Program-made: the position numbers and the translations under genes | DNA from: Anisus vortex | Taxonomy: Eukaryota > Mollusca > Gastropoda > Planorbidae | Reading direction: 5' to 3' | NCBI GenBank assembly: GCA_949126835.1 | Contig: OX421500.1 | Location: 30,671,641-30,735,640, forward strand | Length of the DNA: 64,000 bases | The notes under the pieces: model-generated | The model's input: only the letters and a program-made list of their open reading frames with translations | The model's database searches: none | What the model was told of the DNA's origin: nothing | Shown here: piece after piece, positions 1 through 64,000 of the stretch | Position numbering within the stretch: position 1 is the stretch's first letter | How the letters are laid out: every line of letters starts with the position of its first letter

Positions 1-939
1 GTATATGCACATTTTTTTATAACATTTCATGAACTACCAAGACTGTATGATTACAAAGTATAAATTTCGAATTTACATTATTGGGTAAAGCACCAAGAAA
101 TATTACACATTAATGAAAATCTTAATTAATCTGAGAACAAAATGTGATTATTCAATTTTAGTAGTAATGGTAGTTTCTAGATTCTTAACTAGACAACGAA
201 ATGATAATGTATATAAAATAATTACTCTCAAGGACTATGATAAGATAGACGGCTTGCTTTGATATTTCTGCTATTTGATAACTTGAAACACTTAGTTTTG
301 GAATTTTCGATCGCACTACGTCCTACTAGATTTCCGGTTTAGTAATTCACTATGATTTTCTCAATGGAAAATTAAGATTAAAATCGAAAGTTATATACAG
401 CGGAAACCTTTAATGCAATCGTAGGAGCGGAGATGTCATTTAAGACGGCCTTATTGTTTGCGTATGGAAAAGAAAGGTCATATTCTAAAAATAGGTCCAA
501 CATATTATAGTCTTTGTTACCATAAATGTGAGAGTTTGATAATAAAATCTTCATTTCGTATAAATGCACAGAAAAAGAATGATAATTACAAACACTTTAA
601 ATTGTTGTTTTATTAAATATAAAACGCTATAAAAATTTTCTATATAAATAATCTCATTTGCTTTTGGCAAAAAGAATAAAACGAGAATAAAAGAGCATGT
701 TGACTTTTAGACTGTTGGCACGCTGAATGATTTATACTTTTAATCGCTTCCCAAAATACATTTTGTACACTAAAATACATAAAATAATACTAATATTTTC
801 TTGATAGAAATAGCCAAGTTTAAAAACCAAGAACCTCGAAAAAAAAGCCGATATCCCAAGTTGGGATCGAAAAAGCCAAGATCTTGGGGAAAAAAGTCAA
901 AGAGTGGTATCACTCGTCAGATCTACTGAGTAGTTTTTA
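1..939. other. AT-rich non-coding DNA
   Basis: No exon with splice sites and no protein-like frame found. The 63-codon frame at 378-569 (- strand) resembles nothing I know. A short hAT-end fragment (GTTGGCACGCTGAAT) lies near 714. Confidence 0.5.
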
Positions 940-1822
940 TAATTTCATTTTTGTTTATTATCTTAATAACGACGTTTAGCGGAATTGATACAAAGTAATC
1001 ATACAAACTGGGTAGTTATTGTAATGTTCAAAAAATGTGCAAATATTATATTAGCCATATAATATTTATAAAATTTTTAACCACTTTTTGACAGTTTGGT
1101 CATTATAAAGTAACAATTTGTAGACCGTTTAGTCTTTTATAAAATAAAAATTCAAAAAAACATAATGCTAGAAATATTAACAGAAATAAAAGTAGCTAAT
1201 TATCTCCCCTTAGTTAAAATAAAGATTCTAAATTTGATTCAATAGTGATGCCAAAGAAGTAATGTTTTGTAATATAACAAATAAAACAAACTAATTATTA
1301 TGTCTTTACATAAACTAGCGTTGTGGTATTCATTACAATATTTAATTATTAGAGGTATATAATTAATTGACGTTAAATAGTTGTAAGTAAACATTTCTTG
1401 CATACATTTTTTGTCTAGTCAACCTTGACGAGTTTATCTTTTAAACAATTTGGCACATTTCGATGCCCATTTCATTAAAAGTTTAAAATTCAATTGGCTA
1501 CGTTTTCAAATCGCCAATATCCCTATACTTAATATAAAAAAGTATCTGTATCTAAGAAGGTCGTAGTAAGATTAAGCCAGTTATGCTTGGTTAGGTATGA
1601 CAAAATCAATTTGAAAGTCTTGAATCTCCGCTATCTTAATATATTCCTTTGTAAAGGGAAGTACATATAGTTAAATGTTGTGAAATTGATTTCACTCGAT
1701 ATAAATATAACTGAAACATATATTTGGTTTTGTTTTCACCAATAATAAAACACCTCATGGAGATATCTCGCGTGCCATTGAAAATCGCTCTGCGTGCCAC
1801 CTTAGGTTGCCAAACCCCTTTT
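940..1822 (+). mobile_element. degraded relative of the hAT-type element at 30450
   Basis: Blocks match the 30450-36397 element in the same order: TCATACAAACTGGGTAGTTA near 998, CAGTTTGGTCATTATAA near 1092, GGCACATTTCGATGCCCAT near 1452, and the end GCGTGCCATTGAAAATC near 1771. The left end is lost or rearranged; a fragment near 661-735 is in opposite orientation. Confidence 0.65.
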
Positions 1823-2541
1823 CTAGTGGATACCAGGTCATAAGCAGGAACTTAAAGTGAACAGGAACGGCCAACCGTTTGTGCCTAACTTTTACGGTGA
1901 TGTATCAGTGGTGCGTGGACACAGCAGAGTTAGTTCTCCCAAAATAGTACGCTCGCTTGCATTCTCAAAAAAAGGTGGGGTTCAAAGTCTGGTGTACTCA
2001 CCGAAAAGTAATAATGTGACTTAAGGCGCGCTGGCTTTCTCCTTCTCAGCCGTATACGTGTAGTTATCAAAAACCTGGTTACTCGAACTTCGCAAAAAAA
2101 AAAAACGAAAAAAAATATACAAGAAAGAAGGAAAGAAGAGAAACAACTTGATTTAAAGAAATTCCGTTTGCTAATGGTATAACCATCGGCTTGGTGTTTT
2201 AATAGCTGGGAGGAAAAAAAATTATCGATTAGAGCGTTCCTAACGTATCATATTTTGTAATTGACACATAGATACAGTAAATAAAAATGTTGAAAGTCTA
2301 TTTTTTTTTAAATCTTTTTTAAAAATGTCTATATTGGCGATTTATCTCGTCTTATAAAATTAAAACGAAGAAGAATTCAGTCCAATAGAAGCATAGGCAT
2401 TGATTCTATAAATATTTTTCGACACTGGATACTCATCCCGAATATGAGCAGTACATGCAATCAATTTTGCAGAAATTCCCATCACTAATAGTTGCTTGTA
2501 AAAATCTAGAATGGTTATAAAAAAAATACTGCACTATTATA
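1823..2541. other. unassigned stretch with a 64-codon open frame
   Basis: A + strand frame is open from about 1840 to 2024 (HKQELKVNRNGQPFVPNFYG onward). It lacks FN3 or Ig hallmarks and has no clear donor. I looked here for the missing FN3-1 exon of gene A and did not find it. Confidence 0.35.
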
Positions 2542-2553
2542 CAGTGTGTGTAT

Positions 2554-3122
2554 TGTTAAATTGTAGCTTTCACTCCAATTCTTTTGGCGGTTGACTAGGG
2601 TTTGATTTTTAAGGCCAGCGGGAACTCACTTCGTTCTGAGAGTGATAAACAGTCTACAGCAGTTTTTCCAAGTTTGGTTAGTCTGTCCTGATACCATTCA
2701 AAAGTTCTCAATAATAATATTAATTCAAAAACCAACTCATTGACTGTTTAATTTAATAAATGAAGAAACTTTATTATTACTTGCAAATCAAACGATGTTA
2801 GTGAAACAAATGCACATGGCGATAATTGGTATGTAAGGCGTAGGTCCTACTGTCAGTGGTGCCTAGCGGAAAGAGAAAGAAATAGTCCGCGTCTCTATCT
2901 TTTATAGTACCTAGGAAGCCCGCGAAATTGAATATCCCTCCGCGTTAGCTCTAACTGGTTTACGCTGGTTTCAAGAGTGATGCGTTTATAGCCTAATTAG
3001 ATTTTAGTCAACGAAGAAAAATAAACAGTCGTGTCCCGACAATTAAAGTATTTTAAAATATAAACTCTGTCGAGGGATTAATAAAAGGGTGTTTTAAACT
3101 ATGTATGCACTGTAACCTAACA
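2554..3122 (-). repeat. 3' LTR of the gypsy element
   Basis: It begins TGTTAAATTG and ends CCTAACA on the + strand. It matches 11017-11585 across the full 569 bp with two substitutions seen (around 2655 and 2739). It is the 3' LTR because the element's genes read leftward. Confidence 0.93.
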
Positions 3123-3132
3123 CCTCCCTTCC
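3123..3132 (-). promoter_or_regulatory. polypurine tract
   Basis: On the - strand the ten bases next to the 3' LTR are all purines (GGAAGGGAGG). This is the usual plus-strand primer site of an LTR element and confirms its orientation. Confidence 0.75.
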
Positions 3133-5226
3133 ACAAAAAGAAAAGAAAATTTGTCATCTGTGATGGGGAATTTTCTTTTAGCCATCACGTTTCCTAACAA
3201 TATTAGTACGACTGTCAGTATAGATGTCCAAAAAAACAGTTTAAGTAATAGAACAATTTAAGTGCGCATTAGGCACATTTCACAATAAAAGATTAGTGCA
3301 CATTAGGCACATTTAACAATAACAAATTAGTGCACATTAGGCACAAACAATACAAGTATTTATATAACAACAAGGAACAAAGTAAGTCATTAATAACACA
3401 ATAAAGTAAAAACAATCAAGAACAAGAACACATATACGTCAGTCCACGAAAGAGTGATGTCTTCTTTCGTATAACGAGTATATACTGATGTGTTGTTCAC
3501 TAGGATGTTGTATGTTACCCTATCCATAAGTTACTTATATCGACCTTAGTTACTACCTAAGTTCAAACGTGTTTCCCTATAGTTTGTTTTACCATTGATC
3601 TATTCCTTAACAACCATGTTATTTAGTAATCCTTTGCTACAGATATCAGATAATAACTAGTCATAGATTCTTACCCAGCCTAAGTATTAACTTTACCTAC
3701 ATGAGGTTACTTAGGTTTTAATAATCTTAATGACAACCAAATATTTTAATAATATTCCAAATTCTTTAATAATATTTTAGTACTTAGTTCTTTTTATCTT
3801 ATCTACCTTATTTATAGATAATTTTAAAGAATGAATGATGTAGTGTGAGAGTTTATCTCTAATTTTAAAGTATTTTTTTAACCCATAGATTTATTGATTA
3901 AAAATGATTGTAACCGTAATACTACTACTGAATCAGTTTACGTCAATAATCATTTATTTAACATTAATAGTTATTTTTAACCAAGTAAGACGTTAGCTAT
4001 TCGCTCTTTATAGTACAAGTTTAGTATTTTTATTTACAACGGAATTAGTTATTCCTAAAATAGTAAAATACCAGTGTCCGTAGAGACATTTATTCAACAA
4101 CTCTAATTAAATGTACAGCTCATTTAACCTTAAATTTTTCCAGAAAAAAAACCACAGTGACCGTAGTTAGTTAAATTTTATTTTAACTTAACCTTTACCT
4201 TTTAAGAGTATAATTTCTTAAGAGTATAACCTTTGAGTTGATGCTTTCAGAGTATTTACCTCTGTAACTAAATCTTAGCTTTCATTTCATGTTTAAAAAT
4301 CCAGTTATTCAGTTATTAAGTCTTTCCATTGCTTACGAGATTTTTAATTCAATGTTTAACTCTTATTTAAAAGTTTAGTCATAGCATTTATCTCTTTAAT
4401 AGAAAACATTTGACTTAATTCCCAATTACCTTTTTACAAGAAAAGAGTATTTTCCATTTATTTTAGTAAGTGCAACCAATTTAAACCTTAAGCTACCCGT
4501 TTAAAGTTCAACTTTAGAGTTCTAACCAGGTTTGTTAGATATTACTCCTCAAGCACATTACCATTATCACTCTCTTTTTAAAATTTTATGTTAAAACTTT
4601 AAGTTCTTTTGATTTAAAGGTTTTCAAGTTTAAGGATGCTCTATTATTTTTCTAAAGATGTGTACACATTGACCTTTTTTTGTGCAAGTTACCTCTTTTT
4701 AATTTGTAAGTGTATACATTGAACCTTTTTAGTGCAAGACGTTTCTTTACTATTTATCTTAGTATAAGTGCAATTGTGTAAACGTTGACCTTTTTTGGAG
4801 TTTTTACCGAACAAAATATAAACCTATCAAGTTTTAGTATTGTTGATTAACTCACCATGTTTTATTTTTATCACTTATCGAAAGAAAACACCTCACAGTA
4901 GTCATAGTTGTCAGTTGTCATAAGTATAGACAATACAGACAAACATATAAACGCCATAAGGGAAAAAATGATAATACCAATAATCAAATGCAATTAAAAA
5001 TGTACATTACTCATTGAATTAATGCGTGTTAGTTTTTGTGTTGCAAATTGTTATGATACTTTTCTCTTGTACATTAGCAAAGTATAATTGTGCAGTTTAT
5101 AAAAGTAAATCTCAATAAATTGTATTATATACATGGGGTTTTGGGGAAAAAAACAATTGTTTTTTAAGATATATTTTCTTTTTAATACAACATGCAAAGT
5201 ATAATAAAATCATATCAAGAAGGCAT
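3133..5226 (-). other. 2.1-kb non-coding 3' region of the gypsy element
   Basis: No open frame of note on either strand. The region is AT-rich and has short imperfect tandem repeats: GTGCACATTAGGCACA-type units at about 3260-3345, and units with TACATTGACCTTTTT and GTGCAAG at about 4655-4795. It sits between pol and the 3' LTR, where some elements carry an env-like frame; none is visible here. Confidence 0.6.
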
Positions 5227-8200
5227 CTACAGTCGGCTGAGGGTGTCGGCAAGAACATTTTCAACCCCCTTTACGTGTTGGATTGTCAAATTGTATGACT
5301 GTAAGAATAATTGCCACCTAAGCAGTCGTTGGTTCTGCTTTACCCTGGCCAGGAAAGTCAGTGGGTTATGATCAGTATTGACTATTATGGGAAAACTGGA
5401 CCCATTCAAGTAAAAGTCAAAGTGTTTCAGTGATATCAAAATTCCTAAAAGTTCCTTTTCAACCGTACTATAGACCCGTTCATGCTTATTAAATTTCTGT
5501 GAGTGATAACAGATGGGGTGTTCTAAATTATCTTCACCTATCTGACAGATAACAGATCCCATACCTGTGTCACACGCGTCTACGTATATTCGGAATTGCT
5601 TATTAAAGTCAGGGGTCACTAACACTGGTGCGCTAGCCAAGACAGTTTTTAGTGCCTCAAATGCCGAATTACACTGTTCGGACCATACATATTTTGTGTT
5701 CTTTTTAAGAAGTTCGGTTAGCGGAGCCGCGATTACCGAAAAATTTTCAATGAACTTCCTATAGAACCCTGCCATTCCTAAAAACCTCCTAATCTGTTTC
5801 TGGTTCTGGGGTATCGGTACCTCCAGGATAGCCTTAACCTTTGCGTCAATAGGCTTCACCTGCCCTCCTCCCACTATATGACCCAAAAACTCAATGGTAG
5901 CATGGCCAAACTGACATTTTGCAAGATTAATGGTTAGGTTCGCATTATCTAGCCTTGTAAAAAGTTCTCTCAACTGTGCAATGTGGCTAACAAAATCCCT
6001 ACTATATACTATGATGTCATCTAGATATGCATCGCAGTCCTTGACCTCCCTAGTAATAGTATTAATCAACTTCTGGAAAGCTGCTGGAGCAGTCTTCAAG
6101 CCGAATGGCATAACCTTATATTTGTATAGGCCATCAGGTGTTACAAAAGATGAGATATCCTGTGCCCTGGCAGTTAAAGGAATCTGGAAATATGCGGATA
6201 ACAGATCAATCTTAGTGACAAACTTTGAGTTACCCACCCTGTCGATCAAATCATCTATACGCGGTATTGGGTACGAGTCTGATCTGACAATGGAATTTAA
6301 CTTTCTATAGTCCGTGCAGAAACGGAGGGTACCGTCTGCTTTGGGAACTAACAGAACAGGGGACGCCCATTCGCTGTCGCTATGTTCGATCATGTGATTG
6401 TCTAGCATAAACTTTTCCTCCTCGCGAATTACCTTTAGTTGCTGCGGGTTTACTCGATATGGATGTTGCCTTATTGCTTCTTCAGAACCTACATTAATGT
6501 CATGCTTAAATAAGTGTGTCCTGCGTGGTATATCACTTAAGAGAGTAGAGAAGTCATTCAGTAAAGTGCGTATTTCATTAGCTTGATCAACTGACAAGTG
6601 ATCTACTTTACTCGGGAAGTCCCGTAGAGTGTTACTGTTCTTTAACTTACTCTCAGCGAGGTCTTCGTTAAACGCGGGTTTTTCTCCCGTTATTTGTATC
6701 ACCGGCGCCATGGGTGAAATTTCAGTGCATATTTGCTTTTCATTTTCTCTACTATGGTACTGTTTCAACATGTTTACATGTACCAATCGCTTGGTTTTCC
6801 GGCGGTCAGGTGTTCTAATCAGATAGTTTACCTCCCCAATTCTCGAGTCTATGGCATATGGACCACTGAATTTAGCACTAAGGGGTTGACCGGGAATAGG
6901 TAAGAAAACCAAAACTTTTCCCCCTGGTTGAAAAATTCTGTCCCTAGATTTCCTATCATACCAGGTTTTCATTTGGCTCTGTGCCTTTTGTAAATGCCTT
7001 TTTGATACCTCATAGGCATCATATAATCTATTCTTAAAATTTAAGACATAGGTGAGCAGGTCAGTTTGCTCATTTTGTTTCAACAAAGATTCTTGCAACA
7101 GTTTGAGTGGACCCCTTACCGTGTGTCCGAATATGAGTTCAAATGGACTAAGGCCTAGTGAATCCTGTACGGCTTCCCGTGCAGCGAATAACAAAAGAGG
7201 CACACCGGTATTCCAGTCTTTCTCATTCTCCGTGCAGTACGTACGCAGCATTGTTTTTAGCGTTTGGTGGAACCTTTCGAGAGCGCCTTGGGACTCTGGG
7301 TGGTAGGCGGTTGCTTTTCGATGCTCAACACCAAGACTACTGATAATTTGCTCAAACAGTTTCGACGTGAAGTTCGTTCCCTGGTCTGACTGAATAGACC
7401 GAGGTAGCCCGTATCTTGTAAAGAACTCGACGAGTGCGTCAGTGACCTTTCTCGTGGTGATGTTCCGTAGAGGAATTGCTTCAGGGAATCTTGTGGAGGC
7501 ACACATTATGGTCAGTAGGTACTGATGTCCTGATCTGGTTTTCGGTAGTGGACCAACACAGTCAATTAGGATTTCACTGAAGGGTTCCCCGAATGCGGGT
7601 ATAGGGTGTAATGGAGCGACTGGTATCTTCTGATTAGGCTTGCCCATCAGCTGACAAAAATGACAGCTTCTGCAGTATGTCACGATGTCTTTATGTAATC
7701 CTGGCCAAAAAAAGTAGGGGAGAACCCGACGATAGGTCTTTGAGACTCCCATGTGTCCAGAATAAGGCAAATCATGAGCGATACGCAGGATATCATTTCG
7801 ATAACGGTTTGGAACGATGATTTGGTGTGTTTCGGACCAACCTTCGTTAATCTGGTCGTCGCGTGGTGTCCATTTACGCATTAGCAGGCCATCTTTTATG
7901 TAGTAGCACACTGCTAATTTCTCTGCCTCAGGTTCGGTGACAGCTTGCTCACGAAGCCTGGCAATGTTCACGTCGTCTTTTTGTTCCTGGATGAGTTGAT
8001 GTCTAGAAGACATGTTGATATTGGTCTCAGAGGTGGTGCCGTGGAGTAGGTTGGCGAACTGAGTCGTGCCAATATCTGACTCTCGCAAGCTGGAGTTCTG
8101 TTCCGCTTGGGCTTCTCTGGACTCTGCTTTCTTCTGCTGCTTTCTTTGTTTCATGCCCCTAGTGACGGCACAAGTGGGGTGTGCAGTGTTACTTTTGCCC

Positions 8201-8574
8201 ACACCAATGTCACTGGACGAGTTGGGGTCTTGTACCTTTGCTGAGCCTAAGGATGATAAGACTGAATTTTTCTTTATGCTATTCAATATCACCTTACCTC
8301 CAGCTAGGTCATTTCCAATGAGGAGTGCTATACCGTCAATTGGAAGGGCTAGCTGTACTCCGACAACCACAGTACCAGATATCAGTTCCGTTTCTAGCTG
8401 TATCGTGTGTAGTGGCACGCTTGTCTCGCCCATCTCCACACCTCTCAGGAGTACCTTTCTACCTGTGAATGAATCACTGGAAAGTGTTAATATACCTTCT
8501 AGAAGAAGCGACTGGGATGCACCCGTGTCTCTCAACATTAGAACTTTACTCCGACAGCTTCCATCTCCTGGCAT
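5227..8574 (-). CDS. pol: gypsy pol: protease-integrase-RT-RNase H
   Basis: An uninterrupted frame of 1115 codons from the first Met. Residues 16-18 are the DTG of an aspartic protease. Integrase follows: zinc-binding H267, H274, C304, C307, then catalytic D338, D397 and E433 (D,D-35-E), and a GPY motif near 571. Reverse transcriptase comes after it, with D790 in TKIDLLSAY and YLDD at 850-853; RNase H carries D999, E1039 and D1068, and the protein ends ADTLSRL. The frame is open upstream to about 8726 without an ATG (it includes a FRPFIHEGYVS segment before the Met), so the protein is more likely made by frameshift from gag than from its own start. All catalytic residues look intact. Confidence 0.93.
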   Translation of the reverse strand: MPGDGSCRSKVLMLRDTGASQSLLLEGILTLSSDSFTGRKVLLRGVEMGETSVPLHTIQLETELISGTVVVGVQLALPIDGIALLIGNDLAGGKVILNSIKKNSVLSSLGSAKVQDPNSSSDIGVGKSNTAHPTCAVTRGMKQRKQQKKAESREAQAEQNSSLRESDIGTTQFANLLHGTTSETNINMSSRHQLIQEQKDDVNIARLREQAVTEPEAEKLAVCYYIKDGLLMRKWTPRDDQINEGWSETHQIIVPNRYRNDILRIAHDLPYSGHMGVSKTYRRVLPYFFWPGLHKDIVTYCRSCHFCQLMGKPNQKIPVAPLHPIPAFGEPFSEILIDCVGPLPKTRSGHQYLLTIMCASTRFPEAIPLRNITTRKVTDALVEFFTRYGLPRSIQSDQGTNFTSKLFEQIISSLGVEHRKATAYHPESQGALERFHQTLKTMLRTYCTENEKDWNTGVPLLLFAAREAVQDSLGLSPFELIFGHTVRGPLKLLQESLLKQNEQTDLLTYVLNFKNRLYDAYEVSKRHLQKAQSQMKTWYDRKSRDRIFQPGGKVLVFLPIPGQPLSAKFSGPYAIDSRIGEVNYLIRTPDRRKTKRLVHVNMLKQYHSRENEKQICTEISPMAPVIQITGEKPAFNEDLAESKLKNSNTLRDFPSKVDHLSVDQANEIRTLLNDFSTLLSDIPRRTHLFKHDINVGSEEAIRQHPYRVNPQQLKVIREEEKFMLDNHMIEHSDSEWASPVLLVPKADGTLRFCTDYRKLNSIVRSDSYPIPRIDDLIDRVGNSKFVTKIDLLSAYFQIPLTARAQDISSFVTPDGLYKYKVMPFGLKTAPAAFQKLINTITREVKDCDAYLDDIIVYSRDFVSHIAQLRELFTRLDNANLTINLAKCQFGHATIEFLGHIVGGGQVKPIDAKVKAILEVPIPQNQKQIRRFLGMAGFYRKFIENFSVIAAPLTELLKKNTKYVWSEQCNSAFEALKTVLASAPVLVTPDFNKQFRIYVDACDTGMGSVICQIGEDNLEHPICYHSQKFNKHERVYSTVEKELLGILISLKHFDFYLNGSSFPIIVNTDHNPLTFLARVKQNQRLLRWQLFLQSYNLTIQHVKGVENVLADTLSRL

Positions 8575-8893
8575 GGATACATAACCTTCATGGATGAACG
8601 GTCTGAATTCTCTCAGAGTGTTGTTCTCTGGTGGACTTTTACTGGTCTGTTCTGCCTTTATCTTCGAACAACCATCAGCTAGCTTGTTTTTCTGTGGACT
8701 TAGGTTAGAGTTTGTAAATATAGTGATGTAAGTTTACAATCATTCTCATTATTACGTTTTACAGTTTTATGCACTAACTCGACCTTTTCTTTGGCTTCAC
8801 CACCGGATCTCTGGCCTCTTATGTGGTTTGCTCTCGTGCGTCGCTTGGGCTTACGTGACTCATCAGCACATGAGTGAGGAGAACTCTCTCTCA

Positions 8894-9922
8894 CTACCTG
8901 ACTACTTTCATATGATCTTCCTTCTGTTTGGCTTTACAGATTGGAATAGACCCATCTTTCATTGTCACACAATTAGCTTTTAGCTTGATGTTAGAGGTTT
9001 CGTCATTTCCTCTTAAATTTTGTCTTCCGCTTTTTGCCTTCCTATTGCCATTTGCTTCACATACTGGTTTGGGTGTAAATATGTCCTCTCTACTTAGAGT
9101 AATACAAGTAGCTGCAAATACCTGTTTTGGTTTTGCTGGCTTCCCATTCAGTACAAAACAGTTTTGTTTAGTATGTCCCTCTTTCTTGCAGTGGGCACAT
9201 ACAAGTTTCATAGGTTTCACATTTCTATCATTTGCATTATTTACAGTCCTAAAGTTATTGGAGTTGTCCGTTTTATTTCGCCTGTCAGAGTTAAATTTCT
9301 GGTTATTGAATTGCTCTGGTTTATTTCTGGATTGTTGTGATTGTTGTGAGTTTTCTCGGAGATCTCTTGTAGGATATGGATGTAAAAGTACAAAGTCATC
9401 TGCCAATCTGGCTGCTTCTGTAGCTTTAGCCACCTCCCTGTCTGCAATGTGCAGCTTAATATCGGTTCTTGTGCAGTTTAGGAACTCTTCAAACAAAATA
9501 ACCTCTTTAAATTCTTCATAGTTATTATTTACTCTCCTGGAGCGTAGCCACCTGTCCAGATATTTTTCCTTTTGCCTAAGCAAATCTGCATAGGTCTGTT
9601 TACTACTTTTTCTTAGTTCTCTAAACTCTCTTCGGTATTTTTCCGGTCTACCTTCATAAACACGTAAGACCTTTTGTTTAATACACTCATAGTCATTGCT
9701 TTCTTGTTCACTCAGTGCCAAAACAACGTCCTTTTCCCTTCCTTCAGTTAATGCCGATCTAAGAATTAATGCCATTTTATCCTTAGGAAATTCATAGTCT
9801 TTAGCATTTTTCTCCAGCAATAAAAAAAAAATCTTCAGGGTCGAGGGTAGAAAATTTTGGAACGTATTGTAAATACTTGGCCAGCTCAATGTTTGAGATT
9901 TCTTTATTTGGCGGGCGGGCAT
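8894..9922 (-). CDS. gag: gypsy gag, C-terminal part (capsid-like, zinc knuckle)
   Basis: A frame of up to 342 codons, but its first residues are probably not the true start: the upstream gag frame at 9801-10361 overlaps it and seems to continue into it. It has a capsid-like helical region, a basic Gln/Asn-rich stretch and the knuckle CAHCKKEGHTKQNC (C-x2-C-x4-H-x4-C), which binds RNA in Gag proteins. It ends at TAG at about 8894; a short +1 frame (8700-8894) covers most of the gap to pol. Confidence 0.82.
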   Translation of the reverse strand: MPARQIKKSQTLSWPSIYNTFQNFLPSTLKIFFLLLEKNAKDYEFPKDKMALILRSALTEGREKDVVLALSEQESNDYECIKQKVLRVYEGRPEKYRREFRELRKSSKQTYADLLRQKEKYLDRWLRSRRVNNNYEEFKEVILFEEFLNCTRTDIKLHIADREVAKATEAARLADDFVLLHPYPTRDLRENSQQSQQSRNKPEQFNNQKFNSDRRNKTDNSNNFRTVNNANDRNVKPMKLVCAHCKKEGHTKQNCFVLNGKPAKPKQVFAATCITLSREDIFTPKPVCEANGNRKAKSGRQNLRGNDETSNIKLKANCVTMKDGSIPICKAKQKEDHMKVVR

Positions 9923-10361
9923 TAAGTGTTCTGCTCTCTGCCTCTATTCTAGCCATTTCGATTCTTTCATGTTTGGCTGCTTCTAATTCAGCTCTAGCCA
10001 ATTCAATTTTAGCCAATTCTATCCTTTCCTGCTGAGCAGCTAATTGTATTCTTTCTTGCTGGGCAATTTTTGCTAGTTCTATTTGTAATCTGAATTGTTC
10101 ATTCAGTTGCAATGCTTGATCATTATCTTCATCTACACGTACATTTTCAGTGTCATTCTCGCTCAATATCTGATCAGTTTCAACATCATCAACTATTAGT
10201 TGGTTGTTATCTGCTAGGCACTCCCTGATCTGCTGTTGTAATTTAGTACGAGTAGGGGTAACCTGCGTAACAGTTATCTGTAAGCCATGAGCCAATTCTT
10301 TGAGTTGAGTCAGCGTTAGCCTATCTAACTCATCAGTAGTAAACATTCTATTAGCATCCAT
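9801..10361 (-). CDS. gag: gypsy gag, N-terminal part (SAP-like and coiled coil)
   Basis: ATG at 10361. It opens MDANRMFTTDELDRL, then a SAP-like segment (LTLTQLKELAHGL ... KLQQQIREC) and an Ala/Glu/Arg-rich coiled coil of repeated ERIELAKIE-type heptads. The frame is lost at a run of ten A (+ strand, 9822-9831); the other frame carries on with capsid-like sequence. The break may be a real mutation, a sequencing error in the homopolymer, or a slip site. Confidence 0.78.
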   Translation of the reverse strand: MDANRMFTTDELDRLTLTQLKELAHGLQITVTQVTPTRTKLQQQIRECLADNNQLIVDDVETDQILSENDTENVRVDEDNDQALQLNEQFRLQIELAKIAQQERIQLAAQQERIELAKIELARAELEAAKHERIEMARIEAESRTLNARPPNKEISNIELAKYLQYVPKFSTLDPEDFFFIAGEKC

Positions 10362-11016
10362 TGTGCTTGATCAATTAGAAATGTTACAAAAAAAGAAATT
10401 AAGATCCAACTTACGTGTGTTAGAATGTCCAAATTCACTACACAACACAGTCCTAAATATTAGACAATAGTATGAGTTAAAAATTATTTCAGGAATTTAC
10501 TTGAGTACGAATGCTGAAAAACCTTGTAACGATAGTATGATGAAATTCTCGTGATTGCAGAACGATAACTTGTAAATAAAAAAATAGACTCTGATGCAAC
10601 ATGTAAATAAATCTTCCAGCTGAATATTCGATTGTAGCAGTGACAGTGATGAGTTGTAAAACTGTAGTCTTGAAAAATTAACCTCGTAGTTGTGTAAAGC
10701 ACCTTGTGTAAAAATATTTAGCTCGACGAAGCCCCCTTCATGTATAGTAAATAGAGTATCTCCTTCCTCACAAACAATAAACTTCTCCGTGGCGATTCCT
10801 CAGTATTGACAATGATTCATTATTGAAGTGCTTGTAAAAATTTGCGCGGCAGACATCGTTATATTGTTGTGACGTGTCGCCTTGATTTTTCCAATAATAA
10901 TCTTGCTACTTGAAAAAATTATAAAACGTTATTACCTTGAGTATTTGAATATAATATACTTCCAGACGTTAGACCTCTTGTAATGCTGATAAACTATTTG
11001 CCGGACCGAGACCACA
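10362..11016 (-). other. gypsy 5' leader
   Basis: 655 bp between the 5' LTR and the gag ATG on the - strand. I see no convincing coding frame in it. It would hold the primer site and the packaging signal. Confidence 0.6.
10999..11016 (-). promoter_or_regulatory. candidate tRNA primer-binding site
   Basis: Read on the - strand, two bases after the 5' LTR, the sequence is TGGTCTCGGTCCGGCA. A start at TGG, complementary to a tRNA CCA end, right after the LTR is the expected primer site. I cannot name the tRNA. Confidence 0.6.
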
Positions 11017-11585
11017 TGTTAAATTGTAGCTTTCACTCCAATTCTTTTGGCGGTTGACTAGGGTTTGATTTTTAAGGCCAGCGGGAACTCACTTCGTTCT
11101 GAGAGTGATAAACAGTCTGCAGCAGTTTTTCCAAGTTTGGTTAGTCTGTCCTGATACCATTCAAAAGTTCTCAATAATAATATTAATTCAAAAACCAACT
11201 CCTTGACTGTTTAATTTAATAAATGAAGAAACTTTATTATTACTTGCAAATCAAACGATGTTAGTGAAACAAATGCACATGGCGATAATTGGTATGTAAG
11301 GCGTAGGTCCTACTGTCAGTGGTGCCTAGCGGAAAGAGAAAGAAATAGTCCGCGTCTCTATCTTTTATAGTACCTAGGAAGCCCGCGAAATTGAATATCC
11401 CTCCGCGTTAGCTCTAACTGGTTTACGCTGGTTTCAAGAGTGATGCGTTTATAGCCTAATTAGATTTTAGTCAACGAAGAAAAATAAACAGTCGTGTCCC
11501 GACAATTAAAGTATTTTAAAATATAAACTCTGTCGAGGGATTAATAAAAGGGTGTTTTAAACTATGTATGCACTGTAACCTAACA
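11017..11585 (-). repeat. 5' LTR of the gypsy element
   Basis: Partner of the repeat at 2554-3122, same length, same ends. Transcription would start here and read leftward into gag. It is followed on the + strand by the duplicated target GTAT. Confidence 0.93.
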
Positions 11586-11728
11586 GTATCCTGAAGCACA
11601 TAATTCTCTTATACCACTTGATACGTACGAATTATGAGTTCTTCTATTAATCTGGAAAAAATTCTAAAAGTGGGGCCTTTTTCCGAAAAGTTCGCTCCCC
11701 CTAGCGTCAAAACCTGGATACGCCACTG

Positions 11729-12425
11729 TTTCCCCCCCCCCAACCCCCCCCCTCCCCCGTATCATTGACGCTCGGGAAACATGACAAGGTCATGCGTGGC
11801 GCAATCATCCTTGAGGCCACCACCTCTGACCTTCGCCCCCCCCCCCTAGCCGTCCCTCCTCACTTCCTCGTTTGTAGCTGTTAAATACGCTTTGAGCTTA
11901 GATTAATATTATGTTTGTTGGTAGCGCTATATAAATAGAATTATTATAAATATTATGTCTGCATCACTAGTCTTTGTGATAGGATTGTTCATATTTCACA
12001 TTATTTTGTATTAAAAATAACATTGAAAGAAAATACTCAGAACACGATCGTCCATTTACATCAATTAAACTATACGTTTTTCTCTTTATATAGTTGTATA
12101 ACATTTATTTAAAACAAATTAGTAATGTCATATTCTTCTTCTTCTTCTATTAGCCAGTCTGCAGAGCAGTTTGCTCTCTTACAGTCAATGTCAGGCCCCT
12201 TCACGACTTTACACCCACCCATCTCCATGCTACCAACACCAGAGTCCCGCAGCAAGAGCTGCGCAAAACCTCTATCAAGGGTAGTGCAGTCTGGACCTCT
12301 GTAGAACAACACCACAAAGGGGGTACACGTTTTACGTGCCCGGGTTATACCCAATGTACAACCCACTATTAGTCGCCTTTTACGACAAGCAAGTGGGACT
12401 TAGCAGTGGAGTTATTCTTTCACCT
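11729..12425 (-). repeat. LINE-tail fragment and an unclassified interspersed repeat
   Basis: At about 11876-11955 there is a tail with TGTTTGTTGGTAGCGCTATA, also at 54870 and inverted at 25845. At 12137-12425 an unclassified repeat begins CTTCTATTAGCCAGTCTGCA; the same start is at 36605-36660. Its - strand 85-codon frame is not recognisable and is probably not a gene. Confidence 0.55.
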
Positions 12426-12857
12426 GGTCATTTACAGGATCCCAATACCCATGCGGGGGAAAAATGTCATATGAAAGTGTTTGAATTATAACATGTAAAT
12501 GTATTAGTTACAGATATTGTTGTAATCGTTATGGATATTTGTTGTGGGAACTGTGAGAGTGTTGTTGTTGGCCCATAATTCCCATAATTTGTTGTGACCT
12601 TGTGTGCTGCGTGTTAATGTTTTTTTCAAAATAAAGCCTTGTGTCGAGTACTTAAGTTAAGATGTTTTGACATTCATTCATATTACTATTAGTAGTATTA
12701 CGTTTCAATATATTATTACAGATATAAACTATAAATTCATTTAAAATACATTAAATAAGAAGAAACCAATAATAAAATTAACTTTTGTAAACGATATTTC
12801 TTTTAAGCAAATTTCATAAGTGGATCATTAAAAATACTAATTGGGTTGTTCATTTAG

Positions 12858-13010
12858 ATGTTCGTGTTCAAGAGACTCGTGTGGACGAATTCCCAGATTG
12901 GAGAACTCTATCCATCACACAGAGTCTTTCTCCCGGAAATACTTACAGATTTAGAGTCCAAGCAAGCAATGATCAGGTCGGCCCAGGAGATGTGAGTGGT
13001 GGACCATATA
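12858..13010 (+). CDS. Cont: gene A exon 1 in window: second half of FN3-1
   Basis: Acceptor TTTAG ends at 12857 and donor GTAAGA starts at 13011. The frame enters in phase 1 and leaves in phase 1. It encodes the late strands of an FN3 domain, with SPGNTYRFRVQASND (E-F strands) and GPGDVSGGPYS. The domain needs an upstream exon that I could not find. Confidence 0.88.
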
Positions 13011-16000
13011 GTAAGAGAACAGATTTTTTGTTTATGGTTGTTATGTCCTGGGACATTGATATTTAATTAGTATTGCTATGTATGGGAGCAGTAAACTTAG
13101 AAATGTAACAATTTATTTAGCACTGTTAATGAAAAAGGTATTCCTAAGTATTCCTTATAAGCTCTTTACATCAACAATAGTTCATTTTATGAAAGATCAA
13201 TTTTTTTATTTTGATTTAAGTTTCAATTTAGTTTCTCGGTTCTATAGTATTTGTTCTTTGTTGTTTTATTTTCAGAATGGTACACAGTGGCGTCGGCGCC
13301 ACCTGTGAGGGCGCCAGAGAATGTTGGAGGTGGTGGCGGAAATGTGGGAGTCTTAAGCATTACGTGGAACGTGAGTCATACAAATATTTGACTCAGTTCA
13401 GTGTTAATCTTTCAGGCAATGTGACTCATAAATAGAACAAACTTGTGATGATACGTGCAACATTTCATAAATTATAACATCACTAAGAAATATAACACAA
13501 TAACATTTGGAAATACTAAAAAGACAAGAGATAAATAATAAAGTCTTCATTTGCTCTATGTAAATACTTGTCAGTAAAATGTTACTTTCACTCATATGGC
13601 ATTTCAATAATTTCAAAGTCACATTCTATTATTTATCACTTGCTCTTTCTAAGGGTTTGTAAAACTTATTAACACAACAAGTAAGAATATAAAATTATGT
13701 ATCAATTTAAATATGTTATAATGATTATTTTAAAACGCACAAATGTATATAAAATTTGTATTTTGTAGATTTGCTACATGCTTTTAATTTTTTGTTTCGA
13801 ATGGAACAATATCTTGTATGTTGTTGTTTTTTTTAGGCGACACAAAATTTTCTGAAGATTTTTTTATTCACATTTCCGTCTTCATATCTAGCTGAAACTT
13901 GGCACATAGACATCACATTCTTACAAATTTTTCTATTTTTAAGGAAACTAATAAAGAAAATTAGTTATTGATTTTTTTTTCCAAAAGGAACTAATGCTGA
14001 ATTCAAAAGATTTCACACAAATAACAGATATGCAAATTAAAACGCAAAATAAACGTTTTACAAAAATATAATGTCGTTTCTAATTAGACTAGTAATTAAT
14101 GACATGCTCAAACTGTTTTAGCTTGTTCTATACTATTATTATACGAACAAGTATTGTGTTGTTTCAGTTGTTGCCTAGAGGACACTGGGGCGGCCCCAGC
14201 ATGTACTACTGCGTTTACTACCGTCGTCATGGTGACCAGGGAAATAACTCACGCTGGATGACTGTTCGTTTGTTTATGTCTCATGATTTCCTTTAAACGT
14301 TTCTATTTATAGCATTTGTACCGGTAATTTTTACACAAATTAATATATCTCTAGGTTCTTAATCGCACTTCTTTCTCTCAGGTGGACAATGTCCCCGACC
14401 CTTCTTTGTACGTCACTGTTGGCCTTGACAATTATTACTTGCCCTACGAGGTCAAAGTTCAAGCTGTTAACCTCAAAGGCAGGGGACCTAACTCTACAGT
14501 AGCTATCGTATACTCTGCAGAAGACGGTAAGATAGACCCGAATTGGAAGTATTTCTTTATTTCTGTGCAGATTCTAATAATAAATCTAAAGTTTAAAGAC
14601 CAAGTGAACAGCTTTTTCTCGAAGGGACGAGATTTGTAGAAGTCTCATACGGAAGTGACGTGTTAGAAGGACAATAAATAAACAAGACACGACCCACAAA
14701 ATCTATATTTAACCATTTTGTTAAAAAATAAGACCGGGAAAAGATTCAAAACACGTGAAAATAGATTCAAAACACGTGAAAATATTCATTTTTCCTTGTC
14801 GGAATTCCTTCTCTGACGTCACTTTCCTTTGTTGCCATATCAAATGGCTACGAGATTTGGATTTTTCATACACTCATTTAAGTGCTAATATTGAACTAAT
14901 TACTAGAAAGTTATGTTTAATATTTTGTATAAATGATTTTATTAGCATTTGGGTACGGAATACTCTATTTACTATCAAAATAAACGTTTATCTCAATTTT
15001 GATAAAAAGCTGTTCACTTGGTCTTTAAAAAAAAGAAGATGCCTACAATATCACAATTTGTTTTACCAAAGGTAGAATAAGTCTTTATTTGTCAAAGCTG
15101 TTCCCTTTACTTACATATGACGTTCCACAATAGCCTACGCAAAAATTTCAAAGAAACCTTTAACCGCATATTATGAAGGAACTTTCACCAGTTTTTTCCC
15201 CAGTTTGTATTGTTTTCTTTTCATGAACTTCTTTTGTAGAAACGTTTTAAGTTTAAAAACACATTCGAAATCAATGGATGTATTTACACTTACATTTTAT
15301 ACTTTAAAATCTCTTAAGATTTTATTATTGGTTCTTTGCTCACGTATATATGAAAGTTATTATATTTAGTAGTACACATACAAATAGTACAGTCCAAATG
15401 TAAACATTAAAGTACTCGTGACATCTACTATTATGGTGTCTAGATCTTGCACATGACTTTGGAGCCAAGGGAAATAATCTTGTATTCATTCTTTTATAGT
15501 TTACAGAACTTTAGAATTTCTAGGTTATTGGTCCTACAGTATGACATTTATTATGTTGTAGAATTCCAGTTAGTGTTTGAATATTTCCGTAATTTAAAAA
15601 CAATGATAAATTTCAGATTTAAACGGAAAGAAATGCGTAAACCAGAATAGATGTGTATGTAAAAATACAGAATTATACATAGTTATAACTCTATCTAAAC
15701 AAAACGTCCATTGAATCTGACAATGTTCCCAGTTCCTACCAACATAATGCCAAGGTTTAAGTCTGCAAAAGCCATCAACGGAACGGCTGGCCTAATCACC
15801 TGGATGCCAGTACCCAACACAAGAGAAGCGGCAAGAGGAAGTGTATTCGGATACCAGGTTAGAATTTAGGTCTAATTTCCGGAAAAAGGTTTTAGTAGGA
15901 TTGAAATAACAGCTATGGATAAAGTTAAAGACCAAGTGAAGAGCCTTTTATCAAAATTGAGTTAAAGTTTATTTTGAAAGTAAATATTGTATTCAGTATC

Positions 16001-19000
16001 CCAATGATAATGAAAATTCTTTATTCAAAATATTAAACGTAACTTTCAAGTAATTAGTTTAATAAGTGCACTTAAATTTTTTTTATTTTTGGAGGAAAAA
16101 TCTAAATCTTTACTCTTAGCCATTTAAGATTTGTAATTTCCGGCAACAAATCGAAGTGAAGTCAGTGAAGAAAACGCGACTAGGAAAAATGAATAGTGCC
16201 ACGTGTTTTGAATTTTTGTCCGGTTCTTATTTTTAACAAAATGGTTAAATATAGATTTAGTGCGTCGTGTTTTTTTTTTCTTCTATTGCGTCACTTCCAT
16301 ATGAGGCTTTTAGAAATCTCGTTCCTTCGAGAAAAACTTCTTCAGTTGGTCTTTTAACCCTTGCCGTACCGACCTACTTCTATCTATGCTGCCTTCAGTT
16401 CCGCTATATACGCGCCCGGGACTGTAAGGGTTAAGTTATGGGTGTAAAGTGTTAGCGATAAAATGTATTTGCTACTAGCTTACTGGTGTGAAGACACAAC
16501 AAAACACTCTTACATTAACATCAACATATACACCAGACTAAGAGTCCTACTGTACTCGGATATACTCATTTCTTAAGAACCTAGATATTAACTCTGACGT
16601 AGTTAAAAAAGCGGCTAAGTCTTAGAATGGCTCAATGGAAAGTGGTTTCACGGACTCGTCTTGTTTTAGACACACACACAGCAAAAATGTACCTATGTAG
16701 CATAATCATTCAAACTTTTATGTTACTACCTAAGAAGCAGAATTGTTTCGTAAACTATATAATATTAGTAAATCAAATCGTTAGTACCTAGCATTTGCCT
16801 TGTATATTGTTTTTCCTTCTGTTTTTTAATTGTGTGTTTCATAAAACGTTTTGTCTATATCAAGCCTTCTTTATTTTTGACACAATATTTCTCTAATGTG
16901 TAAGCTTCGCTTCACTTTCAAGCAATCAAATTCATTTAGGTCTTCAGTTTGACATACAGTCTTACTACTTCCGGTTTTGAGACAACCTTTTCATCTCTTA
17001 CCACTTCACTATCAGTACTGACCTCAAATCCTGTAATGACGTCATTTCCTTAATTATTTCCAGGTCAACTATTGGTTGGAAAACACCAAGTGCCTGGGCA
17101 CCAACGAGCTGGACGGCATGTCCAGCGATTTCTACGGCGACGTGTCCAGCGGCCTCCTCTTGGGGCTTGACTTCTCCGGAGACTACTGCGTCAACATCCA
17201 GTTCTTGAACAACGCCGGGATGGGCCCCAAAACTGACAACTACTACCTCGGAACGAAAGATGCGCGTAAGACTTCTTTGTTTATCTCCGTATTCTCTATA
17301 CGTTAAAATAGGCTATTTATTCTTGTCTTGTTCTTAAGTTATTGTATGCCTTTATTAAAGCTTTTTTAGAATGATTTAGACATTTCAAGTCTCATACCTT
17401 GTATATCTTCTTTAGAAAAAACAACATATTTTAGGGGTTTTACAGTACTGATTTTGTTTGATTACAAATCGACAAGTCTTAATTAGGCGTGACCTTTTGA
17501 ACTGGGGTGATCGTGAACTTTCCGGTTCTATTTTTAAATGTTTAATTATTTTAGGCATTTCCGTTAACAAAAAAGCATGCTTTTGCTGGTTATTGACAGT
17601 TGATTTCAACCTCGACGGCTAGTTCTAGTCTTTTAGAATTATACAAAGTATACAATATTTGTTATGAGGAATCCGTTTTTAACATCAAAAGTGAGTAGAC
17701 GAAAATTAATACTTAAGTGTTAGTCGCATGTAGCTTGTTTATAAAATAAATTAGTCAAGAGTTGCGTTTTCTTGGTTATTGAAAAACAAAATGCGTAAAT
17801 TCATAAAAACAAATAACAAAAATTCTTTTGCATTAAGCAATAAGTTTGATATTATAAAAAGGTGATTATTCACTTCTGACTTTCACAATACATCGTTTTC
17901 TTTTGTAAACATGTTTTGGAAATGAAAGAAATTTTAATCCCCAAAAAATGTTCGTACAACCAGTAACCCAGCACACAGACATGTTTCGAATAAAATGATC
18001 GAATTCGACCGGAAATATTTTTTTTCTTGTGAACTTTTATGCATGCATACACGTTAAGACTTGTCAATTATGTGTAAACTCTTTGTTCCACTGTATCTGT
18101 TTCTTTTTTCAACGCATACTTTTTAAGATTAAATTTCAATTCTATTACGTTACATTTGTACCACCTTATAAATATAGTTGATGGTTCTTTCGTAATATCT
18201 GCATTGTTATCATATTGTCCATTTAGTCCTATTATTTTAAAGCTAAGATTTGTTTCAAGATTACTAATATGTTACAACTATTTTTTAAATCGCCTTTGAT
18301 TGGATATACGCTGTAATGTTTCTGGTATAAATTATCTATATGTAATTTTTATCATATGTTATACTTTCACAGTTATGTCCCTTTTTGGGGTTTTATATCC
18401 CCCAGTTTTTTTCCTCAGTATGTCACAGTTATTTCCCTTCTTTGTGTTCTAGCTCCCAGTTTGTTTCCTGAGTCTGTCACAGTTATGTCACATGGGAATG
18501 ACAGTGTCCGGCTGTTGTGGCGAGGGATCTCAACACTTTTTAAGGAAGAACCACTCACTGGTTATAAGGTACTTGTTAGATTACAATGTCGCAAAGCTTT
18601 GATTGACGCATTACGATCAGCTCTAGTCCATGCCCACTTTTCTCTACCAGGCCTTCTGGTGGGACATCAGAGAAGACATAAGATCAGCCAAATATGCGAC
18701 GTTTGACAAAGTAACGACGGGAGTCATCCGCGGCATACAGCGAGACGTTGTCTACACACTACGCGTCCTTGGTTACAGCAATGGCGGGGATGGGAAGAAA
18801 AGCAATGCGGTGTATTTTACTTTAGGTATGCAATGATTTCATATACAACTTACGCATGACAAAATGTAGCTCTTTTATAGACCACGATACGCAATATGAT
18901 TATGTGGCCACTACAATCCCCCAGTCCTTAAAACAAAACTTGCTTTGGGTTTGACTGTTCTTAGATGGACTATCGATAGCCCTTCTCAAGAGTGTGTTCA

Positions 19001-20535
19001 ATCAAAGACAATAAGAAGATGGACCGCCTGCTGTATTTTTAGAGCTGAAATGTTACTTTGCGCATATGCGGCCTTCAAGAAGTCCTCAAGTTTTCCGGTG
19101 CACAACAAAGACTATAGAGCGTTCTCAGTAGGCGGAGTTTAAGTTTTTCTGTGTAAATTTAGTGACGTATTTGTGTAAATATAGAACCCACTTGAGGTAC
19201 AAACGTAACGTAGTGAAAGTGAAGTACTTCTTTATCATGCAAAATTCACATCTGAATATTGGCTATCCTACTCAAAAATAAGGAGGTAAATAGTAGTACT
19301 GTAGATTAATTGATTAATGTGATTAGGCTAGGGCCAGCTAGACCTATTTACACTTTCAATTTCACTTTATAGGCCTACACTTTTAATGTTTCGTAGGCTA
19401 GGCTACGACGTCAAGCGATATTGTTGGTGAATAGGCTATCTAGTCAAGTCACTAATAGGCTCACATCGTCTATGATCTATGTCTATGATAATAATAAAAT
19501 AGTCTATTTTATTTCACAGACATAATACAGCTTAAATCTTAATAAGACTTAAAACGCAACACATCATTTAAAAAAAGCTCGAGCCTATATGAAACTTTAT
19601 TAATACAGCGGCCATATTTAATTGTACACAATTACTCAAAGTAAACACAAATCACGTGCTTTTTGTCACGGGATTGCAAACGCCCTATAATGAGCTAATG
19701 AGCTAGACCGCTTGCTCTAGTTTTAGAGCTTAAAACTTTTTTTCCGTTCGCACACTGTCTTTAATGACTTCTAAACTTCCCTAAAGACTTCCGCTGTATA
19801 CAAGTTTCGATTTTAATCGTAGTTTTCCTTTGAGAAAATATTATCGAATTACAAGACTGGAAGTCTAAAGGACTTATTGCGATCTGAAATTCCGAAAAGA
19901 AGATATTCGCGTCATCAAATAGCAGAAAAATTAAAGCCAGCTGTCCCTCTTATTAATGTCCATCAATGGTGATATTAAAATGTGAATTTTGTCACGTTTT
20001 GATGAGTATTAACGAAACAGCATTTTGTAGATTTGTATTTTCGTTTACAAAATATTTTAATTTTTATGTTTACCTAAACTGTTCACATTATTTCGTTCGA
20101 TGTGTCTTGAATTTCGTTCAGTTTTCTTATCAGTTTGAGCTATGTAGATTATTGCTTTACAAAGCAGTCAATAAACGAAGTTGCAAAAAAAATTAGGAAA
20201 TAGTTTGCATGTTGCTGTAAACCTATTGGCTTTGGTACAAGCTCCATAATTATAATATAAAATTTCAGCTGTTTTAAAATTAAAATCGACCTCACAGTTT
20301 TTTTGAATGAGATATGATTTTTCGTCATTGTGGTGGCCACACAATCTCCTTTTATGCCATGGCCTCAATCAAACTGCTTGTAATTTATTGTTCGTATTTT
20401 TCAGGTGGTGAAATACTGTATGATCCGATGACTACTGACTGTATGAACGGCGGTAGCAGCATCAGCATGTCTTGTTTAATCTACTCAGTACTGGGTTTTA
20501 TTTTCATAACACTTGACGAAAAGCTGTCAGTTTGA
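12858..20535 (+). CDS. Cont: contactin-like gene A, 3' part (FN3-1 end to C-terminus)
   Basis: Nine exons join in frame: 12858-13010, 13276-13370, 14168-14263, 14382-14526, 15733-15857, 17064-17265, 18453-18568, 18651-18825, 20405-20535 (TGA). Intron phases match at every junction. The product reads as the second half of FN3-1, then FN3-2 to FN3-4, then a linker and hydrophobic tail. Contactin hallmarks seen are the glycine-rich PENVGGGGG at the start of FN3-2, the YEVKVQAVNLKGRGP strand in FN3-2 and YSNGGDGKKS in FN3-4. Contactins are surface adhesion proteins of neurons and glia, usually GPI-anchored; fly Contactin works at septate junctions with Neurexin IV and Neuroglian (family knowledge). 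The exon for the first half of FN3-1 and everything 5' of it were not found. The family call is firm; orthology to a named contactin is not testable here. Confidence 0.86.
13276..13370 (+). CDS. Cont: gene A exon 2: FN3-1/FN3-2 linker and A-B strands
   Basis: Acceptor TTTTCAG ends at 13275; donor GTGAGT starts at 13371; phase 1 to phase 0. It encodes KWYTVASAPPVRAPENV, then a run of five glycines and LSITWN. A glycine-rich PSNV/ENV-GGGG segment at this point is typical of contactin FN3-2. Confidence 0.88.
14168..14263 (+). CDS. Cont: gene A exon 3: FN3-2 middle
   Basis: Acceptor GTTTCAG ends at 14167; phase 0 in. It encodes LLPRGHWGGPSMYYCVYYRR and ends SRWMT. The donor is the weak point: GTTCGT at 14264 keeps phase 0 and gives the expected WMT-VDNVPDPS join, but it is not a consensus donor. 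GTTTGT four bases further would shift the frame. Confidence 0.78.
14382..14526 (+). CDS. Cont: gene A exon 4: FN3-2 end
   Basis: Acceptor CTCTCAG ends at 14381, leaving an intron of only 118 bp after exon 3; donor GTAAGA at 14527; phase 0 to 1. It encodes YYLPYEVKVQAVNLKGRGP and IVYSAED, matching the contactin FN3-2 closing strands and the following VFSAEE-type linker. Confidence 0.9.
14592..15029 (+). mobile_element. MITE family M1, copy 1 (gene A intron)
   Basis: 438 bp bounded by inverted ends TTTAAAGACCAAGTGAACAG and its complement. Two more copies lie at 15925 and 21482. No coding capacity. The ends do not match a superfamily I can name. Confidence 0.8.
15733..15857 (+). CDS. Cont: gene A exon 5: FN3-3 first half
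   Basis: Acceptor TTCCCAG ends at 15732; donor GTTAGA at 15858; phase 1 to 0. It encodes VPTNIMPRFKSAKAING, LITWMPVPN (B strand with the FN3 tryptophan) and SVFGYQ (C strand). Confidence 0.86.
15925..16357 (-). mobile_element. MITE family M1, copy 2 (inverted orientation)
   Basis: Same inverted ends (TTAAAGACCAAGTGAAGAG at left) and internal blocks in the reverse order to copies 1 and 3. Its right end runs straight into a TTAA-flanked 81-bp element. Confidence 0.78.
16354..16434 (-). mobile_element. 81-bp TTAA-flanked mini-element, copy 1
   Basis: TTAA at both ends (16354-16357 and 16431-16434) and inverted termini TTAACCCTTGCC / GTAAGGGTTAA. TTAA targets are typical of piggyBac-type elements. 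Its first TTAA lies in the terminal repeat of MITE M1 copy 2, so it appears to have inserted there. Confidence 0.7.
17064..17265 (+). CDS. Cont: gene A exon 6: FN3-3 second half
   Basis: Acceptor TTTCCAG ends at 17063; donor GTAAGA at 17266; phase 0 to 1. It encodes VNYWLENTKCLGTNELDG, GLDFSGDYCVNIQFLNNAG and MGPKTDNYYLGTKDA. The exon is clearly more GC-rich than its introns, as expected for a coding exon in an AT-rich genome. Confidence 0.9.
18367..18490 (+). repeat. tandem repeat spanning the acceptor and start of gene A exon 7
   Basis: TCACAGTTAT recurs at 18367, 18423 and 18477 (spacing 56 and 54). Each unit contains a C-rich acceptor-like tract and a copy of the CCCAGTTTGTTTCCTGAG exon start. 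The third, partial unit is inside the exon. Confidence 0.75.
18453..18568 (+). CDS. Cont: gene A exon 7: FN3-4 first half
   Basis: Acceptor TTCTAG ends at 18452; donor GTACTT at 18569; phase 1 to 0. It encodes PPSLFPESVTV, SVRLLWRGI and EEPLTGYK. The first roughly 40 nt, with its acceptor, belong to an imperfect tandem repeat of about 55 bp that starts at 18367. Confidence 0.87.
18651..18825 (+). CDS. Cont: gene A exon 8: FN3-4 second half
   Basis: Acceptor CTACCAG ends at 18650 after an 82-bp intron, the shortest in the window; donor GTATGC at 18826; phase 0 to 1. It encodes AFWWDIREDIRSAKYATFDK, VVYTLRVLGYSNGGDGKKSN and AVYFTL, the closing strands of the last contactin FN3. Confidence 0.9.
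18826..20404 (+). other. gene A last intron
   Basis: 1.58 kb, AT-rich. I see no recognisable element in it and no conserved exon. Confidence 0.55.
20405..20535 (+). CDS. Cont: gene A last coding exon: linker and C-terminal hydrophobic tail
   Basis: Acceptor TTTTTCAG ends at 20404; phase 1 in; TGA at 20533-20535. It encodes GGEILYDPMTTDCMNGGSS, a hydrophobic run from about ISMSCLIY to FIFITL, then DEKLSV and the stop. Small residues NGGSS before the run could be the omega region of a GPI signal, which is normal for contactins. The polar six-residue end is unusual for a GPI signal and leaves a short-tailed membrane anchor possible. Confidence 0.85.
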
Positions 20536-21481
20536 CCACGGTCAAAGTAGAAATCACAAAAAAAAATTGTTACACATAGTATTGCATTAGTTCAAGTTAA
20601 TGTTGGTTTGTTGTTACGCCTAAATTATTCATGTGGTTCAAATGTAAATGCGTGTATACATGTGTGATAATTCAGCAAATCGTGTGTGGTCTTCTTTAAA
20701 TTCATTTGAGGCAATGGAAAAAAATTACCTTATCAACAAATGCAACATCATGCCATGTTTTCTTGTCTACTATAATACTATTTTTCACCTGTATATCTTT
20801 TTAAATGCCTGATTCCATGGACGCAAGTTTTGACGAAGACAGTGTCAAAACCTACGTATTGTTATAAATTGAATGTTTGTGTAAGAAACAATGGGATGGC
20901 CTCCAGTGAGTGACTTATTAGTGTTGTGGTTAGGCCTGCACTCGTGTAGGTCAAGACTCAGTCCGCGTGGACAGAAGAGATCTCCAAGGCACTCTGAAAC
21001 ACAATGGTGTTAGTGTTTGTAATGAACTATTGGATGACCTCAGTTTGAACTCATTCCCTACCAAGAACAGCAAAATGTATATATTGTGCTCGCGTGGCTG
21101 TGTTGAACTATGACCCGGAAAACGAGACTAAACGACCATGTTATTTTTGAACATTTATTACGGTCCCGCAAATAATTCGTTTCTGTTATTTGTTTTTTTA
21201 TTTCATGTAAATAGTTAACATAAACTCTGGGGTCAACCAAGTAAATCTTTTGAATGTGCAGAGTCGCACATAATGTAATAGGCTTAAACATTTGCCAATG
21301 AGGACCTGTCTAAGCTTGTGTAATTTAAAAAATGTATAGGAGATGAGGAACTAAAACCTTTAGACTGGTTATAAATGTTTTACAAACCAATTGCCTAAGT
21401 CTTCTCCTCCAAATCTATGACATACAAGTGTCATGGTCTACTGTAGAATGCCAGAAAATATTTGAGAAGTATCATACTAGT
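20536..21481 (+). other. 3' flank and presumed 3' UTR of gene A
   Basis: Non-coding. A 3' UTR must start at 20536, but I could not choose a polyadenylation site: the AATAAA copies nearest downstream lie inside the M1 MITE copy at 21482. Confidence 0.45.
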
Positions 21482-21940
21482 TTTAAAGACCAAGTGAAGA
21501 GGTTTTTCTCAAAGGAACGAGATTTGGAATAGCCTCATACGGCAGTGACGTATCACAAGGGAAATAAATAAATAAAAATAGACGCTATAAATCTATATTT
21601 AACCATTTTGTCAAAAATAAGAACCGGGAAAAGATTCAAAACATGTGGCAATAGATTCAAAACACGTGACAATATTCATTTTTCCTAGTCGGAATCCTTT
21701 ATGTTACGTCACTTTCCTATATTGCCGGAAATAAAAACATCTCAAATGGCTACGAGATTTGGAGTAATCATCCGAAAAACACACACATTTAAGTGCAAAT
21801 ATTGAACTAATTACTTAAAATGTATCTTTGATATTTTGTATAAATGTTTTTTTTAACATTCAGATACTGAATACACTATTTACTATCAAAATCAAATGTT
21901 AACTCAATTTTGATAAAAAGCTCTTCACTTGGTCTTTAAA
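21482..21940 (+). mobile_element. MITE family M1, copy 3
   Basis: 459 bp with ends TTTAAAGACCAAGTGAAGAG and its complement, and internal blocks matching copy 1 in the same orientation. The flanks are CTAG on both sides, which may be a duplicated target or part of the inverted repeat. Confidence 0.8.
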
Positions 21941-24001
21941 ACTAGACTAGTAGTTTCATGCTGGTGAAAAACGGTACTATCTTTAGTGTCAACAAATGTT
22001 GTTGTTTTCGTTTAATTCACACTCGGGAATCTAAGACAGTTTAAGTATTTGACTGAAAGAATTTTAAAAGCTACGAAAAAAAGGCAGTACTTCTTTCTGG
22101 GGAACAATCTAAATGTTAGCGTTGATTGTATTGATGTTTATTGAAGATAAAGGAAATGTGTTTTGATTTCTCTTCCACCCCCTCCCCCGTTCCGGCCCCC
22201 AATTTGTATTAAACAAAAGGTATGAGACTCAAGTGATGTATAGTTTTCCATCTTCAATATTGTATGTCAAGAAATAAATAGAGATTTTGGGTGCAAAGGT
22301 GATACATTTGGTGGATAGCTAAATTAATTTTCAGAAGCACTTAACAGTACCATCATAATCAGTAAACTATTTAATCAATGTTATGACATAAGTAAATATA
22401 ATGTAGCCATTTCCATTTGATTTTATTTGTGAAAACGTGAATAAAAATCATTTCTAAGTATTAGTACTTATGCTGGTAACCGGTTTATTGTAATTTCCTT
22501 TTCATTAGAAATAGATAATAATTAAAAGACTTGTATTTTCAAAACCTGTTTACTCTCGTTATATTTGTGTATGTTTATTTTCCTTTAAATTTGTCTATCT
22601 TTAATTTCAATATGGGAAACAAATAATTTATATAACTTCAGTGGACATCGTTTCTCCTTTGTTTTTTGTTTTCTCAAAATTAGTTTTTAATAATAATTTC
22701 TAAAATATTTACCGAAATACACATTAAAGGACAGGCTATGCTGTGTTGGGGCATTTAGAAAAAATGTCAAATGACATTGGCAACATAAGGGTAAGTCTAT
22801 ATATCATCAAAATTTTAAGATCAAGATGAACGATTCGGAAACAGATCTACATCAACTAATGCAATCAACGTCCAATAGCTCATGCCAATTTGTGCTACAA
22901 GCGTTTTTGTGTTATGGGGGTCTTTCCGGAGAATTATTTTATTTTGTTTTTGTAAATACTAGGTTATCCATTTCTAAATCATAATTTATATGTTGTTTTT
23001 TTTATTTGTTTCTACTTAAAAATATTTTAATTAATTATTTTGATCAACGTGTGATTTAGAATTTATCATAAAGTCTCTAAAATTCGACTTTATTTAACCT
23101 ATCGTTCTGTACCAAAACCTTGACAGTACCCCGTAGCCTATCATTGAAAAGGGAAGACTCTCTGGAATTTCTTTGTGATCACTATTTATTTATAGAAACC
23201 AATCAAAAAATATTTAAGCCTGAAGTTTGAAATAAACAATTCCTTTTTTTCTATCCAATGAAAATTCGTTTATAAATTGATCATTGGTTACGATACCATA
23301 TTTTTCCAATACAAAGTCGCTGATTAGCTATTAGAATACAGGGAGCTAACGATTAGGCTTTCCGTTTTTTTCGAGATTATGAAAATTTCACAAAATGGAG
23401 AAATGCATAGCTTCACTGCTAAATTCTTTGAGAGATGTGAATATTTTTTTTTCAGTTTTATTATAAAATTATATTGTATATACCACTAAAAAGAGAATTG
23501 AATGCCCTTTCCATTGGTAGGCCTATATACATATAGATATTATGACTCTGGTCGCTATGGAGTTTAGACATTTTCAAATACATAAACTTACAAAACGCCT
23601 TTTCTCAAAACTCTAGTTTTTTGTCTGACTAGTTCTAAGTGATAGTAAGTGTGATAGAAAAATGAAATATTGACGTATAATAATAAATTTGGTATTAAAA
23701 TAAAGCCTATTCAATGCCCTTTAAAACGATATATATAACTTAAAATGTTGAAAAAAAACACTCATGCCTCCTTTTGTGGGAACGGGTCATATATTGTTAA
23801 ACTTGCTATGAACAAATAAATAAAACTAATAACAAAACGATGACAAATGATATTTTGCAAGTAAATAATGATTACTTGCAGCCTGCCTCCTTGTGTGTTC
23901 ATTTAGATCAATTTATTATCTGAATCTTATCAAAGTAATGCAGTTTAGGAAAAGAACACTCAGTTGTCTACTAGTAAAGTTATATATCCCTTTTCATACC
24001 A
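21941..24001. other. intergenic AT-rich DNA
   Basis: No exon, RNA gene or complete mobile element recognised on either strand. Confidence 0.5.
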
Positions 24002-24390
24002 TTTTGGTCCAGGGAGCTATTAAAGCAGCGTTCACCAAGTCATTGCATACACCAGGGGTCGGCAACCTACGACACGCGTGCCGGGCTTGGCTGGCACGCA
24101 GAGCTATTTTCAGTGGCTCGCGGAAGGCCAAATAAATAAGCCATTTCTATAAGGAAAGAATATGATGACTTTTATGCTAGTGGCACGCTAAATGTATTAG
24201 AAATCTTACTATGGCGCACTAATATCAAAAGGTTGCCGACCTCTTGCATACACCATTCTGCATTCAGCACAATAATATTCAGTTCCCAATTTGTTTTTCC
24301 TCCCTTCAATATCCGGTGCCAATCAGAGACTCACCAAATACGGCGTCAAATCCCGGCTTCGGGTTGGCAATAACAACAGACTGCCGCTAG
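24002..24390 (-). repeat. degraded SINE family S1 interrupted by a MITE
   Basis: GCAGCGTTCACCAAG near 24026 and a gapped GGTGCCAATCAGAG near 24313 match the S1 family read in reverse. The hAT-type MITE at 24053 splits it. Confidence 0.5.
24053..24245 (-). mobile_element. hAT-type MITE with 8-bp target duplication
   Basis: 193 bp. Ends are CAGGGGTCGGCAACCT and AGGTTGCCGACCTCTT. GCATACAC is duplicated at 24045-24052 and 24246-24253. Eight-base duplications and CAGGG ends are typical of hAT. It is a short relative, in reverse orientation, of the element at 30450. Confidence 0.88.
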
Positions 24391-27300
24391 ACCACCCTGT
24401 CTGTTTTTAAAATATTCAAATTGTAAAAAAATTTCCACTAAATTATTCCTTTAACCTACATTTAGTATTTACACACTTTACTTTATAAAGGTAAAATAAA
24501 TCACTTCCATTCAAAATTCTTAATCTAGGTCATAGAATAGCTCAAAAGTACAAAAGCAATGTTACTTAAGAGTTATCAATAAGACAGAAGAACTAGTCCC
24601 TCTATTTCACTTATCAGGTTTGAGGTGATATTGTTAGGTAATTACATAGATTTTGAAAAGTGTCACAATTGGCATTCATGTGCCGATTTGTTTACAGAGG
24701 GGTGTTTCCTTTAAATAAACATACAGATTGTTATGTTTACACAATTCTAAGGGTTCTAAATTTATAAATATGTACAACCCCACTGTCCACGTTGTCCATA
24801 ATATCAATCAGATTCATTTGTATTTTCTTGTATAGCTGAAGAAACAAAATGTCTATGAAACATCATAACAATTACTATTGTTATTCCTGCTAAACAAAAC
24901 AAAAATCAACAAATGTGTTATCTTGGAAGTTAGACTTACCTTTCGGTTATTTTTGTTTGCCCCTCACCAATTTCACACCCTGCGAATCATTACTCAACAA
25001 GTTAACTGCAGGATACCAGTGTATTATATGCAAGAAAATATTTAGGCAGCAAAAGTGTCTTCGGCACATCCTTTTCATGTACGAACTGGGTCTTCCCAAC
25101 AGACGCTGAGCGTAACGAACGTAACAAACAGACAAATAGACCGATAGACGTATCTGGGTATTTTTTATTTCTATAAATATTATATTCAGCATCCGCTGAT
25201 CTATATAATTATAGTCTATGTTTTAATGTTTTTAATGTGTGTGTTTGTTTGTGTGTGTGTGTGATTCCAAGCAACATGGCCTGCTAAACGGCGAAGGGGC
25301 TTGGTCGGTCGCACTTCGCTAAAGAACAATTACTTTATTTCCCTCCTATACATACATAATTTTGAAAAAAGGATCAGTTGGGGGGGGGGGGTGGAGACCG
25401 AAAATCAGTTTTAAATCGGATTTCTGGAACCAAAAAATGGTTTTAAAAATATATCAACGACATTAACATCCCTAATTAGAACCACTGCGGTTACCTAACA
25501 CTGGTGACATTTGTTCGTTTTCATTGGTGTTAGATAGCTTTCAGTATTTTGATTGGCATATAGTGACTTGATAATATTATAACGATTGTTAAACTTGAGT
25601 TGTTTTGATTCTTCCTCTTGCCATAAGTAAGATTCTGTTTTCGAAGGATTGTAAGGTTTATAGATAACTTGGTAATACGATAAGCGGGCTCCTTTAATTT
25701 CTCCGAGAGCCCATAGTATCAGAAATGGTTAGTTGTAAGAAACGACCCGAAGGGCCCCGGAAAAATAAAGGCATTTTATCAGGTAAAAAAAAACATTCAA
25801 AATTACCACCGGTTCCTTTGCTTCTAATAATAATAATATTTGTATAGCGCTGCCAACAAACATAGTGTAAGCTCAGAGCGCATTTAGCATACATCTAAGA
25901 ACACGGATATAATCTCTAGGCTAAGAAATATAAAACTAAATGATGATTTAAAATGAGCTGACAAACTGAAGCGAAAAATGAATATAGTATACATCCTGCA
26001 ATATTTAAGGTCATGTGTTGGATAATACATCTCCAACTATATATGTATAGACTATTGTATAACCACGCTATGATCATACACCCATTGGTGCATTATAATT
26101 ATAGCATAATCGCAAAGCGATTGACCAGCGTACCGAAGGTTCCAGTTTTGATTCCTGTGGTTAATAATAGAATTTGTTCCCGGGTCTGAATGGTTTCCCG
26201 GAGTCTATCCTGGACAAAGTAATGAAGGTTAATTATTGTTGACCACATAATCTCTTAGTGTGCCAAACCGAAGTAAACGTGTGAAAGATGCTTGCCATGC
26301 CTTTGTAGAACAAATCTCACGTCAATACTTGATATATAAGCTTATATATTTTAGAGGGAGAGAGAGCGTTAAAAGCACACACACGTTCACAGTCCTGACC
26401 TATAGAAGTTATATCAGCTTTATCACTCACCTAAATAAATAAAAATATTATTCTGTCCAATTCCTGGTAAACAAAAAAGCAAAATATATAAAGAAAAACA
26501 ACTTTCAAGTAAAAACGTACTGTACATATAGGTTTTTATATTTATTTTATATTTTAAATTTATATTCAGATATTTATTATAGATTTATTTTATAAACACT
26601 GAGTGGGTCTACTATACTATATACTATACTACTATACAACGGCTCTATCTCTGTTTGAATCAAAAGTAAATGGAAATGGAACGTTCTTAAAGAAAATGTA
26701 GGATTTACGTCAGTGCTACAATTCAAATCAATCATGGAAATGGTTTAATATAACCTCCTGCAGTTAGTCCATTGTTGAGTTAGATAAGGTCGAGACTTAT
26801 CACTTTCTGGTTACATATAATGAAAGACTCATGGAAGCGTTTCAATTTACATTTCCATCTTGAGTATTGTTAATGCTAATGGTAAACGTTTTGTATTGTT
26901 TTAATACTGTTGAAGCTCGAACTAAACTCTTTGTAGGGATATTTATTTTATAAATGTTCACAAAGATATCAGTATTGTAATTGTGTGTTATCTTTATGTT
27001 CGTATAGATGTTGTTTTCCGATCGAAGTTCTATGATTTTCAACATTTACCTAAACATGTCTTTATTCTATCGAAAATATATTATGTAAATTATGTATTTA
27101 GCTTCTGGGCATATACAAAATTCACATTTTCTAATTAGGCGATTTTTAGTTTCAGCATTTTTACAAAAGTATAATAAATATGCAATAGCCCATTCGAAAC
27201 AATTTGATTCAGCATATACACTAACATACTATTGACCAATGGAAATATTTTCATTCAACATATACACATACATGCTATTGACCAACTGAAGTATTTGCAT

Positions 27301-27830
27301 TCAACATATTATTCACCAACATGCTATTATGCTATTGACAAATCGAAGATGTTATTCTTTTTTACTAAGCATGTACACAAACATGCAATTATAAAGATAT
27401 CTGTTTCACTCACAAAACGCTGATATATGCTTGCTTGAAGTGTAGTCATGCAAGGTCGTATTGACTTTCTAGGCTAGACTTATTAATGATATTCAGAAAG
27501 GGTGGGAATCACGAAACCTGAGACGATGTCAAGCAGAAGTAGTGCAAGGTGGTCGATCTTATCTCGGTCAAGTGGATCGTAACCGACTTAGGTCATGTTC
27601 ACATAATTTTCATTTTTCCATCTTTAGAACCGTTGTACTGACACTATGCCATGGTCAGAGTGGTAACAAGTTGTCATAAGTTCGAAGTTTTGTAATCCCA
27701 GAACAATAAAGAGTTTACACGTAAAAAAAAACTTTGCCAATAAACACATAGCTTTATAATAATCGGTTCAGTTTTTCTTTTTGTGCATAATCTAAATCTT
27801 GCAGATAACGAGATTTAGGCTACTTTAACG
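24391..27830. other. intergenic DNA with SINE and LINE fragments
   Basis: Mostly unassigned. Contents: a short GT run near 25240; an inverted LINE tail near 25826-25900 (GTATAGCGCTGCCAACAAACA); and an S1 SINE head near 26098-26225 with CAGCGTACCGAAGGTTCCAG. None of the small open frames has a recognisable product. Confidence 0.5.
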
Positions 27831-27833
27831 ATA

Positions 27834-28040
27834 AGCTCTCCGACAATAAGAAACAGCTATCTGACAATGAGAAACAGCTCTCTGACAATGAGAAACAGCT
27901 CTCTGACAATGAGAAACAGCTCTCTGACAATGAAAAACAGCTCTCTGGCAATGAAAAACAGCTCTCTGACAATGCGAAACAGCTCTCTGACAATGCGAAA
28001 CAGCTCTCTGACAATGAGAAACAGCTCTCTGACAATGCTA
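27834..28040. repeat. 21-bp minisatellite, about ten units
   Basis: Unit ACAATGAGAAACAGCTCTCTG, near-perfect. As 21 is a multiple of three, both strands stay open across it (a 7-residue SESCFSL-type repeat on the - strand). I treat both as by-products of the repeat. Confidence 0.9.
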
Positions 28041-28292
28041 AGATTGACTTCTTGAAGACACTTTTCTTCTCTTTGTTAAGATCTGACCAACCCAGCGGTA
28101 GCGCCGACCTACTCAGCGGTAGGCATTTCGTTAGCAATATTTGCTACATATTTTCATTTTCGTCTGTTGTTGTTGTTTCACAGCGCATAGAACTGTTATC
28201 GACGGGGTATGCGCCATATAAGCATCACTAATATTATTATTATTATTATTATATTTGATTGTCATTTTTGTCTTTGGTTATATTCAATGGAC

Positions 28293-28373
28293 TTAACCCT
28301 TACAGTCCCGGGCGCGTATATAGCGGAACTGAAGGCAGCATAGATAGAAGTAGGTCGGTACAGGAAGTGTTAA
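28293..28373 (+). mobile_element. 81-bp TTAA-flanked mini-element, copy 2
   Basis: TTAA at 28293-28296 and 28370-28373. The interior matches 16354-16434 in inverse orientation (CAGTCCCGGGCGCGTATATA, GTAGGTCGGTAC). A piggyBac-type MITE is the best reading. Confidence 0.72.
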
Positions 28374-29072
28374 CAAAACACTGTTTTTTAATGGCGAGTG
28401 GTCTTTTCTTTCCCCGACTGAAGACAGATGTCTTGGTAGATTTCGGGACAGGCTTCAGACCGGGAGAAAAAATCATAGCCTTTTTTTTTTTTTGACATGA
28501 TATGAGATTGGAGCCGTCGTAACGATAGCACACACCAGTATTATAGAACACCAATAGTTTAAATATTACAACACAAATTGAAAAGTCATATAAAATGTCA
28601 TTCTGCATTGAACGTGTGTGGTATGTGACGCGGGATGTTATATTTGTACGGCCACTAAACGTATATTAATTATTCATCAATTATACGCTAGTTATTAATT
28701 GTGAGAAAATAGAGGGCAGCCTTCAAGACTAAACTCAGCAGAAAGGAAAACACTTCCACTTCTCGCTGCCATTATGCGAGTTATTAAAGGGAGATCACGC
28801 ACGATAACAAACATGTATTTAAAAAAAATATGTTCACCTTTCATTATCATAATTTTTTGTCATGTGTTTATTCTTTTTATATTTTTTTATATCTGTAGCC
28901 GTTCATTTAACACCTTGTAATATTTCATCTTTTTTTTTATTTGGCAGCCACAGAACAATAATTATGAAACTAATGCAAAAGAGCTCCCTTTAAATTGACT
29001 ATAATTAGCTATTTGGGGTTACCTTAATATTAAATGAATTTATGACAGTCTAAAGGAAAAGAATATAATTGT
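28374..29072. other. intergenic DNA, nothing recognised
   Basis: AT-rich, with small open frames that resemble nothing known. Confidence 0.45.
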
Positions 29073-29080
29073 GTACTTAA

Positions 29081-29230
29081 CAGTGCCGTTGCAAGGGATT
29101 TGGGGGCCCGGGGGGGGGGGGCTTGGCCTCTTTAGGGGCCCCTGCATTTTGACATTCGACATTATGACATGAGAAAAAAACAATTCCCAAACTCCTTTGG
29201 GCCCCCCCCCCCCCCTCAAGTAGGGGCCTG
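29081..29230 (+). mobile_element. G/C-homopolymer-rich MITE with 8-bp duplication
   Basis: It begins CAGTGCCGTTGCAAGGG and ends GGGGCCTG. GTACTTAA is duplicated at 29073-29080 and 29231-29238. The interior shares GCCTCTTTAGGGGCCCCTG with the element at 62098, inverted. Confidence 0.75.
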
Positions 29231-29924
29231 GTACTTAAAAGGCACCGAAATAATAATTTAAGTTCAGTGCCTGCTCTAGGGTTGCCGACGTCCTATGCAA
29301 GCTGAACATCGGAGCCATTTTTAAAGTATAATTATAGTCTACATATTTTACTTAACAATAAAAAAGATGATAGATATTAGTTAATTATCTGGCTAGTTTT
29401 TTCATTAACATGGAGTCCCGGGGAACTGCCCGAGTTGCCGGTACCTTTAACATGGACGGACATGGAATCAGGATCTAAAATTGGAAACGTGTTTTCTTTT
29501 TTTATTTCGCCGCGACGTCGCGTATAACTCGTCAGGCTGAGAGAGTAAAGGGGGGGGGGTTTGTTCATTTTCGACCATTTGATAAGCCGGCAATGGCCAT
29601 GAATATTTTACATGTACATTATCAATATTATCAGAAATTAGTTTATGTGCGAGAAAGAACTGACCACGCCAGAGGGCCTGGAGAAAATTGAGTTTTGCCG
29701 GTGTTTTTTGTAACACATACACACATATATACACACATACGCATATGCTCACATAAACACACACTTATACACACTAATAAACACACACACACACTAGATC
29801 AAGAGCAATCATGTTTTAAATAATTTGTTATAATCTAAATTTAATGCAATGGGACACACCTAACAGCTCCATAGGTGGAATAAAAATGTTGTTATAACTA
29901 ATAAAATCGTATTAATCGAATCGT

Positions 29925-30170
29925 ATATCTCTCTATATATAGGCCTATAGTGGACTGTGTGTCAGGATTGCGATCCCCAGTGGTTAATTTAAAGACACGT
30001 GATCTTATTGTCTCATATTTTACTTTTGCAATCTCGTTTGCGGTATGTGTCATCCCTAGCTGAGGGGCTGGCGCATTCGACTGCCATACGTGCGACCTGG
30101 GTTCACTGATAACTTTTTTTTCGTTTCTCCTTTTTAAACATTTCCATTAAAATTACTTATTTTTTTAAGA
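29925..30170 (+). repeat. SINE-like repeat family S3, partial copy
   Basis: TCTCTATATATA at the left, GACACGTGATCTTATTGTCT, then a tRNA-like head with GCGCATTCGACTGCC and ACCTGGGTTC (B-box-like). Three more copies lie inverted at 40905, 47934 and 54913. Confidence 0.6.
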
Positions 30171-32019
30171 TTGTACAGAATTTCAGGACTTAAAGCTTTC
30201 CTACAATGTTTTCAGTAAGTAAAATCTAAGAATTATTTTTGGACGCATGCAAGAGACTGGTGTTCGATTCTCAACCAGGGATAGTCCGAACTTTTAGTTA
30301 AAAAAAAGAAAAAGTTAATTACAATCTTTATTTTAAATTGCTTTACTAAATGTTTTCAGTATAAAATTATTTTTTTTATTAGTATAGCTTTATGCTTTTT
30401 TTAGTTTATAAAATGTTTATTTGTAATCTGTAGCGTGTATAGTATAGTACAGGGATCGGCAACCTTTTGCTAACAGTGTGTCTAACTAGGATTTTTAAAT
30501 CATTCAGCGTGCCAACAGCCTAAAGTCAAGCTGCTCTATTATACTTGTTATTTTTTTATAAGAATTAATTTGACTCCGTCATAAGACCAAGGCCAAAAGC
30601 AAAGGAAATATATCGAGAAAATCGTTAAAGCGTTTTAATTTATAACAAAACATTTAACGTACTGGCAGTGTTTGTGATTATCATCAGTATTATTTGCATT
30701 TATACCAAAATGTATTACCAAACTTTGTCATTTATAGTAATTATATTGTAAACATTATCAAGATTCGGATCTAACAAAAGCTAATAATGATTACTTTTTG
30801 TTCTCAGTTTTAGTAATACTTTTATTGAAATTTTTAATGATTTTTATTTGTTAGTTTTGGTGCTGTATTATTGTTTACCTAAAGTGATACGTAGTAATCA
30901 TACAAACTGGGTAGTTAATATTATGTTTAATAAATGTGCATACAATTAATTTTTTAGTCATATAATATTTATATAATTTTAGCTACTTTTTACAGTTTGG
31001 TCATTATAATGTTATATTATGTAGAGTATTTAGTCTTTTATATAAAAAAAAACATAATATCAGAAATATTATAGCAAGTGGGTTAATTATCTCCCTGTAA
31101 TAAAAATAAAGTAATGTAACACATATTACTGACTAATTATTATTTCTTGTTTAAAATCCAGAATTATGGTATTCGTTACAAGATTTAAATTTTAAAGGTA
31201 TAAAATTAATATTTCCTGCACTGTTTGTCCATTCAACCTTAAGAAGTTTAATTTTTAAACATTAATAATTACAACAATTGTATAATATAATGCTATTAAA
31301 AAGTCTCTTATATTTATTAAATTATTATTTTTTATATTTGTTATAGAATTACTTATATTTTTGTTTCATCACAGAAGATGAGCATAAAAATGTAATTAGT
31401 CTGTATCAATTAATGAGCGTCTTGTCTTGAATGCTCTTCGCCCAATTTATAATGGCAGATACATATATAGTCATTTATGAGTAGTGAAGTGTAAGTGACC
31501 TCTTTGAATGCTTAACACAAAGACACAACTTTCATGTGATGTAAATACTGTACACAATTGGCACATTTCGATGCCCATATTTTTATAATTCCTTTCTACT
31601 GGTTGCGTTTTAAAATCGCCAATATCCATCGATTTATAATAAACTGCATCGGGGAAAGTTGTGGTAAGCCCAAGCCAGTTAGGATCGAAGGCTTGAAGGT
31701 GATATATATAATGAGTCCAGGAATTTGAAAGTCTTGCCTTTGTTTGTAAACTCCGCTTTGAGTGCTTCGATATACCTCTGAAAAAAGCCCAACTATCTAT
31801 CTTGATATATGCCTTTATAAAGGAAAGTTCATAGCCTATAGTTAAATGTTTTGAAATTGATTTCACTCAAGATATGTGCAAATCCATTCCAGTGGTCTAA
31901 CAGTTCTACTACTAGTGCTCTTTTACCCCGTCCTTGTAAATGCGTTCAACTCATTGAAACATGTCGCTTTGTCATTTAGAAACATCGGCTTCAACAGTCG
32001 GTTTTTTCTCATTCAGAAC

Positions 32020-32330
32020 TGTAAGTGATGCATGACTTGGTGTGAAGTTATAAGGAATAAGTTTGTGCAATAGGTGCGATTAATGAGTAACTAGGAAATG
32101 TGTGTTTGAATCCTGTAATGTTTACTTGGGAGAGAGAGATGGTAAACAAGGACAGTGTATGTTGGGCCGTGGAAGAGTGATGTTCTTGGTCTTGATGTGA
32201 TAGTAGTAACGAAGTATAGAAGTGATGCCGCTATAGGATATATGGATTAAAGTTATTATCTACAACCAAAGGCTTTATCAAGTATTGTTCAAGTTATGTT
32301 ACTACATGTTATGAAGATCTCTCAGTTACA
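32020..32330 (+). repeat. 5' LTR of the nested element
   Basis: It begins TGTAAGTGATGC and ends CAGTTACA. It matches 36003-36313 except for one G/A difference near the start. Confidence 0.93.
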
Positions 32331-32333
32331 AAA

Positions 32334-32350
32334 TGGTGGAGCAGCAGTAG
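32334..32350 (+). promoter_or_regulatory. primer-binding site of the nested LTR element
   Basis: TGGTGGAGCAGCAGTAG begins three bases after the 5' LTR. A start at TGG in this place is the usual tRNA primer site; the tRNA is not identified. Confidence 0.65.
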
Positions 32351-32815
32351 AAATCAAGACCATAGAGAGACACATCACAGAGCCTACTTTATGTATAGTT
32401 GTTGGAACTGTTAGAAGTTGACCTGCCTGCCGGTCTTGGAGGAGGTAACTTGAGGGAATCGACGTTTGATTGCCCTGCGAGTCATTGTATATGACTGGTG
32501 GATTTATTGATTTGTGGAGCTGCACTGTGAGTCATGGTATATGACTGGGATGTTTACTGATCAGTGGAGTTTTTTGTGAGTTGTGGAGCAACCCTGTGGA
32601 ATAGTTACAGAATTGTACTGAAGCTGATGAGCTGCGAAATCCGAAGCTGTCCTGTGGGTGTCCTGAAGTTTTACTGTCGTCTGTGAGCTGTACTGACGAG
32701 CTGGTGTCTATCTGGTGTAGAAGTCTGTCAAGGTCGACGTCGTACTATCCGGTTTGCCGTGGCTACACACTATTGCCTATTGCCAGCCGTAACTGCTTAC
32801 GAGAGCTTTCTGGCA

Positions 32816-32970
32816 TAGTAAGCGGGCGTCATTGCATCGTTGCAACCGCTGATAAAGGCATACATCGTCTGCGTCCTTGTGCAGAGGGCATATTATTGCG
32901 GGCGTCATTGCATCGTTGCAACCGCTAATAAAGGTATACATCGTCTGCGTCCTTGTGCAGAGGGCATATC
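32816..32970 (+). repeat. 75-bp tandem duplication in the LTR element leader
   Basis: Two near-identical units run from GCGGGCGTCATTGCATCG to GTGCAGAGGGCATA, about 76 bp apart. It lies between the primer site and the gag-like frame. Confidence 0.85.
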
Positions 32971-33939
32971 GTCTCTTGGCGCCGGATGTGTAACTTTGCT
33001 GTTGATCTCGTTTGCTGATTGCATTCAACACGTCGGTGGAAGTTAGGCAAGTTCATACGTGAGGTCGACACAACGGTTACCGGAAGACTTCAAGGTTGGG
33101 AAAGGACACTCAAGGTTGATCCGTTGGATGCTGTGGAACATTTGACGTTGATTTGGTTGGACAGAGCTATCAAGGTCAAGGAATTTGGACATTGGACAAG
33201 GGACGTGCGTGGACCTGGATTGGAGACAGCACTACTGAAAGCTAAGTTAAATATTTTTTTTAACTTGTATGATAATATCTAGGGTATAATTTATTATCAT
33301 TGCTATATGTATATTCGTATATTTGTATATGTAAATTCTATTAGGGCTACATGAGTATATTTTTATTCAGTGGGGAGATTTGTCTTTTTAAAAAAAGATT
33401 TTACGGATTCAGACTGTGGGTTTGAGTGGGCTTCCCATTGAATTAAAGTGAACTTAGTATTTGTTTAGTTTGTTAGCGTGCTGGTATCTTGTTTTGGGCT
33501 GTTTTGTTCAGCGATTTGTGTCAAAACATTAAGTATAGTTTACTTGTGTGTATTCTTCTGTCTTTCTGCTAAACTATCTGTGTATCTATATATGTATTTA
33601 TTTGCTTTATGATTTACTTCTAATTGCAACTATAAATGTTATATGCATCACATTTCTATATCGTAAGTATATATGATTCATGCTGGTGTGTTGGTTGAGG
33701 TAGTGTGCTATATGGTCAACGTTTACACGCCTTTATGTTAATCAAAACAAAATCAAAGATTTTAAATTAAAAACATTGCACATATTAGGACGGTATTTGT
33801 GCTGATTTGGAGGTTGTGCATACATTTATTTTGGTACACATACTGCATTGTATTAGAATATCGCGTATAGTGGTATTAGAACGATACTTGTGCTATATTA
33901 GAGTACTGTACTGTGCGCAGTGCTATTAGAAATTTGAAC

Positions 33940-35352
33940 ATGAACCCTGAACTATGGAAAGCGTGGTCGGAAGTAGCTTTAGAGATAGGGTTACAAGGGG
34001 AGGCTATTGTGAAATACGTAGAGAAGAAAGTGCAACAAAGTATAGAATGGGAAAATGAAAATGAAGAGTGGGAAAGAGAAAAAAAAAGGAAGGAAAAGAT
34101 ACATGAACAAAATATGGAGTTATTGGACTTAGACATTATGAGAATTAGAGTACGAACAAATTTGTGTAGACTGATAAATGACAAGAAAAGTCTGTGGTTA
34201 AGTAAATTGTATAATGGTGATGAAGATATAATGGTCTTAGAATCTCAAATAAGAGAAATGGAGGAGGAGATAGAAGAAAGAGAAATGGTTTTTCTATGTA
34301 AGAAAGTAGTTATTGAAGTGAAAATTACAGAGTTAAGGAATGAAGTTGACTTATATGATGATGTTGATAAGATAGCTAAAAATGAAGATATAGTAAAGGA
34401 AGATAATGGGATTAAGTTGACAGAATCTAAAATACTAAATGAAGAATCTAATATTATGGTAAATGAGTCAGAAATTAGAATGGAAGTGTCAGATATGATA
34501 ATTAGAGAACCAGAGGTCGTGGATTTGAAAAATATAAATGTAGAACCAGAGGTCGTGGTTGAGGATTTTAAAACTGGAAAAAGAGAATCAGAGCTTATAG
34601 TTGAAAAGTTAGAAACTATAAATGAAGGTGAAATCTTGGGTGAAGATTCAATGATTAAGATAAAAGAACAGGTGGAGGTGACAGATAAGGAAACAGTTAA
34701 TGTAAGAACTGAAGATGGGCTATTTGATGAGATCAATTTGAAATTGTCGGGAGATGAGAGTATACAAGATAGTATATTAAGTGATCCTCACTTAGGTCAT
34801 GATGACATAGTTGTAGATCTTATGTTAAGTGAAAGGGAGAAACGTGTCAAGGTTTTAGGTGTTATGTTAGGTGAAAGGGGGGAAAAGAAAGGTTTTAGGT
34901 TGTTGACTAAAAAGTGTCACAAAGACAATGTTGAAACATTGTTGACTGTAGATTGTCGGAAAGATAGTGTCGCGAAAGATGAAGAATTGGGAGTTTGTCG
35001 CGAGGACAATGTTGAGAGAGTTAAGGCATTGGAAATTAGAAATTGGCAAGAAGACAATGTTGGGATAATAGAAACATTGGGGAATATAGATTGTTGGAAG
35101 GACAATGTCGTGACAGTAGAGACATTAGGAATTGAGATAGAATGGAAATACAGAGAAGTGATGGGGACTGTTAACGTTAGTGTTGATGAGTTGGAAGAAG
35201 AAAAGGTATTGCAGATAAGTGAATGGAGGGAAGACTGGTTGATATTAGACATAAGGAAAAATGTAATTAACGATGTGAAGATAGTTTGGTGTTTGTTCGA
35301 ATGGGGAGATGGTTTTAGAGATGTTGTTCTGGGAGGCAACGATTATGGATAA
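33940..35352 (+). CDS. gag-like acidic/coiled protein of the nested LTR element
   Basis: 470 codons from ATG at 33940 (MNPELWKAWSEVALEIGLQG); an in-frame GTG lies upstream at 33913. The first about 70 residues look like the N-terminus of retrotransposon Gag proteins: an ELGL-x-GE-x-x-x-x-V-E motif, then a charged helix (ENENEEWEREKKRKEKIHEQ). The middle is Glu/Lys/Ile-rich. Residues about 325-405 hold degenerate repeats around K/E-DNVE/G/V-x3-x-LG. No zinc knuckle and no enzyme domain. It is the element's only long frame. Function beyond a Gag-like role is unknown. Confidence 0.72.
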   Translation: MNPELWKAWSEVALEIGLQGEAIVKYVEKKVQQSIEWENENEEWEREKKRKEKIHEQNMELLDLDIMRIRVRTNLCRLINDKKSLWLSKLYNGDEDIMVLESQIREMEEEIEEREMVFLCKKVVIEVKITELRNEVDLYDDVDKIAKNEDIVKEDNGIKLTESKILNEESNIMVNESEIRMEVSDMIIREPEVVDLKNINVEPEVVVEDFKTGKRESELIVEKLETINEGEILGEDSMIKIKEQVEVTDKETVNVRTEDGLFDEINLKLSGDESIQDSILSDPHLGHDDIVVDLMLSEREKRVKVLGVMLGERGEKKGFRLLTKKCHKDNVETLLTVDCRKDSVAKDEELGVCREDNVERVKALEIRNWQEDNVGIIETLGNIDCWKDNVVTVETLGIEIEWKYREVMGTVNVSVDELEEEKVLQISEWREDWLILDIRKNVINDVKIVWCLFEWGDGFRDVVLGGNDYG

Positions 35353-35461
35353 TTATGGATAAGATTTGGTTTAAAGGGATTGTTGTAGATAATATTGTAA
35401 ATAGTGTATTATATTGAGATATTAACAAATGTTACATTTTTCACAGATTTTGATTTGGGTA

Positions 35462-35552
35462 TTATGATGATGATATTTGATGATGATGATGATGATGATG
35501 ATATTTGATGATGATGATGATATTTGGTGATGATGATGATGATGATGATGTT
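35462..35552. repeat. GAT trinucleotide array
   Basis: GATGAT runs broken by ATATTTG, inside the 3' part of the nested LTR element. Confidence 0.9.
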
Positions 35553-35991
35553 GATGTTATCTTGCCACACATTGTACCCAAGTCAAGTTATATGTTCTAT
35601 ATTGGTGTTGTGGTCAAGTGGAAATAAAATGGGTGAACATGAGTAAATGAGTGAATGAATTAGATGTAATCATTTTTTATTTAAGTAATGACAGTTATAT
35701 TGATAAGTTTGGGATGATGACTGCTTGGGATACAGTATAGACATCATTTTTCAGTGTTATTATTATTATATTATTCATGATAGTTATTTTTATATAATAA
35801 TAGTTGTTGTCTTGTAGAGAACATATGTTGGTGTGCAATTTACATTTTACAATACTTTGTGCGTAATGGATGTGATGAAAGGAAGTGGATATTTGTTATG
35901 ATTTGTTGAAAATTTTAATTAAATAGAGTTGGAGCATTTGTAATAAATAGCAGATGTAAAAGAAAAAAATACTAAAGGTATTTTTAAATGT

Positions 35992-36002
35992 GAGAAGGAG
36001 GG
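35992..36002 (+). promoter_or_regulatory. polypurine tract of the nested LTR element
   Basis: Eleven purines, GAGAAGGAGGG, end exactly at the base before the 3' LTR. This is where plus-strand synthesis would be primed, and it fixes the element on the + strand. Confidence 0.75.
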
Positions 36003-36313
36003 TGTAAGTAATGCATGACTTGGTGTGAAGTTATAAGGAATAAGTTTGTGCAATAGGTGCGATTAATGAGTAACTAGGAAATGTGTGTTTGAATCCTGTA
36101 ATGTTTACTTGGGAGAGAGAGATGGTAAACAAGGACAGTGTATGTTGGGCCGTGGAAGAGTGATGTTCTTGGTCTTGATGTGATAGTAGTAACGAAGTAT
36201 AGAAGTGATGCCGCTATAGGATATATGGATTAAAGTTATTATCTACAACCAAAGGCTTTATCAAGTATTGTTCAAGTTATGTTACTACATGTTATGAAGA
36301 TCTCTCAGTTACA
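36003..36313 (+). repeat. 3' LTR of the nested element
   Basis: Partner of 32020-32330. It is preceded by the polypurine tract and followed by the duplicated AGAAC, after which the hAT sequence resumes at CTCTTGAAGG. Confidence 0.93.
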
Positions 36314-36436
36314 AGAACCTCTTGAAGGTCTCGCGTGCCATTGAAAATCTCTCTGCGTGCCAAGTTTGGCACGCTTGCCTTAGGTTGAAGATCCCTGGTA
36401 TAGTATATAGTATAGGGCAACGCCGGGGAATTTCGC

Positions 36437-36600
36437 TTGTATCTTATAAGTTTACAGACGTTCCTTTATAGATAGAAGATTATTACGTCCACTATGCCCA
36501 ATCTTCTGCAGGGCGGCAGGAATCGGTCGGCAGCAGGGCTATAACCCGGGCTGTCGTGGTTGACAGTCCAGTGAACTAACCGCAGGACCAGCCGGCCTCA
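36437..36600 (-). repeat. tRNA-derived SINE family S2, copy 1
   Basis: Read on the - strand it has a tRNA-like head: GGCTGGTCCTGCGGTTAGTT (A-box) and CGGGTTATAGCC (B-box-like). A second copy in the same orientation is at 61270-61445. Confidence 0.75.
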
Positions 36601-36604
36601 CTTC

Positions 36605-37147
36605 TTCTTCTATTAGCCAGTCTGCAGAGCGGGTTGCTATCTTGCAGGCAAAGCCAGACAAAATATATTTTCCATAAAGAGGCCTAAACTAAATAAATAT
36701 CAAAATTAAATTAATAATTAAATATGTTATAATCATAATATATCAATATTTTTTGTTTCAACTCGAAGCCGTAGTAATTAACATGAACTCCACCTCAGCC
36801 CCCCTGCTGTATGTCACCACAACCCCAAGCTGAACTCCATAACCTTATGCAAGACTCACACACACACACACACACAAACAAGGTGAAAAGAGTGCGTATT
36901 TTCTTCATTGTTCTTAAACAGCCGATCTTCACATTTACAATACAACTTACACAAAACTCGAACTTTGTTAAGTTAGTCTTTAGTGATTTATTATATAAGG
37001 CAAGCTAGATCACTATCTATGTTAATGTTGAACAATAGACTACAGTATGTCTGTTCTGTTTTGTCTTACTTCTTCGAATTTTAAAAACTATGGCCTTAAA
37101 ATAATATGCGCTAGAGTGTATACAAGCGTTTATCAAATTTAGGTTTA
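36605..37147. other. repeat fragment then unassigned DNA
   Basis: 36605-36660 repeats the CTATTAGCCAGTCTGCAGAG start seen at 12147. A CA run is near 36857. Otherwise nothing recognised. Confidence 0.5.
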
Positions 37148-37611
37148 GTGACCCAGTTGATTTTATACTTTTACATTTCTACTTCGTGACCTAATTGATT
37201 TTATACTTTTTTATTTCTTCTTCGTGACCTAATTGTTTTTTTACTTTTATATTTCTACTTCATGACCCAGTTGATTTTATACTTGTATATTTCTACTTCG
37301 TGACCTAATTGATTTTATACTTTTATATTTCTACTTCGTGACCTAATTGATTTTATACTTTTTTATTTCTTCTTCGTGACCTAATTGTTTTTTTACTTTT
37401 ATATTTCTACTTCATGACCCAGTTGATTTTATACTTGTATATTTCTACTTCGTGACCTAATTGATTTTTTACTTTTATATTTCTACTTCATGACCCAGTT
37501 GATTTTATACTTGTATATTTCTACTTCGTGACCTAATTGATTTTTTACTTTTATATTTCTACTTCATGACCCAGTTGATTTTATACTTGTATATTTCTAC
37601 TTCGTGACCAG
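37148..37611. repeat. 38-bp minisatellite with higher-order order
   Basis: About 12 units of TGACC-(TAA/CAG)-TTGATTTTATAC... type. Variant units alternate in repeating blocks (CAGTTG units with TAATTG units), so larger blocks have been copied too. Confidence 0.88.
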
Positions 37612-38969
37612 ATTTAGAGTACAATACTAATTCAACTTCAAACAAAACAAGACTCCAACAACTCCAACAACAAAGACAAGTTTGCTTTATACGTTTCATG
37701 AAAATAAAAATAAAGAATCAATTTACAATAACCACAAACACAAACTGTTTAATTACCGAGCGTAAGAACAATTACAATACGTAATGCACTGAAACGACCG
37801 ATGGGTCCTACATAATGTGATTATGTTTTGTAACTATAATAAAAAGACGTACATCATTTGGGACAGACACGCCCATGAGCGTTGTGGCACGGTATATAGA
37901 CTACACACAAATAGGTTCGCATCGGGTAAAGTATTTAAATACATTACTTTTATTAATTTTAAATTCTTTGTAAGAACTGATTTAGGCAACCTAAAACATC
38001 AATACATGCCCGAAAGAAATAATAAAAAAACTAACAGCTTAAAACATAACGTTACTCTATTGCTATGTTAGTGATAACTTTGACTTTACGATAAGTTCAT
38101 TAACATACACATAAGGACGTCGTCTTGTTGTTAATATCATAATGCAATTAATTATTTTTTGTCTTTAATTAGGTGCCGAAGTCAAGCAGTTATCAGTCAC
38201 CTTTCCTCTCATTAACTGCGCGGTTAGCTACGCACGTGACCAAATTCAAGACTGAGATATCATAACTCCGGTACCGTAGCGACAAATGGATTTTTTTTTA
38301 AATAGGGAAGGGGGGGGGGAAGTGGGCAGACAGAAGGGCTGGGAAATAAGAAGAATGGTTGGCGGGAGGGATGCGGTGATGGGGGAGCAGATTGTAATAG
38401 TGTTGGGTACGCAAGATAACAAAACTTCCGCCATGTTTGGTGGAGCTAAGAATTGATATCAGTGGCGGTAAAGGGCGGGGTAGGGTGTGGTGGGGTGGGG
38501 GCGTGGCACCAGCTCCTAGGTTTTATTCCCTCTTTAAAAAAAAAACGTCACTCTAGTAATTCAGTTAGTTACTGGGCGACTAAGAAATATATTTTTTTTA
38601 CATGTCATTTGACATTGACACTGATATAGCTACATTTATTTCTATCACGATTCACTGTATATATGTCAGTGCCAATGGTGTGACTGTGTTTTTTTTTCAG
38701 ACCAACAAAAAAATTATTAACATTGTTGTTAAACTTTAAATAGATTACAATTCGGTGGATTAGTTGTACTATAAGGATTTAATTTCTTTGTTTATTCTAT
38801 TGATTTAAAATGAAAAAAAAATGTGTAAAAAATGTAACAACTCTCTACTGTTGAATGAAATAAAATAGAAACAGTTTGTTTTTTTATGTGAAAGTGCTTG
38901 TGCTTGGGGAATACCGCTTATTGCTCGATTTTCGGTAAGTTTCATTTTTAATTCAAGTAATTTTGTTTT
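37612..38969. other. intergenic DNA, nothing recognised
   Basis: AT-rich with G-rich runs near 38305-38510. No gene-like frame. Confidence 0.45.
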
Positions 38970-39308
38970 CAGGGCCGGCTCGTCCATATAGGCAACCTAG
39001 AGCGCAAAATGTTTTTTTTTTAATTATTTTTTTTTTTGGGGGGGGGGGCGCATAATTGAGGATTTTTTTAATTTATTTTGAGGATTTAAAAATATAAACT
39101 AAATTAAAGTTTAATACTTCTGTGCGTTACTAGCATAGGCAGACGAATTACTAGGTAAAATAAAGGCGAAGGGTATTTTATTTAAGGTGTCTTAGAAAAT
39201 AGGAAAGTATGCCCTTACACTACTCAGTTTCTCCCCACCAAAGACACTTTAATGAGCGTGCATGATTTGTTTTCGCCTAGGACGTTGAAAACACTAGAGC
39301 CGAACCTG
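38970..39308 (+). mobile_element. hAT-type MITE with CAGGGCCGGC end
   Basis: Left end CAGGGCCGGCTCGTCC; right end reads in reverse as CAGGTTCGGCTCTAG. The flanking octamers TTTGTTTT and TTTGCTTT differ at one base, as expected for an old target duplication. Confidence 0.6.
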
Positions 39309-39435
39309 TTTGCTTTTATTATTACCCATTAAGACCCTTTCATGTTTTATGTGGATACATTATTTCTAGATTTCATTAGGGGAATCTAATTGTAGGGTTC
39401 ACTTTTGTCTTTAAAAAATTATGGATAAGTAAAGT

Positions 39436-39612
39436 AATTGAAGTACCCGTCGGACCAAATTGATCCATAAGGCCGGTGAAGCAGCGTTCATCAGTCTTTG
39501 TGGCCACGGCATTCTAGGGGGTGTTTTGGTCAGCATTAATTTACCCCATTTTATGTCAGGTGCCCATCAAAGCTGGGTAGACCCAGGGACATCCTCCAGC
39601 GCCTTGAACAGT
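39436..39612 (-). repeat. SINE family S1, partial copy
   Basis: CGTCGGACCAAATTGATC, GCAGCGTTCATCAG and CAAAGCTGGGTAGACCC match the tail of S1 copies at 42914, 53818 and 59446. The tRNA-like head is missing. Confidence 0.72.
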
Positions 39613-40904
39613 TCCCCAGTAAATTAATGAAACTAAAATGAATGTAAAAAAAAAATATAATCATTTTAATTTTTTGCATAAAAATAAACTAACCATTTTT
39701 TTTTAAATCTGCGTTCAGGTGCGTTCAATATGGATGTACCAATGCACACCAAAAAGACAGAAAAGAACAGTTTAAATTAATTTTTTTTTGGTTGCTGTGG
39801 AGGGGTGTGACTAAAAATATGTAAAAAAATTTTGCCCTATTGCGGGGCTTAACGTCTATGTGCACAATTTCTGATCGATAAGATGATGAGAAGTGGTTTT
39901 AAAAATTATCAGAAAAAACGCGAAAATATGTTCTCTATAGTGACTAAAGATGAACGTCTGTAATCTATATTAGCAAAGTTTAAAATAAATGATAAAGATG
40001 GACTTTAAAGGATCTTGATGCATTTAGTTAGACAGCTCCACGCCCCGATCCTACACTTACTGGTTCCTTTGTGGTAAATGGCAGAAATATATTTGGATTC
40101 AAGTAAAATAATAGCACAAGAATACAGCAGTTATTCGGAAACTCTATCTTTAAATACAATTTAATTAAAATGTATAAAAGAAAAATAAACACAGATAGAA
40201 CAAACAAATTATAATAATATGATATTTTCAGATTTATTTTTACTGTTGATTTATTTGTTTACAAAAGGTAATCTTGGTATTTTATTGGGGGTTTTCTTAA
40301 GGTATTAGGTATGCAGTTTTCTATATAAACGTATATTTTATTTCATTTAAAGCAATTTATGTTTGGCCTACTACTTGAACCTAAGAATATAATAATAGTC
40401 TTTGCTTGAATATATAAATTGTATTACTTGTAAACTGCTTTATTGAAAGGATCTTTTTTCTCTCTATCTTTTGCGATGTAAAGTATGTAGTATTTACAAT
40501 TATGTTTGAGACAGCTCTCACACATGTACGTCAATCAACTATTGGGTCTTAGTAATTCGAATTCCACAGGTCACTTGACCCACCCACAACTTGAATTTGG
40601 TTTTACTCAGCTAAAAAAAATACTGGCATAATCATACTGGTCCCAAAAGAAACAAACAATCGTAATGACCCCTCCCCTGGTGAGCTCGAGCTTGGGCGTC
40701 TCCGCTCAGTTTCGGTCCATGTAAGGTCATACGCTTTTACTTAGCCGACAAACCGTAAAACAAAAAGTATAGAGAAACGAGCACAACGATCCTACCATCA
40801 ACAACCCCAGACTTGCATACCTCTTTGGAGCCTCTTCCCTTACGAAAAATCGCATTGGCATCTTGTCCAGCCCAGTTTACAAATTCTATATTAAAATACT
40901 TACT
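39613..40904. other. intergenic DNA, nothing recognised
   Basis: No coding or RNA feature found. Confidence 0.45.
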
Positions 40905-41392
40905 TATTGTATACAAGCTAAATTGCCCGACGTTGCCCGGGAAAAATAAAACAGGCCTGTTTAAGCTACAGCTAAAAATGTTATAAACTACAATGAACAG
41001 AAAGCTATAGATTTTGATCTAATCATTTTAAAAAATATTTTTTTGACTGAAGACTTTTAGGAAAGTAATTTAAAATAAATAACCCAAAAAAAAAATAGGC
41101 AAGTCTTATTATTTAACCAAAAATCTAAAGAGCCCGGTGTTGCTCGTATATTTACAATTAATTAAAATAAATAAACAATGTAAAAAAAAGGTAGGCCTAT
41201 AGACTAACTGGAGAATCGAACACGGGTGTTCCGCATGGCAGCACGATACGTTAACAACTTAGCTAGCGAAGTGAAATCGCAAAAGTATAATATGAGACAA
41301 TAAGGTCACGTGTCTTAAAATTAACTAATATGATTGGTTGAACACACACACAGTCTACTTTATATATATATACAGAGATAATTTAATTTTTA
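40905..41392 (-). repeat. SINE-like repeat family S3, copy
   Basis: Begins near TTGCCCGGGAAAAATAAAAC and ends at a TATATATATA run. Its tRNA-like part (AGAATCGAACACGGGTG) is on the - strand. Very similar to 47934-48425. Confidence 0.7.
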
Positions 41393-41592
41393 AGGGAACA
41401 AAATATTTATTAAAAAAAACATGTTCTTGCACAAAAATTAAACACTAAATATGACAATATAACATCAAGTTCCTTCGTGTATTGTTAACCTACACATAGT
41501 TTTTACTGGTTCGTTTTGTTACATGACATTCAGTGGTTCAGATGACATTGGCCTACTGAATGTGTTCATTGGTAAAGTGAATAGTATGCACT

Positions 41593-41695
41593 ATGGATTA
41601 CTGCATAGTGGTGATGCTTCAAAACTATCTTACCTGTCTTCTTTTGATGCTTACCTTGACGACAAAGCCAGCTTTGCCAAGTCATGTCATTGAAG
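41593..41695 (+). CDS. Cont: gene B exon 1: signal peptide
   Basis: ATG at 41593 opens MDYCIVVMLQNYLTCLLLML followed by TLTTKPALPSHVIEG: a hydrophobic core and small residues before a likely cleavage near TKPALPS. Donor GTAACA at 41696, phase 1. An out-of-frame ATG lies at 41586. A 5' UTR exon upstream is possible. Confidence 0.82.
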
Positions 41696-42274
41696 GTAAC
41701 AGCGGCACTGATATATCTGTTTTAAATTTGGTGATCATGTGTGAATGTATGAATCAAATAGATATGCTGATGGAATGACAGAGTATAATAAAAATAGGAA
41801 CCAATAGACATAGGATCGATAGATATACATACAGATAGATAGACAAGCAGACAGACTGACAGATAGATAAATATGGATAGATAGATACATAGAACCAAAT
41901 TCAGATAGTTAGATAGATAAAAAGATATACAGATACATTAGATAGACAGATTGATAGATAGATAGCTAGATATAGATTGATAGATAGACAGACAGGGCAG
42001 ACAGACAGATAGACAGATAGATAGATAAATAGATAGAAAAGATAGAAAGTTGATAGATAGATAGATAGATAGAACCATTTTCAGATAGATACTTGATAGA
42101 TAGATAGATAGATAGATAGATTGATAGATACATATAGATAGACAGATTGATTGATTATAGTTAGATATAGATTGATAGATAGACAGATAAGACAGACAGA
42201 CAGATAGACAGATAGATAGATAGATAGATAGTGGATATATAGATATAGATAGACACATAGATAGATAGATAGTG

Positions 42275-42310
<36 letters not shown>

Positions 42311-42311
42311 T

Positions 42312-42345
<34 letters not shown>

Positions 42346-43885
42346 TACATACAGATAGAACATATTTTACTCTAATTTTCAGACTGTCCACCATCGTGGT
42401 TTCAGAACTCAGGATTCTGCTACAACTTCGTCTTCTACCCAGAGAAGACCTACCAGGAGGCGATACTCCACTGCCAACAGGACATGTCCGCATTAGTTAG
42501 CGTGAAGACAGCTGGAGAGCATGACTTCATTCAGACATGGCTGAAGACGCACGATGCAACCAGGTTTGTAAAAAAACAACTATTCTGGTGTTTTACTGTA
42601 TGTTCTTGTGATTTCTGCTTTATCTCATTTAACTTTCCTATCCCATAGTCAGAACATGTCTTGTGGGTATAAAGGTATAAAGAGGACATTTTCTTGTGTT
42701 GTCTGGTTTCTGGTTTTTCGTTTTATTTTATTTTTGTTCTGCTCTATTAATAAATTAAATTTAAAAAAATATTACTATGTTGTTATATGTATTTATCATG
42801 TTGAATTAGTAAGATATAGTCTGACTATTGTAGGCCTAGATCAAAATTTAGAATGTGTTTGTTATAATTCATTTAAAGTTATTTATTTAATTACGACTTA
42901 GAGATTTGTTTTTGTAAAGTTAAGTATCGGTCGGGCCGAATCGATCATAGTGCCGGTGCAGCAGCGTTCACCAGTTTCCCCATTTTCAGTGGGCACGGCT
43001 TACTAGGGGATATGTGGCCAGCACAATACCCAGTCGCCTTTACTTTACCTCAACAAATGCCAGGTACCCATCAGAGCTGGCTAGACTCAGGGACACCATC
43101 GAGTCAAGGGGAATAAAATTCCTAGCCTTGACCAGGATTCGAACCCAGGACCTTCGGTACGCTAATTGAACGTGCTACCGGCTTAGAGAATTTTGGGGTA
43201 GACAAATTTATATTTAGTAGTCTCCAATACACATTTTCTTTCGTCTTGTGAGATGTTCGGGAAAATCATTTCCAGCACTTTCTGCACTAGGACATGTATA
43301 AGGCACACAGGGGTGTATTTGTTATTGTTTAGCAGAGTGATAAAGAAGCTATTTATTATCAGCCAGTCGTGCACATTTATTCGTCATAACAGATGGATAA
43401 CAGATAAATTTGTAAATATATTTTTAAAAAAGTAAATAAGTTCAAGTATTAATTTCTTTAAACTTCCATCGAGTGGCTTGGTGGTATTATTTCATAGTGA
43501 AATTAGACCCTAAACTTACAAGAGTAACAACAAGAGGACAACCTAATAAAGACCGTTGCAATGCTCAGATAAACATTATGACAAAAACACTTTCCATATC
43601 CCTTATGGGAGAACAAATGCATATAAGTTCTCTTTTTTCCCTAGTAGAAGGAGCGTCTGTAATATATAAGATAAACGTGGCAAATTTTAGTTTTAATAGA
43701 AAAAGATATAATATATCTACATATTTTTAAACAAAGTAACATTAAAGCAGGAGCAGTTGACAATAATATAATTGGATAAATTATCATTTTAAAAAATAGA
43801 GCCTAATTGTAATTTAAAATCCATTTGGTTTATCGTGAACTTTCGGGGTTAGTTGGTATAGGCCTACTTTTAAAAAAAAACTCTT

Positions 43886-43918
<33 letters not shown>

Positions 43919-46687
43919 CACACACACACATAGCGTATATGCACGATGAGTCGACATCTGGCGGTAAGATAGAATAAAAAACAACAACCAACCCTTGAAT
44001 TAATACTTTACTGTTCCCAAATACAAACAAACACACGCACCGTCGCACACATACACACAAATTAAACACCCAAAAAGCACATTACCAATTAAACACCAGT
44101 ATATTGTTTGGCTTGTTTAATGCTGTTGTTATGGTCTTTTTTTTTCTCTTATTCTTGTATTCTTGTTTATTTCTAGGTGTTTTATGTTTTGTACCATTCA
44201 ATACATTCATTTCTTGTTGTTTTGTCTGTTATTAATAATGCGTTATGAATATTACCCATACTTGCTAATTTTGTTTTGTCATTTTTAATTTATTAATAAC
44301 AAAGCTTTACTTTATATTCCCTATTCGGTATTTGAAGGGTGGCTTTTTTAATCTGAGAAAGACTTTTCTTTATATAAATATATATTATACATTTAATTTT
44401 TTTATTTTACTAGTTCTAGTCATCATATAACAAACAATAAAAATTGGTTCTTTATAAATGCCCTTTATATGGGCATATGTTGTAAATGTGTTTGTACTTG
44501 TCCTAGAACAAAATATTCAATGCAAATAAAATTGTTTAAAAATATAATACAGTATTATTCTTCAGAGACATTTGACAGTATAACGAATTATTTCATTATC
44601 TATAACTGATATTTTATTTTATAAGTACTCTACGGAAGAGGTTGGCAACCTTTTGAAACTAGTGTGCCAAGGTTTGATTTTCTTAAGGTATTCAGCGTGC
44701 CAACAGTCTAAAATTCAACCTTCTCGGGCAGTAAATTTATTGTAAAAGAGACTTGAATTCCCATTTATGAAGTCTTTCGCGTGCCAATGAAAATCGCTCT
44801 GCGTGCCAAGTCTGACACGCGTTTCGTATGCTGCCGATCCCTGCTCAATGGCATTGACATAAAAAGGCAATAAAGAAAAGATGTCCGTTTCAAACTCGAA
44901 AGTAGACTTTTCCAGGTTTGAGTTTTTTTTGTTTCTACTGCAGCCGACGGGACTGGCTTACGAGTGGACTGAACGAAAGAACGGGTCATCTTGTCTGGAA
45001 CTCTGACGGAAGTGACGTTTCGGTGACCTATTTTCCGGACAGTGAGGCTACCGCTAAAATTAACGTCGATTCACTCACCAGATTGGAGAATATTGTTATA
45101 GTGTACAAATACTATGGTAGGTTTTATGATGTTATAGTACAAAGATACTATAATAGGTTTTACAACGTTATAGTATAAAGAAACTAAGATAGGTTTGACA
45201 ATGTTATAGTATAAAGAAACCAAGACAGGCTTAACAATGCTATAGTATAAAGATACTATTATATGTTTTACAAAGCTATAGTATAAAGCAACTAAGATAG
45301 GTTTTACAATGCTACAGTATAAAGATACTATTATAGGTTTTACAATGTTATAGTATAAAGATTCTATGATAGGTTTTACAATGTTATACTATAAAGATAG
45401 CCTACTATGATAGGTTTTACAATGTTATAGTATAAAGATACTATGATAGGTTTTACAATGTTATAGTATAAAGATACTTTAATAGGTTTGACAATGTTAT
45501 AATATACAAAACTAAGATAGGTTTTACAATGCTATAGTATAAAGATAATATGATAGGTTTTACAATGTTATAGTATAAAGATACTATGATAGGTTTAACA
45601 ATGTTATAATATAAAGATACTATGATATGTATTACAATGTTATAGTATAAAGATACTATGATAGGTTTTACAAAGTGATAGTATAAAGATACTATGATAG
45701 GTTTTACAATGTGATATTATAATCATACAATGTTTTACAATGTTATAGTATAAAGATACAAAGTTTAACAATGTTATAGTAGGCCCTATAAGGATACTAT
45801 GGTATTTTCTACAGTGTTATATAGATACTATAATAAGTATTGGTTTATTACGAATGATACGCTTTAAATTGAATGCGTTGCTTCATTTAACAATACAAAC
45901 AGTACATATATATATATATAGATACTCATATAGTATGATACATAGATAAATGAGATACACAGGTTAAACATACAAATAGGCCTGTGCACATAGGACACAG
46001 ATTTATGTTCAAACCACTCCATTTATTATAAAGAGAAAATGGGGGTTGGTGAAACTTGGTTTATACATCTCTTTGTACGCTGCATACTAGTGGGATAGTG
46101 TTGTCATCACAATGCCCAGTCATTTGTGTATCTATATACAAAATTGTAGCGGTGCCTGATGTGACCGGCTGGCCGCCTGTTGTTCGCCCATGATGTTTAT
46201 GAATAAACTACGCGTTGATTCGCTGTAACACTTCATGTGAATCTTCTCCTCCATCGATGTTAAACTATGACATTGGTTGTTTAAATATCTGCCCAACTTA
46301 ACAATGTAAAGCCTATACAAGTATCAATACTCTGTACACAATAACATTTAAACTATGACACCATTCAACTCGTCTGTCTGTTTTCTCCACTGTCCAGCTG
46401 CCAGTGACCAATACCAATAGGCATGGAACAGGTTGATAATACTGTATTATTGTACAGAGACATTTGACAGTATAACGAATTGTTTATTATCTAAGACTGA
46501 TATTTTATTTCACTGTTTTCTCCACTGTCCAGCTGCCACTGACCAGTACCTATGGGCGTGGAGCAGGTTGATGAAGCCGGCGCCCTTCATCTGTAAAATA
46601 GACCAGCGAGAAACCTGGAGATTTGATCAACAGCGGAGAGATTTCTGTAAGTTGGTTTTATTTCATTGCATGTCAGACAGACAGAGT

Positions 46688-46726
<39 letters not shown>

Positions 46727-49700
46727 GGTTAGAGAGATAGACAGAAAAACGGAGCGATACAGAGCGAAATAGATAGATAGAGAGAAACAGAGATAACTAG
46801 AGAGAGATAGTGAGAAAGAGAGAGAAACAGAGATAACTAGAGAGAGATAGTGAGAAAGAGAGAGAAACAGAGATAACTAGAGAGAGATAGTGAGAAAGAG
46901 AGAGAAACAGAGATAACTAGAGAGAGATAGTGAGAAAGAGAGAGAAACAGAGATAACTAGAGAGAGATAGTGAGAAAGAGAGAGAAACAGAGATAACTAG
47001 AGAGAGATAGTGAGAAAGAGAGAGAAACAGAGATAACTAGAGAGAGATAGTGAGAAAGAGAGAGAAACAGAGATAACTAGAGAGAGATAGTGAGAAAGAG
47101 AGAGAAACAGAGATAACTAGAGAGAGATAGTGAGAAAGAGAGAGAAACAGAGATAACTAGAGAGAGATAGTGAGAAAGAGAGAGAAACAGAGATAACTAG
47201 AGAGAGATAGTGAGAAAGAGAGAGAAACAGAGATAACTAGAGAGAGATAGTGAGAAAGAGAGAGAAACAGAGATAACTAGAGAGAGATAGTGAGAAAGAG
47301 AGAGAAACAGAGATAACTAGAGAGAGATAGTGAGAAAGAGAGAGAAACAGAGATAACTAGAGAGAGATAGTGAGAAAGAGAGAGAAACAGAGATAACTAG
47401 AGAGAGATAGTGAGAAAGAGAGAGAGACAGAGAGAACTAGAGAGAGATAGTAAGAATGAGAGAGATGGAGAGAGAAAGAGAGACAAGGAGAAAGATAAAA
47501 AGAGAGATGGAGAGCTAGAGAGAGATATAGAGAGACAGAGATACAGACAGAGATAGATATATATAGAGAGAGATAGAAAGAGAGAGATGGTGAGATAAAC
47601 AGAGAGAGATGAAGAGAGAGAGAGAGAGAGAGATTTAGATAGACAGAGAGGAATAGAGGGAGATAGCTAAATATAACCTATGGATTTTAGAACTTTATAT
47701 GAATTTTTGCAAATTACAATTAAAAATGATAAATTAAATCATAAAATTAGTTTTTGTTTAAAGAGCTTCAGAATTTAATGATGTTTTAATAAACAGAAAA
47801 CTTGCGTAGACCATGAAAAAAAAACTGTTACGTAACAAAATAGAGACATAGGACTAAAACGCTCATACAGTACTCCTTGCCGCTGCTATGTAAAAAAATT
47901 GAACCCTTCTTATCTAACGCAAATGTTAATATATAATACAAGCTACATTGCCCGGGGAAAATAAAACAGGTCTGTATAAGCTAGAGATAAAAATTGTATA
48001 AACTACAATGAACAGATAGTTCTAAATGTAATAATTAATAAAAATATATTATTTTTTACTGAAAACTTTTATGAAAATAATTTAAAACACGTATTGTAAT
48101 CGGGTAAAAAAATAGGTAAGTCTTTTTATTTAACGAAAATCTAAATTGCCCGGAGTTGCTTGTAGATTTACAATCTTTTTTTAAAGTAATAATTATTGAA
48201 ATGTGAAAAATTGTAGAAAAAAGGTACAGACTAACTGAAGAATCGAGTTAACCGGGTCGCCCGAATGGCAGTGTGGTTCGTTATCCTATTAGCTAGCGAA
48301 GACACATGTCCGATGTGAAATCGAAAAAAAGTATAATATGAGACAATAAGAGCACGTGTCTGTAAATGAACTAATATGATTGGTTCCACACACACGTAGT
48401 CAACTTTATATATATATAGATATTCTAGTTTTAATATATTTTTACAGCTTACGGATCAAACTCATCCAATCCAACTGCCTGGAAGGTGGGGCCCAACATC
48501 ACTTACATCTCCAAGGATACCGTTTTCTTTGAGACCCGTGGTCAGACAACTGACGTTCAACTGGACTGCGAGGCATCAGGAAATCCCAATCCTGAATTCA
48601 AATGGTTTCGGAGATCTTTAAACAGGTAATTTCAAATCAAAGGAATAATCCTAGTTGAAATAAGGTTGTTAAGCGAATATATATATAAATATATCATCAT
48701 CAACATATATAATTGCCGTGAGTTTGTTTGTTTGTTTATATATATATATATATGTTTGTTCGCTATAGGCACCTAAGCCGTTTGACTAATCGGTACAAAA
48801 ATTAAATGTATAGATCGGAAACGTCATCCAAAAGAAAAATTTATTTTATGACTTATAATCATGATTGAATTAATTTTATAAATCAAAAAAAGTATATCCA
48901 GCTATACAAATAAATATAACCGTAATAGCAAATGGCCGTTTCCGTTCATTTACTATATTGAACGCGAGTTTCACTTTGTTGAACGCGAGGGTCTTTTCGG
49001 GTTTTCCCAATTCTGCTGTTGTTTTTTTAATGTGGCGAGACCTTTTTTAAAAGTTACGCACCGCAATTTGGCTTGGAGAGTTTGAATGGTGTAGGCTACT
49101 TTAAAAAAAATACTATCGTATGACGTAATGTCTATAAATTATTTCTTTTTTCATTATTGATGTTTGCATTATCTTTTAAGTAAAAGTAACCAAATGTTAA
49201 AAACAAGTTAGGCCTATAAATGATTACTTTCAAATACCGGGTACCATAAGCTTGGCAACAACAAGATAAAATAAAAACTAAATACCGAAAGAAACATGAT
49301 CAAGACTGTTTTATTGATACAATAAGCAAGAACAAAAATTAAATACCGAAAAAATGTTTCTCAATTTAGTTTTTATTGCATTGAAATATTATTTTCTATT
49401 TTTTTTATATTATTATTTACCTTTTTGATTGTTTTGTATTTATGTTATTTTTTCTTTCAGATAGTATATTACTGTTCATTTAATATTATTAATACAAGTC
49501 AAGTCAACACAACTGTTCGCTACATTTTAAAATTGAATTTAAAAGTCTCTTAAAAAAACAGGACAAGCCTTTCGGCTCTTGTGTCCAGGGCGTAACGCTT
49601 AGGATTGAGCAATCTCTGTCCAGGCTCCAGCCACCCAACGACACGCCGAAGGCGTGGCGTGTCGTGTAACGGGGAAGGTTTCCGCAGCTCAGCGATCGTT

Positions 49701-51594
49701 CACAGTGGTGGCTCGCCAGTATACCTGCACTGTCAACCGGTAGCACAAATCCTATACTATAGGTACATGCATTCAGGCATCGGGTAGTTCTCGAGACGGG
49801 ATTGCAGCGTCCATTGCTTCCCCCCCCCCCCCCCGAGACCATTGGCCTCTCGGCAGTGTAAATGGCATCGGACCAGTTGCGGGGGCTGCGCCCCATGCGT
49901 TCGCCTGCCAGTGTATTCTTAATGGGTTATATCGGCGGTTTAAACACTACGCCAGTCCTTGAGGCCACAATTCCTATCCATATGCAAGGGTCAGGTCGAC
50001 CAGAAACAAATAAAAATAACAAAAACTAAATACCGAAAGAAACATTCTCAACACTGTTTTATTAATACAATTTTTAAAAGTTACGCACCGCAATTTGGCT
50101 TGGAGAGTTTCAATGGTTTACTTTAAACAAAATACTAGCGTATGACGTAATGTCTATGAAATTATTTCTTTTTTCATTATTGATGTTTGCATTATCCTTT
50201 TAAGTAAAAGTAACCAAATGTTTTAATTATTTAATGGATTTACGTCGCTATTGAGAATATCCTTTAATAGGCGACTGTATACACTCTATAAATTAAATGA
50301 TACGACTTATAAAAAAACAAGTTAGGCCTATAAATGATTACTTTCAAATACCGGGTACCATAAGCTTGGCAGCAACAAGATAAAATAAAAACTAAATACC
50401 GAAAGAAACATTCTCAATACTGTTTTATTGATAAAATAAGCAAGAACAAAAATTAAATACCGAAAAAAATCTTTCTCACTTTAGTTTTTATTGCATTGAA
50501 ATATTATTTTCTATTTTTTTTATATTATTTACCTTTTTGATTGTTTTGTATTTATGTTATTTTTTCTTTCAGATAGTATATTATTGTTAATTTAATATTA
50601 TTAATAACAAGTCAAGTCAACACAACTGTTCGCTACATTTTAATATCGAATTAAAAAGTCTCTTTAAAAAACCCGGACTAGCCTTTCGGCTCTTGTGTCC
50701 AGGGCTTAACGCTTAGGATTGAGAAATCTCTGTCCGGGCTCCAGCCACCCAAACGACACGCCGAAGGCGTGGCGTGCCGTGTAACGGGGAAGGTTTCCGC
50801 AGCCCAGCGATCGTTCAATGCGGTTCCCCTAAGTATCATTATCGTGGTGGCTCGCCAGTATACCTGCACTGTCACCCGGTAGCACAAATCCTATACTATA
50901 GGTACATGCATTCAGGCATCGAGTGGTTCTCGAGACGGAATTGCAGCGTCCATTGCTTCCTCCCCCCGAGACCAGTGGCCTCTCGGCAGTGTAATGGACC
51001 TCGGACCCGCTGCGGTGCCTCATGCGTTCGCCCGCCAGTGTATTCTTAATGGGAATGTTTCGGCGGTTTACGCACTACGCCAGTCCTTGAGGCCACAATT
51101 CTTATGCATATGCCAGGGTCAGGTCGACCAGAAACAAATAAAAATAACAAAAACTAAATACCGAAAGAAACAATCTCAACACAGTTTTATTAATACATTA
51201 AGCAAGAACAAAAATTAAATACTGAAAAAAATCGTTCTCACTTTAGTTTTTATTGTATTGAAATATTATTTTCTACGCTTTTTTTTATTATTTACCTTTT
51301 TATTGTTTGGTATTGTGTTTTTTTTCTTTTAGATAGTATATTATTGTTAATTTAATAGGCTATTTTTAATAACAAGTCAAGTCAACACAACTGATCGCAA
51401 CGTTTTAATACCAGACGCTTGACTGTTACAATTATTATGCATATGCCAGGGTCAGAAACAATGAAAAAGAACAAAAACTAAATACCTAAAAGAAACGTTC
51501 ATTGTATTTATTGTAATAGTCTCTTTTCTTTCTCTCTTAACAAAACATATTTTAGTCGTTCGTTTCTCCGTCATTTTGACGGGCATAACCACTA

Positions 51595-51680
<86 letters not shown>

Positions 51681-54600
51681 TACGGCTAAAGCCGAAGTTC
51701 GGCCACTTCGGACATTTCGCACTTGGCCAATGTCCGATGTGCTGGAAATTGCCAGTTCATACGATACTTTGGCCGGTCACTTCCCGAAGTGGCTGGAAAT
51801 CAATGGCTAATGTTCGATGTGCTGATGCAAGACTGTTCGGTAGGCGGCACAGCTGTTGGTTCCGGTGTGATGGCGGCTTGCATTTGGTAGCAAGGACAGT
51901 GAAACGCTGTGACGATAATTTTCTGCTCGTCTGCTGCTATTCAGAGAAAGTCCTGCCGATGTGACTGGTTGTTATTCTGACCGCGATAGAGATTGATAAT
52001 TTACTCTAATAAGCTAATTTGACTGATTTGAAAAATAATAATCAATATAGGCCAATATAGTGATGAAAATACTATTCCACATAAGTGAGATGTTTGCAAA
52101 TGGCGGGAAACAAAAATTAAGAGCGCATTTAGGACATTGCTGATTTAACGTGATTCAGATTTCAGCAACCATAGCTTTAACAAAATATCGGTTGGCTCAA
52201 ACTTAAAACAGGACAATATCCATTGCGCCATTTCAGAGCTCAAAATTTCGTGGGGAAATTGTAATGTATTACTAAAACCGTAAGGTTCCGCGGAACGCCA
52301 TGAATTACTGATGTGGCACCATGTCAGCTTGCGCCGCTTTATTGTTGCCATTATGGTTTCTTGTGGGGCTCCGCAATTAATGATATTTTGTCACAGACAT
52401 ACTCATTAGTCCTGTCTTCTAGGTAGGAAATTCGAAGGATTTTTCTCATGCATTTATTTTCGAATGCCTGCAATTTGTTTTTGGTAGCTGCTAGCAGTGA
52501 CCAGGTTCAACTCAGTAAACAAGAAGTACATCAAGCAAACAATATATATTATATGTTTTGTATTCACAGAGGTGTGCTGGAATGGATAAGTCCACAACTT
52601 AACCCCAGATTTGCCTTGACCTACGGAAGACTGACTATTCGAAACGTAAGTGGTTTTCCTGTTATCAAAACAGCATTGATTAAGCCTAGCCTTGGACAAA
52701 GTCTTTAGATCTTGGCCCAATTATTGGACGGGTGCAGACGATATAGGCCGCTTGACAGTGCAAATAGACTTGGCAAATAACTTGGGCCTTAATAGAAGTC
52801 GCATAGAAGATTATTTTTTTTTACTGTGGTGCCAGGATTTTAAATGACTTATTCCATGACTAAGCGTTTTAGTGGCAACACAATCATTCTCATACATAGT
52901 ATTAGGCTAGCCTATCTGTTTTGCATAGATCTCTGTAAAATATTTGTATAACCTTTTGTTTTATGAATTAAGGTTCTGCACTTTATTTTGTGAATTTCTT
53001 TGCAATAACTATGATGTCTATAATAATACATATAATAATCTATAATACAATATAATATGCAATAAAATACACTATAACACACAGTGGCGTATTTAGGCAT
53101 GTTCCATTGGAACAGGGGCCCCCACAGAAAAGGGGCCCCCACACATCCCAAAAATAAATGTTTGAGTGACATCCCCATATTTCGTTGAAAATGTAAAATA
53201 ATTTTTAATGTATTCCCGTACAATTTAAAGCGCTCCAGTTCAACCAAGCTACGTGCAACAGAAAATGTATGATTTTACAGAATGTAATATGAATTAACGG
53301 CCCTTTTCTGAGGTCGGCCCTATGTGGAGACCACGAGGGACCCCACATAAATTTGGGAACAGAACCCCCACATAAATTTGGGAACAGGGCCCCCCACAAC
53401 CCTAAATACGGCCCTGATAACACAATATAATATACAATATAATATACCATGGTAGCCTTCGATCGTAAAGGTGGGGCTCCTATGCATTAGGACAGGGGTC
53501 GGAAACCTACGACACGCGTGCCAGACTTGGCATGCAGAGCAAATTTCAATGGCACGCGGAAGACCCTAAGAAGACTTTTCAAGTCTTTTCTACAAGTATA
53601 AAGCATGATGACTTCAGTATGTTGGCACGCTGAGTAAATTAAGAAATACTACTTTGGCACACTAAGAATGTCTTGTTTGAGTGTATAAATACTGAGTGAT
53701 TGACTAGCAGAAAGACCTATAGAAGGATTGTAGAATGTAGAGAACCAACGTTAGTTGTTACGTAGGCCAGGGGATTTTTACGTTCTTACTTTTACATAAA
53801 GTAGAGCCACGCCTATAGGTGCACGGTGGTCGAGCGATAGCGCATTCGACTGGCGTACTGAAGGTCCAGGGTTAGAATCTTGGTAAAGGCTAGGATTTTT
53901 TTCCCGGGACTCGAGGGCGTCCCTGAGTCCACCTAGCTCTGATGGGTAACTGACATTAGTTGGGGGTAAAGTAACGGTCAAACATCCCCCTAGTATGCTT
54001 CACCGGCCCTTTGATCAATTTGGTCCGACGGGTACTTTACTTTATAGCAACGCCTGTAGAAATAAAATTCCAGAATGACGGGTAACAACAAACTTTGAAT
54101 ATGCCTTTTAGAGTAAACACAATTTTAAGGGAATGGGTGAGTAGCATCCCCTTCCTACACCTCTATGGACACATAGGCCTATACATAATTTAAAGCAGAC
54201 TTGCATTGAACACAGTTATGATATTATTGCTATAGTTTTTTTTTTTATGGCTGACTCCACCTTACTGTCGATAACGATTGGTGAATATATTCTAAATGAC
54301 AGCCAGATCCTGTGACTGATTCAAGTACCTACACCTGTGTGGCCACTAACAAAGTGGGGACAGTGTGGTCCAATCCTGTTGAAGTGGGCTTTGGATGTAA
54401 GTAATCAATGAAGCCTCTATCTTATAAGGATATGTTGTCATCTACTATACATTCATTAATAAGCTAAATACCACAAAGTTGACCGGAGGAAATTAAATTT
54501 ACATGTACCCTGTAAGCTCCTCGCTTCTGGAAGTGCCCCGCTTCTATCTGAAGACCGTTGGCCTTGAGCCTTCTCAATATCCGGTCCGAAAGTGTGGAAT

Positions 54601-57600
54601 CTACTTTCCATTCAACTCAGGCCAACAGGCTCCATTGATACCTTCTAAAAGAACTTAAAAACTTATTATTTCAATATTTATCTTAGTTAACATGCTTTGA
54701 GCCCTACTGTCTTACCTTTATGTTAGATCGGTTATTGTTTTGTTTTAATTGTTTGATTTGTTCTATGTTTGTAATGTTTTGAATCATCATTTAGCTTTGT
54801 ATCTCTTGGCCTATAGCTTGTATCCGTGTTCTTAGTTGTTTTGTTTAATGCGCTCTGAGCTTGCATTATGTTTGTTGGTAGCGCTATACACATGTCATTA
54901 TAATTATTATTATTAAGCTACAGATAAAAATTTCATAAACAACGAAGAACAGAAATTAATATTTACTGACAACATTTAGGAAAGTAGATCTAATTTAAAA
55001 CAAATATTGTACAAAATGGATTTTTTTTAATGCAGAAAAAGAAAGGGAAAGCTATCAGTGTGGAGTCGAAACCAGGTCGCCCGCATGTCAGTCGGATACG
55101 CTTACCACTCATCTAGAGAGCATACCTGCCAGAAGCGCGATCGCAAAAGTAAATTATGAGACAATAAAGTCACGTGTCTTTAAATTAACCAATGGGGATC
55201 GGAATCCACACACACAGTTTACTATACATAATATAGAGATATTTGAATATAAAAGTTGCATGTGGGCTCTTTCATAGACCTTTTGTAGATCTCATTAAGC
55301 ATAAGTTTAACTTTTTTTTCATTATTTTGAAAATGTATATTATGCTATAACAAAGTTTTGAGTTGTCGGCTTACTACCGAGTGGGATTTTTCAAAAAATG
55401 AAAGTCGCTGTGAAAAAGGTCTAGTCACAAACGGACCAAGGCCTTAAAACAATTGCCTCTGGTTTGGTGGCGAAAGTCCAGCTTGAGCCCCTACAACACA
55501 TCAGAGCGGTAAACAAGGTCACCACTATGTACAAGATCATGAGCCGCCATGTAGAAATGGCAACACAGCCAGGTCGCATCCAACAGGTGTCCCGCTCTAC
55601 CCGAGGTAATCAGCTCAAACTCCATGTACCATACGCACGCACCGACGTTTACAAATATTCCTTTTTTTACGTCCGCCATTATTAGACTGTAGAACTCACT
55701 GGACCAAGCCTCCATCACTGGCTTTTAAATCTTCACTGAAGGGTTTGGGCTAAATGCCTACAATGAGACTCCGTCATTTGTTTGTAGTTCTTGTTTGTTT
55801 GTTAAAAATGTTTATATGTCGTTAAATTAAATTGTGGACTTTTTCCTCGGGCCTAACGGGGTCTCCACAATAATATGAAGAGGAAGAAAACCTCAGCATA
55901 GTTTCAATGACAATTTCCATGTAGACATTACCATAAAAACAAAAAAACTTTCAAGCAAAGTATAACATTGCAAACCGTTATCAAACGAATGTTATGGTAA
56001 ACTGGAACTCTGGGATATGTCCCTCGACAACCGAATAATTACTAGGAGCAGATTTTCTCATTTGTGTATGTCATGTTTGTTAGAAATGCATGAAATTACT
56101 TTTATTTGTTTTCGTTTTTCGCCATGTTTCCTCCACAGATATAAGTGAGTTTTCTAACGTGAAAACAAATTTCATAGACGCCGTTCTGTACATGGGAATT
56201 GAGATAGGATGCGACTTACCTGCACACAACACAGGTATGTTTGAAAAAGTAGGTCTATATTAGTGGATACACCTGCACACATAACAGGTATGTTTGAAAA
56301 AGTAGGTCTATATTAGTGGACACACCTGTACACAACACAGGTATGTTTGGAAAAGTAGGTCTATATTAGTGGACACACCTGTACACAACACAGGTATGTT
56401 TGCAAGGGGGCAGTCTATATATTTATATATATATTATATATATTATTGGACACACCTGCGCTCAACACAGGTAAGTTTGGAAGGGGCGGTCTATATACGT
56501 TTACGGGACCCCACAAGTGTGAGAACTAGAAGGCGATCGATTGTAGTTTAAACAAGATCTGCTAAGCATTTCAAAAAGCTTTTTCTTTAAATTCTTATTC
56601 AAATGCGTTTTGTTGTAAATGTCCTTTGTATTCAATAACCCATCAAATAATTATCTGTGATCTGTTTCATAAACAATACAATTTTGTACTGAAATGTGTC
56701 GTTATCGTAAACTCCTTAGCTATGTCTGACGAGAGAACAATAGATAAATATATAATAGATTCTCTTTACAGTTTTCTTTATTTGAAAACATGTCTTTAAA
56801 TGCAATTATTTTTAAATTTATATTTTTTAAAGAAGTCTCATAAATTCATATTTTTTTCTGTATTATCCTGAACTTTATGAACTTTTCAGTGATCTAATAT
56901 AGCTAAGATCGCATAAACGATTGATAAGGAGAATTATATACAGAAGAATTGGAAAACTCACGTGACCAGCTTTATTTCGATTTGGTTCTATCGTTATTGT
57001 ATTAACAATTTTCCGTTCTATAATATCTTTTTAAATTACATTGTATACTCCATAATGTTTTAAAAATTCATTACGCAAGACTAACATGATTGTACTATGT
57101 CTGTATAGAGTTTGTATAAAGTTTGTATAGAGTTCTAAAACAGCTGTTTGTACATTTTGGTGTCTAGAGTTGCATTACGCTTGGTACAAATCTGACATGA
57201 ACTTTATCAGGACTGACCTGAATCCGCAGTACTTCCTGTCCAGAAACGGAAAGCTCTACATCTCTGAAGTCCAGTCTGCTGACCAGTGAGTTTGTGTATG
57301 TTATTTAAGTAACATTTCTAAGCAGTGTCCTAATTATTAATGTGGTCAATGGTTAGACGGGGTGGCCTGGGCAAGCAAATAAGTATCAATCGGGAACTAC
57401 CGTATATAACTATAATGCTAGAAGTATACATTTTGAGCTCGAATACAAAAGAAAAACAAGAGAATTGTAAAGAGAGCTAGTGCTGGTAACTCCAATCTAC
57501 ACTGACGCCTTGAGGTTCACAAATCATAGAATTTCCCAAGCTATTGCTAGATGCTTTGATTTGTTTTTATTGGGTAACGCTTTAAATACTTTTGACATTC

Positions 57601-60600
57601 TACGAATTTGAATAGAATCGAATGAAAAGTTTATCTAAGCATCGATATTAAAATTTAGCAGAGGATCTAACCCTTGACACTTAAGAGTGGCGTTAATCCT
57701 CGACCCCACTGACCAGAAATAAAAATCAGCATTCCTTAATTCCGCCTAAAAGTCCCGGTGTAATTCATAACTCTGTTTGCTTAGAAGACAAAAAAACATG
57801 TCATGGCACATTGATTTCATGTGACATTACTGACATCATTCACAGGGGTGAATATTTCTGCATGATTCTCATGATACCCCGCAGTGGTCAAGTTCTCACA
57901 GAGTCGCAGGCTCCGTCCAGAACTTCGCTGGGAATAGACCTACGGGTCATCGGTGGAAGTAAGTATGTACGGATCCCAAATGTTTAAATATATACATGTA
58001 CTCGTGATACATACATAGTAATAGGTAAAGTACAATATTATATATAGACATAGCGGAATGTGTATATAGATAGATTGTTAGTTAATAAGATAGATCGATC
58101 GATCGATCGATCGATAGATAGATAGATAGATAGATAGAGAGATTGATAGAGAGATAGATAGAGAGATAGATAGACATATAATTATAGATAGATAGACAGA
58201 TAAATAGACAAATGGATAAACATATAATTTAGATAGATAGATAGATAGTTAGATAGATAGACATATAAATAAAGATAGATAGACATATAGATAGACATAT
58301 AAATATAGATAGATAGATAATAGATAGATAGACATATAAATATAGATAGATAGATAGATAGACATATAAATATAGATAGATAGATACTAGATAGATAGAC
58401 ATAAATATAGATTGATAGATAGATAGACATATAAATATAGATAGATAGATAATAGATAGATAGACATATAAATATAGATTGACGGATAGATAGATATAAT
58501 TTCTCTGATTAGCCTATGACGAAGTCTATGTACATACATATTATTATCGTGATCAACAGCTGCACATAATTACGGCCCAGAAATCATGGACAAGTTCCCA
58601 CAATTCTACCCGGAAGTCCCGATGATTGGCGACCTCATTGAGCTGGAGTGCTTTGCCTATGGAAGGTCGGTGTATACCGCGCTGTCAGACATCGCCATAA
58701 CATTACAGATTGTGTGTCTCTTTGTATTCTATAGATTATCAAAACGAAGCACAGGTAAAAAAAAAATGTTGGCTAAGATTAAGATTAAGAAAAGCGTTTA
58801 TCCAAACATATAGCCGACCAATACACTGTATTGACGTTGCAGCACCGCAGTGGGATAGCTATTTTATGTCTCGAGTTCCAATCCAGGTTATAATCCAAGG
58901 TGGGTTTTTTTCACTTCATGGGTCTGGGAGGTGTCATTGGGTTTATTCAGCGTTGAGGTGTGGGAGGCGTCAACTTAGCACTGCATGCCGTCACGTCAAG
59001 TTGGCCGCACCAACATTTTCATCCCCAACAAAAAAATCATCAAAGATATTGACTGATGGTTGCATTACATTTTTAAACCGTACTGTCGCTTGGTAGTGTG
59101 TGAAAATACCAAATTATAAACTTTGTCATCTAGACACCAAGGATTGTAAGGCGGGTATTGTCCTGGCCACCAAGGTTTGGGTGGCCTCAGGGACCGTGCA
59201 ATAATCCTCGGAGGCGTTACGGGGGACACTAAACAGACCGACATTGCATGTAAGAGTATGTTTTTATTTTTTAATCAACTTACTTGATAATTGTATCCCC
59301 ATAACGCATTTTTATGATTGCTTTCTAAGAACTGAATGCGGACGTTCGGGCATGGAATAGGTGGCTTAAATAAACCAGGAAAACCAATATCTTCCTTTAA
59401 AGCTCTTAAACTAATCAAAATGCAAGACTAGAATCAAAACACAGATAAGCATAAGTAAAGTACTTTTCGGACCAAACTGATCAAAGGGCTGGTGACGCAG
59501 CGTTCACCGGTTTCTACGTGTGGATGTGTGGCCAGCACAATGCCCAGCCGCCTTTACTTTACCCCAACGTGTCAGGTATCCATCAGAGTTGGGTAGACTC
59601 AGGGTCACCTCCAGATAAGCGTAGGACGTAGATAATCTTCTATAATATAGTAGTTGCGTCTGTAACATACATGATAAGATAAGTATTTCCATTTTTTAAT
59701 GATTTTTCTTTGCGGCCTTTTGTCTTAGAATGCCGTTGTCCTATTCCTGGGTTAGAGACGACGGACCTCTACACCCTGAAGCTTACTACAGGGAATTCAA
59801 CAGGGTGTTGGTCCTTCCTAAAGCCAGGCTTCAGGACACTGGTTCCTACACTTGCATCGTCAGGGGAAACAAAAACTCGGCCAACAAAACCGTCCATCTC
59901 AATTTAAAAGGTATGTTGTTATTGGAAATGTGGAATTTAACAGATAATAATAATAAAGCAATGTGGTTAACAAAATGAATTTTAATACATTGACTTGAAA
60001 CTCACTGACTTTCAAAACATTGGTTGTAACACATTGATTTTTAACACATTGCTTTGTAATACATAGACTTTAAACGCATTGACTGAAAACATAATAATAT
60101 GGTCTTTTAACACACTAAATAAAACATATTGTCTGTATACTTTTACTTATTGACTTTTAACAAAATTACTTTAAGAGCATAACGATTGTTATCCATAATT
60201 CATTAAATCTAAGACATGAAATGAAAGTAAAAGATTGATGCACAAGCTACAATATTTATCTCAATCATTTTATAGTAGGCCTAAATTAGAAAACTGTTCC
60301 CTCCTTTACTGTTATGGGATAACGCGTTCTTAAATTCACCCACAAAATTGAGAAAATGTTGAGAATATGAGTACATTTTAAACTCAATGCTGTGTCTGTC
60401 ATTATAAGTCAATGTTTACATGCTATCAACCTTTGCTAGACTTGCTGCGGTTTAAAGAATAACTTTAAATAGGCCCACGACAAATGTGTTATGAATACAA
60501 ATAATCCTGCTTTGTCTCTTTCTTTGTTCATCTGAATATGAAAACATTATTCTGGAGTTAGGTGAAAACATATGACTATTGAAATGGACAGTTATAATCC

Positions 60601-63600
60601 TCAATGGGATGGAGGTTACTTTCTGTTTGTCTACTAGTGTATCACCTGTATCTACTTTAGTTGACCGATGGTTGTGGTTGTAAAAATCGTGTTCTATAAA
60701 ATAAATAAAAAATCCTTTGTTTATTTGTATTTGTAGCTCGGCCCTATTTCCCTTACCCTATGCAAAACCAACATCTGGACGCCGGGATCACATTCACCTG
60801 GACCTGTGGGGCTATCGGCGTGCCACTGCCTACTTACACCTGGTACAGGAACGGTGTTGAGCTGACCTCTGACCTAGGCGATGGCGTCAGAGTAAGCAAC
60901 TTTACATTTTTCAAAAATAACAAACGAGTGGCCACAGAAACTGGTGAACGCTGCTTCACTGGATCTATGGGTCCGACAGGATACTTTACTTTTTTTTTTA
61001 GCTCCAAAGTATTTTATAAGTATTCTTATTGAATGTTGTTTTCTTTTAATCGGGCCAGAAACCAAACATTTAGAATTCACAATTATATTTATCATCTCAC
61101 CTAGGTTGGGCTTACTGAAGTATAGTCTTTGTTATGGCAACACAATCTACTCGACAGTAACGCAATGAAATATAGCGAAATATAGCTTGCTTTTAAAGCA
61201 ATAGGAAATGAATAAAAACTTTTAAATATTAGAATTAAACAGTGATACTGAAATAAAAGTAAATTTGTACACTATATCTTATAAGTTTACAGACGTTCCT
61301 TCCAGATAGAAGATTATTTCGTCCACTAGGACCAAAACACCTGCAGGGCGACAGGGATCCGTTGGTGGCAGGGATAGAACCCGCGACCTGTCAGTTGGTT
61401 TTTGGAGGTCAGTCCGGTGAACTAACCGCTGGACCAGCCGGGCTTCATATCGAAGCCAAGTGATTATGTTTACAAATAGTGTACAATTGTACGGACTAAA
61501 AAAAATAGTTTCTATGTTTCCAGTTTAAAAAAAATACAGCTAGAATATATCATAAAGTAAAAATAATTCGGAGATGTAGTATTTTTTTTCTCACAAAAGA
61601 TGTTTTCTTAACAAAATCTATAATGTATTAAATCTTTTTGATGCCGATACTACTTTACTTAGCTTTTTAAAATTAATCTTTGAAACTGTTCAGATAAACA
61701 AAATAAAGTAGGCTATATAATTGTTAATACAATACATGAGAGGTCGGCAACCTATGGCACGCGTGCCACAAACTTGTCACGCAGAGCGCTTTTGAATGGC
61801 ACGAGGAAGATGCCCCAAAAGCCTACCTTACTTCCGTGTTCTTGGGCAAGCCTTACTCCCATGTGCTTACTTTCAACTGTTTCCCTAGGTTCACCGAAAC
61901 ACCTTGACCATTGAAAAGGTCACAGTCGGGCGACACGAGGGCGTCTACCAATGCGAGGCTGTGAACGCTTATGGCAAGGCGCGGTCAGGGGGCCAGCTGA
62001 GAGTTTTGTGTAAGTATTTGAGTTTAAAAATGAGCGTGATTGTATTGTTTCTCCTGCTTCTCGAGTAGTAATTCTAATATGACAATGGTTAACTGAACAG
62101 TGGCGTAGCTAGGGGAGGGGGGTCCAAATTCGAAAGTCCCCCTCGGGCCCCTGCTTTAGGGGGCCCCCAAAGGAGTGTCCGATTTGTTTTTCTCATGTCA
62201 TAATGTCGAATGTCAAGATCCAGGGGCCCCTAAAGAGGCCAAGCCCCCCGGCCCTTGAATCCCTAGCTACGGCACTGTAACTGAACAAGTCAGGATAACC
62301 AACAGGTGTAGAACACCACTTCTGTATGCATGGACTTCAACGTCTGGTAATGTGTAAATCACCGATACGCTTAGATTAAGTGAGACAGCCCCTGTTGTGC
62401 TTCCGATGATCAGTGCACTGCTGAGAGGCTTCGAGACTCACTGGGTAAGAAGCTATGAGCGCAACAGCCCGTCTCAAACACGCCCTGGTGCCTGGATGTC
62501 CGGGCCTATAGTCTGGGATTTGTGCTACCGGGCGACAGTGCAGGTATATGAGCGAGCCTTATCGGCGTGCTCTGGTTGTCTAGTCTCGGACAGGATCTTG
62601 ATGTGCACCCCCCACCCATTGACCCACCCCTTTGCATCATAACGCCCTGGACAAAAGAGCCGGAATGCTTCTCTAAAGAGCCGGAATGCTTCTCTAAAGA
62701 GCCGGAATGCTTCTCTGGTATATTTTTAAGACAGGTATAAATAGGTGTAGAACCTAATATTCTTGTCCATAAAAAACGTATATAATAAGATGTATATAAA
62801 TATTTTGTTGTCAAATGGTATTATTAGAGGCATCATCTTATCAATCTTATAAAGTCAATTACAGTTCTGTTTTATTATTTTTATGTTTTTAGATTTTGCC
62901 CCCACATTTGTTACCAGTGCCGTAGAGGCCTCCAAAACCGCAGCAGAAGGCGGGAACATCACCATAGCCTGCAGCCCGCACGCAGCACCTCGAGCCACCA
63001 TCACGTGGTTAAGGAACGGGGCCGAGGTCGGGCACGTACTCCCTAACGGTGCCCTCGAGCTGGCGTTTGTGAAGAGATCTGACGCGGGGACGTACACATG
63101 TGTGGCCACCAACGAGCTTGGGGAGGCGACATCTTCCTGTAGACTTTACGTGGAAGGTATGGAGCATGCGCAGTGGGTTAATTGCTATTAATAATAGAAG
63201 TTCTCGTCTGGCCATAGAAATGTGTGCTTTTAAAATGTACCAAGAACAGAAGCACTGAACGAAACCAGCTAAATATATATTATTGTATAGTTAATGCGTT
63301 TTATTTTAAAGCATGACACCAGTAAATCCATAACAAGCTGATATAACATAGTACTATGGGTTTAAACGGAAATCAAGGAAACTGCAAAAATAAAAATAAA
63401 TAGTATTTCCAATACCTGTCATGTGATTATTTTCTCATCAAATATTTACTTGGTTTCTGTCTCACCACATACACACGCAAACTCACACACATACACTCAA
63501 ACTCACACATAATCAAACTATCAAACTCGTTGAATCACTCAGTCATGTATATTTCAATACATTCCAAAGTCTTATTTATAAATATACAATTTTTGGAAGT

Positions 63601-63831
63601 AGTCATGTGAGTATAAACTTTAACCTTAGTGCATTTAAAACTTGTTTCTTAGAAAATACCGTATTTGTTGAGAAGCCCATTGACGTGTCTGTGGAAGAAA
63701 ACCAGACGGCAGTGATTCCCTGCAAGGTGTCGTTTGTTCCTGGTAAAATGGACATCGTTTACTCTTGGAGGTTTTACTCTCACACAATCGACTTTTCAAG
63801 TCAAAGTGACGACAGGGCTCATTACACTATG
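41593..63831 (+). CDS. Cont: contactin-like gene B, 5' part (signal, CTLD, Ig1-Ig5, start of Ig6)
   Basis: Sixteen exons join in frame: 41593-41695, 42383-42563, 44944-45116, 46533-46646, 48448-48625, 52570-52645, 54303-54396, 56139-56234, 57168-57285, 57846-57958, 58560-58665, 59729-59910, 60737-60891, 61889-62009, 62893-63156, 63653-63831. Order: signal peptide, C-type lectin-like domain, Ig1 to Ig5, first part of Ig6. Fly Contactin has CTLD + six Ig + four FN3 + GPI, so the remaining Ig6 and FN3 exons should lie past the right edge. It is on the same strand as gene A, 21 kb downstream, making a tandem pair. Ig1 opens with GPNITYISKDTVFFETR and Ig5 with FAPTFVTSAV, both contactin-like. No promoter or 5' UTR exon could be assigned; the ATG at 41593 is chosen because it starts a clear signal peptide. 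Confidence 0.88.
41806..42358. repeat. GATA/GACA tetranucleotide array next to exon B2
   Basis: 0.55 kb of TAGA/GACA units. It ends about 25 bp before the acceptor of the first lectin exon. The long YLSI-repeat frames on its - strand are by-products. Confidence 0.93.
42383..42563 (+). CDS. Cont: gene B exon 2: CTLD first half
   Basis: Acceptor TTTTCAG ends at 42382; donor GTTTGT at 42564; phase 1 to 2. It encodes DCPPSWFQNSGFCYNFVF, then YQEAILHCQQDMSALVSVK and EHDFIQTWL. The two early cysteines mark a long-form C-type lectin fold; the third is the first conserved core cysteine. A 0.55-kb GATA array ends about 25 bp before the acceptor. Confidence 0.9.
42914..43192 (-). repeat. tRNA-derived SINE family S1, long copy
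   Basis: On the - strand the head reads CCGGTAGCACGTTCAATTAG and CCTGGGTTCGAATCCTGG (a good B-box), then the shared S1 body. It lies in gene B intron 2. Confidence 0.8.
43193..44636. other. gene B intron 2 remainder
   Basis: AT-rich, with CA runs at about 43887-43930 and 44030-44060. A stretch at 44566-44636 (GAGACATTTGACAGTATAACG) recurs at 46455, beside the duplicated exon-4 edge. Confidence 0.6.
44637..44841 (+). mobile_element. hAT-type MITE, deletion derivative
   Basis: Left part GGTTGGCAACCTTTTG...ATTCAGCGTGCCAACAG and right part GCGTGCCAATGAAAATCGC...CCGATCCCTG match the two ends of the 30450 element with the middle missing. No target duplication recognised. Confidence 0.75.
44944..45116 (+). 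CDS. Cont: gene B exon 3: CTLD second part
   Basis: Acceptor CTGCAG ends at 44943; donor GTAGGT at 45117; phase 2 to 1. It encodes RDWLTSGLNERTGHLVWNSD, which is the W-x-GL...W-DG core, and ends ENIVIVYKYY. No EPN or QPD calcium/sugar motif is visible. The last 22 nt plus the donor are the seed of the minisatellite that follows. Confidence 0.88.
45095..45825 (+). repeat. 36-bp minisatellite seeded by exon B3 donor edge
   Basis: About 20 units of GTTATAGTATAAAGATACTA + TGATAGGTTTTACAAT. The first unit is the last 22 nt of exon 3 plus the real donor GTAGGT. Most later units read GATAGG where the donor GT should be. Confidence 0.9.
46379..46532 (+). repeat. duplicated acceptor and start of exon B4 (pseudo-exon edge)
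   Basis: TGTTTTCTCCACTGTCCAG plus the first ~45 nt of exon 4 occur at 46379 and again, as the real site, at 46514. The upstream copy would hit a TAG after seven codons (GCC AGT GAC CAA TAC CAA TAG), so it cannot be used productively. Confidence 0.88.
46533..46646 (+). CDS. Cont: gene B exon 4: CTLD end
   Basis: Acceptor GTCCAG ends at 46532; donor GTAAGT at 46647; phase 1 to 1. It encodes ATDQYLWAWSRL and KPAPFICKID, the closing C-type lectin strand with the last core cysteine, then a basic/acidic linker RETWRFDQQRRDF. No WND motif precedes the last cysteine, and no C2/C3 cysteine pair is present. Confidence 0.87.
46684..47660. repeat. AG-rich satellite with 40-bp near-perfect core
   Basis: An AG run, then from 46781 to 47440 about 16 copies of a 40-bp unit (AGAGAGATAGTGAGAAAGAG and AGAGAAACAGAGATAACTAG), nearly all identical, then decayed AG-rich DNA. 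It starts about 38 bp after the exon 4 donor. Confidence 0.93.
47934..48425 (-). repeat. SINE-like repeat family S3, copy
   Basis: Parallels 40905-41392 block by block, ending at a TATATATATA run about 25 bp before the exon B5 acceptor. Confidence 0.7.
48448..48625 (+). CDS. Cont: gene B exon 5: Ig1 first half
   Basis: Acceptor TTACAG ends at 48447; donor GTAATT at 48626; phase 1 to 2. It encodes VGPNITYISKDTVFFETRG, VQLDCEASGNPNPEFKWFRR: the Ig B-strand cysteine and C-strand tryptophan at normal spacing. Confidence 0.9.
48626..49042. other. start of gene B intron 5, unassigned
   Basis: TA and GTTT short repeats near 48670-48750, then ATTGAACGCGAG twice near 48958-48989. No element boundaries seen. 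Confidence 0.5.
49043..51450. repeat. large tandem duplication in gene B intron 5
   Basis: 49043-50070 and 50071-51150 are two copies of a roughly 1.05-kb unit (GTTACGCACCGCAATTTGGC start), with a third partial copy to about 51450. Copy 2 has an extra segment near 50221-50315. Each unit holds a GC-rich core (49560-49920; 50680-51075). Part of that core (GATTTGTGCTACCGG) is also at 62517 in the other orientation. Confidence 0.85.
51594..51681. repeat. TA then TG dinucleotide array
   Basis: About 30 TA units followed by a dozen TG units. Confidence 0.95.
51682..52569. other. gene B intron 5 end, unassigned
   Basis: Moderately GC-balanced DNA with repeated GGCCAATGTCCGATGTGCTG-type phrases (51724, 51803). 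It may be a mobile element fragment; no ends recognised. Confidence 0.4.
52570..52645 (+). CDS. Cont: gene B exon 6: Ig1 middle
   Basis: Acceptor TTCACAG ends at 52569; donor GTAAGT at 52646; phase 2 to 0. It encodes GVLEWISPQLNPRFALTYGR and LTIRN (E strand, L-x-I). Only 76 bp. It is separated from exon 5 by 3.9 kb of duplicated repeat DNA. Confidence 0.88.
53082..53416 (+). mobile_element. hAT-type MITE, CAGTGGCGTA end, 8-bp duplication
   Basis: 335 bp. Left CAGTGGCGTATTTAGG, right CCTAAATACGGCCCTG. ATAACACA is duplicated at 53074-53081 and 53417-53424. The interior is rich in GGGGCCCC runs. Confidence 0.88.
53493..53672 (-). mobile_element. hAT-type MITE, right end decayed
   Basis: CAGGGGTCGGAAACCTACGA and CACGCGTGCCAGACTTGGC match the 24053 copy in the same orientation; GTTGGCACGCTGAGTAAATT is the other arm. 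The final terminal repeat is lost. Confidence 0.72.
53818..54045 (+). repeat. tRNA-derived SINE family S1, + strand copy
   Basis: Head GGTGGTCGAGCGATAGCGC (A-box region) and GGTCCAGGGTTAGAATC (B-box region), then the S1 body with CCACCTAGCTCTGATGGG, ending at TACTTTACTTTA. Confidence 0.8.
54303..54396 (+). CDS. Cont: gene B exon 7: Ig1 end
   Basis: Acceptor TGACAG ends at 54302; donor GTAAGT at 54397; phase 0 to 1. It encodes PDPVTDSSTYTCVATNKVGT and SNPVEVGFG: D-x-x-x-Y-x-C of the Ig F strand, then the G strand. Confidence 0.9.
54551..54905 (+). repeat. LINE 3' end fragment with ATT tail
   Basis: A decayed frame reads like the C-terminus of a LINE reverse-transcriptase protein (S-x-x-x-x-VWN-x-LPF-x-L-R...S-x-DTFK), then a non-coding tail with TTGGTAGCGCTATACA and an ATT run. 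The same tail is at 11876 and inverted at 25826. Confidence 0.6.
54913..55245 (-). repeat. SINE-like repeat family S3, diverged copy
   Basis: Shares GAGTCGAAACCAGGTCGCCC, TTATGAGACAATAAAGTCAC and GTGTCTTTAAATTAACCAAT with the copies at 40905 and 47934. Confidence 0.62.
55441..55790 (+). pseudogene. decayed LINE ORF2 C-terminus
   Basis: One frame reads VTTMYKIMSRHVEM and, further on, ARTDVYKYSFFYVRHY, then stop codons inside what would be the W-N-x-L motif. Many CR1/L2-like LINE proteins end with LYKI...RTD-x-YK-x-SFFPRTI-x-x-WN. A broken fragment, not a gene. Confidence 0.65.
56139..56234 (+). CDS. Cont: gene B exon 8: Ig2 first part
   Basis: Acceptor TCCACAG ends at 56138; donor GTATGT at 56235; phase 1 to 1. 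It encodes YISEFSNVKTNFIDAVLYMG and IEIGCDLPAHNT, with the B-strand cysteine. The 3' edge (CCTGCACACAACACAG plus donor) is repeated several times into the intron. Confidence 0.88.
56219..56480 (+). repeat. 53-bp tandem repeat multiplying the exon B8 donor
   Basis: CAG|GTATGT occurs at 56235, 56288, 56341 and 56394 (spacing exactly 53), and CAG|GTAAGT at 56471. Each unit repeats the exon's last 16 nt. Use of a later donor would reach an in-frame TAG nine codons after the normal exon end. Confidence 0.92.
57168..57285 (+). CDS. Cont: gene B exon 9: Ig2 middle
   Basis: Acceptor TCTAG ends at 57167; donor GTGAGT at 57286; phase 1 to 2. It encodes ELHYAWYKSDMNFIRTD, PQYFLSRNGKLYISEVQ and SAD. Contactin Ig2 has the same W-x-K...R-x-x-x-x...G-x-L-x-I pattern. 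Confidence 0.9.
57846..57958 (+). CDS. Cont: gene B exon 10: Ig2 end
   Basis: Acceptor TTCACAG ends at 57845; donor GTAAGT at 57959; phase 2 to 1. It encodes QGEYFCMILMIPRSGQ (F-strand cysteine) and SRTSLGIDLRVIGG. Confidence 0.9.
58060..58497. repeat. GATA/ATAG tetranucleotide array near exon B11
   Basis: GATC then GATA units with CATATAAATA interruptions, ending about 60 bp before the exon 11 acceptor. Confidence 0.92.
58560..58665 (+). CDS. Cont: gene B exon 11: Ig3 first half
   Basis: Acceptor CAACAG ends at 58559; donor GTCGGT at 58666; phase 1 to 2. It encodes YGPEIMDKFPQFYPEVP and GDLIELECFAYGR (B-strand cysteine). A GATA-type array ends about 60 bp upstream. Confidence 0.88.
58790..59445. 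other. gene B intron 11, unassigned moderately GC-rich block
   Basis: 58835-59245 is less AT-rich than its surroundings and may be an old mobile element. It has no boundaries or product I can name. Confidence 0.4.
59446..59612 (-). repeat. SINE family S1, partial copy
   Basis: TTTTCGGACCAAACTGATC, GCAGCGTTCACCGG and CATCAGAGTTGGGTAGACTC match other S1 bodies; the head is missing. Confidence 0.72.
59729..59910 (+). CDS. Cont: gene B exon 12: Ig3 end
   Basis: Acceptor TCTTAG ends at 59728; donor GTATGT at 59911; phase 2 to 1. It encodes MPLSYSWVRDDGPLH, RVLVLPKARLQDTGSYTCIV and NKTVHLNLK: C-strand tryptophan, then D-T-G-x-Y-x-C. Confidence 0.91.
60737..60891 (+). CDS. Cont: gene B exon 13: Ig4 first half
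   Basis: Acceptor TTGTAG ends at 60736; donor GTAAGC at 60892; phase 1 to 0. It encodes ARPYFPYPMQNQHLDAG, FTWTCGAIGVPLPTYTWYRN and GVELTSD. A fragment of a SINE tail begins only about 45 bp after the donor. Confidence 0.9.
60936..60990 (+). repeat. SINE S1 tail fragment close to exon B13
   Basis: TGAACGCTGCTTCACTGG and GGGTCCGACAGGATACTTTA match the S1 3' end. It starts about 45 bp after the exon 13 donor. Confidence 0.55.
61270..61445 (-). repeat. tRNA-derived SINE family S2, copy 2
   Basis: On the - strand: GGCTGGTCCAGCGGTTAGTT (A-box) and CGGGTTCTATCCCTGCC (B-box), then ACGTCTGTAAACTTATAAG near the far end. The same family as 36437-36600. Confidence 0.8.
61741..61815 (-). mobile_element. 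hAT-type MITE fragment
   Basis: GGTCGGCAACCTATGGCACG, CACGCAGAGCGC and TGGCACGAGGAAGA match one arm of the 24053-type element; the other arm is absent. Confidence 0.65.
61889..62009 (+). CDS. Cont: gene B exon 14: Ig4 end
   Basis: Acceptor CCCTAG ends at 61888; donor GTAAGT at 62010; phase 0 to 1. It encodes VHRNTLTIEKVTVGRHEGVY, QCEAVNAYGKARSGG and QLRVL. The E-G-x-Y-x-C-x-A-x-N-x-x-G signature of a contactin/L1-type Ig is complete. Confidence 0.91.
62098..62277 (+). mobile_element. hAT-type MITE with 8-bp duplication
   Basis: 180 bp. CAGTGGCGTAGCTAGGGG at left and CCCTAGCTACGGCACTG at right. TAACTGAA is duplicated at 62090-62097 and 62278-62285. Confidence 0.9.
62400..62700. repeat. repeat shared with intron 5, plus a short tandem repeat
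   Basis: GATTTGTGCTACCGGGCGACAG and nearby bases occur inverted in the 49-51 kb duplication. At 62657-62720 AAAGAGCCGGAATGCTTCTCT is repeated three times (21-bp period). Confidence 0.7.
62893..63156 (+). CDS. Cont: gene B exon 15: complete Ig5
   Basis: Acceptor TTTTAG ends at 62892; donor GTATGG at 63157; phase 1 to 1. One exon carries the whole domain, unlike Ig1-Ig4, which are split. It encodes FAPTFVTSAVEASKTAAEGG, ITIACSPHAAPRATITWLRN, ALELAFVKRSDAGTYTCVAT and NELGEATSSCRLYVEG. Contactin Ig5 in other animals shows the same C-x-P-x-A-A-P core. Confidence 0.92.
63653..63831 (+). CDS. Cont: gene B exon 16: Ig6 first half
   Basis: Acceptor TTCTTAG ends at 63652; donor GTAAGT at 63832; phase 1 to 0. 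It encodes ENTVFVEKPIDVSVEENQTA, VIPCKVSFVPGKMDIVYSWR and FYSHTIDFSSQ. Contactin Ig6 likewise has a C-x(n)-D-x-x-Y/F-x-W core and an IDF segment. The rest of the gene is beyond the window. Confidence 0.89.
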
Positions 63832-64000
63832 GTAAGTGATAGTCAGTAGATGAAACTTGAATAGTATCAAAAATGATTTATACTATATGATGTAAACACC
63901 TTTATTATTCATCGCAATAAACTGTTGCAAGTAAGATCTTTGTCATATAGTCCAATCCTTGTATATTATGATTAAATGTTGTAAAATTGTTTCTAATGTT

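Follow-up and report, generated by a model that had tools for sequence, protein, structure and literature searches.

Mirage-type duplications across exon edges of two neighbouring contactin genes in the snail Anisus vortex

Tandem repeats that run across exon-intron boundaries were named "mirages" in the amphioxus gene Adh3 and then recognised in globin genes; their units measure 10 to 160 bp, they occur at both 5' and 3' boundaries, and RT-PCR results suggested regular splicing (PMC3087553). The amphioxus examples given there and in a study of PGBD5 comprise Adh3, the globin genes BflGb6 and BflGb9, PGBD5 itself and, as cited there, troponin C (PMC3087553, PMC3902484), and the mirages of lancelet PGBD5 are described as imperfect (PMC3902484). 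Many of the repeat units, though not all, retain the AG or GT of the splice site (PMC3087553, PMC3902484), and the idea that mirages might make new introns has already been proposed (PMC3087553). Two further systems bear on such structures: the Rogers model derives intron gain from the tandem duplication of proto-splice sites and draws on internal repeats in Drosophila and human (PMC2891723, PMC2812944), and at breaks with 3' overhangs the fill-in by CST and Pol alpha-primase yields small tandem duplications of tens of bp, according to work in which 43-bp overhangs were used (PMC8355091). We compare these systems with a 64-kb stretch of the Anisus vortex genome, the whole of which we call the window.

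Gene models and four duplicated junctions

The window contains two neighbouring contactin genes on the same strand, the tail of one (A) and the head of a second (B). Gene A is represented by exons A1 to A9 (12858..20535, + strand), which encode its FN3 part (fn3 PF00041), carry the stop codon in A9 and were recognised by tblastn with gastropod contactins, while gene B is represented by exons B2 to B16 (42383..63831, + strand), which were likewise recognised by tblastn, encode Ig domains and run past the window end. The joined coding sequences of both genes are open. A database search with rough exon translations gave 17 proteins, the best seven of which are contactin-like and come from Candidula, Bulinus, Biomphalaria, Elysia and Physella, which we take to be heterobranch snails, as we do the host itself. 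Exons were modelled by tblastn with these 17 proteins (best five matches per query) and their edges then placed by reading frame and GT/AG, so that all junctions are predictions from protein homology; the 23 donors lie at GT and the 24 acceptors at AG in phase, though GT/AG was partly a criterion of placement and hence gives no independent confirmation. In this way we recovered 24 exons with 47 splice junctions, one exon short of the 25 counted in an earlier sequence-only reading of this DNA, as the first exon B1 was not found in the window by tblastn with the 17 proteins.

Bulinus has two contactin-like proteins with adjacent locus numbers (Btru_057496 and Btru_057498) on contigs of equal listed size, which fits an old contactin tandem pair. 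Exon B2 aligns by tblastn to the C-type-lectin-like start of two of the query proteins (P0002 and P0007), and a Pfam search of the joined B protein at E 0.001 gave no match to a lectin domain. Outside the contactin exons, we note an LTR-retrotransposon-like element (5227-9943, - strand) with a 1168-aa frame in which integrase domains (H2C2, rve) precede reverse transcriptase and RNase H, beside which a frame of 349 aa encodes a SCAN domain; we presume that this position of the integrase, together with the gypsy-type domains and the SCAN-like Gag, recalls Gmr1-like gypsy elements. Furthermore, there is a highly charged open frame of 490 aa (33880-35352, + strand) with no Pfam match at E 0.001 and, between the contactin genes, a 38-bp array (37148-37609) with a higher-order period of 152 bp (4 x 38; 96% matches).

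Direct repeats span 4 of the 47 junctions, splice site included, namely the acceptor of A7, the donor of B3, the acceptor of B4 and the donor of B8, where a crossing was defined as a direct repeat in the self-BLAST of the window (E <= 1e-3) with at least 5 bp on either side of the junction. These are exactly the junctions that the sequence-only reading had described as copied together with their splice sites, and self-BLAST recovered every one of them. The loci found by TRF alone give three crossings, the B4 duplication being absent from the TRF list. As repeats, all four are beyond chance, because lag scans of two 64-kb order-1 Markov surrogates peaked at 15, below the threshold of 18 that we applied. 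They are also local, as BLAST against 354 kb (the window plus 29 stretches, or 290 kb, of the same genome; nearer matches filtered) gave no match to the A7, B3, B8 or B4-duplication units more than 900 bp from the query. At A7, B3, B4 and B8 alike, the copy within the exon body encodes residues common to the relatives and is therefore ancestral, which means that the repeat grew out of the exon rather than the exon out of the repeat. As a description of these two predicted genes, it is thus true that duplication started from exon edges more than once.

Frequency of repeats at exon edges

We think it probable that these mirage-type structures are ordinary local duplications, some 36-60 bp in size, which came to lie across exon edges by happenstance in a snail genome rich in repeats, without any special attraction of the edge, and a moderate true excess at exon edges is possible. 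The sequence-only reading had suggested that four crossings exceed what random placement would give, and this holds under one null model but not under another. The underlying scan for tandem loci (lags 12-600, ungapped score at least 18) found 25 of them between 12858 and 63831, of which 19 are complex and 6 microsatellite-like. If the junctions are rotated across the array footprints, a coverage null that permits arrays over whole exons, there is no excess: under five definitions, 3-4 loci are crossed where 2.4-3.5 would be expected (P 0.23-0.61), and the count by junction is 3-4 against 3.9-6.2 (P 0.51-0.72). We prefer a constraint-aware null, in which loci are placed at random with an array overlap of at most one unit with an exon, because selection would remove arrays that cover whole exons. 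Its expectation here is about 1-2% crossings per edge, and the four crossings then represent a nominal 5- to 6-fold excess: over the whole span, 4 of 19 complex loci cross a junction where 0.64 would be expected (P 0.0033), and in the gene spans 4 of 12 do so where 0.81 would (P 0.0063). Once microsatellite-like loci are counted as well, the whole-span result is 4 of 25 against 0.87 (P 0.0073) and the gene-span test weakens to 4 of 17 against 1.18 (P 0.023). When threshold, lag and span are varied over 30 settings, the same null gives 2-4 crossings against 0.19-0.82 expected (P 0.0002-0.022), and leaving out B4 gives 3 against 0.59 and 0.73 (P 0.021 and 0.031). The detection bias that would arise from selection holding one copy is small, with a simulated gain of 1.07- to 1.30-fold. 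Under the preferred null the excess is arithmetically real, but it is post hoc, coming from one window chosen for it with n = 4; pure chance is an uncomfortable explanation of the four crossings.

The best surviving alternative is that exon edges are true mutational hot spots for tandem duplication, be it through transcription-linked breaks, R-loops or some property of the exon/intron step. We regard this as unlikely, and a link to R-loops specifically is speculation. It is favoured by the gene-span excess of complex loci, which holds over thresholds and lags, and by simple arrays that lie near junctions. The sequence-only reading had three of these arrays abut splice sites, which is apt for two and overstated for the third: a GATA array before B2 (41814..42359, + strand) ends 23 bp by the lag scan, or 40 bp by TRF (42342), before the acceptor of the exon at 42383, and an AG-rich array after B4 (46671..47666, + strand) starts 24 bp by the lag scan, or 28 bp by TRF (46675), past the donor of the exon that ends at 46646, but the GATA-type array before B11 (58066..58498, + strand) ends 61 bp ahead of the acceptor of the exon at 58560. 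Over the whole span, 2 of 6 microsatellite-like loci lie within 30 bp of a junction without crossing it (0.17 expected, P 0.009) and 3 of 6 within 70 bp (0.37 expected, P 0.004). Against hot spots, the case is post hoc and comes from one window with four crossings, the coverage null shows no excess, and of all loci over the whole span 2 of 25 lie within 30 bp of a junction without crossing it (0.69 expected, P 0.16), with complex loci at 0 of 19 (0.53 expected). Within 70 bp the overall count is 4 of 25 (1.56 expected, P 0.07).

A wider sample of the same assembly comprised 25 stretches (250 kb) of contig C1 plus four that extend one gene. Its 77 complex tandem loci in 230 kb of C1 (3.35 per 10 kb; 23 stretches, three of them adjacent) compare with 21 over the 64 kb of the window (3.28 per 10 kb), and the window is therefore ordinary in its repeat load. 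The sampled stretches L001-L004, which lie close to the end of C1 and are rich in GC or contain N, were left out. Three of these (L002, L003 and L004; C1, 100-310 kb) have a GC content of 62-64% and open frames that run for about 6 to 10 kb, perhaps as tandem repeats of coding length, and L001 is the C1 end itself and contains 2500 N. Coding score and inspection by eye recognised one gene in the sample, a THSD4-like gene (in stretch L020) whose five matched PDB sequences are all ADAMTS5 or ADAMTS13 and whose homologues are THSD4 and ADAMTS-like proteins. In tblastn it shows 11 exon-like segments with about 21 edges, spread over 11 kb (positions 23.7-34.7 kb once the stretches are joined), the first segment being weak (E about 0.1) and the edges partly approximate, and junction-crossing repeats were found at 0 of these approximately 21 edges. 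This zero counts against hot spots but weighs little because the span holds no complex tandem locus, its one tandem locus being microsatellite-like. Ten more coding-like ORFs, from 94 candidates in the sample, had no Pfam match at E 0.01.

That the exon edges of this snail gain tandem duplications several-fold more often than intron interiors, with decoy donors and acceptors arising continually and feeding intron-boundary change, strikes us as doubtful. Were exon edges genuine seeds, a mutational source of new splice sites and of boundary change could be measured beyond the lancelets and counted in any chromosome-level mollusc genome. Many recent intron gains have been proposed for hemocyanin genes of Tectipleura snails (PMC7931591), and more frequent duplication of exon edges could bear on these.

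Anatomy of the copies and their splice sites

Under the preferred reading of happenstance, a small duplication would first arise by slippage or end-joining repair, and the acceptor of B4 (exon 46533..46646, + strand) may preserve the outcome of such a repair. A 60-bp segment that crosses the acceptor at 46533 (46513..46572, + strand; self-BLAST) and comprises the polypyrimidine tract, the AG and the first 40 nt of the exon recurs 135 bp upstream with 90% identity (46378..46437, + strand), and the copied acceptor would start the exon at 46398. Between the two copies lies an insert of 75 bp (46438..46512, + strand), of which 46436-46510 matches 44544-44619 in intron 2 with 91% identity; the probable source is thus 1.9 kb upstream in the same gene (44544..44619, + strand). 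The divergence of the flanking copies from each other (90%) resembles that of the insert from the intron-2 segment (91%), which is consistent with a single event. The simplest reading of this arrangement would be a duplication with templated filler, as 60-bp copies flanking an intron-2-like 75 bp are what one would expect of a repair that copied filler, and it would make B4 a clear case of a splice acceptor doubled in this way. We also note a predicted cryptic acceptor inside the insert (46458) that would keep the frame if used, adding 25 residues without an early stop, and a short dispersed repeat of 75-77% identity directly downstream of the insert source (about 44624-44700) that also occurs at 24183-24245 and in a sampled stretch (L010:5051-5128).

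An insert with a second copy elsewhere and with flanking direct repeats could also be a transposon with a long target-site duplication. Target-site duplications of transposons are typically far shorter than 60 bp, though, and we find this origin of B4 improbable. No direct repeat was found around the intron-2 segment (44544-44619), BLAST gave no third copy of the insert in 354 kb with intron 2 as the sole further copy, and the dispersed repeat is separate from the source segment, beginning only past 44620.

Once a duplication spans an edge, happenstance requires only that splicing can stay with the original site, so that edge-crossing duplications would be tolerated and those inside exons purged. 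At all four junctions the exon-joined copy retains the coding sequence shared by the relatives and the other copy is intronic. How strong the copied sites look was scored with a small weight matrix trained on the 23 donors and 24 acceptors modelled in the window, the four duplicated junctions among them. The donor of B8 (exon 56139..56234, + strand) is crossed at 56234 by an array of 53-bp units (56218..56405, + strand; 3.5 copies, 94% identity; TRF and self-BLAST) that repeats the genuine donor CAG/GTATGT of 56235 at 56288, 56341 and 56394 with an equal score of 10.8. A diverged further copy of 75% identity (56440..56496, + strand) carries a fifth donor, CAG/GTAAGT, at 56471, 236 bp away, whose score of 12.2 exceeds that of the genuine one. 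The first three units also contain a weaker GT, AAA/GTAGGT (56249, 56302 and 56355; score 8.1). For the tail of B8, BLAST matched only (TA)-like sequence in 354 kb. Any of the four extra donors, or the weaker GT at 56249, would lead to an early stop if used, and so would the copied B4 acceptor, which scores the same as the genuine one (9.5); the original sites must therefore be preferred, if protein is made. Even as a product of chance, B8 packs five donors into 240 bp, none scoring below the genuine one, and so offers a natural experiment on spliceosome choice between almost identical donor sites.

The remaining two junctions have largely lost their copied sites. At A7 (exon 18453..18568, + strand), a duplication of 54-56 bp in 2.2 copies (18367..18489, + strand; self-BLAST, TRF period 54) crosses the acceptor at 18453 with 81% identity over 69 columns and a spacing of 56 bp in self-BLAST. 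The homologous AG of the upstream copy is lost, and a different AG at 18417-18418 would open A7 34 bp farther upstream with a score of 7.4 against 13.2 for the genuine acceptor. Near A7 there is also a predicted cryptic acceptor (18429) that would keep the frame and add 8 residues without an early stop; like the one in the B4 insert, it speaks against the preferred reading. At B3 (exon 44944..45116, + strand), the donor at 45116 is crossed by an array of 36-bp units (45094..45850, + strand; TRF 45094-45781) that tiling resolves into 21 units, of which the first is the exon end and the last two have at most 70% identity to the consensus. The donor-position GT survives in 1 of the 20 extra units and is absent from the other 19. 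The unit that keeps it is the second-last (45772-45814), which resembles the exon unit in this respect, and the interior units share AT at this position; possibly the ends of the array escape homogenisation. Selection against decoy donors in B3 was considered and dropped, as the interior units with their shared AT may descend from one altered unit.

Some edge duplications would then have expanded, B3 by its 20 extra units and B8 by about three plus the diverged one with all four copied donors intact, a pattern that is visible in the arrays and whose cause we infer. The suggestion that splice-site numbers change in this way holds at the level of sequence, where B8 has four extra strong donors (4/4 kept) and B4 one extra acceptor (1/1), with the homologous AG of A7 lost (0/1) and GT in 1/20 extra B3 units; the general idea had already been published under the name of mirages (PMC3087553).

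Alternatively, the extra copies might have been selected as regulatory poison splice sites that tune contactin output through premature stops. The four extra B8 donors, which score at least as well as the genuine one, and the equally scoring B4 acceptor all lead to stops as this would require, but 19 of 20 extra B3 units lack the donor-position GT, the homologous A7 AG is lost, and intact near-copies of the B8 donor are to be expected anyway among units of 94% identity, so that we hold such selection to be very improbable. Mis-joining of repeats at exon edges during assembly has next to no credibility, even though repeats are assembly-prone and a draft lancelet genome contained the BflGb6 mirage in an aberrant assembly (PMC3087553), given that the copies differ by 6-19% and so are not merely repeated reads and that C1 of the same assembly, which need not be the window's contig, measures 86.6 Mb.

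Comparison with known systems

The snail junctions can be set beside three described systems. With intron gain of the Rogers type they share duplicated sequence that carries splice signals; in the snail, however, the joined coding sequence is open with one copy and without an added exon or recognised new intron. The duplications formed by CST and Pol alpha-primase resemble A7 and B4 only in size and shape, and their mechanism comes from mouse cells with Cas9 nickase (PMC8355091).

The closest match is with the amphioxus mirages, and judged by their sequence anatomy the snail structures would be mirages too, three simple and one with an insert. Among the matches listed in a search of the open-licence literature, there is no report of earlier mollusc mirages, and we regard as new their occurrence in a mollusc, four in two adjacent genes and one with a copied insert. 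The likeness lies in the direct repeats of exon plus intron sequence across the predicted junctions of A7, B3, B4 and B8, in the tandem, minisatellite-like form that A7, B3 and B8 share but not B4, with its copies 75 bp apart, and in the retention of AG/GT by many but not all amphioxus units and likewise by the snail copies. What sets the snail apart from amphioxus is the mollusc host, the concentration of four cases in two adjacent paralogous genes, known here from the sequence of one assembly, and the 75-bp insert of B4.
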